DNA from: Arthrobacter sp. fls2-241-R2A-200
Lineage (GTDB): Bacteria > Actinomycetota > Actinomycetes > Actinomycetales > Micrococcaceae
Direction: 5' to 3'
Length of the DNA: 64,000 bases
Assembly: GCF_030209745.1 (NCBI RefSeq)
Contig: NZ_JARVRJ010000001.1
Coordinates: 310,001 to 374,000 of the forward strand
Position numbers and translations under genes: made by a program. Position 1 is the stretch's first letter, and every line of letters starts with the position of its first letter. Of the stretch, positions 1-64,000 are shown one piece after another. Under the pieces are notes generated by a model that did not search any database, was not told where the DNA came from, and was given only the letters and a program-made list of their open reading frames with translations.

Positions 1-65
1 GATGGCCTGTCTGCAAGGGCAAGCCTGCCCTGCGACGGGACTTCGGCCATAAGGAAACTGACATC

Positions 66-542
66 ATGGGTGCACCGGAATTTGTGCTCAAGCTGCGGGA
101 AAAGATCGGTCATGACCCGCTATGGCTGCCGGCCGTGCGGGGCGTCGTTTTCGATGACGACGGCAGGGTGCTGCTGGGCCAGCGTGCGGACAACGGGCAC
201 TGGGCACTTATCACCGGCATGCTCGAGCCGGGCGAACACCCCGCGCCGGGTTTGGTGCGGGAGATCTTCGAGGAAACGGCCGTGGTGGGGGAAACTGAAC
301 GGATCATCGCCATCGGAGTGGTTGGCCCGGTAACCTTCCCCAACGGCGACGTGTGCGACTTCCTCGACATCACGTTCCGCTGCCGATACGTCTCCGGAGA
401 CGCTCGGGTGAACGACGACGAGTCCCTCGCCGTGGGGTGGTTCGAGCTGAACGACCTTCCGGACTTGAGCGCCGGCAACCTTGAAGCAATAAGGCTTGCC
501 ACGGAGCCCGAAGGCCCCGTGGCATACCAGACTGAAGACTGA
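66..542 (+). CDS. Nudix hydrolase
   Basis: A 158-residue Nudix-family pyrophosphohydrolase, which would cleave nucleoside-diphosphate-linked substrates in the cytosol; the exact substrate cannot be read from sequence. The Nudix box spans about residues 51-73 (GMLEPGE, then REIFEET), with the usual final Gly of the consensus replaced by Ala. Length is typical of a single-domain MutT/ADP-ribose-type enzyme. The ATG is preceded by an AAGGAAA Shine-Dalgarno-like stretch about 10 bases upstream. It converges on fumC, with a small ACGTGG/CCACGT hairpin (547-561) in the 73-bp gap. The family call is secure and the specific activity is open. Confidence 0.9.
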   Translation: MGAPEFVLKLREKIGHDPLWLPAVRGVVFDDDGRVLLGQRADNGHWALITGMLEPGEHPAPGLVREIFEETAVVGETERIIAIGVVGPVTFPNGDVCDFLDITFRCRYVSGDARVNDDESLAVGWFELNDLPDLSAGNLEAIRLATEPEGPVAYQTED

Positions 543-615
543 ACTTACGTGGCGCCCACGTTCGGACGTTCCGTGCCGCGGCCGCCGTCGAGCTTTACGG
601 CACCAGCGGGGCTTT

Positions 616-2037
616 CTAGGCCTTGTGTGCCGGGCGCGTCATGGTGGTGACATCCAGCGCCTTATCCAGCTGCTCCTCGGTTAGTTCGCCGCGCTCGAGG
701 TAACCGAGGGAGACCACTGCCTCACGGACGGTGAGCCCTTCCGCTACGGCCTTCTTGGCGATCTTTGCCGCGGCCTCGTACCCGATGAACTTGTTCAACG
801 GCGTCACGATGGACGGCGAAGCCTCAGCCAGGAAGCGGGCGCGCTCCACGTTCGCCGTGATGCCGTCGATCATCTTGTCAGCCATGACGCGGCTGGTGTT
901 GGCCAGCAGGCGGATGGATTCGAGCAGGTTCGCGGCCATGACGGGGATGCCGACGTTCAGTTCGAAGGCGCCGTTGGTGCCGGACCAGGCAATGGCGGTG
1001 TCGTTGCCGATGACCTGGGCGCAGACCATGATGGACGCTTCGCAGATGACCGGGTTGACCTTGCCGGGCATGATGGACGAGCCGGGCTGCAGGTCCGGGA
1101 TGGCGATTTCGCCGAGGCCCGTGTTGGGGCCAGAGCCCATCCAGCGGAGGTCGTTGTTGATCTTCATGAAGGAGATCGCGATGTTGCGCAGCTGGCTGGA
1201 GCCTTCGATCAACCCGTCGCGGTTGGCCTGTGCCTCAAAGTGGTCGCGTGCTTCGGTCAGGGGGAGCCCGGTATCGGCTGCCAGCAACTCGATGACGCGC
1301 TCCGGGAATCCTGCCGGGGTGTTGATGCCTGTGCCAACTGCCGTGCCGCCGAGGGGAACTTCAGCGACGCGGGGGAGCGCAGCGTTGATGCGCTCGATGC
1401 CGTAGCGGACCTGGGCGGCATAGCCACCGAACTCCTGGCCCAACATGACCGGAGTCGCGTCCATGAGGTGGGTGCGGCCGGACTTGACGACGTCCTTGAA
1501 CTCTTCAGCCTTACGGTCCAGTGACGCGGCGAGGTGCTCCAAGGCCGGAATCAGGTCGTTGATCAAGGCCGAAGTGGCGGCAACGTGGACCGACGTCGGG
1601 AAAACGTCGTTGGAGGACTGGGACGCGTTCACGTGATCGTTCGGGTGGACAACTTTGTCGCTCCCGGCCGCCGAGAGCGCGCGTGACGCGAGCTCGGCGA
1701 TGACCTCGTTGGTGTTCATGTTGGAGGATGTGCCGGAGCCGGTCTGGAAGACGTCGATGGGAAAGTCGCCGTCGTACTTGCCGGCAGCGACCTCATCGGC
1801 TGCCGCAGCGATCGCCTCGGCGAGCTCGCCGTCGAGCACCCCCAGCTCGGCGTTGGCCAGTGCGGCAGCCTTCTTGACGCGGGCAAGGGCCTCGATGTGG
1901 GCGCGCTCAAGGGTCTTGCCCGAGATCGGGAAGTTCTCCACGGCGCGCTGCGTCTGGGCGCGGTACAAGGCATTCACGGGCACGCGAACCTCGCCCATGG
2001 TGTCGTGTTCAATACGGAACTCAGTGGTGGAAGTCAT
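616..2037 (-). CDS. fumC: Fumarate hydratase, class II
   Basis: Class II (iron-independent) fumarase, which interconverts fumarate and L-malate in the TCA cycle. The 473-residue length is normal. The fumarase/aspartase signature [11 protein letters not shown] lies near residues 320-330, and the substrate-binding segments ([19 protein letters not shown]) are present. It follows the carbonic anhydrase gene on the same strand, separated by an 11-bp-stem hairpin (2090-2119), so it probably has its own promoter. The related aspartate ammonia-lyase is the main alternative, but the GTAVGTG and HLMDA motifs favour FumC. Confidence 0.96.
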
Positions 2038-2089
2038 GGGGCTAGCTTATGGCGATTGGACGCTTCCCTGAAAACCCGAAAGGAGTGCT

Positions 2090-2119
2090 ACGTGCTCCGG
2101 CACGGAGGCCGGAGCACGT
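2090..2119 (-). terminator. Hairpin between carbonic anhydrase and fumC
   Basis: A perfect 11-bp inverted repeat, ACGTGCTCCGG and CCGGAGCACGT, with an 8-nt loop lies 4 bp past the carbonic anhydrase stop codon on the minus strand. The U-tract is poor (CTTTCGGGTTTTC further on), so it is a candidate terminator or mRNA 3'-end stabiliser. Confidence 0.6.
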
Positions 2120-2123
2120 CCTC

Positions 2124-2738
2124 CTAAAACTCGCCGATCCCTGAAACCAGGTCTGCACGGCCCTCACGGAGCTTGTAGGACAGGCCCACCACGGCTACGC
2201 GGCCGTCCTGGATGGCGTCGGAAATCACACGTGAACTGTCGGCCAACCGCGCAGCTGTCTGCTTGACGTTTTCCACCACCATGTCATTGACCTCCGTTTG
2301 GTCATTGCGCAGGGCAGTCAGTACAGAGGGCGTAATGCGTTCCACCAGGTCCCGGATGAAGCCACCGGGCATCTGGCCGGTTTCGACTGCGGCTTTGGTG
2401 GCTGTCACGGCTCCACAGTTGTCGTGGCCGAGAATCACGATCAGTGGCACACGGAGTTCGCTGATGCTGTATTCGAGGGAGCCAAGCACAGCATCGTCTA
2501 TCACTTGGCCTGCCGTGCGAACCACGAAGGCGTCACCCAGGCCGAGATCGAAAATGATCTCGGCGGCGAGGCGGGAGTCCGAGCAGCCGAAGATGACGGC
2601 GAATGGATTCTGGCCCTCCACCAACGAGGTTCGATGGGAGGAATTCTGGTTGGGGTGCAGGGATTCACCGGAAACAAAACGTTCGTTGCCCTCACGGAGA
2701 CGGCGCCACGCCAGGGCTGGGGTCAGATTAGTAGGCAT
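2124..2738 (-). CDS. Beta-class carbonic anhydrase
   Basis: Zinc enzyme interconverting CO2 and bicarbonate. From the ATG at 2738 the product is 204 residues. The zinc ligands are visible as Cys52 and the Asp54/Arg56 dyad in CSDSR, then His105 and Cys108 in HDNCGA. A longer in-frame reading upstream would add 49 low-complexity Pro/Arg residues and run into the DUF4245 gene, so the internal ATG is preferred. It lies between DUF4245 and fumC on the same strand. Confidence 0.93.
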   Translation of the reverse strand: MPTNLTPALAWRRLREGNERFVSGESLHPNQNSSHRTSLVEGQNPFAVIFGCSDSRLAAEIIFDLGLGDAFVVRTAGQVIDDAVLGSLEYSISELRVPLIVILGHDNCGAVTATKAAVETGQMPGGFIRDLVERITPSVLTALRNDQTEVNDMVVENVKQTAARLADSSRVISDAIQDGRVAVVGLSYKLREGRADLVSGIGEF

Positions 2739-2787
2739 GAGCCTTACTTTACGGCGCAGCCCCTGCAGACCGTGAAACTGTTGCGCC

Positions 2788-3471
2788 TTATTTGGCTGAC
2801 GCCGTGGGCGACGGCCGGGCGGAGGCGATCGGTGCTTGGTCCGCGGACTTAACGACGGCGGCGGCGAGCGTTGCGAATTCGTCAAGGCTGGCCGTGCCGT
2901 TCAAGATCAGCGTGGTGCCACGATAATCCAGGACCATGCTGCGTGTACCCTTGCCCGAGTCCCGTAGTACCCAGTCCTGGCCGCCGGCGTTCCGTGTCCC
3001 TGTGACTGGAAGGTTTCCGGCTTGCTGCAATACCCAAGTGGGGTTGGCTTGGTTGGTCTGCGTCAGGCCGATAAAGGCCGTCTTCGGAGTCACGAAGCCG
3101 ATCTCCCAAGTGGGCACACCTGTGCCGCTGCCGGAGTCCCAGCGGGCGTAGTTCGGCTTGAATGTGTCGCCGGTGTTCGGCGTTACCGGTGTGAATCCCG
3201 CCACATCTGCGGCATCATGGGCAATGGCTGTGACATCTACAGGGGGCCGGAAGTTGTCACCTTTGGGTGCCGGGTTCATCAACACCACGGGGAGGAAAGC
3301 GAGCACGCACAGCAGCAGGGCAATGATCATGCCGATGACGGAGGCGTTGGCCCGCTTGGCTGCCTTTGCTGCAATCACGGGCTTGTAGGGGGCTTCCGGG
3401 GTGTTGCCCTGGCCGTTACCGGCGACGGGAGGTTCACTCCCTGCCACGGACTTGTCCTGCGTTTCGTTCAC
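2788..3471 (-). CDS. DUF4245 domain-containing membrane protein
   Basis: About 227 residues from the GTG at 3471. A hydrophilic Pro/Gly-rich N-terminus precedes one transmembrane helix at about residues 44-66 (IIALLLCVLAFLPVVLM) and an extracytoplasmic domain of about 150 residues matching DUF4245. Function is unknown. It is divergent from glpX and upstream of the carbonic anhydrase gene. The start is uncertain: the GTG has a very close purine stretch, and an in-frame start at 3528 would add 19 residues that look non-coding. Confidence 0.8.
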   Translation of the reverse strand: MNETQDKSVAGSEPPVAGNGQGNTPEAPYKPVIAAKAAKRANASVIGMIIALLLCVLAFLPVVLMNPAPKGDNFRPPVDVTAIAHDAADVAGFTPVTPNTGDTFKPNYARWDSGSGTGVPTWEIGFVTPKTAFIGLTQTNQANPTWVLQQAGNLPVTGTRNAGGQDWVLRDSGKGTRSMVLDYRGTTLILNGTASLDEFATLAAAVVKSADQAPIASARPSPTASAK

Positions 3472-3655
3472 CCTTCCATGATCCCTTATCGCGGACCGGA
3501 ACACACAACCGCGCCTGTCCGGACCCACGGCTCAGCTCGTGGTCATCCAATGACCGGCAAGGCAGGCGGCGACTATGATCGTTGGTAGAGGACCCCCGGG
3601 TTGCTACGAGCAACCATGTCCGGTCCCTGCATCGTCACTCGAAGAAGAGGTTCAT

Positions 3656-4693
3656 GTGTCTCCTGCGCCAATGACCCAGCAGTATTCCACGATTTCGCCG
3701 TCGCTTGCCGTCGGCATCGACGAACCCGACCGCAACCTTGCGCTGGAACTCGTCCGCGTTACCGAAGCCGCAGCCATTGCCGGTGGGCACTGGGTAGGTT
3801 TCGGTGATAAGAACAAGGCAGACGGCGCCGCCGTCGATGCCATGCGTTCATTCCTTCAGACCGTCCACTTCAATGGCGTCGTGGTCATCGGTGAAGGCGA
3901 AAAAGATGAAGCCCCCATGCTTTTCAACGGCGAGCAGGTTGGTGACGGCACCGGTCCCGAGTGCGACGTCGCCGTCGATCCCATTGACGGAACCCGCCTG
4001 ACCGCACTGGGCATCAACAACGCCCTCGCGGTCCTGGCCGTTGCTGAGCGCGGCTCCATGTTTGATCCTTCAGCTGTGTTCTACATGGAAAAGCTGGTCA
4101 CCGGTCCCGAGGCCGCCGACATGGTGGACCTTCGACTTCCGGTCAAGCAGAACCTGCACTTGATCGCCAAAGCCAAGGGCGTCAAGGTCAACCAGCTCAA
4201 CGTCATGATCCTCGATCGTGACCGGCACCGCCCGCTTGTGGAGGAAATCCGCGAAGCAGGTGCGCGCACCAAGTTCATCATGGACGGCGACGTTGCCGGC
4301 GCCATTGCTGCAGCCCGTTCAGGCACCGGCGTCGACGCTTTGATGGGCATCGGCGGCACCCCGGAGGGCATCGTGACGGCATGCGCCATCAAGTCCTTGG
4401 GCGGCGTGATCCAGGGCCGCCTGTGGCCGACCTCCGACGATGAAAAGCAAAAAGCGATCGACGCCGGACACGACCTTGACCGGGTCCTCTCCACCAACGA
4501 CCTCGTCACCTCCGACAACTGCTACTTCGCAGCGACCGGCATTACCGACGGCGACCTCCTGCGTGGAGTGCGCTACCAGAAGGACCGTGTTCTGACACAG
4601 TCCATCGTGATGCGTTCAAAGTCCGGCACCGTGCGCTTCGTCGACGCCGAGCACCACGCATCCAAGTGGGAGACGTACGCGCGCAAGGCGTAA
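3656..4693 (+). CDS. glpX: Fructose-1,6-bisphosphatase, class II (GlpX)
   Basis: Class II FBPase hydrolysing fructose 1,6-bisphosphate to fructose 6-phosphate, the gluconeogenic step and usually the only FBPase of actinobacteria. The metal-binding signature VDPIDGT is at about residues 107-113, preceded by the GEGEKDEAP segment (about 80-87); GDVAGAI and the GIGGTPEGI loop also fit. The GTG at 3656 is chosen because GAAGAGG lies 5 bases upstream; this gives 345 residues, close to the family norm. A long hairpin follows (4722-4795). Confidence 0.95.
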   Translation: MSPAPMTQQYSTISPSLAVGIDEPDRNLALELVRVTEAAAIAGGHWVGFGDKNKADGAAVDAMRSFLQTVHFNGVVVIGEGEKDEAPMLFNGEQVGDGTGPECDVAVDPIDGTRLTALGINNALAVLAVAERGSMFDPSAVFYMEKLVTGPEAADMVDLRLPVKQNLHLIAKAKGVKVNQLNVMILDRDRHRPLVEEIREAGARTKFIMDGDVAGAIAAARSGTGVDALMGIGGTPEGIVTACAIKSLGGVIQGRLWPTSDDEKQKAIDAGHDLDRVLSTNDLVTSDNCYFAATGITDGDLLRGVRYQKDRVLTQSIVMRSKSGTVRFVDAEHHASKWETYARKA

Positions 4694-4721
4694 CTTCCCC
4701 CTGTAGCGCGTCTTAGGCGCG

Positions 4722-4795
4722 AAAGCGCCCCGTTGCACTGCGGCTATCTCCTCGTACCTCGTCGATTTGATGCCGCTGACGCGATGGGGCGCTTT
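4722..4795 (+). terminator. Long rod-like terminator between glpX and the convergent FemAB gene
   Basis: Arms AAAGCGCCCC (4722-4731) and GGGGCGCTTT (4786-4795) pair, extended by GTTGC/GCGAT and an inner GCGGC/GCCGC stem, giving a rod of about 74 nt followed by TCGTTGTGG. A competing small hairpin GGCGC-GAAA-GCGCC (4716-4729) shares bases with the left arm. Position between converging genes suggests a bidirectional terminator. Confidence 0.7.
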
Positions 4796-4853
4796 TCGTT
4801 GTGGTGTTGCGTTTGTGCCGCGGTTACGGCCTGGTGCGATTTGGGGGAGGGGA

Positions 4854-5792
4854 TCAGCGGCGGACCTTGTCCCGGAGGGCTCTTGCCAGTTGGTAGGCGC
4901 CGTAGCGGAGTTTGTTCACTGGGAGGTCCCAGGTGCCGGGGTAGGAGACTTCACGGCCGCCGAAGGACTTCTTGAAAGCTGTGAAGCCCGCCCATTTGTG
5001 GTCCGGCTGGTCCTCGGGCGCCACGCCCCACAGGTCAACGTGCTTGAGGCCCTTTTCCTTTGCATCGGCCATCAGCGTGACCAGGAGCGGGATTCCGGCG
5101 CTGAGCTTCCGATGGGTGTCATCCAACGCCGCATGGGCGTAAACCCTGGTGTCAGCGGAATCGTAGGCAAACGCAGCGGCAATAGGTTCGCCCTCCAACT
5201 CGGCGATGAAAAGCGTTCCAGCACCGGCCGGCAGCAACGAAGCTGCCACTTGGGTGAGGTACTCATCGCTCTGGGGCTTGAAGCCGTTGCGGGCAGCTGT
5301 CAGGTGGAGGAAGTGCAGGAGCACCGAGATCTCTGCAGGGTCTTGGGACGCACGGAAGGTAACACCCTTTTTGTGGATGTTCCTGTAGAGGTTCCGGTTG
5401 GTTGGCTTCATCCCGGCCAACACGTCCTTGAAGTCACCTTCCAGGTCCACGATCCAGCTGAGCTCGGGTTGCTGGTTGACCGGCGCGGGCCGCATGCCAC
5501 GCCCACGCAGGATCGGCCCGGCGTCGGCCGCCGTAAAGCCGGCTTGGACAGGCTCCATGCGGATAAAGACGGCGTGCTCGGCTTTCGCCAACCGGACCAA
5601 GGCGGCGGTGGCGGCGTCGAAAGCCTCCAAAGACTCGGCAACCGGGCCGTAGGGCGCATAGATGACCTTGCCCGCGGGATTCTTCTCTTCAATGGCGAGG
5701 AAACTCCAGCCAGGGCCTGATTGCTCGTGGACACGGCGGCCCAGTGAACGCTGGACGGCGGCCCACGCGGGCGTTTGCAGGAAAAATTCCAT
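4854..5792 (-). CDS. FemAB/FmhB-family aminoacyltransferase (GNAT fold)
   Basis: A 312-residue protein of the FemAB/lipid II aminoacyltransferase family, which uses aminoacyl-tRNA to build peptidoglycan interpeptide bridges. Family features include PTNRNLYRNIHKKGV, VRVYAHAALDDTHRKLSAGIPLLVTLMADAKEKG in segments, and the DLWGVAPEDQPDHKWAGFTAFKKSFGG C-terminal block, read here in parts. It begins 2 bp after the manA stop, so the two are almost certainly co-transcribed. The amino acid added cannot be deduced; Arthrobacter-type walls do carry interpeptide bridges. Confidence 0.87.
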   Translation of the reverse strand: MEFFLQTPAWAAVQRSLGRRVHEQSGPGWSFLAIEEKNPAGKVIYAPYGPVAESLEAFDAATAALVRLAKAEHAVFIRMEPVQAGFTAADAGPILRGRGMRPAPVNQQPELSWIVDLEGDFKDVLAGMKPTNRNLYRNIHKKGVTFRASQDPAEISVLLHFLHLTAARNGFKPQSDEYLTQVAASLLPAGAGTLFIAELEGEPIAAAFAYDSADTRVYAHAALDDTHRKLSAGIPLLVTLMADAKEKGLKHVDLWGVAPEDQPDHKWAGFTAFKKSFGGREVSYPGTWDLPVNKLRYGAYQLARALRDKVRR

Positions 5793-5794
5793 AG

Positions 5795-7045
5795 TCAGTT
5801 CCCCAAACCTGTGGTCACGGCGAAGGCGATGCTGGTCTCGGTCGCGCCCTGCACCGGGTGGACATTGACGGGAGCCTCGATGTCCGGGATGAACGCCGCG
5901 GCGCCGCGCTCCAGCCTGAGATCGCTCTTGGGCGAATCGAGGACCATGGCGCCGGCAACAACCACGACGACGGCCGGCCCGTTTTGTGCCAACGGCACCG
6001 GCACTGCGCCTGGCTCCAGTTCGATGCGCTGGAGCTGGAATTCCTTGAAGGGTGGACGATACAGTTCCTGCCCGAATTCGGTCCCGCTGACGTCCACACG
6101 TGGTACGCCGAGGGCCTCGAAGCGGACTGTCTTGAGGAGTTCCGGAACGTCGACGTGCTTCGGTGTGAGCCCACCGCGCAGCACATTGTCAGAGGATGCC
6201 ATGACCTCCACGCCCAAGCCACGGAGGTACGCGTGGACGTTCCCGGCCGGCAGGTAGACAACCTCACCGGGTTCCAGGCTGACGTGGTTCAGGAGCAGTG
6301 AGACAAGGACGCCGGGGTCGCCGGGAAACGCTTGGTTGATCTCCAGCATTGCCGTCAACGTATCAGCGTGGGGCTCCTGCGGTGCCCCGGAGGAGAGGAC
6401 TGCAACGATCTCCTCGATGGGCTGGGCGGCGTCGGCACCTGCTTGGAGCAGCCGCTGGAACGCGGCCCTCAATGCTGCCGACTCGTCCGGCTGGCCAAGA
6501 TCGGCAATGACCTCGGTGATGATGTCCGGAACTCTTGCGGCGGCGGAATCAAGGACCTGCGCCAGGTGCTCAAATGTGGCCTTGGATTCGGCGGCCGGCC
6601 GGAAGCCACACAAGGCCTCGAAAGGGGTGAGCGCGAAGATCATCTCCGGCTTGTGGTTGTCATCGCGGTAATTGCGGTGGGCCGCGTCGGCAGCAATGCC
6701 CTCTGCGTTCTCCCGCGCGAAACCTTCCCTGGCCTGCTCAAGGCTTGGGTGGACCTGCAATGACAGCGGCTGTTCAGCGGCCAGGAGCTTGGTCAGAAAG
6801 GGCAGGCGTGGGCCGAACTCCGCCAGGCTTTCGGGCCCAAGGAATTGTACCGGGTCCGAGGCGATGAGAGCGTCGAGCGGTTGTGTGACACCGTTCGGGT
6901 GGATAGCTGTGGAGGGGGAGTCAGGGTGTGCTCCGATCCATAATTCAGCCTCAGGATCACCCGAGGCCGGCCGGCCCAGCAACCCGGCGATCGCCGTCGT
7001 CGAACCCCATGCGTAGGGGCGCAAAACATTTTCGATCTGATACAC
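5795..7045 (-). CDS. manA: Mannose-6-phosphate isomerase, class I
   Basis: Type I phosphomannose isomerase, interconverting fructose 6-phosphate and mannose 6-phosphate and so supplying GDP-mannose for wall and protein mannosylation. It is 416 residues from a GTG at 7045, with AAGGA about 10 bases upstream. The zinc-site motif QVHP is at about residues 97-100, followed by KPEMIFALTPFEALCGF and the EPGEVVYLPAGNVHAYL cupin segment. It is followed 2 bp later by the FemAB gene. No phosphomannomutase gene, its usual partner, is in the window. Confidence 0.94.
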   Translation of the reverse strand: MYQIENVLRPYAWGSTTAIAGLLGRPASGDPEAELWIGAHPDSPSTAIHPNGVTQPLDALIASDPVQFLGPESLAEFGPRLPFLTKLLAAEQPLSLQVHPSLEQAREGFARENAEGIAADAAHRNYRDDNHKPEMIFALTPFEALCGFRPAAESKATFEHLAQVLDSAAARVPDIITEVIADLGQPDESAALRAAFQRLLQAGADAAQPIEEIVAVLSSGAPQEPHADTLTAMLEINQAFPGDPGVLVSLLLNHVSLEPGEVVYLPAGNVHAYLRGLGVEVMASSDNVLRGGLTPKHVDVPELLKTVRFEALGVPRVDVSGTEFGQELYRPPFKEFQLQRIELEPGAVPVPLAQNGPAVVVVVAGAMVLDSPKSDLRLERGAAAFIPDIEAPVNVHPVQGATETSIAFAVTTGLGN

Positions 7046-7124
7046 GACAGAGGGTCCTTATCGTTTGCGGTGAACGGCGGGAAGGAACGGCGGGAAAGAA
7101 CGACGGGAAAGAGGGACGTACCCG

Positions 7125-8774
7125 TTATAGCGGGGCGCATTGTCCGTTGGTGGCCACAAGGTTCCGGATGCCTTGCTCGTCGCCTTGGGCTTTGAGTCCG
7201 TTGAGCAGCTCCACCGTAATGGGCGTCCCATCGGGCGTGGTGGTCACCGGGGTGAAATCCGATGCCACTTGCTTGGGCACTGCCTGCTTGGGCGCGTTTG
7301 CCGGCGCGTTTGCCAGTGCGACCCGGAGCGTCTGCGGAGACGCAGCAGACGCAGTGACGGCGCCATCGGCATGAGGGGTGGCTGCGGCCTGAGGGGCGGC
7401 GCCTGCGGAGCCCAGCAGGTCGTGGACCTTGGAGTGGATCACGTCGAAGTCCGGCGTCGTCGAGAAGGCGGCATCAAAGTCGGGAGGTCCGATTGTCATC
7501 CGTTTCACCGCCTGGTTCTTCGATTTCAATGCCAGATCCACGAAGCTTCCGAGCTGGCCGGAGGAAATGTTGGACTCAACAACCTTGGTACCCGCGTTGG
7601 CTATGTCCTCGAACTTGGTCAACAACGTGGCAGGGTCCAGCTGCTTAAGCATGGCTTGCTGGACGCACTGCTGCCGGGAAATGCGGGCGTAGTCGTCCAC
7701 GAATTCGCGGGAACGCCCGTACCAGAGGGCCTGGAACCCGTTGAGGTGCTGGTCCCCGGCCGCGATCCAGCCGTCAGGCATTCCGTGGATCCCGTTGGCC
7801 TCGTCAATGGTGGGGCCGCTGATGGGAACCCAGCCGCCGGCTTTGATGCGGATTCCGCCCATGGCATCGATGAGTTGGGCGAAACCGTCCATATCAACCA
7901 ATACGTAGGCTTGCACGCTGATACCCAAGGTGCCCGACACAGCCTCGAGGGTAGCTTGGGCGCCCGGATCAGCAACTCCGGGGTACAGGTCTTGGTATTT
8001 GTTGGTGACCTCGGTGTTGACGGCGTTTATCAGGCATTCGTCACCGCAGTTGTAGCCGTCAGGGTAGATCTTGCGCATGGGCGACTGCTCGCTGAACTGG
8101 GCGTTCTGGAGGTTGCGCGGTACTGAGATGATGGCGCTGGCGCCCGTTTTCGCGTCGACGCTGATGACGGACAGGCTGTCAGGCCGCCGACCGGTTCGAT
8201 CACTTCCTGCATCACCACCCATCATGAGGAAGTTGTAGCGGCCATCCACGGGAGTCATTGCCCGACCGGCGTCGAAAATACTGCCAATTGCGTTGCGGCT
8301 CACGTTCAGGACGTACGCCATGTACCCCAGCGAACCGCTGGCAAGGACAGTTGAGCACACCACGACGACGGCGACGATGGGCCGCATGCCTGGCGCGAGC
8401 AGGGTGGGCCTGATGATGCGCAAAGTGTTCAGGAAAAGCAGGCCCCAGCCCACGGCCAACGCCACCAGGACCACGATGACCACAAGGGAGGCGACCGGGT
8501 GCGTAACGATGCTGAGCACCGCGGATCGATCCACCAAAGCCAGGAAGATCGCAAGTACGGCCACAGCCCAAACCGCCAGGGTGACGCGCAGTGCCAAGCG
8601 GCCAAGCTGGCGGTTACCGGCGACTATCTGCGCGCTTCCGGGTATGAAGAGAGTGAGGAGGACCAGCACGAAGGCCCGCTTTGTCCGAACCGGGGCGCTA
8701 GCCCCGGAAGGAAAGCGAAGCGGATCAGTCAGCTTGGGGGCAGGCCGATCGGAGGTCTTGTGCACCGTAGTCAT
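7125..8774 (-). CDS. LCP (LytR-CpsA-Psr) family protein with a multi-helix N-terminus
   Basis: LCP enzymes transfer undecaprenyl-linked glycopolymers (teichoic acids, arabinogalactan, capsule) to peptidoglycan outside the membrane. The LCP domain spans about residues 180-360, with the DSLSVISVD strand, SVPRNLQ arginine motif and ALWYGRSRE block. Residues of about 30-150 hold roughly four hydrophobic helices, more than the single anchor usual in LCPs. After the LCP domain there is an Ala/Pro-rich linker and a LytR_C-like tail (PITVELLNG, ending NGQCAPL). It starts 11 bp after purE with a GAAGGCAGAGG ribosome-binding region. Confidence 0.9.
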   Translation of the reverse strand: MTTVHKTSDRPAPKLTDPLRFPSGASAPVRTKRAFVLVLLTLFIPGSAQIVAGNRQLGRLALRVTLAVWAVAVLAIFLALVDRSAVLSIVTHPVASLVVIVVLVALAVGWGLLFLNTLRIIRPTLLAPGMRPIVAVVVVCSTVLASGSLGYMAYVLNVSRNAIGSIFDAGRAMTPVDGRYNFLMMGGDAGSDRTGRRPDSLSVISVDAKTGASAIISVPRNLQNAQFSEQSPMRKIYPDGYNCGDECLINAVNTEVTNKYQDLYPGVADPGAQATLEAVSGTLGISVQAYVLVDMDGFAQLIDAMGGIRIKAGGWVPISGPTIDEANGIHGMPDGWIAAGDQHLNGFQALWYGRSREFVDDYARISRQQCVQQAMLKQLDPATLLTKFEDIANAGTKVVESNISSGQLGSFVDLALKSKNQAVKRMTIGPPDFDAAFSTTPDFDVIHSKVHDLLGSAGAAPQAAATPHADGAVTASAASPQTLRVALANAPANAPKQAVPKQVASDFTPVTTTPDGTPITVELLNGLKAQGDEQGIRNLVATNGQCAPL

Positions 8775-8785
8775 CCTCTGCCTTC

Positions 8786-9349
8786 CTAGGCGGAACTCCG
8801 CGCAGATCCGTTGGCGGGGGAGAAGACCTCCGCGACTTTTTGGCGCAGGTTTCCACCCTTCTTCGTGGCCACGTCATTGAGTTCCTGCGCGAAGGCGAGC
8901 AGGTCAGCGCGGAGTTTCTCCGCGAGCTCGTCCGTGCCGGAAGCCAACATACGGACGGCAAGGAGTCCGGCGTTGCGCGCGCCCCCGATGGAAACGGTAG
9001 CCACCGGAACACCCGCAGGCATCTGGACAATCGACAACAACGAATCCATGCCGTCCAAAGTCTTCAGAGGCACGGGAACACCGATGACGGGAAGGGGAGT
9101 CACTGACGCCAGCATTCCGGGGAGGTGCGCGGCGCCACCGGCACCGGCAATGATCACCCGCAACCCACGTTCGTGGGCGGTCTGGCCGTACCGGATCATC
9201 TCCGTTGGCATGCGATGGGCTGAGACCACGTCCGCTTCAAAAGGGATGCCAAATTCCGCAAGGGCTTCAGCGGCCGCTTCCATGACGGGCCAGTCTGAGT
9301 CCGATCCCATCACCAAGCCGACGAGAGGTGCTGTTTGATCAGATGTCAC
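8786..9349 (-). CDS. purE: N5-carboxyaminoimidazole ribonucleotide mutase
   Basis: Class I PurE converts N5-CAIR to CAIR in purine synthesis, paired with PurK. The 187-residue product carries the [10 protein letters not shown] phosphate/substrate loop, SAHRMP, and the [11 protein letters not shown] segment. The GTG at 9349 has a good GAGGAG site and overlaps the end of purK by 11 bp, implying translational coupling. The C-terminus is slightly longer than in E. coli. Confidence 0.96.
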
Positions 9350-10532
9350 AATGTCTCCTCAGGGACGCTTGGGCCGGCATATGGCCGTTGCGGATGATGT
9401 TGGCCACTGCGGTGGCGCGTTCCCGAACGGAATCGACGTCGGCGACCGAAGTGCCCACCAAGTTGACGTGTCCGATCTTGCGGCCAGGGCGGACCGACTT
9501 GCCGTAGCAGTGGACTTTGGCCGCAGGCTCAAACGCCAGTGCCATGGGGAAAGCTCCGAACAGGTCCTGGTTGTCGCCACCGAGGAAGTTCTTCATGACA
9601 GTCACCGGTGCCAAAGCATCCGTAGCGCCGAGGGGGAGGTCCAGGACTGCGCGGAGGTGCTGTTCGAACTGGCTGGTGACGGAACCGTCCTGGGTCCAGT
9701 GCCCGGTATTGTGCGGGCGCATGGCCAACTCGTTGATGAGGAAGCCTGCCCCGACGCCCGGCGTCTCGAACAACTCCGCGGCCATGACGCCAGTGACACC
9801 GAGGTCGTTTGCGATGCGCAAGGCCGCCTCTTCGGCCGCGGCTGCCACTTCAACCGGGATGTTTTGGGCCGGTGCAATGACTTCGTCGCAGACTCCGTCT
9901 ACCTGGATAGTGTGAACCACGGGCCAAGCTCGGGACTCCCCACCGGGAGTGCGGGCAACGAGGGCTGAGAGCTCGCGGCTGAAGTCCACTTTGGCTTCGG
10001 CCAGCAGGGGGCTCATGGCGTCGAACCAGGCGGCGCTGTCCGCGGCGTCGTCGGCGGTGTCGATGATCCTGACACCCTTGCCGTCGTATCCGCCTCGGGG
10101 TGTCTTCAGCACCACGGGCCAGCCAATCCTGTTGCCGAACTCCACTAGCTCATCAACGGTGTGGACCGCGGACCACTCCGGGTTGGGCAGCCCCAGGCGA
10201 TCTATGGCCGCCCGCATGACCAGCTTGTCCTGGGCGTTGACCAAAGCATCAGGGCCGGGCTGGACGTTGACCCCTGCGTCGATGAGGGCACGCAGGTGCT
10301 CGGTGGGTACGTGTTCGTGGTCGAACGTGAGAACATCCACCCCCTTGGAGAACTCGAGGAGCGCATCAAGGTTTTTGTAGTCACCGACAGGGGCAGTTGC
10401 CACGGCCGCGACCGCTGAAACGTCCTCGCCCTCGGCCAATACCCGGAGTTCGAAGCCCAATGCGGTAGCGGGGGGAGCCATCATTCGTGCGAGCTGGCCG
10501 CCGCCAACTACGCCAATTACTGGAAAAGTCAC
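9339..10532 (-). CDS. purK: 5-(Carboxyamino)imidazole ribonucleotide synthase
   Basis: ATP-grasp enzyme that carboxylates AIR with bicarbonate and ATP to N5-CAIR, the step before PurE. It is 397 residues from a [15 protein letters not shown] near the N-terminus, [12 protein letters not shown] in the ATP-binding region, and [14 protein letters not shown] are diagnostic. It is the first gene of the purK-purE-LCP run and divergent from the GtrA gene. Confidence 0.96.
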
Positions 10533-10712
10533 AAGGTTCAGACTACCGAACCCGCGGCAGGATCCCTGATTCTGCCGCCCCGGTTACACCGTTTATCCGC
10601 CCGGGACCGCCCCCTATCGGGCTTCTCACAGTCCACTCCCGGGTAGCACTTGGAAATGGGCGCTAAAATGGGTTTGGCCCATCGGCCCACTTTTCAACGG
10701 CCATGGAGGGTC

Positions 10713-11258
10713 ATGATCACCACACTTGCAGATCGCATCCGCGGACTGGCTTCGCTTTTTTGGCGCGAAGTCGCAAAGTTCGGCGCCGTTGGCGGTGTTG
10801 CTTTTGTCATTGACTCGGCCATCTACATCTGGCTCTTTTCCGGTCCGATGCACGGCAGCGAAGTATGGGCCAAGGCCATTGCGACGATCGTGGCAAGCGT
10901 GTTCTCCTGGGTGGCCAACCGGTTCTGGACCTTCCGCCACCGCAAGCAAGCCAACGTGATGCGTGAGGCGGTGTTGTTCGCCGTCATGAACCTTGTCGGT
11001 TTGTTCATTGCCTCCGGCTGCGTGTGGGTTGCCAAGTACATCCTGAACTTGAACGACAAGCCTTCGCTCTTCATCGCAGGAAGCGTAGTGGGCCTCATCC
11101 TGGGCACCATTTTCCGCTTCTTCGCCTACCGCTTCTGGGTGTTCAACGAGGAGTTGGATTCCGAGCCCGAGTTCTCCAAGGACCACGAACTCATCGACCT
11201 GCACCACAAAACGGGCAACCCCGCCACGGGTGAAGTGCCCTCCGTCGAGAAACGCTAA
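10713..11258 (+). CDS. GtrA-family membrane protein
   Basis: A GtrA-like integral membrane protein of about 181 residues with four predicted helices (GGVAFVIDSAIYIWLF; WAKAIATIVASVFSWVANRFWTF in two parts; AVLFAVMNLVGLFIASG; LFIAGSVVGLILGTIFRFFAYRFWVF in two parts). The family is associated with flipping or handling of lipid-linked sugars for surface glycans. The ATG at 10713 is preferred for its GGAGGG just upstream, although spacing is short; an in-frame upstream start at 10650 would add 21 residues without family character. It is divergent from purK. Confidence 0.87.
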   Translation: MITTLADRIRGLASLFWREVAKFGAVGGVAFVIDSAIYIWLFSGPMHGSEVWAKAIATIVASVFSWVANRFWTFRHRKQANVMREAVLFAVMNLVGLFIASGCVWVAKYILNLNDKPSLFIAGSVVGLILGTIFRFFAYRFWVFNEELDSEPEFSKDHELIDLHHKTGNPATGEVPSVEKR

Positions 11259-11269
11259 GGACCGCAGGC

Positions 11270-11331
11270 CGGCTGTTCAGGAGCGGCTGTTCAGGAGCAG
11301 CTGTTCAGGAACGGCTGTTCAGGAGCGGCTG
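11270..11331. repeat. 14-bp minisatellite, about 4.4 copies
   Basis: The unit CGGCTGTTCAGGAG is repeated head-to-tail at 11270, 11284, 11298 (one inner change and A for the final G) and 11312, then breaks off as CGGCTG. It fills the gap after the GtrA gene, and its last copies contain the stop codon of the convergent TIGR03089 gene. Confidence 0.93.
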
Positions 11332-12011
11332 ACGCGCTCGTTCGCGATCAGGTGGTCCGTGACATCCGTCCCCGGGTGGACGAGCACGACCGAACCATTC
11401 ACAGTCCATGCCCCGAGGGACGCTGCGAGCCCTGATTCCAAGCCCTCGGAGGCCCGGACCAGGAGCCGCACACCGGGTTCGTCCACGGTGGCGAAGTCCG
11501 TCAGTAGGCCGTTGTGTAAGTGGCTGACCGTTCCGCGCACTGCCGGCAGGTCCGGCGTCGGCTCGTTGTGCGCCATGAACACGTCACCATGTGACCGGAC
11601 TTCCGCTGCGTAGTCGACGACGCCGGCCGGCAGGTTTCCGGGCCAACGCATTGCCAGTGCCGCAAGGGGTACCGCCACTACCGCATCAAAGCCGCCCCCG
11701 GCGTCGTCGGGTGTGTCGGTCACGAGGATATCCGCGGGAGTTCCGTCCATGACGACTTCCATCCCTACTTGCCATGCCGCCAAAGCCCATACAAAAGACT
11801 TCCAGTGCGCCGGGACGTCGAGACGAAGTGCCATCCCCGGTTCGGCATCCAGCTCGTCCTGCAGGAGGTTGCTGGTCTTTGCTACCCAGTTGTCCAAGAC
11901 GCGGCCGGAGAGCTCAACGCGTTCGGAATCAGGGCCGTACCAGGTGAGCCTCGGGGAGGTGGACTGGCCCGACCTCAGGGTTGTCATCAGGTCAACTGCC
12001 GGGATACTCAT
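11319..12011 (-). CDS. TIGR03089 family protein
   Basis: A 230-residue actinobacterial protein matching TIGR03089, which resembles a truncated N-terminal part of AMP-binding (acyl-CoA synthetase) enzymes. It keeps the TWYGPDSERVELSGRVLDNWVAK start and an Ala-rich centre but shows no complete adenylation motif, so it is unlikely to be a full synthetase. Its function is unknown. The stop codon lies inside the 14-bp repeat array shared with the GtrA gene end. Confidence 0.83.
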   Translation of the reverse strand: MSIPAVDLMTTLRSGQSTSPRLTWYGPDSERVELSGRVLDNWVAKTSNLLQDELDAEPGMALRLDVPAHWKSFVWALAAWQVGMEVVMDGTPADILVTDTPDDAGGGFDAVVAVPLAALAMRWPGNLPAGVVDYAAEVRSHGDVFMAHNEPTPDLPAVRGTVSHLHNGLLTDFATVDEPGVRLLVRASEGLESGLAASLGAWTVNGSVVLVHPGTDVTDHLIANERVSRS

Positions 12012-12463
12012 GCGCCCATCTTGCCACGCTCCACTTCACCCTTCACGCTCCAATTCGATGCGAAGCTGCAGGACATGCCGCGCGCACGGCGCATTCTGCA
12101 GCGAGACCCCGAATCGGGAAAGTCAGTCTCCTTAGGGGTACTGTGATTTGCCCCACACCCCTTGTTTCGAGGCGGAGATGGGCCGCGGCGTCGACTTGCA
12201 AATTCCCCGATAATTCAACGGAAGTTCATGGGATCTGATGCAAGACTTCCATTTCCCGCGAAGTTGCAAGGGCGGCGTCGTTCAAAAACTCGGGCGTGGC
12301 GCATCCCACGTTTGTCCGGGAACTTGATTATTATCCCGGCGCGGCTTGACTGCCGCTAGTTACACGCGTGTAATTAGTAATCAACGCCGCTGCACAGAGG
12401 ACCGGGTCACTGCCGGGAATCGGAATCCATCCACGCAGCAGCTGCAAAATCAGGAGGGACGCC
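12012..12463. other. 450-bp non-coding region upstream of whiB2
   Basis: No plausible gene is seen. The first half covers the divergent upstream region of TIGR03089. The second half holds the promoter-like element and palindrome at 12346-12374 and a strong AGGAGG site just before the whiB2 ATG. The 5' untranslated region would be about 80 nt if that promoter is used. Confidence 0.6.
12346..12374 (+). promoter_or_regulatory. Candidate whiB2 promoter with overlapping palindromic operator
   Basis: TTGACT (12346-12351) and TGTAAT (12369-12374) are separated by 17 bp and resemble a primary-sigma promoter. A perfect 14-bp palindrome, TTACACGCGTGTAA (12360-12373), covers the spacer and most of the -10 element, as expected for a repressor operator. 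Function is inferred from position only. Confidence 0.55.
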
Positions 12464-13009
12464 ATGGGGCAAGCGTTGCGTATCCAGGAAGATGCAGTCG
12501 TCGCAGGACATGCGTCGGTGAAGTACCGTTCGCGGGAAGTACCGGGGGATTGGTACGTGGACCCGGCAGATCCGGAAGCGGCAAGCCGTTACAACCAGAA
12601 CGTGCAGCAGTCACTCGAGGACCAGGCAACTGCCCTCTTGGCTGAACATGAGGCGTTGATCGGAGACCTGCCCGCGGGTCCCGATGATGACGTGGACGAT
12701 CCTCCCATGGAGGTGCGCCGTCCCACCGAAACCCCCTCCCAAGCTGTGTGGATCGGGCTTCCCGGCCAAGGCGACTTCGATGACGAAGGTGAACTGGGCT
12801 GGCAAACCGACGCGCTGTGTGCACAGACCGACCCCGAGGCCTTCTTCCCTGAAAAGGGTGGCTCCACCAGGGACGCCAAGAAAGTCTGCGGGGCGTGCAA
12901 CGTCCGTTCCCAGTGCTTGGAGTACGCGCTCACCAATGACGAGCGGTTTGGTATTTGGGGCGGCCTCTCTGAGCGGGAGCGTCGTCGGCTTAGGAAGCGA
13001 GCGGTCTGA
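12464..13009 (+). CDS. WhiB-family iron-sulfur regulator (WhiB2/WhmD-like)
   Basis: WhiB-like protein of 181 residues. The four [4Fe-4S] ligands are Cys119, Cys142, Cys145 and Cys151 (C-x22-C-x2-C-x5-C), followed by the GIWGG turn and a basic RRRLRKRAV tail. The acidic N-terminal extension of about 110 residues is long for the family. In actinobacteria this subtype sits beside the glycosyltransferase/DUF5719/ahcY cluster and is linked to septation and cell division. AGGAGG about 9 bases upstream supports the ATG. Its stop overlaps a possible CTG start of the next gene. Confidence 0.9.
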   Translation: MGQALRIQEDAVVAGHASVKYRSREVPGDWYVDPADPEAASRYNQNVQQSLEDQATALLAEHEALIGDLPAGPDDDVDDPPMEVRRPTETPSQAVWIGLPGQGDFDDEGELGWQTDALCAQTDPEAFFPEKGGSTRDAKKVCGACNVRSQCLEYALTNDERFGIWGGLSERERRRLRKRAV

Positions 13010-13038
13010 TTCTCAAGGAAGTTCACGTTACCGCCGTC

Positions 13039-16000
13039 GTGGTTTCCCACGACGGCGGCAACTATCTCCCCAGGACACTGGCGGCACTGTCGAACCAAAC
13101 ACGTTCGCCGGATGCCGCCATTGGTGTTGACGCAGGATCCTCGGACAACTCGCTGGCATTGCTCCGCGAAGCTTTGGGCCCGGGCCACGTCATGTCATTC
13201 CACCCGCCGGCGAAGTCCGGATTCGGCGCCGCCGTGATGGCTGGACTTCAGGACCTCGCCCCGGCCCCGGACAGCGGCGGCCAACCAGCCGGCGTCGTCC
13301 ACTGGGTGTGGTTGCTGCACGATGACGCCGCACCGGCGGCGGACGCCTTGGCTGAGCTGCTGCATGCCGTGGAACGCGCGCCGTCGGTTACCGTGGCAGG
13401 CTGCAAGCAGCTCGGTTGGGACAACGAACGGCATTTGGTGGACGTGGGCTTGTCTACGAGCCGCTGGGCTGAGCGCCTCACGCTGATCGACGCCGATGAA
13501 GTCGACCAAGGCCAGCACGATAACCGCACGGACACCTTCGCCGTTAACTCCGCCGGAATGCTGGTCCGCAGGGACGTATGGGAACAGTTCCAGGGCTTTG
13601 ATCCGGCACTGCCCGGAAGCGGCGACGACGTCGACTTTGGCTGGCGGAACTGGCTGGCCGGAAACCGCGTGATTGTGGTCCCCAGCGCGCATATGTTCCA
13701 TGTGGAGCACCGGCCCAACGGCTTGGGCACCTCCTCCGCCGCGCGGAAAGCCCAAATCCACATGCGGCTTAAGCATGCGCCATGGTGGAACGTCCCCTTC
13801 CAGGCCTTGGGCGCCCTCCTTGGCGCGATGGTCCGACTCCTGCTGAGCATCCTGGTCAAGGAACCGGGCTATGGCTTCTCGCAGTTCACCGCTACAGTCG
13901 CGGCTTTGATGCGGCCGGCAGCTGTACTCCGCGCCCGTCGTGTCGCCGCAAAGACGCGGCGGGTGCCACGGTCCCTTGTCCGGAAGTTGCAGAAACCAAC
14001 ACGTGAAGTCCGTGCCAACAGGCGATCCCTGCTGGAAGCTATCCGGCCCGCGGATGATTCGCCTGTTTCGGACCTCTTGGCGCCGGAGCCCAGTGGCGAC
14101 GCCGCTGACGACTTCGCAGCCCTGGCCACCAATGAGCGCGGATGGGTGGGAACGGGCGCAGTAGCTGCGGCGTTGCTTGCCTTGGTCGCCGCACTCGTGG
14201 GCCTCCTGGGACTTGTTGGATCCAGTTCCGTGGCGGGCGGGGCATTGCTCCCGCTGTCCTCCGCCGCCGGATCTGTTTGGGCCAACGCCTCCGCATGGTG
14301 GATTTCATTGGGAGCCGGATTGCCTGGCCACGGGGATCCGTTTGGTTACGTCCTGTGGCTCCTGTCTTTGGCCGGCGGCGGGGCCGGGAATGGAGCCATG
14401 GTGTGGCTCTTTGTTCTGGCGCTTCCTCTTTCAGCGGTGGCCGCGTGGTTCGCCGCGGGTGCCCTCACCAGGTTGCGGCGCTTCCGGGTTATTGCGGCCT
14501 TGGCCTGGTCCGGAGCCCCGTCACTCCTGGTGGCGGTCAATGAGGGACGTGTGGGTGCGCTGCTTGCCCACCTGTTGATGCCGTTGCTGCTGCTGGCACT
14601 GCTGCGGGCCTGCGGTGCCGCGATTGATCAGCGGCACTCCCCGGGACAGCGCCAGCTGGGCCAGCGGACAGTTCGAGTCAAGAAACCGGGAATCAACGGA
14701 GTACCGTCATGGACTGCAGCTGCGGCGGCCGGGCTCGTCATGGCAGTAGTCACCGCGTCAGCGCCCTCCCTCATAGCGCCCATCGTGGTTTCGGTGGTAC
14801 TTGGTGCTGTGATATTGGGCCAGCGGGGTAAGACCCTGTGGTGGTCCCTCCTTCCCACCATTGTCTTGTTCCTGCCTTACGCGATCTCCGTCCTCGACCG
14901 GCCCCGGGCTTTGCTGGCCGATCCCGGCCTGCCTCTCGCTTTCAACGCTGCGCCCTTGTGGCAGCAGCTGCTTGGCCAACCTTTGGCGTTTGACGTCGAC
15001 GGCGGCCTGACGGGCCTGTCCGTCTTCGGACCCGGTTCTTTCCCCTGGGCCTTGGTGTTGGCCTGCCTCATTGGCGTGCCGGTGTTGCTCCTGGCTGTTA
15101 TCGCCCTTTTCCTCCCGGGGCGGCGGACCGCGCTTGTCCGCGTGTTCTGGTTGGCAGCCTTGGCCACGCTGGCGAGCAGCTGGCTGGTAGGCCACCTGGC
15201 GACCGGGATGAACAATTCCGTGATGGTAGGCCCGTTCACAGGCCCGGCTATCTCTGCGGCCGGCGTTCTACTGCTGTGCGCTGCGTTGCTCGGTGCCGAA
15301 AAACTCTTCGCAACCGGTGGAGCCAGCACCACCAGACCCGGGCGGAAGCCGGCCTTACGCCGTGTAGCTTCGGGCTTGATAGTGGCACTCATGGTTGCCG
15401 GCCCCTTGGCATCCATGACTGCTTGGGCTGCCCAGGATGTGTTGATGCCGTCGCCGGGCTCCGGAGCCGTCCCCACGACCGGTGCATCTCTCGGTGTTGC
15501 CCGCCAAGTGTGGCCCGTGGACCACGCCACCTTGCCGGCCACCGCCGTCGACCTTGGCCACGGACCCGAGAAGGCCCGTACTCTGGTCATCACCAGCGGC
15601 GAACAGGGCACCTTCACGTCGTCGCTGATGAGGGGTGAAGGCACCACGATGGATAGCCTCTCCACCATTGCATCAGCCCGCACGATCATCGGCCCTCCGG
15701 GGCGTGAGGAAGCTGCCGCGGACGATCCCGCCACCACTTCCTTGCGCAGGGCGGTGGCCACCATCGTTGCAAGTACGGGTGTGGACCCCCGAGCCGATCT
15801 TGAGCAGCTCGGCGTTGGCTTTGTGGTGCTGAAGGCCGCCGATAATGCCGCGCAGTTGACCGCCAGCAGGATCGACGCAGTCCCAGGGCTCGTCGCCGTA
15901 GGCCAGACCGACGCCGGTTGGCTGTGGCGTGTTGTCTCGCGGAACCAAGCCGCTTCCACGGCCGCCGATACAGCCCACCGGGCCCGCATCGTGGACTCAA

Positions 16001-16362
16001 AAGGCGCAACTGCGGGCTTCCTCCCGTCCGAGGATGTTGCCGTCAACGCTCCAGTGCCTGCCGGCGACGCCGGCCGCATGGTGGTTTTGGCTGAGAGGTC
16101 AGATCCCGGTTGGAGTGCCTCGATTGACGGTCACCAGCTGAAGGCCACCACCTCGGGATGGTCACAAGCATTTGAACTTCCCGCTGGCGGTGGACACCTC
16201 GAGGTCCGCTATACCAACCCCTGGGCGTTGTGGTTGGGCATCCTCCAAGTCGCCGTGATCGGACTGACCGTATTGCTTGCCGTTCCAGTGCCTGCTCGAC
16301 GCACGCGGACCGGCATGTCGAGGGATGAAGTTTCCCTCCGTAAGGAGTACAGCAATGTCTGA
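13039..16362 (+). CDS. Family 2 glycosyltransferase fused to a large multi-helix membrane region
   Basis: About 1,107 residues. The N-terminal ~260 residues are a GT-A family 2 domain (SHDGGNYLPRTL; VDAGSSDNS; the WLLHDDAAP DxD-like motif; the GSGDDVDFGWR acceptor segment). An Arg-rich linker follows, then about a dozen transmembrane helices (about residues 370-800) and an extracytoplasmic C-terminal domain with a last helix and basic tail. It probably adds sugars to a lipid-linked envelope polymer. The listed GTG removes part of the first beta strand; a CTG at 13006, overlapping the whiB2 stop as CTGA and with AGGAAG 8 nt upstream, restores VHVTAVVVSHDGG and is the likelier start. The 3' end overlaps the DUF5719 gene by 8 bp. 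Confidence 0.88.
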   Translation: MVSHDGGNYLPRTLAALSNQTRSPDAAIGVDAGSSDNSLALLREALGPGHVMSFHPPAKSGFGAAVMAGLQDLAPAPDSGGQPAGVVHWVWLLHDDAAPAADALAELLHAVERAPSVTVAGCKQLGWDNERHLVDVGLSTSRWAERLTLIDADEVDQGQHDNRTDTFAVNSAGMLVRRDVWEQFQGFDPALPGSGDDVDFGWRNWLAGNRVIVVPSAHMFHVEHRPNGLGTSSAARKAQIHMRLKHAPWWNVPFQALGALLGAMVRLLLSILVKEPGYGFSQFTATVAALMRPAAVLRARRVAAKTRRVPRSLVRKLQKPTREVRANRRSLLEAIRPADDSPVSDLLAPEPSGDAADDFAALATNERGWVGTGAVAAALLALVAALVGLLGLVGSSSVAGGALLPLSSAAGSVWANASAWWISLGAGLPGHGDPFGYVLWLLSLAGGGAGNGAMVWLFVLALPLSAVAAWFAAGALTRLRRFRVIAALAWSGAPSLLVAVNEGRVGALLAHLLMPLLLLALLRACGAAIDQRHSPGQRQLGQRTVRVKKPGINGVPSWTAAAAAGLVMAVVTASAPSLIAPIVVSVVLGAVILGQRGKTLWWSLLPTIVLFLPYAISVLDRPRALLADPGLPLAFNAAPLWQQLLGQPLAFDVDGGLTGLSVFGPGSFPWALVLACLIGVPVLLLAVIALFLPGRRTALVRVFWLAALATLASSWLVGHLATGMNNSVMVGPFTGPAISAAGVLLLCAALLGAEKLFATGGASTTRPGRKPALRRVASGLIVALMVAGPLASMTAWAAQDVLMPSPGSGAVPTTGASLGVARQVWPVDHATLPATAVDLGHGPEKARTLVITSGEQGTFTSSLMRGEGTTMDSLSTIASARTIIGPPGREEAAADDPATTSLRRAVATIVASTGVDPRADLEQLGVGFVVLKAADNAAQLTASRIDAVPGLVAVGQTDAGWLWRVVSRNQAASTAADTAHRARIVDSKGATAGFLPSEDVAVNAPVPAGDAGRMVVLAERSDPGWSASIDGHQLKATTSGWSQAFELPAGGGHLEVRYTNPWALWLGILQVAVIGLTVLLAVPVPARRTRTGMSRDEVSLRKEYSNV

Positions 16363-18112
16363 CGAGCTGAACAGCGTCAACGACGCCGGTGACGTGCCGG
16401 GCGCCAAGGCCAGCAGCACCAAGGCCAGCAGCGCCAAGGCTGAAAATGCCAAGGCCAGCAGCGCCAAGGGGCCGGGCAAAAGGGAGTCCAGCGGGTCCAG
16501 TCGCGCGAAAGACTCAGGCTCGCGCAAGAAAGGATCCCGTACGTCCCGCAAGGGCGTAATCGTTGGGGTGCTCTCCGGCGTCGTGATCCTTGCTGCAGGC
16601 GGAGCGGCGGTTGCTGCAGCGTCCGTGTTGCCCGGTCCGTCCGGTGGTAAAACGCTGAATGTACCGCAGGCGGATGTCCCGGCAGGCCAAGCGCTCGGAG
16701 TTTGCCCGGAACCGGCGCGGCTGCTCAATGGGAGCGTCGTCGGCACCGATGCCGCGTTCAGCCCCGTATCGACCACGGCAGCCAGTGCGCTCAACGCCGT
16801 GGTGCTGAGCAATGCGGCCGGCGTCATTCCGGGAAGTAAAGTGACCGCGCTGTCCGGCGCTGCGGTGGCGGAGATCGCTAAGGCGCCAACGGCCAGTCCG
16901 ACGCCGACCACCGGCCCTCCGGTCCTGGCGGCAGCTTTGGCCTCCATCAGTCCGGTGACGTCCGCAACCGTGGTGGGCGCTGATCCCATCGGCAATGAGC
17001 AGGCATCCATGGCCGCAAACGTCACGTACTCCGCCACGGACGGTGATCTGCGCGGGCTTGCCTCAGCGCAGTGCCAACAGCCCGGCAACGATGCTTGGAT
17101 CCTTGGAGCGAGCACGTCAGTTGGCCGCACCGCTGTGCTGAATGTCAGCAATGCCTCCTCAACCCCGGCCACGGTGAACCTTGATCTGTTCGGGAGCCAA
17201 GGGCAGATTCAGGCTGCTGATGCTCGCGGCCTTTTGGTGGCCCCAGGAACAACCCGATCCATCAATCTCGGGGGACTGGCCCCTGGGCAGACCCAACTTG
17301 CCGTCCATCTCCTCAGTACAGGCGGCCCGGTTGCCGGAACCATTCAACAGAGCGTCCTGCGGGGGTTGGTTCCCGGCGGCGTCGAGTACTTGTCCCCAGG
17401 CGCTGCGCCCTCCAACCTCCAGGTGATGTCCGGGGTCAATATCCAGGACACCGCGGCGATCAAGGCGCTCGGCGGCAAATCCGACTTCGCGGACGCCCTC
17501 CCCGCATTGCAGCTGGCCGTTCCCGGATCAGCGGACGCGGTCATCCAGGTTCACGTCTACGGCGCCAACGGCGAGCGTCAGATTCCCAACGGGGGAGTAG
17601 TGACGGTGAAGGGCGGCACCGTAGCGACACTGAACCTGGACGGACTGCCGGCCGGGACGTACTCGGTGGGCGCCAGCTCGGATGTGGCTTTTGCTGCCTC
17701 GGCCCGGGTGACACGTGGCGCAACAGTGAATGATCCAAGCGACTTCGCTTGGTCGCCGGCCTCCGCACGGCTCGGCAGCCAGCATCTCGTGGCGGTCCCT
17801 CGGGAGGGCAACGCGTCGTTGACCTTCGGCGTTCCCGTAGGCCGTGGAACGGTCAGCTACGCTCCGGTGACAACGGACGGGAAGATCGGCAAGGCCATTT
17901 CCGTGGATATGTCCGGAGGGACGACGTCGTCGATCGATCTGCCGGCGAAGTCCGGAGCGTCTGCCGTGGCGGGATACGTCGTTTCAGCCTCGGGCGATCC
18001 GGTCTATGGCGCGCTCCTCCTTGGTAAGGACGGCCGAAACGATGTTTCGGTGGTTGCCATCCCGGACGCAGCCGCTGGACTTGAGAAGGTGCCGGTTTCG
18101 GTCGGTTACTGA
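16355..18112 (+). CDS. DUF5719 family membrane-anchored protein
   Basis: A 585-residue protein starting at an ATG that overlaps the glycosyltransferase stop (ATGTCTGA) with AAGGAG upstream. Residues 17-38 are an AKASS-type repeat, followed by a Lys/Arg/Ser-rich stretch, one helix at about 70-95 (VIVGVLSGVVILAAGGAAV), then a long secreted region rich in Ala, Thr, Val and Gly with repeated beta-strand-like segments, as in DUF5719. Coupling to the glycosyltransferase suggests a shared job in surface polymer assembly. Its stop overlaps that of the convergent metallopeptidase-like gene by 7 bp. Confidence 0.88.
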   Translation: MSDELNSVNDAGDVPGAKASSTKASSAKAENAKASSAKGPGKRESSGSSRAKDSGSRKKGSRTSRKGVIVGVLSGVVILAAGGAAVAAASVLPGPSGGKTLNVPQADVPAGQALGVCPEPARLLNGSVVGTDAAFSPVSTTAASALNAVVLSNAAGVIPGSKVTALSGAAVAEIAKAPTASPTPTTGPPVLAAALASISPVTSATVVGADPIGNEQASMAANVTYSATDGDLRGLASAQCQQPGNDAWILGASTSVGRTAVLNVSNASSTPATVNLDLFGSQGQIQAADARGLLVAPGTTRSINLGGLAPGQTQLAVHLLSTGGPVAGTIQQSVLRGLVPGGVEYLSPGAAPSNLQVMSGVNIQDTAAIKALGGKSDFADALPALQLAVPGSADAVIQVHVYGANGERQIPNGGVVTVKGGTVATLNLDGLPAGTYSVGASSDVAFAASARVTRGATVNDPSDFAWSPASARLGSQHLVAVPREGNASLTFGVPVGRGTVSYAPVTTDGKIGKAISVDMSGGTTSSIDLPAKSGASAVAGYVVSASGDPVYGALLLGKDGRNDVSVVAIPDAAAGLEKVPVSVGY

Positions 18113-18636
18113 TAACGACGGCGGTAGACAGGGTCAAGCGTCTCCGGCGGGACGCCGAGCATTTCTGCCGTGTACTCCACCACCACGTCATGCACCAGGT
18201 CCTGGAGTTCCTCGCGATTGGTTGAGCCCTGCTCGACAACCCGCCGGTACACAGTGATCATCGGTGCTTGGCCGCGGCCTCCGGGCGTGTAGGACCCCAT
18301 GGGTGCGGGGCCGCCTTTTGCGACCAGCACCTCAAGGTCAGGTGGGATCTCGTCGACGGCGAAGAGTACGCCGTCGAGTTGCTTTCCCCACATGTCCTGC
18401 AGCCGTTCCGCTGAGTCCAGCACCATGTCATCAAAGCGCTCGGAGCGCGAACGGAAACCGGGAAGGTTCGGGAGCATCAACTCGCCGCGCAGTCCCCGGC
18501 CATGGCGGTTTCGCCTGCGCCTCCGGAAACTGCGGCCCGGGCCAGCGCTTTGCTCCGCCTGATCGCCACTGGCGTCAGTCCCCTCTGCGTCAGTCCACCG
18601 GAGGGTGAATCCGGGAACGTGTGGCTGTGACTGCAT
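18106..18636 (-). CDS. Metallopeptidase-like (zincin fold, PF06262-type) protein lacking HExxH
   Basis: A 176-residue protein matching the small actinobacterial metallopeptidase family found in this cluster. The basic N-terminal part is followed by the conserved FDDMVLDSAERL and VLFAVDEIPPDLE blocks and ITVYRRVVEQ. At the position expected for HExxHH it has VHDVVVEYTAEMLG, which keeps one His and an acidic residue but not a canonical HExxH site. It may be inactive or a different hydrolase. It is convergent and overlapping with DUF5719 and divergent from DUF3499. Confidence 0.8.
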   Translation of the reverse strand: MQSQPHVPGFTLRWTDAEGTDASGDQAEQSAGPGRSFRRRRRNRHGRGLRGELMLPNLPGFRSRSERFDDMVLDSAERLQDMWGKQLDGVLFAVDEIPPDLEVLVAKGGPAPMGSYTPGGRGQAPMITVYRRVVEQGSTNREELQDLVHDVVVEYTAEMLGVPPETLDPVYRRRYQ

Positions 18637-18778
18637 GTATCGACTTTAGTCCGGAGGGACCGGCAACGCGACATCATCAGGCCGGAACGGCAAGAGTGCC
18701 GTCCCCGCGGAAATTCTTGCGCGGGTCACAGCCCCCAATGCACAAGGTAGGTCTCCATAAGCGCTAATCTGGGGTGTT

Positions 18779-19156
18779 GTGGGTGCTATCCGTCAGTGTT
18801 CAAGATCAGCTTGCCGCCAGTCTGCGGTGGCCACTTTGACGTACGTGTACGCAGACTCCACGGCCGTTTTGGGCCCCCTGGCCACCTACGCCGAGCCGCA
18901 TGCCTATGACCTTTGCTCCCAGCACGCCGGCAGCCTCACGGTTCCTCGTGGCTGGGAGGTCCTGCGTTTGGCGATGCCGGCCACCAGGCCTGAGCCTGGT
19001 CCGGATGACTTGCTTGCTTTAGCAAATGCTGTCAGGGAGGCCGCCTCGGCAGCTCCGGAGACCGCCGCGCGGCACAGCCACCCGCAGATTGAGCCGCCGG
19101 CTGCCGCGGAAGGAACCCGCCGCGCCCACCTGCGCGTACTCCGCGAACCTTCGTAG
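18779..19156 (+). CDS. DUF3499 domain-containing protein
   Basis: A 125-residue actinobacterial protein beginning at GTG. The diagnostic start RQCSRSACRQSAVATLTYVYADSTAVLGPL (read in parts) contains two paired cysteines, with a third in DLCSQHAGSLTVPRGWEV, so a small zinc-binding fold is likely. DUF3499 is almost always next to the zincin-like gene and, in many relatives, a phosphomannomutase; here the next gene is a Trm112-like protein instead. Function is unknown. Confidence 0.88.
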   Translation: MGAIRQCSRSACRQSAVATLTYVYADSTAVLGPLATYAEPHAYDLCSQHAGSLTVPRGWEVLRLAMPATRPEPGPDDLLALANAVREAASAAPETAARHSHPQIEPPAAAEGTRRAHLRVLREPS

Positions 19157-19340
19157 TTCTTACCCACTGAGGCAAGTCACGCGAGGCGTCGTCACCGCGT
19201 CGTTGCAGGTGGACGCAGGGCCGCGAGCCTGGGACGCAATTCGTCGTCCGCGGACCAGGGGAGGGACTGCGCGGTAGGCTGGGATCAGCAGATAAGTCCA
19301 CCTAGCGTGCCACCACGGCGCCATCCAGGGAGCATCATTT

Positions 19341-19559
19341 ATGCCAAAGGTCAGTCCTGAACTGTTGTCCATCCTGCGCTGCCCCGTGACCGGTTCCCCA
19401 CTGGTCCAGGAGGGGGAAGAATTGGTCTCCACCGAGCCGGGAGCCGACGGCGAAAAGCTCCGCTACACGATGGAGGACGGCATTCCGTTGCTGCTTCCCC
19501 CGGAACTTTTGGCAGCCGCGAACGCTGCCGGCTCCAGCCACACCGATTCCCAGGCCTGA
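19341..19559 (+). CDS. Trm112/YcaR-like small protein
   Basis: A 72-residue protein of the Trm112/UPF0434 family: LLSILRCPVTGSPL near the start and RYTMEDGIPLLLPPE in the second half. Only one Cys of the usual zinc ribbon remains, as is common in bacterial members. These proteins act as partners or stabilisers of methyltransferases or sit near nucleotide-sugar genes. GGGAG precedes the ATG, and ahcY follows 50 bp downstream, so the two may be co-transcribed. Confidence 0.86.
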   Translation: MPKVSPELLSILRCPVTGSPLVQEGEELVSTEPGADGEKLRYTMEDGIPLLLPPELLAAANAAGSSHTDSQA

Positions 19560-19609
19560 ACGGCTTCCCCTCCACATCCGCACGTCCGGTTAATCCCTAA
19601 GGAACTTCC

Positions 19610-21088
19610 ATGACTTTCGACTTCAAAGTGGCTGACATTTCCCTCGCGGAGGCGGGCCGCCACCAGATCCGCCTTGCTGAGCACGAAATGCCCGGCCTGA
19701 TGTCACTCCGGGCGGAATTCGGAGCGGAGCAGCCGCTGAAGGGTGCCCGGATCGCCGGATCGTTGCACATGACAGTGCAGACTGCGGTCCTCATCGAGAC
19801 CCTCACAGCCTTGGGTGCCGAGGTCCGTTGGGCTTCCTGCAACATCTTCTCCACGCAGGACGAGGCCGCGGCCGCCGTCGTTGTCGGTAACGGTACGCCG
19901 GAAGACCCGCAGGGTGTCCCGGTCTTCGCTTGGAAGGGCGAAACCCTCGAAGAGTACTGGTGGACCGCGGAGCAGATCCTGACGTGGCCCGGCGCGGAGA
20001 CCAATCCCGAACTCGGTCCCAACATGATTCTCGACGACGGCGGTGACGCCACGATGCTGCTGCACAAGGGCGTGGAATTCGAAGCCGCCGGTGCAGTGCC
20101 GGCAGCCACCGAGGAAGATCCTGAGGAATACATACTCATCCTTGACCTCCTACGCCGCACATTGGCCACCGACCCGCAAAAGTGGACCCGGCTGGCGGCC
20201 CGCATCGAAGGCGTCACGGAAGAAACCACCACCGGCGTACACCGCCTGTACCAGCTTGCCGAGCAGGGCAAGCTGCTTTTCCCGGCCATCAACGTGAACG
20301 ATTCCGTCACTAAGAGCAAGTTCGATAACAAGTACGGCATTCGCCACTCCTTGCCGGACGGGATCAACCGCGCCACCGACGTCCTCATGGGCGGTAAGGT
20401 CGCCGTCGTCTGCGGCTATGGCGACGTCGGCAAGGGTGCCGCAGAGGCGCTGCGCGGACAGGGATCGCGGGTGATTGTCACGGAAATCGACCCCATCTGT
20501 GCCCTGCAGGCCGCCATGGACGGCTACCAGGTTGCCAAACTGGAATCCGTCCTGGCGCAGGGCGACATTTTCATCACCACCACGGGCAACAAGGATGTCA
20601 TCATGGCCGAGCACATGCTCGGCATGAAGAACAAGGCGATCGTGGGCAACATCGGCCACTTCGACAATGAAATCGATATGGCCGGATTGGCCAAGCTGCC
20701 CGGTGTGAAGAAGGTGGAAATCAAGCCGCAGGTCCACGAGTGGGTCTTCGACGCCGGTTCAGATGACGAACGTTCCATCATCGTCCTGTCCGAGGGACGC
20801 CTCCTCAACTTGGGTAACGCCACCGGTCACCCGTCCTTCGTGATGAGCAACTCGTTCGCGAACCAGACCATTGCGCAGATTGAGCTGTGGACCAAGAGGA
20901 ACCAGCCTGCGGGCGAACGTGAATACCAAAAGCAGGTTTACGTCCTGCCGAAGATCCTGGACGAGAAGGTGGCGCGCCTGCATTTGGACGCCCTGGGCGT
21001 GGAACTGACCGAATTGAGCAAGGACCAGGCAGACTACCTCGACTTGGACGTCGCTGGCCCCTACAAGGCGGAGCACTACCGCTACTAG
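19610..21088 (+). CDS. ahcY: Adenosylhomocysteinase
   Basis: S-adenosylhomocysteine hydrolase, splitting SAH into adenosine and homocysteine using tightly bound NAD and thereby relieving inhibition of methyltransferases. The 492-residue length matches actinobacterial SahH. The NAD-binding [18 protein letters not shown] loop, [28 protein letters not shown], and the C-terminal KAEHYRY that completes the neighbouring subunit's site are all present. AAGGA precedes the ATG. No SAH riboswitch-like structure is evident in the 50-bp leader. Confidence 0.97.
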
Positions 21089-21100
21089 GACCGCGGCGGT

Positions 21101-21181
21101 CCGGCTGTGCCTTATTTCCGGCTGTGCCTGATTCGCTTGACGAATCATGCGGCGTCGACGGTCCGTGCGTCGGCGCCGCAT
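21101..21181 (+). terminator. Direct repeat and hairpins downstream of ahcY
   Basis: A 12-bp direct repeat CCGGCTGTGCCT (21101 and 21118) is followed by a TGATTCG/CGAATCA hairpin (21129-21147) and a longer imperfect stem starting ATGCGGCG and ending CGCCGCAT (21147-21181). No U-tract follows, so this is a probable but not textbook terminator. Confidence 0.5.
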
Positions 21182-21307
21182 AATGACAGCGAGCTTACAG
21201 TTGCATTTCAATCTGGCCGCGGCCGGGGTTGATCCTCGTGTCGGCCCAAAGCCGGACGGTAGGCTCGACTGCAGACAAGAGAGCCGGCGGCAGGATATTG
21301 CCGGTGG

Positions 21308-22693
21308 ATGCCTACGGAAGTGAAACCCGCTGTGAGCGACAAGAGCCAGACACCGCAAGAGCCCGACACCGGTTCCCATGAGGACCCGGACGAGCCGGCT
21401 TTTGACTGGATGAAGCCAGCTTCGTCCAGCGGTTCTTCCGCAGCGGCGCCCACCGACGAGGTGCAGGGCGCCGCCGCCGGAGCTACCGCCGGCGCAGCCG
21501 GCCCCACCGAGCAGCCCAGCCCCACCGAGCAGCCCGGCCTCACCGAGCAGCCTGGCCTCACCGAGCAGCCCGGCTCGCGTGCCGACCGGAAAGCCGCCGA
21601 AGCGGGGACCGCCGGCGCCCACCAGCCAGTGGCCGAGACTCCCGTGTTCGCGGACACCTTGGCCCACACGCCGGCGGACAAGCAACCGTCCGCGTACTCC
21701 GAGCAGTCCACCTATTCGGAGCCGCTGCCGACGTCGGCCCTCCAGGTCCGTCCGCCGGAAGAGGAGGTGGCCCGCCGCAACGCCGAGCGTGAACAAGCAG
21801 CCAAGGTCAAGCCCGTTGGCCCCCGTGTTTTCCAGGTCCTGCTGGCTGTCTTCTACCCGATCATCCTTTTGGTCCTGGCAGTCCGCGCCGTGACCAGCCC
21901 GCTGTTCCTCTGGGTGGAGTACAACCGTCCTGGCTTCCCCGGAGACGGTTACGGCTTCAGCACCGATGACCGGATGACCTACGGCTCGTACGCTGTGGAC
22001 TATTTGAGCAACTGGGCCGGTCCCCGCTACTTGGGAGGCTTGGTCACCCAAGACGGCACCAAGCTTTTCCGCGACGGCGAAGTTGCCCACATGGCCGACG
22101 TCAAGGTCGTGATCCTGTCCACGTTCCTTGGTGGTCTCTTGCTGGTGCTGCTGAGCATCATCGCCATTCTGTATCTTCGTAAGCGCAGCAAGGGCGGCGT
22201 CCGTCGCGGCCTCTTCGCAGGCTCGATCGTCACGCTGGTCATCATCATCGCCTTGGGCGTCCTGGGCACGCTGAACTGGGAGCAGTTCTTTACCGATTTC
22301 CACCACGTTTTCTTTGCCAACGGCACCTGGACCTTCTCGCTGGATGACACCCTGATCCGCCTCTTCCCGGGCCAGTTCTGGGTGGACGCCGGCATCGTGA
22401 TCGGTGCCCTGGTCTTCATCGCGGCCGTGCTGACGTTCATCTTCACGTGGCCCACCCGTCGTCGAAGGGGACTTCCGCCGCGCAAACAGCGCAAGGCCGC
22501 CAGCCAGGACGCAACGGTAGAAGGCTCCAACCATGGTGACTCCAGCGCGGGCGAACTTGCCGACGTCGACGGGGGTGGCGAGGAAGCGGAAACGCTCGAC
22601 GCCGGAACCCGCGCGGGCGCACACGCCAGCAACGCTTCGGTAGACGCTGAAGACGATGCTCACCGGGAAGCGAAAACCAGAGCCAAGCGGTAG
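21308..22693 (+). CDS. TIGR01906 (DUF1461) family membrane protein
   Basis: A 461-residue protein. The first ~170 residues are acidic, disordered and repeat-bearing, including four TEQPxx-type hexapeptides at residues 66-89. The membrane part has helices at about 178-200, 275-295, 305-325 and 370-392, with the family-typical large loop (HMADVKVVI; NGTWTFSLDDTLIRLFPGQFW in parts). The tail is polar and charged. Function is unknown. It is convergent with the acyl-CoA synthetase gene, only 5 bp away. Confidence 0.86.
   Translation: MPTEVKPAVSDKSQTPQEPDTGSHEDPDEPAFDWMKPASSSGSSAAAPTDEVQGAAAGATAGAAGPTEQPSPTEQPGLTEQPGLTEQPGSRADRKAAEAGTAGAHQPVAETPVFADTLAHTPADKQPSAYSEQSTYSEPLPTSALQVRPPEEEVARRNAEREQAAKVKPVGPRVFQVLLAVFYPIILLVLAVRAVTSPLFLWVEYNRPGFPGDGYGFSTDDRMTYGSYAVDYLSNWAGPRYLGGLVTQDGTKLFRDGEVAHMADVKVVILSTFLGGLLLVLLSIIAILYLRKRSKGGVRRGLFAGSIVTLVIIIALGVLGTLNWEQFFTDFHHVFFANGTWTFSLDDTLIRLFPGQFWVDAGIVIGALVFIAAVLTFIFTWPTRRRRGLPPRKQRKAASQDATVEGSNHGDSSAGELADVDGGGEEAETLDAGTRAGAHASNASVDAEDDAHREAKTRAKR
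21503..21574 (+). repeat. Four tandem 18-bp repeats encoding TEQPxx
   Basis: Four consecutive hexapeptides (PTEQPS, PTEQPG, LTEQPG, LTEQPG) are encoded by an 18-bp unit of the form CCCACCGAGCAGCCCGGC. Copies differ at a few bases, and copy number is likely to vary between strains. Confidence 0.85.
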
Positions 22694-22698
22694 CGCCC

Positions 22699-24528
22699 TT
22701 ATTTTCGGTAGAGCTTGTCCACGACTCCTTGGAAATCGTGGATCACAGCCGAGCGCTTGAGCTTGAGCGACGGCGTGAGATGGCCCGATTCAACGCTTAA
22801 ATCGGCAGTGATGAACTCAAACTTCCGGATGGACTCAGCCGCCGAAACGAGCTTGTTGGCCTCGTCCACGGCGGGTTGGACGGCTGCCCGTACGCGCTGA
22901 TCCTCAACTGCTTCAGCCACGGACAGGGGCTTTATCTTCTGTTGAGAGCACCACTGGGCCAGCCCTTCGGGATCAAGGCTCAGCAAGGCTGCGATGAATG
23001 GTCGGCCCTCGCCAACTACCACGGCATGGGCGATCAACGGGTGTTCCCGGAGCTTCTCCTCCAGAGGCGCCGGGGCCACGTTCTTACCACCAGCGGTGAC
23101 CAACAGGTCTTTTTTGCGGCCGGTGATGGTCAGGAATCCGTCCTCGTCGAGTTCACCTAAATCCCCGGTCCGGAAGAAACCATCCACGAACGTGGCATCG
23201 GTGGCCTCGGGATTGCCGTGATAGCCCTTGAAAACGCCGATGCCTTTGACCAGGATCTCACCGTCGGGCGCCACGCGGATGGTGGTTCCTGGCAGTGGTA
23301 TGCCGACGGATCCAATGCGGGTCATGCCGGGCGTGTTGACCGTGCAGGGGGCCGTGGTTTCCGTCAGGCCGTACCCTTCGAGGACCGGAACGCCGGCGCC
23401 ATGGAAGAAGTGGTTATCCCGCAGGCTGAGCGGGCTCGCACCGGAAACCGTGAAACCAACGTTTCCGCCGAAGACCTGCCGGACTTTGGGATACAGGAGG
23501 CGGTTGAACGTTGAATGCTTGAGCCCCAAGAGCCACCCCGGACCTGCCCCTTCACCGCGGGCGGCGAGGTCCACCGCCGTCGAATACTCCACAGCTGTGG
23601 CAGATGCCGCGGCGAACAAAGCGGATCGGCCGCTCATGGCGGCGGCGTGGCTGGCCCCGGCGTACACCTTCTCGAAGATCCGGGGGACGGCCAGCAGGAA
23701 CGTGGGTTTGAAGGAACCGAGATCCGCCATCAGCCCGGCAGCGCCGGCGCTGTGCCCCAAGGTGATTCCCGCAGTGAGGCAGACAACCTGGACGGCGCGA
23801 GCAAGGACATGCGCCAAGGGGAGGAACATCAGTGTGCGGGCGCCGGGCTGCATGAGCAGTTCAGGGAGGAACGGTATGACGTTGCGGGCTACCCGGACGA
23901 AGTTGCCGTGGGTGATTTCGCAACCCTTTGGCTGGCCTGTGGTGCCGGAGGTGTACACGATGGAGGCGACGTCGGACAGCGTGGCGGCGCTGCGTTGGCG
24001 CTCCACCTCGGTATCCGAGATGCCCATGCCGACGGCGGCCAGGCTGGTGAGGTTCGGGGCGTCGCCGTCGTGATCCATGCGGATGATGGTGACCGGATCC
24101 TCGCCCAGCGCAGTTGATTTGTCTACCAGGGAACGGACCATGCCCGCCTTCGAGTCCTCCACGAAGACGCGGCGAGCTCCGGAATCAGCGAGGATCCACT
24201 CAATTTGGCTCGCAGAGGACGTCTCGTAGATGGGGACGGTAACCCCGCCCGCCATCCAGATGGCGAAATCCACCAGTGTCCATTCGAAGCTTGAATGGGA
24301 CAACACCGCTACGGGATCGCCAGGGTTCAGGCCGCCGGCGATCAACCCCTTGGCCAGATCGGTGACGTCCGCCAGGAAACGGGCAGCAGAAACATTGAGC
24401 CAGCCGTTAGGGGTCTTGTGCGCGTACAAGATGCCAAAAGGATCCTTACGGCAACGTTCCAGAAGAAGGTCCGTGACGTTGGTGCTTTCATCTGCCTCGA
24501 CCAGGAGCTCCGTACTAGCTTCCCTCAC
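22699..24528 (-). CDS. Long-chain acyl-CoA synthetase (FadD15-like)
   Basis: AMP-forming long-chain fatty acid-CoA ligase, 609 residues from a GTG. The P-loop motif YTSGTTGQPKG is at about residues 192-202; EGYGLTETTAP is the adenine-binding motif; the hinge TGDLGELDEDGFLTITGRKKDLLVT (read in parts) and the catalytic-lysine region near the C-terminus are present. The family feeds beta-oxidation or lipid synthesis; chain-length preference cannot be read. It lies 10 bp after the mannosyltransferase gene on the same strand. Confidence 0.93.
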   Translation of the reverse strand: MREASTELLVEADESTNVTDLLLERCRKDPFGILYAHKTPNGWLNVSAARFLADVTDLAKGLIAGGLNPGDPVAVLSHSSFEWTLVDFAIWMAGGVTVPIYETSSASQIEWILADSGARRVFVEDSKAGMVRSLVDKSTALGEDPVTIIRMDHDGDAPNLTSLAAVGMGISDTEVERQRSAATLSDVASIVYTSGTTGQPKGCEITHGNFVRVARNVIPFLPELLMQPGARTLMFLPLAHVLARAVQVVCLTAGITLGHSAGAAGLMADLGSFKPTFLLAVPRIFEKVYAGASHAAAMSGRSALFAAASATAVEYSTAVDLAARGEGAGPGWLLGLKHSTFNRLLYPKVRQVFGGNVGFTVSGASPLSLRDNHFFHGAGVPVLEGYGLTETTAPCTVNTPGMTRIGSVGIPLPGTTIRVAPDGEILVKGIGVFKGYHGNPEATDATFVDGFFRTGDLGELDEDGFLTITGRKKDLLVTAGGKNVAPAPLEEKLREHPLIAHAVVVGEGRPFIAALLSLDPEGLAQWCSQQKIKPLSVAEAVEDQRVRAAVQPAVDEANKLVSAAESIRKFEFITADLSVESGHLTPSLKLKRSAVIHDFQGVVDKLYRK

Positions 24529-24538
24529 GAGCGTGTCC

Positions 24539-26284
24539 CTAGATCCACGACGGCATCCACATCCTCATGTGCCATTGCTGGTAACTGATCACTTCCGCAG
24601 TCAGTACCGGGTAGAAGAACGCTGTTAACAGCACCGCCACCACCAGTACCAGGGTTACTGCGTAGAGCCCCGACCGGCGGCGCCAGGGCGGATCATTGCT
24701 GCGCCCCAGGACAAGGCCGAGTACGTAGGTGAGTCCCAGGACCAAGAAGGGTTCGAAGGACACTGCGTAGAAGATGAACATGGTGCGTTCGGGATACATG
24801 AACCAAGGCAGGTATCCGGCTGCAACCCCGGCCAAGATCGCTCCGGCGCGCCAGTCGCGGCGGCCGGCCCACCAGAAGAGCAGGATCACCAGGGCAATGG
24901 TTCCGCCCCACCACACTACGAGGTTTCCCAACGGCAGGATGGCCGACGAACAGGCCTGCACGTCGCAGCCGGGCGTGCCCTGCTTGGGCGCTTCATAGAA
25001 GAACGATGTAGGCCGACCCATCACAAGCCAGGTCCAGGGACTGGATTCGTAGGGGTGATCGGCGGTCAGGCCTTGATGGAAGTTGAACGCCTCAATGTGG
25101 TAATGCACCAGTGATCGCACGGAAGCGGGGAGCCAATCCCAACCTGGCGTCGGGTTCGTCGCAGCCCACTGCCGGTAGTAGGCGTCCTTGGAGAGGAACC
25201 ATCCTGTCCACGTCGCAGCGTAGGTCACGGCGGCAGCGGGAATGAGGGTCACGAACGCTGGTAATCCGTCCCTGATGATGCCCGTGCTGAACCAGGTCCG
25301 GATTCCGGCGACGCGGCGAGCATTCATGTCCCACAGGACAGTCATGATTCCAAAGGCAGCCACGAAGAACAGGGCCGACCATTTGGTCCCCACCGCCAAG
25401 CCCATGGAGATTCCGGCAACGAGGCGCCACCACCGCATGCCAAGCCATGGGCCGGTCACCAATTGCGTGGCGGAAGGCCGGGAACCGCCCGAACCAGCCG
25501 CTTGTGCGGCCAGCCGGGAGGCCAGACGACGGCGGCCGTCGTCGCGGTCCAACAGCAGGGCGCCAAAAGCGGCCAGGAGCCAAAAAGTCAGGAAGATGTC
25601 CAAAAGAGAGGTGCGGGAGAGCACCAAGTGGTGCCCGTCGATCGCAAGCAGCAGCCCCGCTATGGCAGCCAACGTGTGTGAACGGAAAAGCTTCAAGGCA
25701 ATGAGCGAAACCAGGAAGACCGTCAACGTGCCCGTCAACGCCGCACTGAAACGCCAGCCGAACGGGTTGTCGCCGCCGAACAGCCACATCCCGAAAGCGA
25801 TCATCCATTTGCCCACGGGAGGGTGGACTACGTATTCGGGCGTGTCCAGGAGGACATTGGGATTTCCTGCGTTGAACGAGTCGTTGGCTTGCGCCGGCCA
25901 GCTCCGCTCGTAGCCGCTGACCAGGTAGGAGTAAGCATCCTTGACGTAATAGGTCTCATCAAAGACCAAGCTGTGCGGCGTATCAAGCCGGAAGAAGCGC
26001 AGGATGCCGGCCAAGACGGCCGAGATCGTGGGAATCAGCCAAAACCACAAGCGCAACGACGCCGGATAGTCCCGCCAGCTCTGGATTGTCCCGATCAGCC
26101 GTTCCCGCAGGGCCGCCTCGGTGAATGCCTCCGCGGGGCGTGCTATCCAGCGGTGGCGGTCGAGTCCGCGTTCAAGCCCCCGGCCAAGCGCCCGCCCTGA
26201 CGTGCGGCCGGGGCCGCCTTGGCCGCTGTCGGATGACGCCGCAGGGGTGCTGGACGTAGCGTCGGAAACGAGCGTCTGGTTCAC
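24539..26284 (-). CDS. Protein O-mannosyltransferase (GT39/PMT family)
   Basis: A polyprenyl-phosphate-mannose-dependent protein mannosyltransferase of 581 residues. The first ~85 residues are a Gly/Arg-rich cytosolic tail. The catalytic acidic motif is in HSLVFDETYYVKDAYS after the first helix, and about ten more helices follow, with the HPPVGKWMIAFGM and ATNPTPGWDWLP loops typical of actinobacterial PMT. It glycosylates exported proteins co-translocationally. It is divergent from rsmI, a conserved actinobacterial pairing. The GTG start has only a weak ribosome-binding site. Confidence 0.91.
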   Translation of the reverse strand: MNQTLVSDATSSTPAASSDSGQGGPGRTSGRALGRGLERGLDRHRWIARPAEAFTEAALRERLIGTIQSWRDYPASLRLWFWLIPTISAVLAGILRFFRLDTPHSLVFDETYYVKDAYSYLVSGYERSWPAQANDSFNAGNPNVLLDTPEYVVHPPVGKWMIAFGMWLFGGDNPFGWRFSAALTGTLTVFLVSLIALKLFRSHTLAAIAGLLLAIDGHHLVLSRTSLLDIFLTFWLLAAFGALLLDRDDGRRRLASRLAAQAAGSGGSRPSATQLVTGPWLGMRWWRLVAGISMGLAVGTKWSALFFVAAFGIMTVLWDMNARRVAGIRTWFSTGIIRDGLPAFVTLIPAAAVTYAATWTGWFLSKDAYYRQWAATNPTPGWDWLPASVRSLVHYHIEAFNFHQGLTADHPYESSPWTWLVMGRPTSFFYEAPKQGTPGCDVQACSSAILPLGNLVVWWGGTIALVILLFWWAGRRDWRAGAILAGVAAGYLPWFMYPERTMFIFYAVSFEPFLVLGLTYVLGLVLGRSNDPPWRRRSGLYAVTLVLVVAVLLTAFFYPVLTAEVISYQQWHMRMWMPSWI

Positions 26285-26347
26285 CCGCCCATGCTACCTT
26301 TCGATTCCCGCTGCAGGGTTGACCCCGCGCGGCATTAGGCTTGGCAG

Positions 26348-27310
26348 GTGGACGAACAACAGGCAACCCCGGATAACGCCGATTTCAGTGACGACGCTCA
26401 TGCCGAGGTGGGCGAGGACTTCAGCGACGAACTGGTTGGTCTGGTTTCCGCGGCTGCGGGCCCGGCCGGAGCCCCGGGTGTGGGCAGGATCGTCCTGGCA
26501 GCCACCCCCATTGGCAACGTCGGCGATGCGTCGTCGCGGTTGGTCGAGTTGCTTGCCACTTCCGACATCGTGGCAGCCGAGGACACGCGCAGGCTGCATC
26601 GCTTGGTCACCGCGCTGGGCGTGGAAGTAACCGGCCGCGTGATCAGCTATCACGAACACAATGAAGTGGCCAAGACGGGCGAGTTGCTGGATCACGTACG
26701 CGCCGGAAAGACCATCCTCATGGTCAGCGATGCCGGCATGCCCGCGGTCTCCGATCCCGGTTTCCGCCTGGTCGAAGGAGCAGTTGCTGCCGGGCTGACC
26801 GTCACGGCCGTTCCCGGGCCGTCTGCTGTGCTCACTGCGTTGGCCCTGTCCGGCCTACCGACCGACCGCTTTTGCTTTGAAGGCTTCCTGCCGCGCAAGT
26901 CGGGGGAGCGAAACTCCCGCCTAGCCGATCTGGCTGACGAGCGACGGACCATGGTGTTTTTCGAAGCGCCGCACCGCCTTGAAGTGATGCTGCGTGCCCT
27001 GCACGAGCGCTTCGGCGCGGAACGCCGCGTCGCCGTCTGCCGTGAACTGACCAAGACGTACGAAGAAGTCCTCCGCGGAACGTTGCGCGAGCTCCTGGAG
27101 TGGGCTGAAAACAATGAAGTCCGCGGCGAAATTGCCGTGGTGGTCGCTGGTGCGCCCGAACAGGAACCTGGCAAGCCCGAGGACCATGTGGCGGCCGTGA
27201 ACGAGCTTATTTCCCAAGGTATGCGCCTCAAAGAGGCCGTAGCGGCTGTGGCCGAGGACGCCCGGATCAGCAAACGGGAACTCTACTCGGCGGTCCTGGC
27301 AGCACGCTGA
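26348..27310 (+). CDS. rsmI: 16S rRNA (cytidine1402-2'-O)-methyltransferase
   Basis: RsmI 2'-O-methylates C1402 of 16S rRNA in the decoding centre using SAM. The tetrapyrrole-methylase fold is shown by LAATPIGNVGD, VAAEDTRRLHRL, VSDAGMPAVSDPG, VPGPSAVLTALALSGLP and FEAPHRLEVML. An acidic ~45-residue N-terminal extension precedes the domain, so a downstream start is possible, but the GTG at 26348 is the first in frame. In relatives metG commonly lies between rsmI and tatD; here it is not in the window. Confidence 0.94.
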   Translation: MDEQQATPDNADFSDDAHAEVGEDFSDELVGLVSAAAGPAGAPGVGRIVLAATPIGNVGDASSRLVELLATSDIVAAEDTRRLHRLVTALGVEVTGRVISYHEHNEVAKTGELLDHVRAGKTILMVSDAGMPAVSDPGFRLVEGAVAAGLTVTAVPGPSAVLTALALSGLPTDRFCFEGFLPRKSGERNSRLADLADERRTMVFFEAPHRLEVMLRALHERFGAERRVAVCRELTKTYEEVLRGTLRELLEWAENNEVRGEIAVVVAGAPEQEPGKPEDHVAAVNELISQGMRLKEAVAAVAEDARISKRELYSAVLAAR

Positions 27311-27471
27311 TCAGAGCTGTGCACCTGCACAAATCGGCGATGCCCAGGCAGTGCGCGACGGCGTAGACACTGCTTCTTGCCGGGCAGTACGGTGGCAGTA
27401 ATTCAAGCCACTTCTGGCAAGGAACCCAAGCGGTGCACTTCTCCAAAGGCACCCAAGACGAAGGAGTCGCC

Positions 27472-28953
27472 ATGACTGTCACGGTTGAACGCGAAAGCGA
27501 ACTGCTGGCTTCTGTCCCTACTGGCCTGCTGATCAACGGTCAGTGGCGCCCGGCGGGATCCGGTAAGACCTTTGATGTAGAGGACCCGGCCACGGGCAAG
27601 GTCCTGCTGAGCATCTCCGATGCCGGTGCCGAAGACGGCGCGGCCGCCCTCGACGCCGCCGCTGCCGCCCAGGCAGACTGGGCCCGCACCCCCCCGCGCG
27701 AACGCGGCGAGATCCTGCGCCGCGCATTTGAACTGGTCACCGAGCGGGCCGAGGACTTTGCCCTGCTGATGACCCTGGAAATGGGCAAGCCGTTGGCCGA
27801 AGCCCGTGGCGAGGTCACCTACGGCGCTGAGTTCCTCCGCTGGTTCTCCGAGGAAGCTGTTCGCGTCTCCGGCCGCTACTCTGCAGCCCCTGACGGCAAG
27901 AACCGCCTCCTGGTGCAGAAGAAGCCCGTTGGCCCCTGCCTGCTGATCACGCCGTGGAACTTCCCCTTGGCCATGGCCACCCGCAAGGTAGCCCCCGCCG
28001 TCGCCGCCGGTTGCACCATGGTGCTCAAGCCCGCCAACCTGACCCCCCTGACCAGCCTGCTGTTCGCACAGGTCATGCAAGAGGCCGGTCTTCCGGCAGG
28101 TGTCCTGAACGTCATCCAGACCTCCACCGCGGGCGCCGTGACCGGCCCGCTGATCAAGGACGACCGCCTACGCAAGATCTCCTTCACCGGCTCCACGCCC
28201 GTTGGCCAGGCCTTGATCCGTGAAGCTGCGGACAAGGTCCTGCGCACGTCCATGGAACTCGGTGGCAACGCCCCGTTCGTCGTCTTCGAAGACGCCGACC
28301 TGGACAAGGCCGTTGAAGGTGCCATCGCTGCGAAGATGCGCAACATGGGCGAGGCCTGTACGGCTGCCAACCGCTTCATTGTGCACGAGTCCATCGCCGA
28401 CTCCTTCGCTGAGAAGTTCGCCGCCAAGATCGGTGCACTCACCACGGCCCGTGGCACCGAGCCCGAGTCCAAGGTGGGTCCGTTGATCGACGGCAAAGCC
28501 CGCGATGGCGTCCACGCCTTGGTCACCGAGGCTGTGGCAGCCGGCGCCGAGGCAGTTACCGGTGGCTCCGCCGTCGACGGTCCCGGTTACTTCTACCAGC
28601 CCACGGTCCTGAAGAACGTCCCGGCCGATTCCCGCATCCTCCAGGAAGAAATCTTCGGTCCGGTAGCCCCGATCGTCACGTTCTCCACCGAGGATGACGC
28701 CGTTCGCCTGGCCAACAACACCGAATACGGCCTGGTGGCATACGTCTTCACCAAGGATCTCAACCGCGGCCTGCGCATCAGCGAACGCCTGGAGACCGGC
28801 ATGCTCGGCCTCAACGCCGGCGTCATCTCCAACGCGGCGGCACCGTTCGGCGGCGTCAAGCAGTCCGGCCTGGGCCGCGAAGGCGGTTCCGAAGGCATCG
28901 AAGAGTACCTCTACACCCAGTACGTAGGTATCGCGGACCCCTACGCCGACTAG
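27472..28953 (+). CDS. gabD: NAD(P)-dependent succinate-semialdehyde dehydrogenase-type ALDH
   Basis: Aldehyde dehydrogenase of 493 residues, best matching succinate-semialdehyde dehydrogenase (GABA shunt end step, succinate semialdehyde to succinate). The SPWNFP-like motif reads TPWNFPLAM, the catalytic Glu is in MELGGNAP, and the nucleophilic Cys is in GEACTAANRF. AAGGAGTCGCC before the ATG at 27472 sets the start; an in-frame GTG 39 bp upstream is less well supported. No GABA transaminase gene is adjacent, so other aldehydes remain possible. Confidence 0.86.
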   Translation: MTVTVERESELLASVPTGLLINGQWRPAGSGKTFDVEDPATGKVLLSISDAGAEDGAAALDAAAAAQADWARTPPRERGEILRRAFELVTERAEDFALLMTLEMGKPLAEARGEVTYGAEFLRWFSEEAVRVSGRYSAAPDGKNRLLVQKKPVGPCLLITPWNFPLAMATRKVAPAVAAGCTMVLKPANLTPLTSLLFAQVMQEAGLPAGVLNVIQTSTAGAVTGPLIKDDRLRKISFTGSTPVGQALIREAADKVLRTSMELGGNAPFVVFEDADLDKAVEGAIAAKMRNMGEACTAANRFIVHESIADSFAEKFAAKIGALTTARGTEPESKVGPLIDGKARDGVHALVTEAVAAGAEAVTGGSAVDGPGYFYQPTVLKNVPADSRILQEEIFGPVAPIVTFSTEDDAVRLANNTEYGLVAYVFTKDLNRGLRISERLETGMLGLNAGVISNAAAPFGGVKQSGLGREGGSEGIEEYLYTQYVGIADPYAD

Positions 28954-29004
28954 GCTGCAGGATCCAGTCCACCGCTCTCGCAACAAGAACGGTTGACGCA
29001 AAGT

Positions 29005-29048
29005 AAAGGGCCCGGCCCGGAACCACAAGTTCCGGCGCCGGGCCCTTT
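29005..29048 (+). terminator. Strong bidirectional terminator after gabD
   Basis: AAAGGGCCCGGC pairs with GCCGGGCCCTTT, and an inner CCGGAAC/GTTCCGG stem closes on a CACAA loop. The A-run on one side and T-run on the other let it work for gabD and for the convergent transglutaminase gene. A 17-bp-period duplication of CGGGCCTTTGCTGT (29039-29071) overlaps its right arm. Confidence 0.88.
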
Positions 29049-29092
29049 GCTGTAGCGGGCCTTTGCTGTGGCGGGTCAGACTCACCGGCGCC

Positions 29093-31642
29093 CTATCGCC
29101 TCTCGGGTAACAGCCTGCCCAGCTTTCGCCAGCTCCGGGTGAGGGCCCACCCCGCGGAGTTACCCGCCGTGCGCAGCGACCGGAGCGGCGCCCCCAAACC
29201 GCGGGACCACCGATGCATCAACGACGGCGGGACCCACTCCGCGCGGAAGCGCACGGACCAGCGGGCGTTGCTGCGAAGCGATTCGCGAACGACGGCGATG
29301 CGCGGCGCAGCCGGTGTTGCCGCTGGTGGTACGCCACCTCGACCCGCAGGCTGGCCGTACCGATCGCGTTCGAAGTCGGAGGTAAGGGATGCGACCGCCA
29401 CGTGGGCGGCGTCGTCGATGCCTCCTGCCTGACCCAAGGCGGCGCTGGCACGTAGCCGGGCGGAAAAGTGGCGCGGCGTTTCACTGGGCGCGGAGGGCAT
29501 GCCGTAATCGGTGGCCAAGTCCTGCAACTCCGCCCACGCAAGCCCGGGAGCCGGGTCCCGGTATCCGGGAGGCGGGGTGCCGGCACGCGCTGGTGGGCGA
29601 ACAGCGAGCCGTCGGCGGCGCTGCGCTGTCCGGGCCAGCCGGGGGGAGCAGAGGAAGGCAACCAGCAGCAGGAAGCCGGCAGCCCCAACACTGATCACGG
29701 GAAGTGTGCTGACCTCGGCGGGACCGGCAACGGCAGCGGAAGCTCCCGCCGTCGGGGTGGCGGTGGGCGCTGGCGCCTCGGGGGTCGCAGCGCTGTTCTT
29801 TTCATCGGTGTTTGAGGTGATACTGCCGGGTACCGTGGGATCGGTCGCGTAATCGGGAACAACACCGCGGGAAGGTGTGGGCTCGAACGGAACCCATCCG
29901 AGGCCTTCGAAGTACAGTTCGGGCCAAGCATGTGCGTCGCGGGCGTCCACCTCATATTCAGGGAATGACCCTTGGCCAACCAGCGCGACGGACTGTCCGG
30001 TGGGATGCCCGGGGGCGTAGCCCACAGCAACGCGGCTGGGGATACCCTCAACACGCGCCATGACCGCCATGGCGGAGGAGAAGTGCACGCAGTAGCCGCT
30101 CTTGACCGTAAGGAAGTCGGCCAGGACGGACAGTCCGTTGCCGTCATAGCCGTTCTGGACGGGAGCCTGGAGCGAATACGTGAACTCGCTGGAGCGCAGG
30201 TACTTTTGGATGGCCAGCGCCTTGTCGTAGTTGTTGCCAGCGGACGCCGTCACTGTGTTGGCGGTCTTCCGCACGATGTCCGGGAGGTTTGCCGGGATCC
30301 GGAGAAAGTCGTTGGAGATGCCGCGGGGAGCGGCGTTGGCCAGCGCCAGGGCTTGGGCGGTTATTTTGGGCGACGCCGAGAAAACCACGTACCGCTGCCC
30401 GCGGGTACTGCTGTCCGTGCTCATGATGCTCAAAGTGGCCGGGTCCCACGTCCAACTCCCGCTGAGCCCGTTGACCGACGCGGGGGCGAACGGCGCCGGA
30501 AGGTACGGGCTGGTGAACTGGCCGGCGTCGATGGAAGTGACGGCGGGGACGGTGGGGCCCTGCAGGGTGTAGCCGGCGTCGATCTTGTCCGTACCGGGAC
30601 GGCGCTGACCGGCCCGATCGTCGGGCGACCACGTTTCGCCGTCGAAGCTGTCTATGGTCACCGACCTCAGGTACTCGGCGCTTCCGGAGCTCGTGGCATA
30701 GGTGATCCGTCCAGCACCCGTAGGGCTGCGCAGGCTGTTGCCCAAGGTGATCATCGGGTTCAATCCGTTCGCCGTCCCCCAAGGACTCAATCGCGAGCCT
30801 TGGGGGAAAGTACCGGAGTCGAAGCCCGGAATCGCCAGGGGGACCACCAAAGCCAGGCCAAGAGCCAGCCCGCCGGCCACCATGGAACGTTTGAACTGCG
30901 AAGAACCGCGTGTGGAGCCGGACTGCAGGCGGGGGTCATGGGCAAACCACTGGCTGGTGCCGAGGATGAGCAGGTAACCGATCCCGGCCCCGAGGAACCC
31001 GGCCACGCCCACACTCTGCGGTTTTACGGTGGCTGGAACCACCATGACAGCAAGTAGCCCCAGACCGCTGACGGCGGGCATGGACAGCGGAACGGCCAGC
31101 GCATCCATCAGGATGACCAACAGGCCCAGGCAGGCACACATAACGAAAACGATTCCCGCGTTGGGAGGAACTGGCGCGGTCTCGGAGACTACGGTTTCTG
31201 CTGCCCGCTGCATCAGCTTGCCGACGGCGGCCAAGGTAGCCGGGGTGGGGATGAACCCGAGCAGGCTTTCTTGCCTGCAAAAGATGAAACTCAAGATGGC
31301 CGCCAGCATGCCCAGCGAGCCGGCGGTGGCCAGCAACGGACGCGCCCTGAGTGAACGGAGGGCAGCCAGGCTCAGCGCCGCCACGGTCACCGTAGTGATC
31401 AGTGGCAGCAGCCAAGCCCAGCCCCGGAAAACCCCATTGAGGGACAACGACGAACCCAGGACGGCCACGGCGATGGAACCCGCCATGAGCCACGGGTAGG
31501 GGCCCGCGCCGGCCGTGCGGGGCTCGCGTGTGAGGGATCCGGACGTGGGGGAGCCCGCTGTGGGGTCTGCTGTTGGGGAGTCTGGCGAGGCGCCATCCCC
31601 GCCCGGGTTCGGACGTATCCGATGTTCCTGTCCCGCGCTCAT
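29093..31642 (-). CDS. Transglutaminase-like TgpA family membrane protein (DUF3488)
   Basis: 849 residues from the ATG at 31642, which overlaps the DUF58 stop as ATGA. A Pro/Ser/Thr-rich N-terminus is followed by about six helices of the TgpA/DUF3488 region, then a periplasm-side transglutaminase domain (KSGYCVHFSSAMAVMAR holds the Cys; VDARDAHAWPELYF the His; WVPFEPTP the acidic residue), a further helix and a DUF4129-like cytosolic tail. It belongs to the widespread MoxR-DUF58-TgpA module, thought to act in envelope protein maturation or stress. A longer in-frame upstream start would invade DUF58 and is rejected. Confidence 0.91.
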   Translation of the reverse strand: MSAGQEHRIRPNPGGDGASPDSPTADPTAGSPTSGSLTREPRTAGAGPYPWLMAGSIAVAVLGSSLSLNGVFRGWAWLLPLITTVTVAALSLAALRSLRARPLLATAGSLGMLAAILSFIFCRQESLLGFIPTPATLAAVGKLMQRAAETVVSETAPVPPNAGIVFVMCACLGLLVILMDALAVPLSMPAVSGLGLLAVMVVPATVKPQSVGVAGFLGAGIGYLLILGTSQWFAHDPRLQSGSTRGSSQFKRSMVAGGLALGLALVVPLAIPGFDSGTFPQGSRLSPWGTANGLNPMITLGNSLRSPTGAGRITYATSSGSAEYLRSVTIDSFDGETWSPDDRAGQRRPGTDKIDAGYTLQGPTVPAVTSIDAGQFTSPYLPAPFAPASVNGLSGSWTWDPATLSIMSTDSSTRGQRYVVFSASPKITAQALALANAAPRGISNDFLRIPANLPDIVRKTANTVTASAGNNYDKALAIQKYLRSSEFTYSLQAPVQNGYDGNGLSVLADFLTVKSGYCVHFSSAMAVMARVEGIPSRVAVGYAPGHPTGQSVALVGQGSFPEYEVDARDAHAWPELYFEGLGWVPFEPTPSRGVVPDYATDPTVPGSITSNTDEKNSAATPEAPAPTATPTAGASAAVAGPAEVSTLPVISVGAAGFLLLVAFLCSPRLARTAQRRRRLAVRPPARAGTPPPGYRDPAPGLAWAELQDLATDYGMPSAPSETPRHFSARLRASAALGQAGGIDDAAHVAVASLTSDFERDRYGQPAGRGGVPPAATPAAPRIAVVRESLRSNARWSVRFRAEWVPPSLMHRWSRGLGAPLRSLRTAGNSAGWALTRSWRKLGRLLPERR

Positions 31643-33060
31643 CGTGGCACCGCTGCTCCGCGTCGAACGTCCATGGCTGCTCCGGCCGCCGCCACGATGC
31701 CGCCTTCCTCGAAGGCCGACCATGCCTGGGCCAATGGTGTCCGGGCTGTCACGGCAGCGGCACGCCACCCGGCCCTCGAGAGAATCTCCACAGCCTCGTC
31801 CCGGGGGTGCACCCCGTCGGTCATCACCAAGGCAAAGGCGTTGGCACCATAGCCTGCCGCCGGTGCGAGGGCCCGGGCTTCGGCTACGGTCAGGTTTCCA
31901 AGGAGGGCCAAGAGCGGGCCCCGTAGCCGGTGCATGGCAAGTTTGTCCATCAACCCGTCATCGAAAGGGGCGTCGGAGAAATCAGCGCCTACCGTTCCGG
32001 CGGCTCCGTCATGGTGCTCGGGGCGGGCGTGCCTGGGGCCGGTCAGTTCGATCGCGGCAAGCCCCTCCGCGATGGCATGCAGGCCGCCGAGCCCGGAGAA
32101 TTCCTCTGCTTCGGGGTCCGGTGCCGATCGTGAATGCAGGAATGCAGGGTTTCCGAACGCGTCGAGGAGGCGCAGTGAGTAGTTCCGCTCTGCCAAGTGG
32201 GCCGCGATGGACATGGCCGCTGTGACCATCCACTCAAATCCCGGCCCGGTGATGAGGTCCGAGTCTTCGTCATGGCCGCTGAAGCCGGTGCCGAGCCCGG
32301 CAGCGAAGGCGGTGAACCGATGATCGAGGATAACCGTGGCCTCCGGAGTGGTCACCGATTCCTCTTGCCGCACCATGAGTTGCCCGTGCCGCGCGGTCGC
32401 CGCCCAGTGCACGCGCCGCAGCGGGTCCCCGTGCCGGTACTCCCGGGTCATGATGTCGTCATCACTCGGGTTGGCCCGGACCCGGGTGGCGGTGACGCCG
32501 TCGTTGCCTCTGGCCCCGGCCAGGCCCGTCACCGGAAGTTCGACGGCGGCCGGCGTCACCGTGAGGATGTCGCCGTCGCCGATGGAGTGTCGGCGCAAGG
32601 ACAAGCCGAAAGGGTCGCTGAATTCCGCGGTCACCGGACCGATCCGGAACTGACCGCGCTTGCCGGACCGCAACTGGTATTCGTAGCGGCTGGTCCCGCC
32701 TGAAGCGGATCTCGCGGGAAAACGAAAGGCGGGAGGGCTGCCAAACCGCGGAGGTAGTTGCTCCTCCATGGTCACGTGCCCCGAGTCGAACCCGGAGCGG
32801 GCAACGGCTAAGCGAACGGTGGTGGCAGCGGAGGTTTCCACAGTGGATGGGTTGAACTCCCTGTACACCTGAAAGGAGGGCTTGAGCATCCGTACCCCTG
32901 CCAAGGAGAGTAAAGGCAAGAGGAACAGCAGCACCGCCAAGGTCAGCAGGTCCCGCCTGCCCATCACGGCTGCGCAACCGAGGGACACCGCACCGCTGCC
33001 CAGCAGGCCCCACCCACGGTTGGTGAACAAATGCGTGGGGAGCCACCCTGCTACCGACAT
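31639..33060 (-). CDS. DUF58 domain-containing membrane protein
   Basis: A 473-residue protein with two N-terminal helices (GLLGSGAVSLGCAAVMG; LLTLAVLLFLLPLLSLAG), an extracytoplasmic beta region, and the DUF58 signature REYRHGDPLRRVHWAATARH at about residues 205-225, next to a von Willebrand-A-like fold. It partners MoxR ATPases. GGAGG and GGAAG precede the ATG, 12 bp after moxR, and the 3' end overlaps the transglutaminase gene by 4 bp. Confidence 0.91.
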   Translation of the reverse strand: MSVAGWLPTHLFTNRGWGLLGSGAVSLGCAAVMGRRDLLTLAVLLFLLPLLSLAGVRMLKPSFQVYREFNPSTVETSAATTVRLAVARSGFDSGHVTMEEQLPPRFGSPPAFRFPARSASGGTSRYEYQLRSGKRGQFRIGPVTAEFSDPFGLSLRRHSIGDGDILTVTPAAVELPVTGLAGARGNDGVTATRVRANPSDDDIMTREYRHGDPLRRVHWAATARHGQLMVRQEESVTTPEATVILDHRFTAFAAGLGTGFSGHDEDSDLITGPGFEWMVTAAMSIAAHLAERNYSLRLLDAFGNPAFLHSRSAPDPEAEEFSGLGGLHAIAEGLAAIELTGPRHARPEHHDGAAGTVGADFSDAPFDDGLMDKLAMHRLRGPLLALLGNLTVAEARALAPAAGYGANAFALVMTDGVHPRDEAVEILSRAGWRAAAVTARTPLAQAWSAFEEGGIVAAAGAAMDVRRGAAVPR

Positions 33061-33072
33061 CTTCCGTGCCTC

Positions 33073-34176
33073 CTAACCGGCGCGGCGTTCCCTGGCCCAC
33101 GCCCCGGCGGGTTCTTTCGCAACGGGAACGGACGTCAGGATGCTGTGGAGAATGCTCTGCGGGGTGTCACCGGAACTTGCGGCTTTGCGCTCGAGGATGA
33201 TCCGGTGGGCCAATACGGACTCGGCCACGTCCAGCACGTCGTCGGGCAGTACGAAGTCACGGCCGTCAAGGGCAGCGGTGGCTTTGGCAGCCCGCAGGAG
33301 CTGTAGCAAGGATCGCGGGCTGGCCCCCAGGCGCAGGTTCGCGCTGTCCCGGGTGGCACGGCCGATTGCCACCGTGTATTCCTTGATGGCAGTGGACACG
33401 TAGACCTGCTGGACCATGGCGATCATGGCAGCGACGTCGTTGGCGGTAACCACCGGAGTGACTTTGACCAAAGGGGAGGACGATTGATGTGTTTCCAGCA
33501 TCTGGATCTCTGCGTCCTTGTCCGGGTAGCCCATGGAGATCCGCGCCATGAAGCGATCACGCTGGGCCTCGGGCAACGGGTAGGTACCTTCCATTTCGAT
33601 GGGGTTTTGGGTTGCCACCACCATGAAAGGCAGCCCCAACTGATATGACTTCCCGTCCACCGTCACCTGGTGCTCCTCCATGCACTCAAGGAGGGCGGAC
33701 TGGGTCTTGGCTGAGGCCCTGTTGATCTCGTCACCGATGACGATGTTGGCGAACACGGCACCGGGACGGAACTCGAACTGCCGGGAGGACTGGTTGTAAA
33801 TGGACACCCCCGTGACATCGGAGGGCAACAGGTCCGGGGTGAACTGAATGCGGGAAACGGTGCAATCGACCGTCCTCGCCAAGGTTTTGGCCAACAGGGT
33901 TTTCCCAACCCCCGGCACATCTTCGAGCAGCAGGTGGCCCTGGGCGAGGAGCACCGTCAGGGCGAGCTTGGCGGCGTCGGCCTTTCCGTCGATGACCCGG
34001 TTGATGGAACCCAGGATGAGCTCACTGGCCTCGTGGAAGCGCTCGGCGTCCATCGGGTGCTGACCGTGGCCGTTGAGTGCCGCGTCCCGTGGCTGGGCAG
34101 GTTGGACTGCGGCCTCACGCTGTGACTGCTCAAGCCGCTGTGAATGCTCGATGGCGACTGGTCGCTTGGACTCCAT
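33073..34176 (-). CDS. MoxR-family AAA+ ATPase
   Basis: About 367 residues. Walker A is GVGKTLLAKTLA, Walker B is VIGDEINRAS, sensor and arginine-finger blocks follow (VVATQNPIEMEGTYPLPEAQRDRF, read in parts). MoxR ATPases act as chaperones for DUF58/vWA partners. The ATG at 34176 has AAGGG 6 bases upstream; a TTG at 34209 would add 11 residues but has its AGGAGG almost touching it. First gene of the moxR-DUF58-tgpA operon, divergent from tatD. Confidence 0.92.
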   Translation of the reverse strand: MESKRPVAIEHSQRLEQSQREAAVQPAQPRDAALNGHGQHPMDAERFHEASELILGSINRVIDGKADAAKLALTVLLAQGHLLLEDVPGVGKTLLAKTLARTVDCTVSRIQFTPDLLPSDVTGVSIYNQSSRQFEFRPGAVFANIVIGDEINRASAKTQSALLECMEEHQVTVDGKSYQLGLPFMVVATQNPIEMEGTYPLPEAQRDRFMARISMGYPDKDAEIQMLETHQSSSPLVKVTPVVTANDVAAMIAMVQQVYVSTAIKEYTVAIGRATRDSANLRLGASPRSLLQLLRAAKATAALDGRDFVLPDDVLDVAESVLAHRIILERKAASSGDTPQSILHSILTSVPVAKEPAGAWARERRAG

Positions 34177-34318
34177 GGATTGCCCTTCAGCCGTGGCCGC
34201 CTTTGGCAATCCTCCTGGAGCGCTGCCAATGCGGGCTTTCCGTCCAGCCTACCTAGACAATGGCTTTGGCAGACAGAGTGCCCGCGGAATTTCTGCGCAG
34301 CCGGATTAAGGTGGGAGC

Positions 34319-35230
34319 ATGTGCAATTCCCTCGCTCCTGCTCCCTACCGTGCTCGTGACGACGAGCACGAGGCCCTCCCTGCGGAAACAGGTACGTCCC
34401 GCAAGGATTACCCACCAGCTCCAGAACCCCTGCCGGTACCAGTGATGGACAACCACACCCACCTGGATTTCCGGCACGGCGTGATCGAGGTATCGGTCCG
34501 CGATGCCCTGGACGCTGCGGAGAGCGTGGGGGTGCAGGGTGCCGTGCAGGTTGGCTGCGACCTCGAATCGTCCCGATTCACTGTCAAAGCGGTCGACGCC
34601 GATCCCCGCCTCCTCGGGGCCGTCGCCATCCACCCGAACGACGCACCGGAATACGCCGAGAGGGGCGAATTGGAAACAGCGCTCGCCGAGATCGAGCAAC
34701 TGGCTGGCCACCCGAGGATCCGCGCCATCGGCGAGACTGGTTTGGACTTCTTCCGAACGCAGGGCGAAGGGTTGGCCCATCAGCGGTATTCATTCCGCAG
34801 GCACATCGACATTGCCAAGAGACTGGACCTGACGTTGCAGATCCATGACCGGGACGCCCATGATGACGTGGTGCAGGTCCTCCGTGAGGAAGGTGCACCC
34901 GACCGCGTGGTCTTCCACTGTTTTTCCGGCGATGAAGAGCTGGCCAGGACGTGCAACGAGCACGGCTGGTACATGTCCTTCGCCGGCACCATGACATTCA
35001 AGAATGCAGGGAACCTCCGCGGGGCGTTGGCAGTGGCAGAACCGGGGAGGATCCTGGTGGAGACGGACTCGCCATTCCTGACGCCGCACCCGCATCGTGG
35101 CCGTCCGAACGCCAGTTACATGGTTCCCTACACTGTCCGCGCCATGGCTGACGTGACAGGAAGTGACCTCGCGGAACTCTGTTCGCGGCTGGCGAAAAAT
35201 ACCGTGGATGCTTATGGATCTTGGGCCTAA
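34319..35230 (+). CDS. TatD-family metal-dependent hydrolase
   Basis: TatD-type DNase/hydrolase, 303 residues. The metal ligands are seen in DNHTHLDF, GETGLDF, LQIHDRDAHDD, HCFSGDEELA and ETDSPFLTPHPHRG. Residues 1-42 are a polar Pro-rich extension before the TIM barrel; an internal ATG at 34445 right before DNHTHLDF is an alternative start. It precedes the rpf-rsmA-ispE group, a conserved actinobacterial order. Confidence 0.92.
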   Translation: MCNSLAPAPYRARDDEHEALPAETGTSRKDYPPAPEPLPVPVMDNHTHLDFRHGVIEVSVRDALDAAESVGVQGAVQVGCDLESSRFTVKAVDADPRLLGAVAIHPNDAPEYAERGELETALAEIEQLAGHPRIRAIGETGLDFFRTQGEGLAHQRYSFRRHIDIAKRLDLTLQIHDRDAHDDVVQVLREEGAPDRVVFHCFSGDEELARTCNEHGWYMSFAGTMTFKNAGNLRGALAVAEPGRILVETDSPFLTPHPHRGRPNASYMVPYTVRAMADVTGSDLAELCSRLAKNTVDAYGSWA

Positions 35231-35533
35231 TCCGCGCTTTTTAGCCGGTGTACCGGACGTTCCCCCAGGTTCCATGGGGGATACCCGGTATGCAGAAGGC
35301 TTGGATGGTTTATAACGGATCGGTTACTGTGTTAAACAAGTAGCCGGGGTCGGGGAAGGCCTTCGGACAGCTGGCCTGCTGATGCAGGCCCTCAGTTCAA
35401 CGATGTGAAACGGCGCAAACGGCCGGCAGTAAAAGGCGGGACCAGGCTTATATGCCTGGCCCCAACGTTTTGCGGCCACGCTCGTTTTTGTGCTCTTCCC
35501 CGTGCCTGGATGGTCTAAGAGTAATGGGCAATC
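35231..35533 (+). promoter_or_regulatory. 300-bp leader upstream of rpf with several hairpins
   Basis: No gene is seen. A TCCCCCA/TGGGGGA hairpin (35261-35281) probably ends tatD transcription. Downstream are GGCCTGC-TGAT-GCAGGCC (35373-35390) and CCAGGC-TTATAT-GCCTGG with flanking GGG/CCC (35438-35463) followed by AACGTTTTG. The last could act as an attenuator before rpf. No match to the c-di-AMP riboswitch known upstream of some rpf genes was recognised. Confidence 0.5.
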
Positions 35534-36697
35534 GTGATCAAGTTCTTCACAACGGATGGCAAGTTCAGCTTTCTCAAAGTCGGTGTCCAAGTGTTGGTTG
35601 TCGCAGCACTGGTGGTCGGAGTTGTCGCCTTCGTCGGCAACAACAAGACCGTAACCCTCAACGTTGACGGCAAGGTGAGCTCCATCCAGACCTTCGGTGG
35701 CACTGTTGACGAAGTCGTCAAGGCTGCAAAGGTCGAGCTGAAGAACACGGACCGCGTCTCACCGGCACTGAATGCCAAGGTGGATAACGGCTCTGTGGTG
35801 AACGTGAACCTCGCTAAGGCGGTGTCCATTGACTTGGACGGCGCCCGCAAGACGGTCACCACCACGTCCCCGGACGTTGCCGGACTGGTCTCCGAGCTCG
35901 GCGTAGCCAGCACGTCCAAGGTCTCCCAGCCCAAGGATGCCTCGCTGGCAGTCAACGGTTCGTTCGTCTCCATCTCCACGCCCAAGACCATCAGCATCGT
36001 CGCTGACGGCAAGGACACCAACACCACCACGACGGCGGCCGACGTCGCCACGGTCTTGAAGGACGCCGGTGTTAAGGTGGGCGCTGATGACCGGGTCTCC
36101 CAGCCGGGCAACGCCCCGATCATCCAGGACATGGTGATCAAGGTCTCCCGCGTGGACACCAGCAAGACCGCCCAAGCTACCGAAGATGTCCCCTTCGACA
36201 GTGTGAAATCGGACAGTGCCGACCTGTTCAAGGGCGAGCAAAAGGTTACCCAGGCCGGTGTGGCCGGCTCTTTGGTCAAGACGTTCAAACTGGTCCTTGT
36301 TGATGGCCAGGAGGCATCCCGTGAACTCGTGTCCAGCAATGTGACCACCCAGCCTGTTACCGAGAAGATCAGCGTCGGCACCAAGGACCGCCCGGCCCCC
36401 GCGCCGGCGCCTGCCGCGGCTGCCTCAGCCCCTGTTTCGAGTGGACCCACCGGCGCCCCGAACGAAGCCATGTGGGACAGGATCGCCCAGTGTGAGTCCG
36501 GTGGAAACTGGGCCATCAACAGCGGCAACGGATACTACGGTGGCCTCCAGTTCTCTGGTTCGACGTGGCTGGCCAACGGTGGTGGCGCATACGCTCCCAC
36601 CGCAAACCTTGCCAGCAAGGCACAGCAAATCGAGATCGCCAACCGTCTCTACGCCCGCAACGGCCTCAGCGACTGGGGCTGCGCGCACGCAGCCTGA
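35534..36697 (+). CDS. Resuscitation-promoting factor, RpfB-like
   Basis: A 387-residue membrane-anchored or secreted muralytic enzyme. Residues about 14-34 form one hydrophobic helix; three DUF348 (ubiquitin-like) repeats follow to about residue 200, then a G5 domain (about 210-290), a Pro/Ala linker, and a C-terminal Rpf lysozyme-like domain (about 310-387). The catalytic Glu is in AQCESGGNW (about Glu321); YYGGLQF and WGC complete the fold. It cleaves peptidoglycan and promotes regrowth from dormancy. The GTG start has only a weak AAGAG site. It lies directly upstream of rsmA-ispE, as RpfB genes usually do. Confidence 0.93.
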
Positions 36698-36703
36698 CCC
36701 GTT

Positions 36704-36735
36704 CGCCGGACATCCGGCACAGGGGATGTCCGGCG
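36704..36735 (+). terminator. Perfect 12-bp-stem hairpin between rpf and rsmA
   Basis: CGCCGGACATCC and GGATGTCCGGCG form a perfect stem with an 8-nt loop, starting 6 bp after the rpf stop. No U-tract follows, and rsmA starts 20 bp later, so it may be partial attenuation rather than full termination. Confidence 0.6.
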
Positions 36736-36754
36736 CAGACGATACGATACCTAG

Positions 36755-37636
36755 GTGACTGAACCGAATTCCCAGCCCGCCGCCGTCGCGCCTTTGCTTG
36801 GCGCCTCCGACATCCGGCGACTTGCCGAGGAAATCGGGGTCCGTCCCACCAAGACCTTGGGCCAGAACTTCGTGATCGACGGAAACACGATCCGACGGAT
36901 TGTGTCCACTGCCGGCATCGGGCCTGACGAAACGGTGCTGGAGGTAGGCCCCGGGCTGGGCTCGCTCACCCTTGGATTACTTGATGCCGCGAGTGCGGTG
37001 GTTGCCGTGGAGGTCGATCCCGTGCTCGCCGCCAAGCTCCCGGAGACGGTCAGTGCGTGGCGCCCGCGGACGGAAGGCAATTTCCATCTGGTGGTGTCCG
37101 ATGCCATGAAGGTTACCGAGCTGCCCGTACAGCCCACGGCGCTGGTGGCGAACTTGCCCTATAACGTTGCCGTCCCGGTGGTGCTCCACCTGTTGCAGCA
37201 TTTTCCGAGCCTCCAGCACGGTCTGGTGATGGTCCAGGACGAGGTGGCCGATCGCTTAGCCGCCAGCCCCGGGTCCAAGGTCTACGGCGTTCCTTCGGTC
37301 AAGGCCGCTTGGTATGGCCGCATGCGCAAAGCCGGCGTTATTGGCATGAACGTCTTTTGGCCCGCGCCCAAGATCCATTCCGGCTTGGTGTCCTTCACCC
37401 GGCATGACCCGCCAGCCACCCACGCCACCCGCGAACAAGTGTTCGCCGTCATCGACGCAGCCTTTGCGCAACGGCGTAAAACCATGCGTGCAGCGTTGGC
37501 AGGCTGGGCCGGAAGCGCAGCAGAAGCTGAGCGTTTCCTGGTCACGGCCGGCGTCGACCCCACTGCCCGCGGCGAGGTGCTCGATATCTCGGCCTATGTC
37601 AGGATCGCCGAAGCCCGCCACCCCGTGGAAGCATGA
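36755..37636 (+). CDS. rsmA: 16S rRNA (adenine1518/1519-N6)-dimethyltransferase
   Basis: RsmA/KsgA dimethylates two adjacent adenines in helix 45 of 16S rRNA. It has 293 residues from a GTG. QNFVID, the SAM motif [12 protein letters not shown], and the catalytic [10 protein letters not shown] motif are present. It overlaps ispE by 4 bp (ATGA), so the two are translationally coupled. Confidence 0.96.
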
Positions 37637-38625
37637 ACCCGGGTACCCGAAAACCAGCCGGCCTGCCATACGCGGGTGACCGCTTCCATGCCCGTACCGT
37701 GCGCGTCAAGGCGCCGGGAAAGGTAAACGTCTCGCTCAGCGTGGGCCCACTGCGTCCTGATGGTTACCACTCGGTGGCCAGCGTGTACCTCGCGGTCTCC
37801 CTGTACGAGGAAGTGGCGGCCACCAGCACGGAGGCCAGCGGGATCACAGTGAGCATCAGCCCGGACAGCACGCTGGACCTCGACGGCGTCGACATTCCGC
37901 TGGACGAGCGGAACCTCGCCTACAAGGCCGCAGCAATCATGGCGGAGGTGTCCGAGAAGCCCACCGGGGTGCACCTGGAAATCACCAAGCGGGTGCCTGT
38001 GGCTGGCGGGATGGGCGGCGGATCTGCGGACGCCGCAGCCACGTTGCTTGCCTGCGATGCCTTGTGGAACAGCGGACTTTCCCGGGAAGAACTGGCCCAC
38101 CTGGCTTCAGAGTTGGGCGCGGACGTGCCTTTCGCGCTCCTCGGCGGCACCGCCGTCGGGCTTGGTGTGGGCGATAAGTTGTCACCGGCGCTGGCCAAGG
38201 CGCAGATGGATTGGGTCTTGGTTTTTGCCGATTACGGGCTCTCCACGCCGGATGTTTTTCGCACCCTTGACGGGCTCAGGGACTCCGAAGGCCTGGACAT
38301 ACCCGAGCCCGTGGAGGTGGACCCCACCATCCTGCAGGCCCTCCGGCACGGGGACCCCGAGCAGTTGAGCCGGGTCCTCATTAATGATTTGCAGCGGGCA
38401 TCCATTGCCTTGGCACCGCAACTTCGCGATGCCATAGGCCTCGGTGAAGCCCGCGGTGCCTTGGCGGGGATGGTGTCCGGGTCCGGGCCCACCATCGCAT
38501 TGCTCGCGAGGGACTCCGTTTCCGCGAGTGTCCTGGCCGAGGAACTGACGCACCGCGGGCACACCGCCGTCGCAGTCCACGGCCCTGTACCCGGGGCACG
38601 GATCATCTCCGATACCCTCCTTTAG
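37633..38625 (+). CDS. ispE: 4-Diphosphocytidyl-2-C-methyl-D-erythritol kinase
   Basis: IspE phosphorylates CDP-methylerythritol in the MEP pathway for isoprenoids, including menaquinone and undecaprenyl carriers. It is a GHMP kinase of 330 residues: [13 protein letters not shown] near the start, the ATP loop [16 protein letters not shown], and [12 protein letters not shown] near the C-terminus. The start overlaps the rsmA stop as ATGA. Confidence 0.96.
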
Positions 38626-38660
38626 TACCTCCGCGTTCCAGCTGTAGAAAGTAGTACCCA

Positions 38661-40499
38661 TTGGCCCACCTGCTCGGCGGCGAGAACCTCACCGTTTCGT
38701 TCGCGACCCGCACTGTCCTCGACGGCGTCACCCTCGGTTTGGAGGATGGCGACCGCATCGGCATGGTGGGGCGCAATGGTGACGGAAAGTCCACGCTCAT
38801 GCGTCTGCTCGCGGCTCGGGCAACGCCGGATTCGGGCCGGGTGACCAAACGCGGCGACGTCACCGTTGGCTACCTCGACCAAAGCGACGTGCTGGACGGT
38901 GACCTGACAGTCGGCGCCGCGATCGTCGGTGACCAGGCCGATCACGAATGGGCAGCGAACCCGAAGATCCGCGAAATCATGGGTGGGCTGGTGGGCGACG
39001 TCGATTGGCACGCCAACGTCCACGCGCTCTCCGGCGGCCAGAAGCGGCGCGTTGCGCTGGCCAAGCTCCTCATCGGAGACCACGACGTCATCATGCTGGA
39101 CGAACCCACCAACCACCTCGACGTCGAAGGCGTCGCTTGGCTGGCCAGGCACCTCAAGACGCGCTGGCGCGCCAATCAGGGCGCGTTCCTGGTGGTCACG
39201 CACGATCGCTGGTTCCTGGATGAAGTGTGCAACTACACCTGGGAAGTCCACGACGCCATGGTGGACATGTTCGACGGCGGATACGCCGCCTACGTTTTGG
39301 CGCGCGCGGAGCGCGACCGCATGGCCGCCGTCGTGGAGGGCAAGCGCCAGCAGTTGGTCAAGAAGGAACTGGCATGGTTGAGGCGCGGCGCCCCGGCCCG
39401 GACGGCCAAGCCGAAGTTCCGGATCGAAGCAGCCAACGATCTCATAGCCGACGTGCCGGACCCGCGCGACTCCGTGGCCCTCAGCAAGATGGCCACCGCG
39501 CGCCAGGGCAAGGACGTCCTCGACCTCGAGAACGTGACGCTGGACTTCCTCGACGGCGAGGAGGGGCAGAAACTGTTCGACAACATCACCCTCCGGCTTG
39601 CCCCGGGCGAACGGCTTGGTTTGGTGGGCGTGAACGGCGCAGGCAAATCCACCTTGCTGAAGCTGCTCAACGGTGAAATCCAACCCACCACGGGCAAGGT
39701 CAAGCGCGGAAAAACCGTGGTTACTGCCGTCCTCACCCAAGAGGTGAAAGAGCTCGACGACGTCTCGGACCTGCGCGTCATCGAGGTCATCGAGCGGGAG
39801 AAACGCTCCTTCAGCGTGGGCGGCAAGGAATTCACGGCCGGACAGCTGGTGGAGCAGCTCGGTTTCACCAAGGAAAAGCAATGGACTCCCGTATCGGATC
39901 TCTCCGGTGGTGAACGACGCCGGCTGCAGCTCCTGCGGTTGTTGGTGGGGGAGCCCAATGTGCTCATGCTCGACGAACCCACTAACGACCTCGACACCGA
40001 CACGCTCGCCGCCGTCGAAGATGTCCTGGACGGCTGGCCGGGGACGCTGGTGGTTGTCAGCCACGACCGATACCTGCTCGAACGCGTCACGGACCATCAG
40101 ATGGCGCTGCTTGGCGATGCAAAACTCCGTGGTTTGCCTGGCGGTGTGGATCAGTACCTCGAACTCCGCGAGGCCGCCTTGGCTTCCGGTGGCATGGGCG
40201 GGGGATCGGGCGCCCCCACGGCCACGAGCGGTTCTTCTGCATCGGCGTCGTCCGCCGCGCCGTCCGGGGCCAGCGAATCCGAAAAGCGTGAAGCGCGCAA
40301 GGACCTCAACCGGATCGACCGGCAGCTCGGCAAAATAGCGCAGCAAGAAGAAAAGCTTCACACCCAAATGGCGGCGAAATCCGAAGCGGGAGATTTCGAT
40401 GCGCTCGGCGAACTGAACGCCAAACTGCAGGAGTTGCTGGACGAGAAGGAAGGCCTCGAGCTCGAGTGGCTGGAGGCCGCGGAGGTGCTCGGAGAGTAA
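38661..40499 (+). CDS. ABC-F family ATPase
   Basis: A 612-residue soluble protein with two ABC cassettes and no membrane segments, characteristic of ABC-F translation factors that act at the ribosomal E site. Walker A loops are GRNGDGKST and GVNGAGKST; signatures are LSGGQKRR and LSGGERRR; Walker B regions are MLDEPTNHLD and MLDEPTNDLD. An Ala/Ser/Gly-rich linker and a C-terminal coiled coil (about 545-612) follow. Start is TTG. Antibiotic protection versus housekeeping role cannot be decided. Confidence 0.93.
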   Translation: MAHLLGGENLTVSFATRTVLDGVTLGLEDGDRIGMVGRNGDGKSTLMRLLAARATPDSGRVTKRGDVTVGYLDQSDVLDGDLTVGAAIVGDQADHEWAANPKIREIMGGLVGDVDWHANVHALSGGQKRRVALAKLLIGDHDVIMLDEPTNHLDVEGVAWLARHLKTRWRANQGAFLVVTHDRWFLDEVCNYTWEVHDAMVDMFDGGYAAYVLARAERDRMAAVVEGKRQQLVKKELAWLRRGAPARTAKPKFRIEAANDLIADVPDPRDSVALSKMATARQGKDVLDLENVTLDFLDGEEGQKLFDNITLRLAPGERLGLVGVNGAGKSTLLKLLNGEIQPTTGKVKRGKTVVTAVLTQEVKELDDVSDLRVIEVIEREKRSFSVGGKEFTAGQLVEQLGFTKEKQWTPVSDLSGGERRRLQLLRLLVGEPNVLMLDEPTNDLDTDTLAAVEDVLDGWPGTLVVVSHDRYLLERVTDHQMALLGDAKLRGLPGGVDQYLELREAALASGGMGGGSGAPTATSGSSASASSAAPSGASESEKREARKDLNRIDRQLGKIAQQEEKLHTQMAAKSEAGDFDALGELNAKLQELLDEKEGLELEWLEAAEVLGE

Positions 40500-40514
40500 C
40501 CCGGCGTGCCCGTA

Positions 40515-40546
40515 GCTAGGCCCCGGAGCTGGCTAGGCCCCGGAGC
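40515..40546. repeat. 15-bp direct repeat, 17-bp period, at convergent gene ends
   Basis: GCTAGGCCCCGGAGC occurs at 40515-40529 and again at 40532-40546. The second copy contains the TAG stop codon of the minus-strand TetR gene, and both lie just past the ABC-F stop. Confidence 0.9.
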
Positions 40547-41231
40547 GCAGCTCGGGTTCCTTTTGCAACCCGGTCAGCCCATTCCACGCCATGTTCACCA
40601 AGTGCGCGGCCACTGCGCGTTTATCCGGCGTGCGGCTATCGAGCCACCATTGGCCCGTCATGGCCACCATGCCAACGAGCATCTGAGCGTACATGGCACC
40701 GTCGGCGGAACTGAATCCCCTGAGGGCGAACTCATCGGACAACAGATGCTCCACCCGGACGGTGACATGCGAAAGGAGCGTCGAGAACGCGCCTTCGGGC
40801 TGTGATGGCGGCGCATCCCGGATGAGGATCCGGAATCCGTCAGTGCGCTGTTCGATGTAGCCAAGCAGTGCCAGTGCCGCGCGCTCCACAAGAACCCGGG
40901 GGTTGGCATCGGTGCTGAGCGCTTCGGTGATGGAGTCGAGCAAGATTCGGAATTCATGCTCTACCACCTCCCGGTAGAGGCCTTCCTTGGACCCGAAGTG
41001 TTCGTAGATCACAGGTTTGGAGACTCCGGCCTTGGCGGCGATCTCCTCGATGGTTGTCGCGTCGAGTCCCCGCACGGCGAAGAGGGAGCGGCCAATGCCG
41101 ATCAGTTGCGCCTTTCGCTGGTGCCCTGTCATCCGAATGCGGGCCGCCGGCTCCCCCGGGGAGGCTTCGGTAGCGGGTTCCAAGCCAACAGAACCGGTCG
41201 GGGCCTGGGGCAGGTTGGTGGGCTTGCTCAC
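40533..41231 (-). CDS. TetR/AcrR family transcriptional regulator
   Basis: About 232 residues from a GTG at 41231. The N-terminal HTH includes IGRSLFAVRGLDATTIEEIAAKAGVSKPVIYEHFGSKEGLYREVV (read in parts), at about residues 38-85, and the C-terminal ligand region ends with NMAWNGLTGLQKEPELRSGA. It converges on the ABC-F gene. Target genes and ligand are unknown. An in-frame start about 96 bp upstream is possible but adds residues without family character. Confidence 0.9.
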   Translation of the reverse strand: MSKPTNLPQAPTGSVGLEPATEASPGEPAARIRMTGHQRKAQLIGIGRSLFAVRGLDATTIEEIAAKAGVSKPVIYEHFGSKEGLYREVVEHEFRILLDSITEALSTDANPRVLVERAALALLGYIEQRTDGFRILIRDAPPSQPEGAFSTLLSHVTVRVEHLLSDEFALRGFSSADGAMYAQMLVGMVAMTGQWWLDSRTPDKRAVAAHLVNMAWNGLTGLQKEPELRSGA

Positions 41232-41420
41232 GTGTCCATCATGCCGCAAAGGCCTGTTGAACACGGGCAACGGCTGTGGGAAGGGCATGTCCGGCAGGGA
41301 GTAAAAACCGGTCAAGTCGCGAAGCACGCAATGGTCATGGCAAACTAGATTCTTGTGTGTGCATCCCGGTCATCCGGGAAGCCGTCCGGGCTGCCGCCCT
41401 GGCTGCGGAAACACGCACAG

Positions 41421-41492
41421 TCCGCTCTGGTGTAATGGCAGCACCCCGGCCTTTGGAGCCGTGGAGTATAGGTTCGAATCCTATGGGCGGAA
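41421..41492 (+). tRNA. tRNA-Gln (anticodon UUG)
   Basis: A full cloverleaf can be drawn: acceptor TCCGCTC/GGGCGGA, D-arm with GTGTAATGGCAGCAC, anticodon stem CCGGC/GCCGT with loop CTTTGGA giving anticodon TTG, and T-arm ATAGG-TTCGAAT-CCTAT. The discriminator base is A and CCA is not encoded. It lies 121 bp upstream of the glmU start. Confidence 0.95.
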
Positions 41493-41613
41493 CGGTCGGA
41501 AAACGCGCTCCTCTCTGTACCTGGAACGGCTCGAACGGTGCCTGGGTCCATTGTTGGATGTGGCATTCCGAAGCCGGGTCACCCGGGACATACCGAGCAA
41601 GGAGAGCCAGTAC

Positions 41614-43113
41614 GTGAGCCCCGAAACCACCGGTCCCGCAGCGGTGATCGTCTTGGCCGCAGGTGCAGGAACCCGCATGAAGTCGCGGACTCCCAAAATT
41701 CTCCACGAAATCGGCGGCCGCTCCATGGTCGGGCACGCGCTCTTGGCGGCCCGATCCATCGAACCGCGGAAGCTTGCCCTGGTGGTCCGCCATGAGCGGG
41801 ACCGCGTGGCCGAGCATGTCGCAGCTTTGGACGCGGATGCCCTGATTGTTGACCAAGACGAGGTTCCCGGCACCGGACGCGCGGTGGAAGTTGCCCTCAG
41901 CGCCCTCGACGCCCAAGCCGATGTCACCGGCACCGTGGTAGTGACCTATGGCGATGTCCCCCTTCTCACTGGCGAACTTCTCGGCGAGCTCGTGGCCGCG
42001 CACGAGGACGAAGGCAACGCTGTTACCGTCCTCACCGCTGTCCTGGATGACGCCACGGGTTATGGCCGCATCCTCCGCGCCGAGGACGGAACAGTGACAG
42101 GCATCCGGGAGCACAAGGATGCAAGCGACGCTGAGCGCAGCATCCGTGAGATCAACTCCGGAATTTACGCTTTCGACGCCGCAGTGCTCCGGACTGCGTT
42201 GGCCAAAGTGACCACCGATAATGCCCAGGGCGAGATGTACTTGACTGACGTCTTGGGCTTGGCGCGCGACGCCGGCGGCCGGGTTGCCGCCGTCGTGACC
42301 GAAGACCGCTGGCAGGTTGAGGGCGCCAACGATCGCATTCAGCTCTCGGCCCTTGGTGCAGAGCACAATCGCCGCATCGTCGAGTCCTGGATGCGGGCGG
42401 GCGTCACCGTGGTGGACCCTTCCACCACGTGGATCGATTCCACTGTCACACTGGACGAGGACGTCCGGCTGTTGCCCAACACGCAACTTCACGGCACCAC
42501 CACGGTGGCGCGCGACGCCGTCGTCGGCCCCGATACCACGCTGACCGATGTCAAGGTGGGCGAGGGCGCCAAGGTGACCCGCACGCACGGCTCCGGTTCG
42601 ACGATTGGTGCCAAGGCAAGCGTTGGACCCTTCACCTACCTCCGCCCCGGAACGGTGCTGGGGGAGACGGGCAAGATCGGTGCGTTCTATGAGACCAAGA
42701 ACGTGACGATCGGCCGTGGCTCCAAGCTTTCCCACCTTGGCTACGCCGGCGACGCCGAGATCGGCGAGGACACCAACATCGGCTGCGGGAACATCACGGC
42801 AAATTACGACGGCGAGAAGAAGCACCGTACGGTCATCGGCTCGGGGGTCCGTACCGGATCCAACACGGTATTCGTTGCCCCCGTGACAGTTGGCGATGGT
42901 GCCTACAGCGGGGCCGGAGCCATCATCCGGAAGGACGTCCCCGCCGGCGCCCTGGCCTTGAGCGTCGCCTCGCAGCGCAACGCAGAGGGTTGGGTCATCG
43001 CCAACCGACCGGGCACGGCGTCGGCCGACTTGGCACAGAATGCGCAGGCAACCGCCTCCGCCTCCACTTCCCCAGAATCTCCGGCAACAACAGAAGAGGG
43101 CACACAGGCATGA
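41614..43113 (+). CDS. glmU: Bifunctional UDP-GlcNAc pyrophosphorylase / GlcN-1-P acetyltransferase
   Basis: GlmU makes UDP-GlcNAc for peptidoglycan and other wall polymers. It has 499 residues from a GTG at 41614 with AAGGAG 9 bases upstream; longer readings would cross the tRNA and are excluded. The uridyltransferase domain has LAAGAGTRMKS and YGDVPLL; the left-handed beta-helix acetyltransferase domain starts at about residue 260 and includes FTYLRPGTVLGE and NYDGEKKHRT. The tail is Ala/Ser/Thr-rich. It overlaps prs by 4 bp (ATGA). Confidence 0.97.
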   Translation: MSPETTGPAAVIVLAAGAGTRMKSRTPKILHEIGGRSMVGHALLAARSIEPRKLALVVRHERDRVAEHVAALDADALIVDQDEVPGTGRAVEVALSALDAQADVTGTVVVTYGDVPLLTGELLGELVAAHEDEGNAVTVLTAVLDDATGYGRILRAEDGTVTGIREHKDASDAERSIREINSGIYAFDAAVLRTALAKVTTDNAQGEMYLTDVLGLARDAGGRVAAVVTEDRWQVEGANDRIQLSALGAEHNRRIVESWMRAGVTVVDPSTTWIDSTVTLDEDVRLLPNTQLHGTTTVARDAVVGPDTTLTDVKVGEGAKVTRTHGSGSTIGAKASVGPFTYLRPGTVLGETGKIGAFYETKNVTIGRGSKLSHLGYAGDAEIGEDTNIGCGNITANYDGEKKHRTVIGSGVRTGSNTVFVAPVTVGDGAYSGAGAIIRKDVPAGALALSVASQRNAEGWVIANRPGTASADLAQNAQATASASTSPESPATTEEGTQA

Positions 43114-44090
43114 GCGAAATTACCGCACACGGCGAGAAGAAACTGATTCTCGCCGCCGGACGGGCGCATCCGGAACTGGCGCAGGAAATCGCGAAGGAGC
43201 TGGAGACGGAACTCCTTCCTATCGACGCTTATGACTTCGCCAATGGGGAAATTTACGTCCGTTCGGCCGAGAGCGTCCGAGGCACCGATGCCTTCGTCAT
43301 CCAGGCCCACCCGGCTCCACTGAACAACTGGCTCATGGAGCAGTTGATCATGATCGACTCCCTGAAGCGCGCCTCTGCCAAGAGGATCACGGTTGTTTCG
43401 CCGTTCTACCCGTACTCCCGCCAGGACAAGAAGGGCCGTGGCCGCGAGCCCATCTCGGCCCGCCTTGTGGCTGACCTCTACAAGACGGCCGGCGCGGACC
43501 GCATCATGTCCGTTGACCTGCACACCTCGCAGATCCAGGGCTTCTTTGACGGCCCGGTGGACCACCTGATGGCGATTCCGTTGCTTGCCGATTACATCCG
43601 CACCAAGGTCGAAGCGGACAACATCACCGTTGTTTCCCCTGACACCGGCCGCGTCCGCGTCGCAGAGCAGTGGGCCGAGCGCTTGGGCGGTGCCCCGCTG
43701 GCGTTCGTCCACAAGAGCCGTGACCTCACGGTCCCCAACCAGGCCGTCTCCAAGACCGTTGTTGGCCAGGTTGAAGGCCGGACATGCGTGCTGATCGATG
43801 ACATGATCGACACCGGTGGAACCATCTCCGGCGCCGTCCAGGTGTTGAAGAACGCCGGTGCCAAGGACGTCATCATCGCCTGCACGCACGCCGTGTTCTC
43901 CGATCCCGCAGCCCAGCGCCTGGCTGATTCCGGTGCCCGCGAAGTCGTCGTCACCAACACGTTGCCCATCCCGGCCGAGAAGCGTTTCCCGTCCCTGACG
44001 GTGTTGTCCATCGCGCCGCTGATTGCCCGCGCCATCCGCGAAGTGTTCGACGACGGTTCGGTCACCAGCCTGTTCGACGGCAAAGCGTAG
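43110..44090 (+). CDS. prs: Ribose-phosphate pyrophosphokinase
   Basis: Prs transfers pyrophosphate from ATP to ribose 5-phosphate, making PRPP for nucleotides, His, Trp and NAD. It has 326 residues from the ATG overlapping glmU. FANGEIYVR, YSRQDKKGRGREPISARL, the metal-binding DLHTSQIQGFFD, and the PRPP loop VLIDDMIDTGGTI are all present. A strong terminator follows at 44123. Confidence 0.97.
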   Translation: MSEITAHGEKKLILAAGRAHPELAQEIAKELETELLPIDAYDFANGEIYVRSAESVRGTDAFVIQAHPAPLNNWLMEQLIMIDSLKRASAKRITVVSPFYPYSRQDKKGRGREPISARLVADLYKTAGADRIMSVDLHTSQIQGFFDGPVDHLMAIPLLADYIRTKVEADNITVVSPDTGRVRVAEQWAERLGGAPLAFVHKSRDLTVPNQAVSKTVVGQVEGRTCVLIDDMIDTGGTISGAVQVLKNAGAKDVIIACTHAVFSDPAAQRLADSGAREVVVTNTLPIPAEKRFPSLTVLSIAPLIARAIREVFDDGSVTSLFDGKA

Positions 44091-44122
44091 CCTTGGCGTA
44101 CTGAAACAACCGCTGAAGCAGG

Positions 44123-44166
44123 ACGGGTCAGTCGCCGCCTTCGGGTGTGCGGCTGGCCCGTTTCGT
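44123..44166 (+). terminator. Intrinsic terminator after prs
   Basis: A 13-bp stem, ACGGGTCAGTCGC with GCGGCTGGCCCGT (three G-U pairs), encloses a loop containing TTCGG and is followed by TTTCGTTTG. It starts 33 bp after the prs stop. Confidence 0.85.
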
Positions 44167-44422
44167 TTGTCCGTTTTCAGTAATCAGGCGGTCCACTGAT
44201 AAACTCTCGGGGATACCTTGGCGAGGGAGAGCACATCCGGTTCGCGTTAGTGGACCTGGGTTGCGGGTCTCCGTTATCGACTGGGTCTGCACCTCCTTCA
44301 ACACAGGCGGAACGGCTGCACTGCAGCTGGTCTCGGCCGGGCGTAGAAGGTCTCCAGACCTCCGCCCTTGCTGATAGACCAGTCCGGAACATTCCGGACG
44401 CCACAGTAATCAAGGAGTACTC
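44167..44422 (+). promoter_or_regulatory. Leader region upstream of rplY with two tandem hairpins
   Basis: No gene is seen. AGGTCT-CC-AGACCT (44348-44361) and GTCCGGAA-CA-TTCCGGAC (44382-44399) are perfect inverted repeats just before the AAGGAG site of rplY. They may fold in the mRNA leader or bind a protein; evidence is positional. Confidence 0.5.
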
Positions 44423-44998
44423 ATGTCTGAGCAGAAGCTCACCGCAGAACTGCGCACCGAATTCGGCAAGGGTTTTGCCCGCCGTGCACGCATGGCCGGC
44501 CAGATCCCGGCTGTCATCTACGGCCACGGTGCAGAGCCCATCCACATCAACCTGCCGGGCCGCGCCACCACGCTGGCAGTCCGCGTCTCCAACGCCCTCT
44601 TGGCGATCGACGTCGACGGCCAGCAGCACCTCACGCTCGTCAAGGACATCCAGCGCGATCCCGTAAAGCAGATCATCGAGCACGTTGACCTGCAGACCGT
44701 CCAGGCCGGCGAAAAGGTTACGGTTGACATCGCCATCCACGTGAGCGGCGAAGTTGCTCCCGGTGCTGTTGCCAGCCTCGAAGCAACCACGGTTTCCCTC
44801 GAGTCCGAGGCAACCCACGTTCCCACCGCCGTCGAGGTCAGCATTGAGGGCCTCAAGGCCGGCCAGAACATCCACGCCGCAGACCTCGACCTTCCCAAGG
44901 GTTCCACGTTGCTCACCGAAGGCGACACCCTCGTGGTCCGCATCGCTGAAGCTGCAGGTTCGGAAGAAGAAGAGTCCGGCGAAGCAGCTGCAGAGTAG
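44423..44998 (+). CDS. rplY: 50S ribosomal protein L25/general stress protein Ctc
   Basis: Ctc-form L25, 191 residues, binding 5S rRNA. The N-terminal L25 domain has TEFGKGFARRARMAGQIPAVIYG (read in parts); the C-terminal TL5-type beta domain spans about residues 98-180; the tail is acidic (EEEESGEAAAE). AAGGAG precedes the ATG. It is followed by pth, a frequent pairing in bacteria, with a terminator between. Confidence 0.95.
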   Translation: MSEQKLTAELRTEFGKGFARRARMAGQIPAVIYGHGAEPIHINLPGRATTLAVRVSNALLAIDVDGQQHLTLVKDIQRDPVKQIIEHVDLQTVQAGEKVTVDIAIHVSGEVAPGAVASLEATTVSLESEATHVPTAVEVSIEGLKAGQNIHAADLDLPKGSTLLTEGDTLVVRIAEAAGSEEEESGEAAAE

Positions 44999-45028
44999 TC
45001 GTTTGACTGCTTGAGTCGCATGCCGTTG

Positions 45029-45060
45029 AGTGGCCGGGTACCTTTGGGTCCCGGCCACTT
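45029..45060 (+). terminator. Terminator after rplY
   Basis: AGTGGCCGGG and CCCGGCCACT form a perfect 10-bp stem around an 11-nt loop, followed by TGCTTTG. It lies 31 bp after the rplY stop, so pth is probably expressed from its own promoter. Confidence 0.82.
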
Positions 45061-45121
45061 GCTTTGCCCCGCCCGGCGATGCCCGCCTGACGATGACCAG
45101 ACCATTTCCTAGGATGAAACC

Positions 45122-45706
45122 ATGACAGAGACGTGGCTGATTGTCGGCCTTGGCAATCCCGGCACAGAGTACAGCAACAACAGGCACAACGTGGGCCAGA
45201 TGGTGTTGGACGAGTTGGCCTCCCGCATGGGCGGGAAATTCAAGGTTCACAAGTCCCGCGCCCAGGTAGTGGAGGGGCGGCTGGGCATTGGCGGCCCGCG
45301 CGTGGTGTTGGCCAAGCCCATGACGTACATGAACACTTCAGGCGGACCAGTGTCCGGCTTGGCCCAGTTCTTCGACATTGCTCCCGATCATGTCATTGCT
45401 GTTCATGACGAAATCGACATAGCTTTTAACACAGTGAAGTTAAAACTCGGTGGGGGCGAGGGCGGCCACAACGGGCTGCGCGACATCTCCAAAGCACTCG
45501 CAACCAAGGATTACCTCCGGGTCCGGGTTGGGGTGGGGCGCCCGCCAGGCCGGATGGAGACTGCCGATTATGTGCTGCGCGATTTTGCCACGACGGAAAA
45601 GAAGGAGTTGCCCTTCCTCGTGGATGAGGCTGCCGATGCGGTGGAGCTTCTCATCGCCGAAGGCCTTCTGGCTGCACAACAGAAGCACCACCCCGCCAAA
45701 ACGTGA
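45122..45706 (+). CDS. pth: Peptidyl-tRNA hydrolase
   Basis: Pth releases peptides from prematurely dissociated peptidyl-tRNA. It is 194 residues, the normal size. GLGNPGTEYSNNRHNVG carries the catalytic-His region; KPMTYMNTSGGPV, VHDEIDIAF and GGGEGGHNGLRDI are conserved. AGGA precedes the ATG. An 8-bp direct repeat AGCGACGC (45706 and 45721) begins at the stop codon. Confidence 0.96.
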   Translation: MTETWLIVGLGNPGTEYSNNRHNVGQMVLDELASRMGGKFKVHKSRAQVVEGRLGIGGPRVVLAKPMTYMNTSGGPVSGLAQFFDIAPDHVIAVHDEIDIAFNTVKLKLGGGEGGHNGLRDISKALATKDYLRVRVGVGRPPGRMETADYVLRDFATTEKKELPFLVDEAADAVELLIAEGLLAAQQKHHPAKT

Positions 45707-45733
45707 GCGACGCGGGCTGTAGCGACGCCGAAC

Positions 45734-45771
45734 CTTGAGCCAATCTTGAGGGAAGCCTGATCAAAGCCTGA
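45734..45771 (+). promoter_or_regulatory. Two pairs of 11-bp-period direct repeats upstream of the first LAL gene
   Basis: CTTGAG occurs at 45734 and 45745, and AGCCTGA at 45754 and 45765; each pair is spaced by one helical turn (11 bp). They lie about 100-140 bp upstream of the LuxR-type gene, as expected of an activator-binding array. Confidence 0.5.
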
Positions 45772-45878
45772 CAGTTCGGAGCAGTTCAAGCCCTACACAG
45801 TGTCGGCGCCCAACGGTAGTGTGCATGGTACGCGGTACGAGGCAGGGGACCACCGCGGATGTGTAGCTAAGGATGCAG

Positions 45879-48611
45879 ATGTCGGCGGAGTTGCTAAGCA
45901 GCGGTGGGCGAGGCGCAGCTAGTGCTGCGGCTCCGGATCTCGTTGGCAGCGCGGCAGACCGGCAAACGTGGTCCCTCTTGGCCAGGAGCCGCGATTTATC
46001 CAAGGCCGCCATGCAGCTTGAATCCCCGGGCTCCTATGGAGTGGTCCTGACCGGGCAACGTGGCATCGGTAAATCCGGATTGGCCAGGGCACTGGTGTCC
46101 TCGCTTGGCCCTAAGGTCCAGAGCCTTCAACTACGGAACACGGTAGCTGGTTCGGAAACACCGTACGGGTGCTTGGGTTTCTTGTTGGCCCGCCTGCCTT
46201 CCGAAGCGGTGGCCACCCCTACGGGCATCCTCCACGGCATCACGAGGCTGATTCAATCTGAAGCCGCGGGCCGGGACACGGTGGTGATCGTGGATAGTGC
46301 CGGGGGCATGGACCCCATGAGCGCGGGAGTGCTGTTGAACCTTATGGCAACAGGCACCGCCAAAGTGATCGCCACGGTCCAACATGCCAGTGATCTTCCT
46401 CCCGACTTCCACCGCTTGGTCCTGGAAGGACAGTTGGGCGAAGTCCACCTCGAAATGCTGACCGAAGAGCAGACCAAACAGGTCCTGGGCTCCGTTTTGG
46501 GCCATTATGTTTCCGCAACGCTGGTTGGTTCGCTGCACTCGGCCGTGGGTGGAAACCCGATGTTGCTGCATGCACTCCTTGAGGAGCAGCGGCATTCCGG
46601 CAACCTGGTGCTCAACGATTCGGTGTGGACGTTGCGGGAGCAGATCAAGCTCGTCGGTGCTCCGGTGGTGGAGGATTTCGTTCGGTCAAAGTTGGCCCGG
46701 GAATCCCAAGCCCATCGAACCGTCGTCGAGCTCTTGTCCTGCGCGAAGCGAGTCAGGCTCGTTGAGTTGGCCGCCATCGTAGGTACCGAGGTCGTGGTGG
46801 AAATGGAGGACGCTGGCCTACTCACTGTTGATCGCTGCGCCGAGCACTGGGTCTGTCTCAGGGACTCCTTTATCGGGGAAGTCGTCGGCGGATGGCTGAG
46901 CACCCGTCGTCGTCGCGAGTTGCGGTTAATGCTCCTCGGACCCAAGGAACCTAGCCTGGAGGGTCTGGCTTCGCAGGATGTCCTGGCCTACGCCAGGTGG
47001 ATCCAAGCCTGTGAGGATGATACTGCTCCCTCGGCCGCCTACGCACTGGCTGCCGGACGCGCGGCACTGGACGCCTTCGACCCCGCCTTCGCCATCACGT
47101 CCATCGAGTCACTGGATCCCAAGGACGACGAGTGGGTGCCGGGCCAACGTGTCAAAGCGGCCGCTTACTTGATGTTGGATCTGCCGCTGCACGCAGCCCG
47201 GACGTTGGACGAGGTGCCCCCGGACAGGGCTGCGGCGCTGGACCCACTGGAGTTTGCCCACCTTGTTGCGGCACAATGCCAGGCCATGCTCTGGATAGAC
47301 GGCCGCTGTGGCACGATTCCGGACGTTCTCGACCAAGCGGTCGCTGTCCTGGAGAACCGGTCGGAGGGCCATCCAGCGGCAATCATCGCCAAGGCCCGTC
47401 ACCGGCTACAGCTGAGTCGCTACGAGTACAGGACCTTCATTGGCGATTATGCGTCCGTGGTGGAGTCCTTGGAAGACGAGTTCGCGAACGGGCCTGGCGA
47501 GGACTATGACTATTGGATGAGGGCGTGCTTCTACCTGATGGAAGCGCGATGCATCTTGGGCCGGGAGTTGGAGGCGCAAGAGCTTGCACGCACAATGTCC
47601 CGCCATGTGGAAGGCATGGCCCGGTCGCCGCAGCTTGAAGAGGCTTTTGTATTACCGCTTTTCCTGACGTTGCTGATGTCCGGCCAATGGCGCAAATGCG
47701 TGGGGCTCCTGAGCCGGACTCCTTCCCACCCGGCACGCTTGCAGTACCGTGGCGCCCTGCCCGAACTGGGCCGGGGGCTTGCCTTCACGTATGCCGGGAA
47801 GCCGGCCAGCGCCATCGAGCCCCTTCGCTCCGCGGTTGCCCATCTGGAACTTCGGCCCAGCATGAACCTGATCAAAGTCGCTTACGCGGCCACTGCGTTC
47901 GCCTATGCCCAAATAGGGAACTCCGCAGAAGCAGGCCGCTACCTCGACCTCTATAGGACATCCCGTGGTGTGGGCACTTACATCGCCGAATCCATAGCGG
48001 AGTTTTGCGCTGAGATGGCCGGACGTTGGATGGGTGACCCCGACGTCAAGCAGCGGCTTCTCATGAGGGTCCATGACGACGTCGACAATCAGCGCTTGAC
48101 GCCGGCAGGCATCTGTCTGTTCGGCGCCACGGTAGAAGGAAGCGACGACGAATATCGCCTGCTTGAAGACATTGCTGCGCGCAGGCAGGGTCCACTGGCT
48201 CGAATTTCAGGAGATTTGGCCCGGGGAGCCCTCCACAAGAACGCCAATGCGTTGCTTGCTGCGGCAAATGCCGCGGCCAGCATGGACCTGTTGGTGGTAG
48301 AGGCACGATGCGTCGCTATGGCTCTGGACTATGCCCGCGACGCCGGCGAAAGTACCACAGCCCGGACGGCACAGTTGAGGCTTGAGCGGCTGGAACATTT
48401 GGTCTCCGCGCTGCCGATCCATCCACGCAGCGACGCTCCTGTTCTGACCGAGCGTGAACGCCAGATTGCCAAACTCGCAGGGAAAGGTGTCAGCAACCGT
48501 GAAATCGCCATGGATATTGGGGTATCAGTGCGGACGGTGGAGGGTCACCTATACCAAGTGTTTACCAAGCTCGGCGTTACATCCCGCGGCGAACTCCAAG
48601 AGCTGTTATGA
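45879..48611 (+). CDS. Large LuxR-family (LAL-type) ATPase regulator, paralogue 1
   Basis: About 910 residues with the architecture of LAL/MalT-like regulators: N-terminal AAA/STAND ATPase, long helical TPR-like centre, and C-terminal LuxR HTH (LTERERQIAKLAGKGVSNRE to the end). Walker A is GQRGIGKS (about residues 59-66), and TPYGCLGFLLARLP is the family block after it. The Walker B segment reads VVIVDSAGGMD (Asp139-Ser140), so the usual second acidic residue is replaced by Ser. Start is set at the ATG with AAGG six bases upstream; an ATG six bases earlier is possible. Paralogue 2 follows after 41 bp. Signal and targets are unknown. Confidence 0.88.
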   Translation: MSAELLSSGGRGAASAAAPDLVGSAADRQTWSLLARSRDLSKAAMQLESPGSYGVVLTGQRGIGKSGLARALVSSLGPKVQSLQLRNTVAGSETPYGCLGFLLARLPSEAVATPTGILHGITRLIQSEAAGRDTVVIVDSAGGMDPMSAGVLLNLMATGTAKVIATVQHASDLPPDFHRLVLEGQLGEVHLEMLTEEQTKQVLGSVLGHYVSATLVGSLHSAVGGNPMLLHALLEEQRHSGNLVLNDSVWTLREQIKLVGAPVVEDFVRSKLARESQAHRTVVELLSCAKRVRLVELAAIVGTEVVVEMEDAGLLTVDRCAEHWVCLRDSFIGEVVGGWLSTRRRRELRLMLLGPKEPSLEGLASQDVLAYARWIQACEDDTAPSAAYALAAGRAALDAFDPAFAITSIESLDPKDDEWVPGQRVKAAAYLMLDLPLHAARTLDEVPPDRAAALDPLEFAHLVAAQCQAMLWIDGRCGTIPDVLDQAVAVLENRSEGHPAAIIAKARHRLQLSRYEYRTFIGDYASVVESLEDEFANGPGEDYDYWMRACFYLMEARCILGRELEAQELARTMSRHVEGMARSPQLEEAFVLPLFLTLLMSGQWRKCVGLLSRTPSHPARLQYRGALPELGRGLAFTYAGKPASAIEPLRSAVAHLELRPSMNLIKVAYAATAFAYAQIGNSAEAGRYLDLYRTSRGVGTYIAESIAEFCAEMAGRWMGDPDVKQRLLMRVHDDVDNQRLTPAGICLFGATVEGSDDEYRLLEDIAARRQGPLARISGDLARGALHKNANALLAAANAAASMDLLVVEARCVAMALDYARDAGESTTARTAQLRLERLEHLVSALPIHPRSDAPVLTERERQIAKLAGKGVSNREIAMDIGVSVRTVEGHLYQVFTKLGVTSRGELQELL

Positions 48612-48652
48612 GGCCTACGGAGTAGTTTCAATTCTCACGTGCCTGGGCGCCC

Positions 48653-51448
48653 ATGCGGGCTGAGTACCTTGTTGGCAGGGACGGGGAGCTGGGGCTGGCC
48701 CTTGACATATTGCGGCAGGACGGTGTTACTGCCGTTCTCCTGCTGGGCGAGTCCGGCGTCGGCAAGTCAGCCATGGCTGCTGAGATAGCCGCGCGCCTGG
48801 AGCCGGACATGGTGGTGATGCAAATCCACGGAAGTCCTGCGCTGTCCGGGGTACCTTACGGCGTACTAGCGCCGTACCTCGAGGACCTGCCCGTTGGGCA
48901 GGCGACTTCGCCAGTCTCGATCCTCCGCGAGTTTTGGTCCCAGTTCGAAAAGCGCCGGGGGGAAGCTGGATCGCGCCTGGTCCTGGTGATAGACGATGCC
49001 CATGAGCTGGACGACCACAGTACACAGATCGTTGCAGAGCTTGTGACTGCCGGGTGGGCCCGGCTGGTCGCCACCAGCCGGCCCAGGCCCGGCTTGCCCG
49101 CGGCCTTGGTGCAGCTGTGGTACGACGGATTGGCTGAGCGCTTGGAGCTCCGCCCGTTGGACAAAGACGGCGTGGCGGAGTTGGCTGCCAAGAAGCTCGG
49201 CGGAACGGTCATGGCCAGCGTCGTAGACGTGCTCCATGCCGTCTCTGAGGGCAATCCTCTGTTGCTCCAGTGCCTGTTGGCTGACTCGCGCGCTGAGGGT
49301 CAGTTGGTGCGCCGCAACGGTGTCTGGCTCCTGGCCCGGCCACTTACGGGAGGCGGTGAGTTGCTCGCGGAGGCAGCTCGCAACCTGGTATTACGCGCCA
49401 GCCAGTCCGAACGTGACGCAATGTTCGCGATTGCCCTCGCCGAGCCCGTACCCGCAGGGATGCTGGAACCATACGTGGGCAAGGACACCATCCGTTCCCT
49501 GACGGAGAACCGACTCGTGCTTGCCACGGACGGCGCCGGCGGGCCCCTCCGCATCTGGCACCCGCTCTACGGCGAGGCCCTCCGACACTTCATCTCGCCG
49601 CCGCGGAGCCTTCACATCCGCGAACGCCTGGCCCCAGACCTTGCCGGGGAACTCCCTATGGAAGGATTGCTCCGTAGGGTGAGCTGGGCGTTGGACTGTG
49701 GTGCCGACGTCGACGACGATACGCTGCTCCAAGCAGCCTTCCACGCTGCCAAACGGCTGGAGAATCCGTTGGCACTGGCGGCCGCGCGCCAAGTCCGCTC
49801 GGAGGCCCTTCAGCCCCGCGCACGCGCAGTGATGGCCATGGTCCATTACAACGACGGTGATTACCGCAGTGCCGTTGACGTGCTGGGGGCGGACTGCGGT
49901 TTCCTCCAGGGCGGCGCTGCGGACGACGTCGACGGCGCTGCTGCTGTGGGGGTGGGCTTACACGCCGGGCTCTTGGATGTTTGCCTCCTCTGGGCGGCAT
50001 CCAGGGCAGCTTTGGGCCATGCCTCGAAGGACATACTGGCCGACGCACGGGCTACCGTGGGCAACCTCGTAGCCGGACGGGCAGAGTCTGGTCCCGTCGT
50101 GCGGCGCCTCCGGAAGTGCATCGAGGCGCTCGAGTTGGCCGAGCTTGCCCGTGAAGGCAGGTTTGAGGACCTCGCGGCCAGCCTGGAGACGTTCCAAGGC
50201 AACGCCGAAACGGAGTCAACCGACCGCGGGGCGGAGGGGCTTTTCCTGCTGGCCATGCGCTGTGAAGCCTTGATAGCGCAGGGCCGGCCCGTGGCTGCGC
50301 AGGAAGCCGGACGGGAGGCTTTGTCCATGGTAGAGGAACGCCAGGATGACGTCCTGTTCCTCGGTGACTTTGTCCTGATCCGGTATGCCCTTGCCGCACT
50401 GGAATCGGGGGACTGGGACTCCGCGGAGGCGGCCATGGCAGACTTTGCGCCCGGCTCAGTAGCGGGACCAGTTGTTTTCGGTGGCGGCACGCATGCGCTC
50501 ACCGGTCTTTCCCTCCTGCGGCAGGGCCGCGTGGAGCAAGCCAGCAAGGTATTGACGCCAGCTGTGGAGGCTCTTCGCGTCGCTGACCCGCTCCGGCTCG
50601 GCGGCTTTGGAGACGCTCTTGCGTTCTATGCGGCTGCCGCTTCCGGGGACACCGCCGTCGCTGAACGACTCGCAGGTGAAGGACCCACTCGGGAATTCAC
50701 GAGTGGCGGGAGCGCCTATGTCGAGGCACTAGCCGGGCTTTTTCGGATCGCGGGCCAGGCGCATTTGGAGCACCGTGCCAAGTCGGCAAGCTCCATGTAC
50801 TCCGACGACCGCGCGCCGTCCCAAAGCGGGGTATCCTCGAGGCGCGGCGCGGAAGGGACTTCCGGACTGCGGCAACTGCAGGAACTGGAGAGTTCCGGAC
50901 GGTTGGACCGGCTGCCGGGAGTGAAATTCCAGAACGTTGTCCTTCGTGTCGAATTGGGGGACCAGGCTGCCATGGAGTCGGTCCGGGAAACCGCGCGAAC
51001 TGTCGAGGGCGCATGGGTAGCAGGCTGGCGCTCCTTGGCGGATGCGCATCTGTCAGGGGCGGGCCAAGGATTCGTCAGCGCAGGGAACGAGCTCGCGGCC
51101 GCAGGAATGCCCGGGCCCGCTGCCCTTGCCTTCGAAAAGGCGGCCGTGACGTTCGACGCCGAAGGCAAACGCCCGGAGGCACGCCAAGCAGCGGTGCTGC
51201 GCGATGTCAGCGAGGCTAACCTGGGTACTGCTCCGCTTCCAAACGCCCATTCCGACGTCGACCGAACGGTGCCGTTGACGCGGCGTGAACGGGACATCAT
51301 TGCCCTGGCCGTTGCTGGCCTGACGGACCGGCAGATCGCCCAGAAGCTCATGGTTTCGGTGCGTACCGTCGAGGGCCACTTGTACCGCAGCTATGCCAAG
51401 CTGGGCATCCGCCGCCGGGAAGACCTCGGAGCTGCAGTCCACGAGTGA
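48653..51448 (+). CDS. Large LuxR-family (LAL-type) ATPase regulator, paralogue 2
   Basis: 931 residues, same architecture as the upstream gene: Walker A GESGVGKS (residues 32-39), GVPYGVLAPYLEDLP, an intact Walker B LVLVIDDAHELDD (Asp114-Asp115), helical repeats, and a C-terminal LuxR HTH (LTRRERDIIALAVAGLTDRQ, then VRTVEGHLYRSYAKLGI). Only this one of the three paralogues keeps all of these elements. It is probably co-transcribed with paralogue 1. It ends the core segment; the accessory block begins right after its stop. Confidence 0.88.
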   Translation: MRAEYLVGRDGELGLALDILRQDGVTAVLLLGESGVGKSAMAAEIAARLEPDMVVMQIHGSPALSGVPYGVLAPYLEDLPVGQATSPVSILREFWSQFEKRRGEAGSRLVLVIDDAHELDDHSTQIVAELVTAGWARLVATSRPRPGLPAALVQLWYDGLAERLELRPLDKDGVAELAAKKLGGTVMASVVDVLHAVSEGNPLLLQCLLADSRAEGQLVRRNGVWLLARPLTGGGELLAEAARNLVLRASQSERDAMFAIALAEPVPAGMLEPYVGKDTIRSLTENRLVLATDGAGGPLRIWHPLYGEALRHFISPPRSLHIRERLAPDLAGELPMEGLLRRVSWALDCGADVDDDTLLQAAFHAAKRLENPLALAAARQVRSEALQPRARAVMAMVHYNDGDYRSAVDVLGADCGFLQGGAADDVDGAAAVGVGLHAGLLDVCLLWAASRAALGHASKDILADARATVGNLVAGRAESGPVVRRLRKCIEALELAELAREGRFEDLAASLETFQGNAETESTDRGAEGLFLLAMRCEALIAQGRPVAAQEAGREALSMVEERQDDVLFLGDFVLIRYALAALESGDWDSAEAAMADFAPGSVAGPVVFGGGTHALTGLSLLRQGRVEQASKVLTPAVEALRVADPLRLGGFGDALAFYAAAASGDTAVAERLAGEGPTREFTSGGSAYVEALAGLFRIAGQAHLEHRAKSASSMYSDDRAPSQSGVSSRRGAEGTSGLRQLQELESSGRLDRLPGVKFQNVVLRVELGDQAAMESVRETARTVEGAWVAGWRSLADAHLSGAGQGFVSAGNELAAAGMPGPAALAFEKAAVTFDAEGKRPEARQAAVLRDVSEANLGTAPLPNAHSDVDRTVPLTRRERDIIALAVAGLTDRQIAQKLMVSVRTVEGHLYRSYAKLGIRRREDLGAAVHE

Positions 51449-51509
51449 CAGCGTTGGTGTTTGGAAGTCTGCTGCACTCGTCATTTTCGGACGTCGCGAT
51501 CCTGTTCAG

Positions 51510-52049
51510 CTACTCGCGTGCCTGGAAAAGTTCGTCGAATGCAGCGCCCTGCGCGCGCTGAGTGCGTGACGCTTGAGGATTAAGGTCGGTGCACCATGCC
51601 GGATAGACGCGGAATCCGCGTTTGCCGGGAATCAGGTCGGAGCTGACGTACCCGAGTGAGAGCAGGTGCGCCGTGGTGAATTGGAACACCCCGAACCTTT
51701 CGTGCTCCTGTACGAAGACGAGCAGTCCAGACATCGATTCGTCAGCCGTGAAGGGCCTGGTTGATCCGCCTTCGTCGCGCTTCCAGACAGCGACGAAGGC
51801 GCCAGGCTTTGTCGGTGTGATTCGGGCGGTGCGGATTCGCCACTGCTCCTTCCCGATGCGCGCGACCCCGGATTCGTAGTCGCTGTTCTGTTCTTCACCC
51901 TGGATGACGGGGTGTGCATCGGCAGGAGGAGGCGCAAGGTCGATGAAGCGCTTGAAGGCGTGGAAATTCACCCTCAAACTGTATTCGTTCAAGAATCCGG
52001 CTTGAAACCTGTCCGGTTGACGATCCTTCACCGGAGGCAGTCCCCTCAT
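51510..52049 (-). CDS. MepB family protein
   Basis: A 179-residue protein with the MepB pattern: EQNSDYESGVARIG, IRTARITPTKPGAFVAVWKR, a central LLVFVQEHERFGVFQFTTAHLLSLG region (read in parts), and GKRGFRVYPAW near the end. MepB is named from the staphylococcal mepRAB multidrug locus, but its function is unknown. The start codon overlaps the stop of the upstream epoxide hydrolase (ATGA on the minus strand), so the two are coupled. Confidence 0.8.
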   Translation of the reverse strand: MRGLPPVKDRQPDRFQAGFLNEYSLRVNFHAFKRFIDLAPPPADAHPVIQGEEQNSDYESGVARIGKEQWRIRTARITPTKPGAFVAVWKRDEGGSTRPFTADESMSGLLVFVQEHERFGVFQFTTAHLLSLGYVSSDLIPGKRGFRVYPAWCTDLNPQASRTQRAQGAAFDELFQARE

Positions 52050-53155
52050 AACGTCGGAAGAAACTCCATGATGTCGTCGGCTAGAAGTTCAGGTTCCTCG
52101 TGTGGTGCGAAGTGTCCGCCACGGGGCATCCTTGTGAAGCGCCTTACGTCGTACGTTCGCTCGGCCCAGCTGCGGGGTGGGCTCGCAAGGTCGCGCGGAA
52201 AGAGCGCGAGAGCGGTCGGAACGTTCACCCTTTCGACCCGGGCGGTGAAACCCGCCGCGAACTCGTAATACGGGCGAAACGACGTCCCGATGGAGTTTGT
52301 AAACCAGTACACGGAGGCGAGTGTGATGAGGTAGTCGTCGCTGAATCGTGTCGAGACGTCTCCGTCGCAGTCGCTCCACGCTCGATGCTTCTCGAGTATC
52401 CACGACAGAAGTCCCGCTGGAGAGTCTGAAAGCGCGGGAGCCAGCGTGAGTGGACGCGTCTGTTGCTGGTGTTGATAGGCGCCTTCTGCGGCTACCCACG
52501 CCTCGACTCGGGCCAGGTGTTCGCGTTCTTCTGTAGTCAGTGTCGTCTGGTCATATTGCCGAGGGGCGGCGACCGCCAGGAGGTGGATTCCCGCGACCTC
52601 TTCGGGGTACGCCTGCGCGAGCCGTGAGGTGATGCCGGCGCCAAGATCGCCCCCATGAGCGGCATACCGCGTGAAACCGAGGTGATCGGTCATCAGCGAG
52701 TGCCAGAGATCGTGTGTCTGTTCGCCAAACGTAGGCCTTTGTGGTGAGAACGGCAGTCCAGGGAGGGCTGGAACGATCACCGTGACGGCGTTGTCCGGGT
52801 CCTTCCCGAACTGTGACGGCGTCGCCAAGCGCTGGGCCAGATCTACCAACTCGAGTGCTGTGCTGGGCCATCCATTCGTGAGGACGATGGGAAGACCGCC
52901 TTTGGTCTCTGCGTCGAAGCGGAGGTAGGTAAGGGCGACATCGCCGATGTCCGCCGTCTCCCACGGCAACGCGGCCATCCGACGTTGTTGTGCTTCCCAG
53001 TCGAAATCCTCGGACCAATAGGTGACTAAACGACGCAGCTCGTTGTGGTCGGTCCCGGCTTCCCAACTCGTGGACGGCCAAGGTGTCGACCAACGTGTGT
53101 CGCGGAGTCTCCGGCGCAGATCGGCGACGTCATTGTGGCTGGGCGCGAAGTTCAT
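52046..53155 (-). CDS. Epoxide hydrolase (EHN-domain, alpha/beta hydrolase)
   Basis: 369 residues with the N-terminal EHN domain (DLRRRLRDTRWSTPW; the LRRLVTYW-SEDFDWEAQQRRM block) and an alpha/beta hydrolase core, as in microsomal-type epoxide hydrolases and juvenile-hormone-type relatives. The nucleophilic Asp is in AAHGGDLGAGI; the catalytic His is in RGGHFAPHEEPE. The oxyanion motif, usually HGWP, reads NGWP. AAAGGAG precedes the ATG. The substrate is unknown. Confidence 0.88.
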   Translation of the reverse strand: MNFAPSHNDVADLRRRLRDTRWSTPWPSTSWEAGTDHNELRRLVTYWSEDFDWEAQQRRMAALPWETADIGDVALTYLRFDAETKGGLPIVLTNGWPSTALELVDLAQRLATPSQFGKDPDNAVTVIVPALPGLPFSPQRPTFGEQTHDLWHSLMTDHLGFTRYAAHGGDLGAGITSRLAQAYPEEVAGIHLLAVAAPRQYDQTTLTTEEREHLARVEAWVAAEGAYQHQQQTRPLTLAPALSDSPAGLLSWILEKHRAWSDCDGDVSTRFSDDYLITLASVYWFTNSIGTSFRPYYEFAAGFTARVERVNVPTALALFPRDLASPPRSWAERTYDVRRFTRMPRGGHFAPHEEPELLADDIMEFLPTL

Positions 53156-53207
53156 GAGCTCCTTTAAGTGCAGCGAAGCTCCTCAGTGTGGAGAAGGTTT
53201 TCGAAGC

Positions 53208-53534
53208 TTATCGCCCGAGTGACATCAAGTCGTGTCCGCAAGCCGGTGGCTTAGCGGATTTCTGGGAAGTGGCCGCGGTGCGCCTCTTCCATACTGTCAC
53301 CACCGAGGTAGGACCGCCGTCGGCGTTTTCTGAGCCATCGGCAAGGCGCGGTTTCTCTTGGTCGAACTCGATGGCGCCGTTGTCGACGAACGGGACGGCG
53401 ACGCTCGCGCCGAGCGATTCTGCTTGGGCGATCGCGGCCTTCACGAAAGTCCTGTCGAATAGTGAGCCGTAGAAGCTCCGGGCGGCATCCGGGTCGGCCG
53501 AGCCGACCTCGAAGTAGTTCACTATGGCAGCCAT
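53208..53534 (-). pseudogene. Damaged VOC (glyoxalase-like) gene
   Basis: The 108-codon reading starts like a VOC protein (AAIVNYFEVGSADPDAARSFYGSLF) and then jumps straight to a segment normally about 45-50 residues later (KAAIAQAESLGASVAVPFVDNGAIEF). The expected metal-binding end (HLxDPxGNRFGVW-like) is replaced by an unrelated-looking charged tail. This fits an internal deletion plus decay; a short variant protein is less likely. GGGGA precedes the ATG. It lies upstream of the epoxide hydrolase on the same strand. Confidence 0.6.
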
Positions 53535-53869
53535 CGTGATTCCCCGGGGTAGGCTCCATGCCCATGGAGATGCCCGAGTAGCCGCTATTGAGGAGTCATC
53601 TGATATTGACCCGGGCGGCGCGGCCCCTTGTCGGTAGCCGCTGTGGGGCGGACCAGAAACCGCCAGCCGAGTTGCTTCATTTTTCGGACCCGCGATTTCG
53701 GCCCGTTAAGGATCCGCTAGGCGGAGAACGTAGCCTCTGGTCCGATGCTCTCGCTAGATGCCAGACTGGTCGTATGTTCCGCAGACCTCGTGACGCCGAC
53801 CTATCTTGGCGGCGGTGACCTACCTCAATCCCGTGGGATGGACGCTGCCGCAGAATGTAGGAGCGTCAT
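53535..53869. other. 335-bp intergenic region
   Basis: Short readings exist in several frames but none shows protein character or a good ribosome-binding site. It separates the minus-strand VOC/epoxide hydrolase/MepB group from the plus-strand genes and should hold both promoters. No clear promoter or repeat was recognised. Confidence 0.4.
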
Positions 53870-54202
53870 ATGTCCCGTACCGAGAAGACCCAGCCGTTTC
53901 GTATCCGCCTGTGGGACGGTACGTTGCACCGTCTCGCTGTCCACGATCATCGGGACGGCATCTGCGACCTGCCAACCACCATCCAGGGGGACCTGGAGCA
54001 GGTCGAGCACAAGGACGGCCTTATGGCCCGGTGGTCCTGCCACTGGGAATTCCAGTACACCGGAACAAACACGTGCTGCTGCCCGCTCTGCCATGACGCA
54101 GATGGTCTGCGCGATGAGCGCCGGGCAGAGCGTCATCGGAACCGCCGCGACTTGGCCGAACTGCTGAAGCGGACTCGTCACGGCTGGCGCGAACTCGACT
54201 GA
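53870..54202 (+). CDS. Small hypothetical protein with a Cys cluster
   Basis: A 110-residue protein, basic and His/Cys-containing. TAGGAG a few bases before the ATG supports it. HDHRDGICDLP and TCCCPLCHDADG carry five cysteines and several histidines that could bind zinc; the C-terminal third is an Arg-rich helix (DERRAERHRNRRDLAELLKRTRH, read in parts). I do not recognise a characterised family. Nucleic-acid binding is a guess from composition only. Confidence 0.65.
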   Translation: MSRTEKTQPFRIRLWDGTLHRLAVHDHRDGICDLPTTIQGDLEQVEHKDGLMARWSCHWEFQYTGTNTCCCPLCHDADGLRDERRAERHRNRRDLAELLKRTRHGWRELD

Positions 54203-54515
54203 GGGGTCGATCACGAATTCGGGATCTATCGTTCGAAGCGCGGCGAGGGATCCTCTACCGGACACTTCGGTCACTCTGCGACTTAGGTGAAGCAGTCAAC
54301 CAAACCGGGGGCAGCCCCAGGTCTGCCTGCTGCCGGTCGGTCTACTGCTGCCGCGTCGATATTTACAGCTTTTTCGGACTTTGGAGGCGCAACTCTTCCT
54401 GTTCCCGGATGTCATTTTCGCGGGGTGCCTGCACTTGGGGGTTCCTGCCGTCGTCGAGGTGTAATCTGCAGAAAAGTTCTGACCGAGGTAGTACGTGACT
54501 GGTGGGGGGGGTGCC
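54203..54515. other. 313-bp intergenic region
   Basis: No supported gene. It should contain the promoter of the repeat protein downstream. The GTG at 54495 is in frame with that protein, but the ATG at 54516, preceded by a G-run, looks better placed. Confidence 0.4.
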
Positions 54516-56432
54516 ATGGAACATCAACATGCCTTGGGTACCGCGGTCGGCTGGGGCGGGGTGGGTCCGTGGACCACGGCCCGTTCGGTACCGGGCACGC
54601 GGAGGGTTGTGGCCGCGGTAGCTACCGCGGTGATGGCGGGTTCCTTGTTGCTCGGAGCGGGCGCCCACCCGGCACGGGCGGATACGACCGTACCCGCTGG
54701 CCCCATGTCGGGAGCGGTCGCGGTGAACCAGGCGACCGACAAGATCTATGTCGATAACTATGACTCCACTCTGACGGTGATCGACGCGCCCACCAACACC
54801 ACTGCGACCGTTCAGGCCGGCATGAGCGGCCAGGGCGGGTCGGTGGTTGTAAACCCGGAGACCAACAAGATTTACTTCACCAAGGGCGACGGTTCCGGTT
54901 GTGCTTGTGGTGCCTATCTGGGGGTGATCGACGGGGCCACCAACACCACAACCGGCCTCGGCTTTCCCGTCATCCCGGGCGCAGGGATGCTGGCGGTGAA
55001 TCAGGTGACCAACAAGATCTACGCCTCCGGTGACCGTGGCACCGTGGCGGTGGTCGACGGGGCCACCAACACGAAAACCGCCGTCCCCGTCGCCACCGGG
55101 ACGGGGAAGCTGGCGGTGAACCCGGTGACCAACAAAATCTACGTCGCCCCTTCGTATGGCAGCACTGTGACGGTGATCGACGGGGCCACCAACTCCACAA
55201 CCACCGTTCCCATTGCCACCGGCTACCACCGGATGTCGGTGGCGGTGAACCCGGTGACCAATAAAATCTATGTCGCCAACCGGGACAGCAACATTTTGAC
55301 GGTGATCGACGGGGCCACCAACACCATCGACGCGAACCTCACGACCGGCAATTACCCGAGTGCTGTGGCCGTGAACCAGATGACCAACAAAATCTACGTC
55401 ACCGGGGGCACTGTGACGGTGATCGACGGGGCCACCAACACCACCGCCACCGTCGGCGGCAGCGGTGATTCCGTGGCGGTGAACCAGGCGACCAACAAAA
55501 TCTACGTCACCGGCCTCGGCCAGAACTATGCCAACACTGTGGCGGTGATTGACGGGGCCACCAACACCACCGCGGCGGTTGCCGTCGGCGGCCATTATTC
55601 GGTGGCGGTGAACCAGGTGACCAACAAAATCTACGTCACCAGCTTCGGCAATACTGTGGCGGTGATTGACGGGGCCACACCCAGGAAGGATTACAACGGG
55701 GACGGGAAGACGGACTTGCTGGCCCGGGACCCCGGTGGGAAGTTGTGGTTGTACCCGGGCAACGGCTCCGGTGGCTGGCTGGGCCGGTCCCAGGTCGGGT
55801 CCGGCTGGAACGTGATGACGGCCATCATCGGCGCGGGTGACTTTAACGGGCGCAGTGCCTCCGATGTGCTGGCCCGCGACACCGCGGGCAACCTGTGGCT
55901 ATACCCGGGCAACGGCTCCGGGGGCTGGTTGGCCCGGTCCCAGGTCGGGTCCGGCTGGAACGTGATGACGGCCATCATCGGTTCAGGTGACTTCAATGGT
56001 GACGGAAACATGGACGTGCTCGCCCGAGACAGTGCGGGCAACCTGTGGCTATACCCGGGCAACGGCTCCGGGGGCTGGTTGGCCCGGGCCCAGGTCGGCT
56101 CCGGCTGGAACGTCATGACGGCCATCATCGGTTCAGGTGACTTCACCGGTGACGGCAACATGGACGTGCTCGCCCGAGACAGTGCGGGCAACCTGTGGCT
56201 GTACCCGGGGGACGGCTCCGGGGGCTGGCTGGGCCGGGCCCAGGTCGGCTCCGGCTGGAACGTCATGACGGCCATTATTGGCTCAGGTGACTTCACCGGT
56301 GACGGCAACACTGATCTTCTCGCCAGCGACCAGAATGGCGTCCTGTGGCTGTACCCCGGTGACGGTTCCGGTGGGTGGCTTGACCGCAGCCAGGTCGGCC
56401 AAGGCTGGAACGGCATGACGGCCGTCCCCTAA
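54516..56432 (+). CDS. Secreted YVTN-type beta-propeller protein with FG-GAP/VCBS-like C-terminal repeats
   Basis: About 638 residues. An Arg-containing N-terminus and hydrophobic core (VVAAVATAVMAGSLLLGAG) ending ARA at about residue 52 suggest a Sec signal peptide. Residues about 63-385 hold eight repeats of the form VAVNxxTNKIYV...TVIDGATNT, a YVTN-like propeller. Residues about 387-638 carry an opening DYNGDGKTD and five 50-residue repeats (LARDxAGNLWLYPGNGSGGW...), FG-GAP-like with calcium-loop DxNGDGxxD motifs. It probably folds as two propellers outside the cell; ligand or adhesive role is unknown. It lies inside the accessory block. Confidence 0.82.
   Translation: MEHQHALGTAVGWGGVGPWTTARSVPGTRRVVAAVATAVMAGSLLLGAGAHPARADTTVPAGPMSGAVAVNQATDKIYVDNYDSTLTVIDAPTNTTATVQAGMSGQGGSVVVNPETNKIYFTKGDGSGCACGAYLGVIDGATNTTTGLGFPVIPGAGMLAVNQVTNKIYASGDRGTVAVVDGATNTKTAVPVATGTGKLAVNPVTNKIYVAPSYGSTVTVIDGATNSTTTVPIATGYHRMSVAVNPVTNKIYVANRDSNILTVIDGATNTIDANLTTGNYPSAVAVNQMTNKIYVTGGTVTVIDGATNTTATVGGSGDSVAVNQATNKIYVTGLGQNYANTVAVIDGATNTTAAVAVGGHYSVAVNQVTNKIYVTSFGNTVAVIDGATPRKDYNGDGKTDLLARDPGGKLWLYPGNGSGGWLGRSQVGSGWNVMTAIIGAGDFNGRSASDVLARDTAGNLWLYPGNGSGGWLARSQVGSGWNVMTAIIGSGDFNGDGNMDVLARDSAGNLWLYPGNGSGGWLARAQVGSGWNVMTAIIGSGDFTGDGNMDVLARDSAGNLWLYPGDGSGGWLGRAQVGSGWNVMTAIIGSGDFTGDGNTDLLASDQNGVLWLYPGDGSGGWLDRSQVGQGWNGMTAVP
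55716..56432 (+). repeat. Five near-identical 150-bp tandem repeats (FG-GAP part)
   Basis: Units start at 55716, 55866, 56016, 56166 and 56316 with an exact 150-bp period; the last is shortened. Neighbouring copies are nearly identical in DNA, including synonymous positions, which points to recent duplication or gene conversion. Confidence 0.92.
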
Positions 56433-56725
56433 GCCGTCGGCGGTAACGACCCGTGGAAAGGATCCTGCAATCGTTGCGGAACATGCCTGCAGACGGAGGG
56501 CCATAGGCGCCTCGCCCGGCGTCCGTGTGGACGATCGGCGTGCGGGCACCGGTGCGACATTTAGCGCCGCGAGAATGCCGCCACTTATCGCTAGGATTCA
56601 CAGGGACGTACCCCGACCTTCCCTTTCGATACAGGCACAAAGGGTCGTTTTTTGACTGTTGCGGACAGGGATCCTTGGGCACTTTGCGACTTTCCATCCG
56701 CTACACCGCGGTGGAGGATTGCAGG

Positions 56726-56947
56726 ATGAAGACCATTGAGTGGTGGCCAAAATTAGACGCCGAGGCACAGGCGTGGCTGATCGAACACAACGGCGAGGTT
56801 ATCGCCGCAGATGTGGTGAACAAGATCGCAGCAGCTGGCGGCACCGTGACATCGGACGCTTGGTGGATCGGGGACCGGGGACCCGAGGGAATTTACCTCT
56901 CCGACGAAGCAGTCGATTGGATCGAGGCAACCGCCACCGGCGAATGA
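56726..56947 (+). CDS. Small hypothetical protein, 73 aa
   Basis: A short acidic, Trp-rich protein (IEWWPKLD; DAWWIGDRGP; AVDWIEATATGE) with GGAGG 9 bases before the ATG. The middle VVNKIAAAGGTVTSDAWW resembles a small winged or ferredoxin-like unit, but no family is recognised. It lies alone between the repeat protein and the reductase gene. A longer in-frame reading upstream has no coding look. Confidence 0.62.
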   Translation: MKTIEWWPKLDAEAQAWLIEHNGEVIAADVVNKIAAAGGTVTSDAWWIGDRGPEGIYLSDEAVDWIEATATGE

Positions 56948-57094
56948 ACTGTGGGGTGACCGCGTAAGGATCCTTTCCGTTCGGAGCATCTGCTTGGCGT
57001 GGTGGTCAGCTGGCCCTCGGTGTGGCCTGACCGATCACATTTCCGCGCCATGCGGGTCTGTACAACGAAAACCGATTCACAGGAGACTGGTGCC

Positions 57095-57658
57095 ATGCGC
57101 AAACTAGCCTTCGGCATGAACCTGAGCCTGGACGGCTACATCGCCGCGGCCGGAGACGACCTCGGCTGGAGCGTACCGAGCGACGAGCTGTTCCAATGGT
57201 GGTCCGACCGGGTGGGGGAGACGGGCCTTGCGCTGTACGGGCGCAAGCTGTGGGAGACGATGAGCTCCCACTGGCCGACCGCCGACCAGCAGCCTGGCGC
57301 CACAGCGGCACAGATCGAGTTCGCCCGCCGCTGGCGGGACATGCGAAAGGTGGTGTTCTCCTCGTCGACCAGCACGGTCGGCTGGAATACCCGCCTGGTC
57401 ACCGGCGACGCGGTCACCGAGATCATCCGGCTCAAGGCCGACGACGGCGGCCCCATGGACATCGGCGGTGCCACACTCGCCGCCGCGGCCATGCGGGCCG
57501 GGCTGATCGACGAGTACGTAATCGTCACCCATCCGGTCCTCGTGGGCGGCGGCACGCCGTTCTTCACAGCCCTGGACAACTGGGTGAACCTGAGCCTGGT
57601 GGAGACCCGGACGTTTCCCGACGGCGTGGTCCTTACCAAGTACGAGACCAGGAGCTGA
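57095..57658 (+). CDS. Dihydrofolate reductase/RibD C-terminal-like protein
   Basis: A 187-residue protein of the RibD-C/DHFR-like family (NADPH-dependent reductase fold). MNLSLDGYIAAAGDDLGW at the start, LYGRKLWETM, MDIGGATLAAAAM and the C-terminal EYVIVTHPVLVGGGTPFF are typical of the YwjB/YyaP group. AGGAG 9 bases upstream supports the ATG at 57095. The substrate is unknown. A UUCG hairpin (57679-57694) lies 21 bp after the stop. Confidence 0.87.
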   Translation: MRKLAFGMNLSLDGYIAAAGDDLGWSVPSDELFQWWSDRVGETGLALYGRKLWETMSSHWPTADQQPGATAAQIEFARRWRDMRKVVFSSSTSTVGWNTRLVTGDAVTEIIRLKADDGGPMDIGGATLAAAAMRAGLIDEYVIVTHPVLVGGGTPFFTALDNWVNLSLVETRTFPDGVVLTKYETRS

Positions 57659-57678
57659 GTGCCCGACGTCGAATCAGC

Positions 57679-57694
57679 GCGGGCTTCGGCCCGC
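57679..57694 (+). terminator. GC-rich UUCG-loop hairpin
   Basis: GCGGGC-TTCG-GCCCGC, 21 bp past the DHFR-like gene stop and facing the convergent F420-type reductase gene. The stem is stable, but there is no U-tract. Confidence 0.5.
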
Positions 57695-57841
57695 CCAAAG
57701 AACTCGTGGCGCTGCGTTCGAGGCGATCGTGAGGCTCCTACCGGATCCTGTTCTAACCGCAGACGAGGCGTCCGCTGAGGGATCCCTAACCCAGGTCAGG
57801 ACGCACGGCGCCCTGACCGGTGATTGCTCGGCTCCCGCGGC

Positions 57842-58465
57842 TCAGCCGGCGAATTCGTTGACGCCGAGGGCGAAGTCCCAGTGGCCGACCCCGTTCCCGG
57901 CGAGTCCCACCGTGACCAGGCCCATTCCTTCCAGCCAGTGGGCCATTTTCAGGCCGCCGACGTCCAGCGGGCGCAGCCCGAGGCTTTCGGTGAATGCCGC
58001 CACGTCCGCCTTGGCTTGCGCATTGTCGCCCGCGATAAGGACGTTGGGCCGGCCCTTCTCCAGGACATTGCGGAAGATGGTGTTGAATGCCTTCACCACG
58101 CTGGCGCTGGCCGGGGCCACCTTGGCGACTTCCTGGGCGATCGAGGTCTCCCCGTTGTGGGCCAGCCCGTCGAACGTGGCGTTGAAGGGGTTGCTGATGT
58201 CGATGATGACCTTGCCTGCGAGGGCGTCACCGTACTCTGCGACGACAGGAACGACACCGTCGTACAACAGGGCCGTGATGACGATGCTGCCGGCCGGGAC
58301 GGCTCCCCACGTGCCCGTCGTCGTCCCGCCGCCCAGAGTCTTGGCCAGGTGATCTGCCTTGGACTGGTCACGTCCCATGACTTCGACGGTATTGCCGCCT
58401 TCCACTGCCAGGGTGCCGATAGTGCGGGCCATGTTTCCGGTGCCGATGAGGGTAATAGTGCTCAT
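57842..58465 (-). CDS. NADPH-dependent F420 reductase-like oxidoreductase
   Basis: A 207-residue Rossmann protein of the F420-dependent NADP oxidoreductase/ProC-like group. The dinucleotide loop is LIGTGNMARTIG at the N-terminus; DISNPFNATFDGL and VKAFNTIFRNVL are family blocks. Whether it uses F420 or another hydride carrier cannot be told. It lies 110 bp after the SDR gene on the same strand and is probably co-expressed under the TetR regulator. Confidence 0.85.
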   Translation of the reverse strand: MSTITLIGTGNMARTIGTLAVEGGNTVEVMGRDQSKADHLAKTLGGGTTTGTWGAVPAGSIVITALLYDGVVPVVAEYGDALAGKVIIDISNPFNATFDGLAHNGETSIAQEVAKVAPASASVVKAFNTIFRNVLEKGRPNVLIAGDNAQAKADVAAFTESLGLRPLDVGGLKMAHWLEGMGLVTVGLAGNGVGHWDFALGVNEFAG

Positions 58466-58575
58466 GAGTTGTGCTCTTTTCTTGTTTTAGAGGTGTCGCT
58501 TTGTCTTGTTGGAGATCAGTTCGTTGTGGCGACGGGAGTTGGGAGGGTTTGCCCGTGGGATTCCCGGTGTGTGGT

Positions 58576-59310
58576 TCAGAGTGCAGTGGTGCCGCCGTCT
58601 GCGACCAGTTCCAGGCCGTTGACGTAGCTGGAGTCGTCGGAAGCGAGGAACAGGGCGACTGAGGCGATTTCTTCTGGGCGGCCCATTGCCCCACGGGGAA
58701 TGAGGGACTCGAATGCGGACTTGGTTGCGTCGTCGAAAAGTTCTGCCTGTTTCGCAGTGGCGACCTGGCCGGGGGTCAGGACGTTGACCCGGATCTTGCG
58801 GTCGCGCAGTTCGTTGAGCCACACGCGGGCCCAGGCTTGCTGGACAGCTTTGCTTCCCGCGTAGAGGCTCCAGCCGGGGAATGCTCCGAGGGAGGCGTTT
58901 GATCCGGTCATGAAGATCGAGCCGTTGTCGTTGATCAGAGGCAAGGCCTTCTGGACCGTGAACAGGGTGCCGCGCGCGTTGAGTGAGAACGCGCGGTGGA
59001 ACTGTTCCTCGGTGATCTCGCCGAGGGTGGCGGGTTCGCCCATCCCGGCGCTGGCCCACAGTACATCGATCGAACCCTTCTCCCGTTTGACGGTGTCGTA
59101 CAAGCGGTCCAGATCGTCCAGGTGGGCCGCGTCACCTTGGACGGCGGTGACGTTGCGGCCGATCCGTTTGACGGCGTCATCCAGTGCTTCCTGCCGTCGG
59201 GCCTGGATGAAGACGTGCGCTCCTTCTTCGACGAACAGTTTTGCGCCGGCCAGTGCCATGCCAGTGGATCCGCCGGTTATCACCGCGACCTTGCCGTCAA
59301 GCTTTCCCAT
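58576..59310 (-). CDS. Short-chain dehydrogenase/reductase
   Basis: A classical SDR of about 244 residues from the ATG at 59310 (GGAG six bases upstream). The cofactor loop reads TGGSTGMALA instead of the usual TGxxxGIG; the catalytic set is SNAS...YAGSK, and the tail has the usual ELVADGGTTAL ending. It is divergent from a TetR gene with an inverted-repeat operator between them, so it is the probable regulated target. The substrate is unknown. Confidence 0.91.
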   Translation of the reverse strand: MGKLDGKVAVITGGSTGMALAGAKLFVEEGAHVFIQARRQEALDDAVKRIGRNVTAVQGDAAHLDDLDRLYDTVKREKGSIDVLWASAGMGEPATLGEITEEQFHRAFSLNARGTLFTVQKALPLINDNGSIFMTGSNASLGAFPGWSLYAGSKAVQQAWARVWLNELRDRKIRVNVLTPGQVATAKQAELFDDATKSAFESLIPRGAMGRPEEIASVALFLASDDSSYVNGLELVADGGTTAL

Positions 59311-59337
59311 GAGTGCTCCATTCATACGTCCCGTCGG

Positions 59338-59407
59338 CGTTAAGTACACCGAACTGAGTGCTTAACGTATCCACGTGGTTGGGCGTGGCTCAAGTTAAGT
59401 ACACCGA
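59338..59407. promoter_or_regulatory. TetR operator region between SDR and TetR genes
   Basis: CGTTAAGTAC (59338-59347) and GTGCTTAACG (59358-59367) form an inverted repeat matching at 9 of 10 positions around a 10-bp spacer. GTTAAGTACACCGA occurs at 59339 and again at 59394, the second copy 31 bp before the TetR ATG. The arrangement fits repression of both divergent promoters. Confidence 0.72.
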
Positions 59408-59437
59408 GCCGTACCCTTGGTGGGATAAGCTGGTTGT

Positions 59438-60082
59438 ATGACGGAGTTGAAGAAAGGACCGCGGGGTCTGCGCCGGGGTAGGGGCGCGCGGGAGCGCATC
59501 CTCAGCGCATCACAGCAACTGTTCCGCGATCAGGGCATCAACTGCACCGGGATGGACCAGCTCTGCGCGTCGGCTGAGGTGTCCAAGCGAACGCTGTACC
59601 AGCACTTCGCCGGCAAGGACGAGCTGATCACCGAATGCCTCCGGCAATTCGATCCCAACATCCTGCCCGAGGTCTTCGACCGCACCGACCTCACGCCCCG
59701 CGAACGACTCCTCGCCATCTTCGACATCCACGCGCCCCTGTGCCCGTTCATCGCAGCGGCCGTCGAAATCCCCGACCCTGACCACCCGGCACGCGCCTAC
59801 GCCCGCAACTACAAAAGAGATTTTGCCGCGCGGCTCACGGATACCGCCCGCGACGCCGGCGCCACCAACCCCGAGGAGCTCGGCGAGCAACTCGCGCTGC
59901 TGCTGGACGGCGCTTCGGCCCGGAGCCGGGTCCTCAACACCGACACCTTCGCCACCGCTGCCGCCATCGCAACGGTCCTCATCGACAACGCCACCCCCAG
60001 GGCAATGGCACCGGCCGGCGCCATTGCCGTCGAACACCCTGGCCAGGCCCGCGTCCTTGAACACACCCCTGGGCAGATGTGA
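59438..60082 (+). CDS. TetR/AcrR family repressor of the divergent SDR operon
   Basis: 214 residues. The HTH region (RERILSASQQLFRDQGINCTG...VSKRTLYQHFAGKDEL, in parts) is at about residues 17-65; the C-terminal domain resembles the TetR_C group that senses small organic ligands. Divergent arrangement with an SDR and shared GTTAAGTAC operators imply autoregulation and control of the SDR/F420-type pair. The ribosome-binding site is weak. Confidence 0.9.
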   Translation: MTELKKGPRGLRRGRGARERILSASQQLFRDQGINCTGMDQLCASAEVSKRTLYQHFAGKDELITECLRQFDPNILPEVFDRTDLTPRERLLAIFDIHAPLCPFIAAAVEIPDPDHPARAYARNYKRDFAARLTDTARDAGATNPEELGEQLALLLDGASARSRVLNTDTFATAAAIATVLIDNATPRAMAPAGAIAVEHPGQARVLEHTPGQM

Positions 60083-60219
60083 TCAGAAAGCTACATCGGG
60101 CAGAATAGCGAGTCGGTTGACTTGCCTGAAAACACAGTCAAGTCACCGGTCGGCGCCCACCGCTTCCGAGTACCCCTCCGGGCCCGAAGGACCACCCGTT
60201 CCGGCATTGACCTGCGTTT

Positions 60220-60250
60220 GGCCATTCATTGGAGTAATGGGCCGTTTTTT
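60220..60250 (+). terminator. Intrinsic terminator with T6 tract
   Basis: GGCCATT pairs with AATGGGCC (one bulged G) around a 9-nt loop, followed by G and six Ts. It lies 138 bp after the TetR stop, farther than expected for that gene. Confidence 0.85.
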
Positions 60251-60483
60251 CGTGTCCCAACCAAGTAGTGCAGGTCCGCGGTACTGAGTACAACAGGGTA
60301 TGTGCCGAACCAAAGCTCCCAAGTAATCGAGTACCAACTACTGGTGTACGGGGTTCATCCGAACGGCAGGATTGTTCTTGGAAGAACGGTTTAGCCCCAA
60401 GCATCACCGGGATTCCACAAGTCGCATCATCCGCATCGGTGGTCTCTTTGAGCCGATGCACCGGCCGTCGAAAGGCGGTTCGG

Positions 60484-60562
60484 CCTTGGACGAAGCCGGC
60501 GGCGACAGAGTCTTCTGAGACCGAGACTCTCCCCCCAGCCGCCGCCGGCTTCTAGGCCAAGG
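60484..60562. repeat. Nested inverted-repeat element upstream of LAL paralogue 3
   Basis: GAAGCCGGCGGC (60492-60503) and GCCGCCGGCTTC (60541-60552) are perfect arms; CCTTGG/CCAAGG (60484-60489, 60557-60562) extends them, and AGAGTCT/AGACTCT (60507-60513, 60524-60530) forms an inner hairpin. No U-tract follows, so it is more likely a leader structure or mobile-repeat remnant than a terminator. Confidence 0.75.
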
Positions 60563-60621
60563 ACCCGCGAATCGCGGAACCCAAACTTCCCGGACCAGGG
60601 ACTGCTGCTATTGGAGTGTGC

Positions 60622-63057
60622 ATGTTGCCGGATCCTTGGCTGGATGAAGAAACTGCCGAATCAGGCCTGAAGCCATCAGCCTTCCCGGACCGGACACAGT
60701 TGCTCCAGCTCATCGTTTCCGCTGTACCCTCACCTTCCACCCACGGCGTCGTGGTAGTAGGTGACCGGGGATCTGGAAAGAGCGGGTTGTTGCGGGCGGT
60801 CAAGGCGGCCCTTCCTGCCAACCTGGACGTCCGCAGCTTTGCCGGAACGCCCGAACTTGCAGCGACCCCCTACGGCATCTTGAATGCGCTCAACGAAGCC
60901 TACGAGGATCAGGGCACCCCGCCGGGATTGAATGTCCTCCGGGCTTTCACCCGCACGCTCGGTCCGGCGCAGCACTTGTTCGCCCCCGGCAATGCGCGAC
61001 GCCGGAGCCGCGGCGGTCCGCCGTCGGGCAGGCCTCCACTGGTCCTGCTGGTGGACGATATCCAGCACATCGACCAAGCCTCTCTGGCCGTCCTTCTTCA
61101 GCTGATCCCGGGGTTCGGTGCCACCCTGGTGGCCACGGCAGACAGCGGAGGGCCACTTCCGCAGGATCTCTACCAGCTGTGGGAGGACGGGTTCCTGGAG
61201 CAGTACGCGCTCCCGCCGCTGACTTTCCCGGAAGCGCATCAGGTGTGCAGGAGCATTCTTGGGGGCAACGTCCAGGAGCGAGCCAGCGCTCTCCTCTGCG
61301 CATTGAGCGGTTTCAACGTGGGTTTCCTGCGCCTTGCGATCGAGGACGCCCTTGAGGCCGGACTCCTGGTACTGCGGCACGGCTTCTGGACTATAGACGC
61401 CGGCCTGCACTGTCACTGGCCACGGGTGGTTCGCCGCGTGGAGTGTGAGAACGCCCAGCGACCCGACGAGGAACGGGAAGCACTCGAACTCGTGGCGCTC
61501 GCGGAACCGTTGCCCCTGGAGACTGTGGAGCGAAGCTATGGCCAAGTCGTCGTGGAGCGGCTGTTGGCCTCCCACCACCTCAGGCTGCTGGCGGGGCGCC
61601 CGCCCCTGATCCGGACGGCGTCCTGGCTATTTGGCGAGGGAACGCGGCGGTCGGTGCCAGCGTCGCGCAGTATCGCTTTGCGGTTGGCGGCGGATGTGCC
61701 CTCCCTGACGCCTGCATCGGCACCGACCATGCTCCGATGGTTGACGTGGACGCTCGCGTGCGGATTGCCACTGCCTGAAGAGCTTCTGCTGGCCGCGGCA
61801 CCGGCCGCTGACAGGCCCTCCACAGCAGCGCTGGCACTGCGCGCAACGGCCGCGGTGGCAGGAGTTGCGCACCGGGACGAGGTGAGGCTCGTGACGGCCC
61901 GGGCCTTGGTGGCCGAAGGCCGCCTCCGGGAAGCCGCCCTGGAGTTGCGGCAGTTGGCGGCGGCTGGAATCCCGGCCGAGGTTCGCGTAAGTGCCGCAGA
62001 CCGTCTCGCGGCCTTGGAGCTGTTAGGGGTAGTGGAAGGCGAACCGTCGGGAGTGTCGGAGGATGCCGATTCCCTGACCGGGGCCGTCAGGGAATCGGAA
62101 CGGCTGGTGCTCGCCGGCAACTTCAGGGCGGGATTGGCACCATCCTCGGCGGCAATGGACAACATTGCTGCTGATCCTCGCTTGGAGGTCTTTCGGCCCG
62201 GTGTGATCCTGAGGCACATGGTGGCCCTCAGGTACAGCCTGGCCTGGGAAGAAGCGGATGGCTTGCTGGAGTCCGCCACCGTGTACGCGCTGCCGCTGCA
62301 TGTTGCCCTCTGCCATGACGTTGCACGCGGGTACACCCAACTCAGCCAGGGGTTACTGCCGACGGCACAGCGGACGTTGGAGCCGGCGGTTGCAGAACTG
62401 TCCGACGCCGGCCTCCCGGCCGTCTACTCGCTTGCCACAGCCATGCTCGCGTATGTGGAGGCGGCCACCGGACAGACCGAACGAGCCACTGCAAGGATCA
62501 AGGAAAGTGGCGCCGCCATGGCTCGGATCGGCACCGGCCAACTCCTGCCGCAGCTCGCTGGCTTGTTCACTGCTGCAGCCCAGGATGCGGCGGATGCCCC
62601 GTCCGGTTACCTACTGCACCTGGCCGGGCGGTTCCGTGCAGAAGGACGGCCTACCCTGGAGGCCGAAGCGTTATCGCTCTCTGTGCTCAACAAGGCGAAC
62701 GCAGGTGTAGCAGCCGATGATCCAGTGATTGGCCGCTTGACTGAGGTGGCGGGGAGCCTGGACGGTGCTTGGGCCTCGTCGCTCGGTAAGTTCGCCTCCG
62801 CCCTGGGGACTGACAACCCAAGACTGCTGGAACTGGCGGGAAAGTCCCTCGCCTCGGACCGCCAGTTTGCGCACGCTGCGATGTGCTATTCCCGTGCGGC
62901 GAGCGGATATGACGCAAGTGGACGCTGGGCTGCTGGCCGGCGCGCGGCCGGCCTCCTCCAACGGCTCCCTGGCGCACTCGAGAGTGAGGTTGCTCCATCC
63001 CCGGGAGGGGTGCTGGGGACAACCGCGGGTGAGGTGGCCAACGGCACACCGTTGTGA
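60622..63057 (+). CDS. LAL-type ATPase, paralogue 3, without an HTH domain
   Basis: About 811 residues from the ATG at 60622 (GGAG five bases upstream; an earlier GTG overlaps that site). Walker A is GDRGSGKS (about residues 47-54), ATPYGILNALNEAYED follows, and Walker B is LVLLVDDIQHIDQ (Asp145-Asp146). The rest is helical, TPR-like. The C-terminus stops after RRAAGLLQRLPG plus a Gly/Thr-rich tail, where the two paralogues upstream begin their LuxR HTH; no HTH is seen. It could work as a regulatory partner rather than a DNA-binding protein. SufS follows 53 bp later. Confidence 0.82.
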   Translation: MLPDPWLDEETAESGLKPSAFPDRTQLLQLIVSAVPSPSTHGVVVVGDRGSGKSGLLRAVKAALPANLDVRSFAGTPELAATPYGILNALNEAYEDQGTPPGLNVLRAFTRTLGPAQHLFAPGNARRRSRGGPPSGRPPLVLLVDDIQHIDQASLAVLLQLIPGFGATLVATADSGGPLPQDLYQLWEDGFLEQYALPPLTFPEAHQVCRSILGGNVQERASALLCALSGFNVGFLRLAIEDALEAGLLVLRHGFWTIDAGLHCHWPRVVRRVECENAQRPDEEREALELVALAEPLPLETVERSYGQVVVERLLASHHLRLLAGRPPLIRTASWLFGEGTRRSVPASRSIALRLAADVPSLTPASAPTMLRWLTWTLACGLPLPEELLLAAAPAADRPSTAALALRATAAVAGVAHRDEVRLVTARALVAEGRLREAALELRQLAAAGIPAEVRVSAADRLAALELLGVVEGEPSGVSEDADSLTGAVRESERLVLAGNFRAGLAPSSAAMDNIAADPRLEVFRPGVILRHMVALRYSLAWEEADGLLESATVYALPLHVALCHDVARGYTQLSQGLLPTAQRTLEPAVAELSDAGLPAVYSLATAMLAYVEAATGQTERATARIKESGAAMARIGTGQLLPQLAGLFTAAAQDAADAPSGYLLHLAGRFRAEGRPTLEAEALSLSVLNKANAGVAADDPVIGRLTEVAGSLDGAWASSLGKFASALGTDNPRLLELAGKSLASDRQFAHAAMCYSRAASGYDASGRWAAGRRAAGLLQRLPGALESEVAPSPGGVLGTTAGEVANGTPL

Positions 63058-63089
63058 CCGCCCTGCGTGGGATAATTGGGAGTCCCTGA

Positions 63090-64000
<911 letters not shown>

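Follow-up and report, generated by a model that had tools for sequence, protein, structure and literature searches.

LAL genes at the pth locus

The window, by which we mean the whole stretch of DNA analysed (64,000 nucleotides of Arthrobacter sp. fls2-241-R2A-200), carries towards its 3' end three genes for large LAL-type proteins, here termed LAL1, LAL2 and LAL3. The features of the locus are as follows.

45122..45706, + strand: pth (peptidyl-tRNA hydrolase; TIGR00447 over cut-off), conserved upstream neighbour of the array
45873..48611, + strand: LAL1, 912 aa, STAND ATPase plus GerE HTH, without the second Walker B acid (DS in this genome)
48653..51448, + strand: LAL2, 931 aa, complete STAND ATPase (GESGVGKS, VIDDAH) plus GerE HTH
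51510..60082, no single strand: inserted block, outside the module (MepB-like, epoxide-hydrolase-like, FG-GAP repeat protein, RibD_C, F420_oxidored, divergent SDR/TetR pair)
60328..60346, + strand: predicted palindromic operator CGAGTACCAACTACTGGTG, from the intergenic alignment and motif scans
60452..60554, + strand: structured RNA, a covariance-model match, with a covarying hairpin (60489-60554) that has a GAGACC loop and a C6 bulge
60616..63057, + strand: LAL3, 813 aa from GTG (811 aa from the alternative ATG at 60622), HTH-less STAND ATPase paralogue, sister to LAL2
63111..64000, + strand: sufS, truncated where the window stops (441 aa in L079), followed on the contig by sufU and nhaA

A previous sequence-only reading of this DNA had described three large paralogues with a common architecture, and both the open reading frames and Pfam bear this out. 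AAA_16/AAA_22 is matched in all three proteins, the LAL1 match lying under the gathering score, and the same search places a GerE HTH in LAL1 (1.1e-13) and LAL2 (2.2e-11) and finds none in LAL3. The layout is that of a STAND ATPase with helical repeats, the ATPase being recognised by Pfam and the repeats by the long helical second half of the LAL3 structure model. The best Foldseek match of that model is the STAND protein 6mfv (E 2.6e-05), at a TM of only about 0.2. Mean pLDDT is 65.6 for LAL2 and 62.3 for LAL3, and since the models are too weak in the ATPase half, we draw no argument about oligomers from structure.

The divided functions proposed by the same reading hold up as conserved anatomy. 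The altered Walker B motif of the first paralogue is real: among 48 LAL1 sequences the Walker B pair is DN in 24, DT in 19, DS in 2, SE in 2 and ED in 1, and DD in none. LAL2 is complete, as had been described, with DD in 46/46 and an HTH in 46/46, and the third paralogue, with DD in 16/17, lacks the HTH throughout (0/17). The HTH is found in 47/48 LAL1, the sole miss being a broken ORF in one genome (G030). The P-loop GK is kept in 48/48 LAL1, 43/46 LAL2 and 17/17 LAL3, the LAL2 alignment including variant forms such as ADPGIGKT. For these counts the rows were 37 genomes of the genus plus the named LAL3 loci, with three duplicate assemblies dropped (L084, L086 and L087, the same assemblies as G033, G034 and G008); the LAL2 rows were set by BLAST score, and two further rows of the LAL2 clade, classed as extra, stand outside the 46.

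In a phylogeny that likewise excluded L084, L086 and L087, LAL3 forms a monophyletic clade (support 1.0) that is sister to the LAL2 clade (support 0.948). Its dN/dS of 0.13-0.22 (7 pairs) indicates a maintained gene, not a decaying one; given the absence of the HTH from all 17 sequences, we regard it as a LAL-derived protein rather than a LAL regulator.

In the 36 other genomes of the genus examined, pth is followed by orthologues of LAL1 and LAL2, often with more LALs. LAL1 and LAL2 occur together in 36/36 (in pieces in G030), and pth lies upstream in 35/36, the exception beginning at a contig edge. LAL3 is present in only 33 of 206 genus genomes (E <= 1e-100), and the 15 named loci that hold it are each labelled Paenarthrobacter or Arthrobacter. 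At the pth locus LAL1 and LAL2 make up the conserved core, to which LAL3 is an addition. An obligate three-part switch is not supported by this distribution, which is independent of that of the core genes, a pattern the sequence-only reading had itself counted as a refutation. Nor are the three genes contiguous here, 9,167 bp of other genes separating LAL2 from LAL3; the gap is 461-673 bp in other LAL3 loci, from which the genes of the inserted block are missing. The block leaves operator, RNA and LAL3 as one group.

A covarying RNA and a palindrome in the non-coding stretch

Two conserved blocks, a palindrome and a hairpin, lie in the non-coding stretch preceding LAL3 or, in loci without LAL3, preceding sufS; neither the RNA nor the operator featured in the sequence-only reading. 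They were delimited in an intergenic alignment from which G023 was dropped besides L084, L086 and L087. Within the hairpin, 95.4% of cells are paired and 15 of 19 pairs are changed on both sides, counts that lean towards the fold because the model that retrieved RNA copies from beyond the genus already contained it. None of 500 shuffles scored as high on any measure, and slid controls were 28-61% paired. The + strand is favoured, both by score (84 vs 27 bits) and by the balance of G-U over A-C cells (68 vs 16). The GC-rich stem is followed by C/T-rich bases, and changes in its length that are not multiples of three speak against a coding origin of the hairpin.

The RNA appears to fall outside the families catalogued in Rfam. 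Across positions 45000-64000 of the window there was no Rfam 15 match at gathering score, and across 20 loci with related RNAs there was just one tRNA, away from the RNA. A permissive scan spanning the RNA (601 bases) returned just seven sub-gathering hits, six to what are by name miRNA families of animals or plants and one to a Pseudomonas sRNA outside the hairpin, which we read as chance. 6C RNA (RF01066) is likewise an actinobacterial RNA with C-runs; this identity was rejected, as this genome has no RF01066 match. A pseudoknot between an upstream GGTCTC and the GAGACC loop can be drawn in 21 of 44 sequences; 17 of the 21 come from LAL3-bearing loci, and we do not claim it. The literature searched yielded no description of RNA or operator, and the main texts of PMC11109978 and PMC8632094 contain none of Arthrobacter, Micrococc-, Actinobacteri-, LuxR or sufS.

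Occurrence of the RNA is confined in our samples to one family. A 30-nt hairpin pattern (at most 3 mismatches) matched 32 of 59 genomes once each, all of them among the 37 of the genus and none among the 22 of other families. The covariance model found the RNA in 85 of 197 family genomes, and of 396 order-wide genomes, sampled and searched with stricter filters, a model built from 40 diverse copies picked out 22, all of which belong to the window's family. Copy number ranges from one to five per genome.

As for the operator, in 40 of the 47 loci that have a hairpin core the strict palindrome GAGTA-N5-TACT precedes it by 159-187 bp, and variants (e.g. CGGGTAA...CTACTCGTG) occur at other core-bearing loci. 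Half-sites reading AGTAC/AGTAG are seen close upstream of the operator in the window. At no more than one mismatch, CGAGTACNNNNTACTSGTG gives 212 matches in the 37 genus genomes against 46 for the reversed pattern, and 15 against 25 in the 22 genomes of other families. The 66 LAL genomes from other genera of the family give 101 against 85 control hits, and the 119 family genomes without a LAL1 match 76 against 151. Outside the genus, then, the motif is hardly enriched genome-wide, and what sets it apart is solely where it sits, next to RNAs and LALs: among the 56 matches listed in LAL genomes, 13 are no more than 5 kb from a LAL match and 11 no more than 400 bp from the RNA.

Position was assessed with a matrix trained on the pth-locus sites (threshold 8 bits). 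Of the 19 other-genus loci, which are the best matches of the family RNA search, 14 have a site at or above threshold upstream of the RNA, vs 0 of 190 control windows, as do 10 of 21 extra RNA copies, vs 2 of 308 control windows; the remaining 5 loci and 11 copies score under 8 bits. The 21 copies were hand-picked, comprising 19 of the 25 far copies listed together with G180 C4 and G079. Among LAL genes, with L084, L086 and L087 kept in this count, the operator is upstream of 11 of 28 extra LALs and of all 20 LAL3, the last figure not being independent because those sites trained the matrix. Within 300 bp upstream it was found before none of 50 LAL1 and none of 49 LAL2, from which we conclude that the core genes are not behind the operator in the genus.

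Linkage to LAL arrays and the candidate regulon

A LAL1 match (1e-40) is present in 78 of 197 family genomes. The RNA is found in 76 of these 78, and in 72 of those 76 it is at most 10 kb away from one of the listed matches; related genomes make such counts non-independent. Nine further genomes have the RNA and no LAL1 match, and eight of the nine have LAL-type ORFs within about 10 kb, a raw count with no background control. G214 has the RNA and no LAL in the roughly 10 kb fetched around it, and G119 and G128 have LALs and no RNA match. A second RNA copy lies between pth and the first LAL in five genomes of three genera (G249, G065, G089, G137 and G216).

In the window's own genome there are 4 operator sites at no more than one mismatch and 0 control hits; at 2 mismatches the motif is not enriched there (37 vs 73 control hits). 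One site is that of the pth locus, one precedes a gene for a 48-aa CxxC protein, and two stand before surface-polysaccharide clusters identified by Pfam. The first of these clusters begins with a sugar transferase (Bac_transf), after which come an oxidoreductase and an epimerase; the second, about 9 kb beyond sufS, holds glycosyltransferases, a Polysacc_synt protein and PIG-L. The 48-aa protein (L189:5222-5368) has no Pfam match, and similar ORFs stand behind the operator in L202, L203 and L207.

Altogether we read 21 operator sites in ten genomes, three of them from the window's genome, excluding pth-locus sites; outside that genome translations were read by eye, and 20 operator neighbourhoods were hand-picked from the matches listed. 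A sugar transferase or glycosyltransferase is the first or second downstream gene at 9 sites, which amount to only about four orthologous groups. The 48-aa gene follows 4 sites, secreted or lipoprotein-like ORFs follow 3, and 5 are without a clear target. At one locus (L201), a 907-aa LAL-like ATPase ORF was seen by eye upstream of an operator copy, adjoining glycosyltransferase-like genes.

A putative LAL-RNA regulatory system and its alternatives

The combination of a LAL array, an RNA outside Rfam and an operator that also stands before surface-sugar genes points to what may be an unrecognised regulatory system. The interpretation that we lean towards, with slightly more confidence than doubt, is that a LAL1/LAL2 switch drives the RNA and a surface-polysaccharide regulon via the operator, with LAL3 as a feedback subunit. 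LAL1 and LAL2 would together form a STAND-type switch, responding perhaps to a carbohydrate or envelope signal, which would bind CGAGTACNNNNTACTSGTG through its GerE HTHs and activate both the RNA next to the array and the surface-polysaccharide gene clusters. LAL1 would bind ATP and, lacking the second Walker B acid, slow the return to rest, with LAL2 providing hydrolysis. The RNA is probably a free-standing small regulatory RNA whose GAGACC loop and C-run may contact targets. In Paenarthrobacter and relatives the same promoter would also drive LAL3, which, being LAL2-derived and unable to bind DNA, may join a mixed oligomer as a feedback brake or sensor subunit.

Among known systems, MalT acts as one self-contained protein. 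It resembles the LALs in having a P-loop STAND core, a repeat-type sensor and a DNA-binding domain, and its domain III is a weak structural match of the LAL3 model (E 9.9e-03), whereas the LALs are conserved paralogues whose defects complement one another and to which an RNA is linked; none reaches the MalT NCBIfam cut-off (best 36.1 bits vs 537). In the excerpted text of PMC4381067, this STAND/LuxR-type activator of E. coli multimerises to bind repeated boxes cooperatively, and ATP hydrolysis restores the resting state. Since hydrolysis resets MalT, and since LAL1 is missing a Walker B acid, a prolonged active state would be expected of the latter. Also comparable is IniR, a mycobacterial trehalose-responsive STAND regulator of an envelope-stress operon and so, like the LALs, an actinobacterial STAND regulator; unlike at the LAL locus, the excerpts of PMC5760070 describe no RNA or array. 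LAL1 (52.3 bits) and LAL2 (50.4) match its NCBIfam model weakly, under the cut-off of 750. The best NCBIfam match of all three LALs is the LuxR family regulator AbsR2, again under its cut-off (best 119.8 bits vs 850). GacA-Rsm and similar systems combine a LuxR-type HTH regulator, a palindromic upstream site and several small RNAs per genome; here, by contrast, the regulator is a STAND array, and the fold and conserved loop of the RNA differ. In Arthrobacter sp. UMCV2, which shares large ATPase-LuxR proteins, several luxR-type genes are induced along with DMHDA-stimulated swarming, and the part of PMC9659744 consulted gives no array, operator or RNA.

If correct, our model would tie LuxR-type STAND genes without known targets to an operator, a covarying non-Rfam RNA and a candidate surface-polysaccharide regulon, in harmless, easily grown soil bacteria. 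With conserved losses in two paralogues, one of a catalytic Walker B acid and the other of the HTH, the array offers a natural test case for mixed STAND oligomers. Such oligomers have been discussed for NLR pairs in eukaryotes.

Other explanations of the same data have to be weighed. The pth slot may be no more than shared, operator and RNA serving an unrelated regulator and the LALs acting elsewhere. The lack of an operator upstream of LAL1 and LAL2 would follow naturally from this, as would the scant genome-wide enrichment of the motif in LAL-bearing genera besides the window's own. We nevertheless think it improbable, because LAL arrays across many genera of the family, arrays without sufS among them, come with the RNA or the operator; RNA or operator also precedes a second array in G024 (L057), and the operator stands before 11 of 28 extra LAL genes. 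Returning to LAL control of the RNA, an elaboration to which we give rather little weight is that the RNA in addition attaches to the LAL oligomer, serving as its effector, scaffold or titrator; these would then be RNA-tuned STAND regulators of surface polysaccharide, to which one species group has added an HTH-less subunit.

A further question is whether the hairpin instead acts in cis on the gene downstream of it, sufS or LAL3, as a leader or attenuator. At the pth locus of the genus it is co-oriented with one or other of these genes, and here LAL3, the first gene after the RNA, is 61 bp away; several of the extra copies, too, precede co-oriented ORFs. However, 6 of the 21 extra copies have a convergent gene next (L210, L213, L217, L218, L225 and the second copy in L226; ORFs judged by eye), which favours a free-standing RNA, and the genes downstream vary from copy to copy, so that we consider a leader unlikely. 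In L223 and L224 the RNA copies overlap the start of ORFs that by eye resemble SARP/BTAD-type regulators, an overlap that a leader would accommodate. An ordinary strong terminator would account for the GC-rich stem and the C/T-rich bases after it, but hardly for a GAGACC loop, C-run and stem sequence largely conserved across genera, nor for a family-restricted element, in our sample, of one to five copies per genome with an operator often upstream; this explanation we find very hard to credit.

The sequence-only reading had also suggested that the three LALs may build a single hetero-oligomeric switch, perhaps with SufS as its link to the supply of sulfur or Fe-S. In its favour, the complementary defects of the paralogues are conserved, and sufS, followed by NifU_N (SufU) and then nhaA, is found downstream of the array in 32 of the 36 genus genomes, as far as the fetched stretches reach. 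It is unseen in G005, G019, G020 and G031, perhaps just because the fetched stretch or the contig stops short, and in G012 and G022 lies only about 10 kb on, beyond a further LAL. Where LAL3 is present sufS begins 53-98 bp after it, and this is the only over-cutoff SufS of the window's genome, away from sufBDC. Against this stand the restriction of LAL3 to a minority of genus genomes, the want of any sulfur gene among the operator targets read, and five loci of other genera (G072, G081, G076, G065 and G188) that have array and RNA and no SufS match in the stretch fetched, at least 5 kb downstream. As sufS adjoins the array in four other-genus loci (G128, G249, G242 and G207) and is missing from those five, a shared chromosomal slot explains the adjacency equally well. 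The sulfur link is not supported, and we hold a switch of this kind to be distinctly unlikely. Neither sufS nor sufU was among the six genes tested in the sufB cluster, which is on another contig. The sufS-sufU pair (L079:612-2448) lies apart from the L131 cluster, which contains two SufBD-core proteins, a Rieske protein, an ABC ATPase and FeS_assembly_P.
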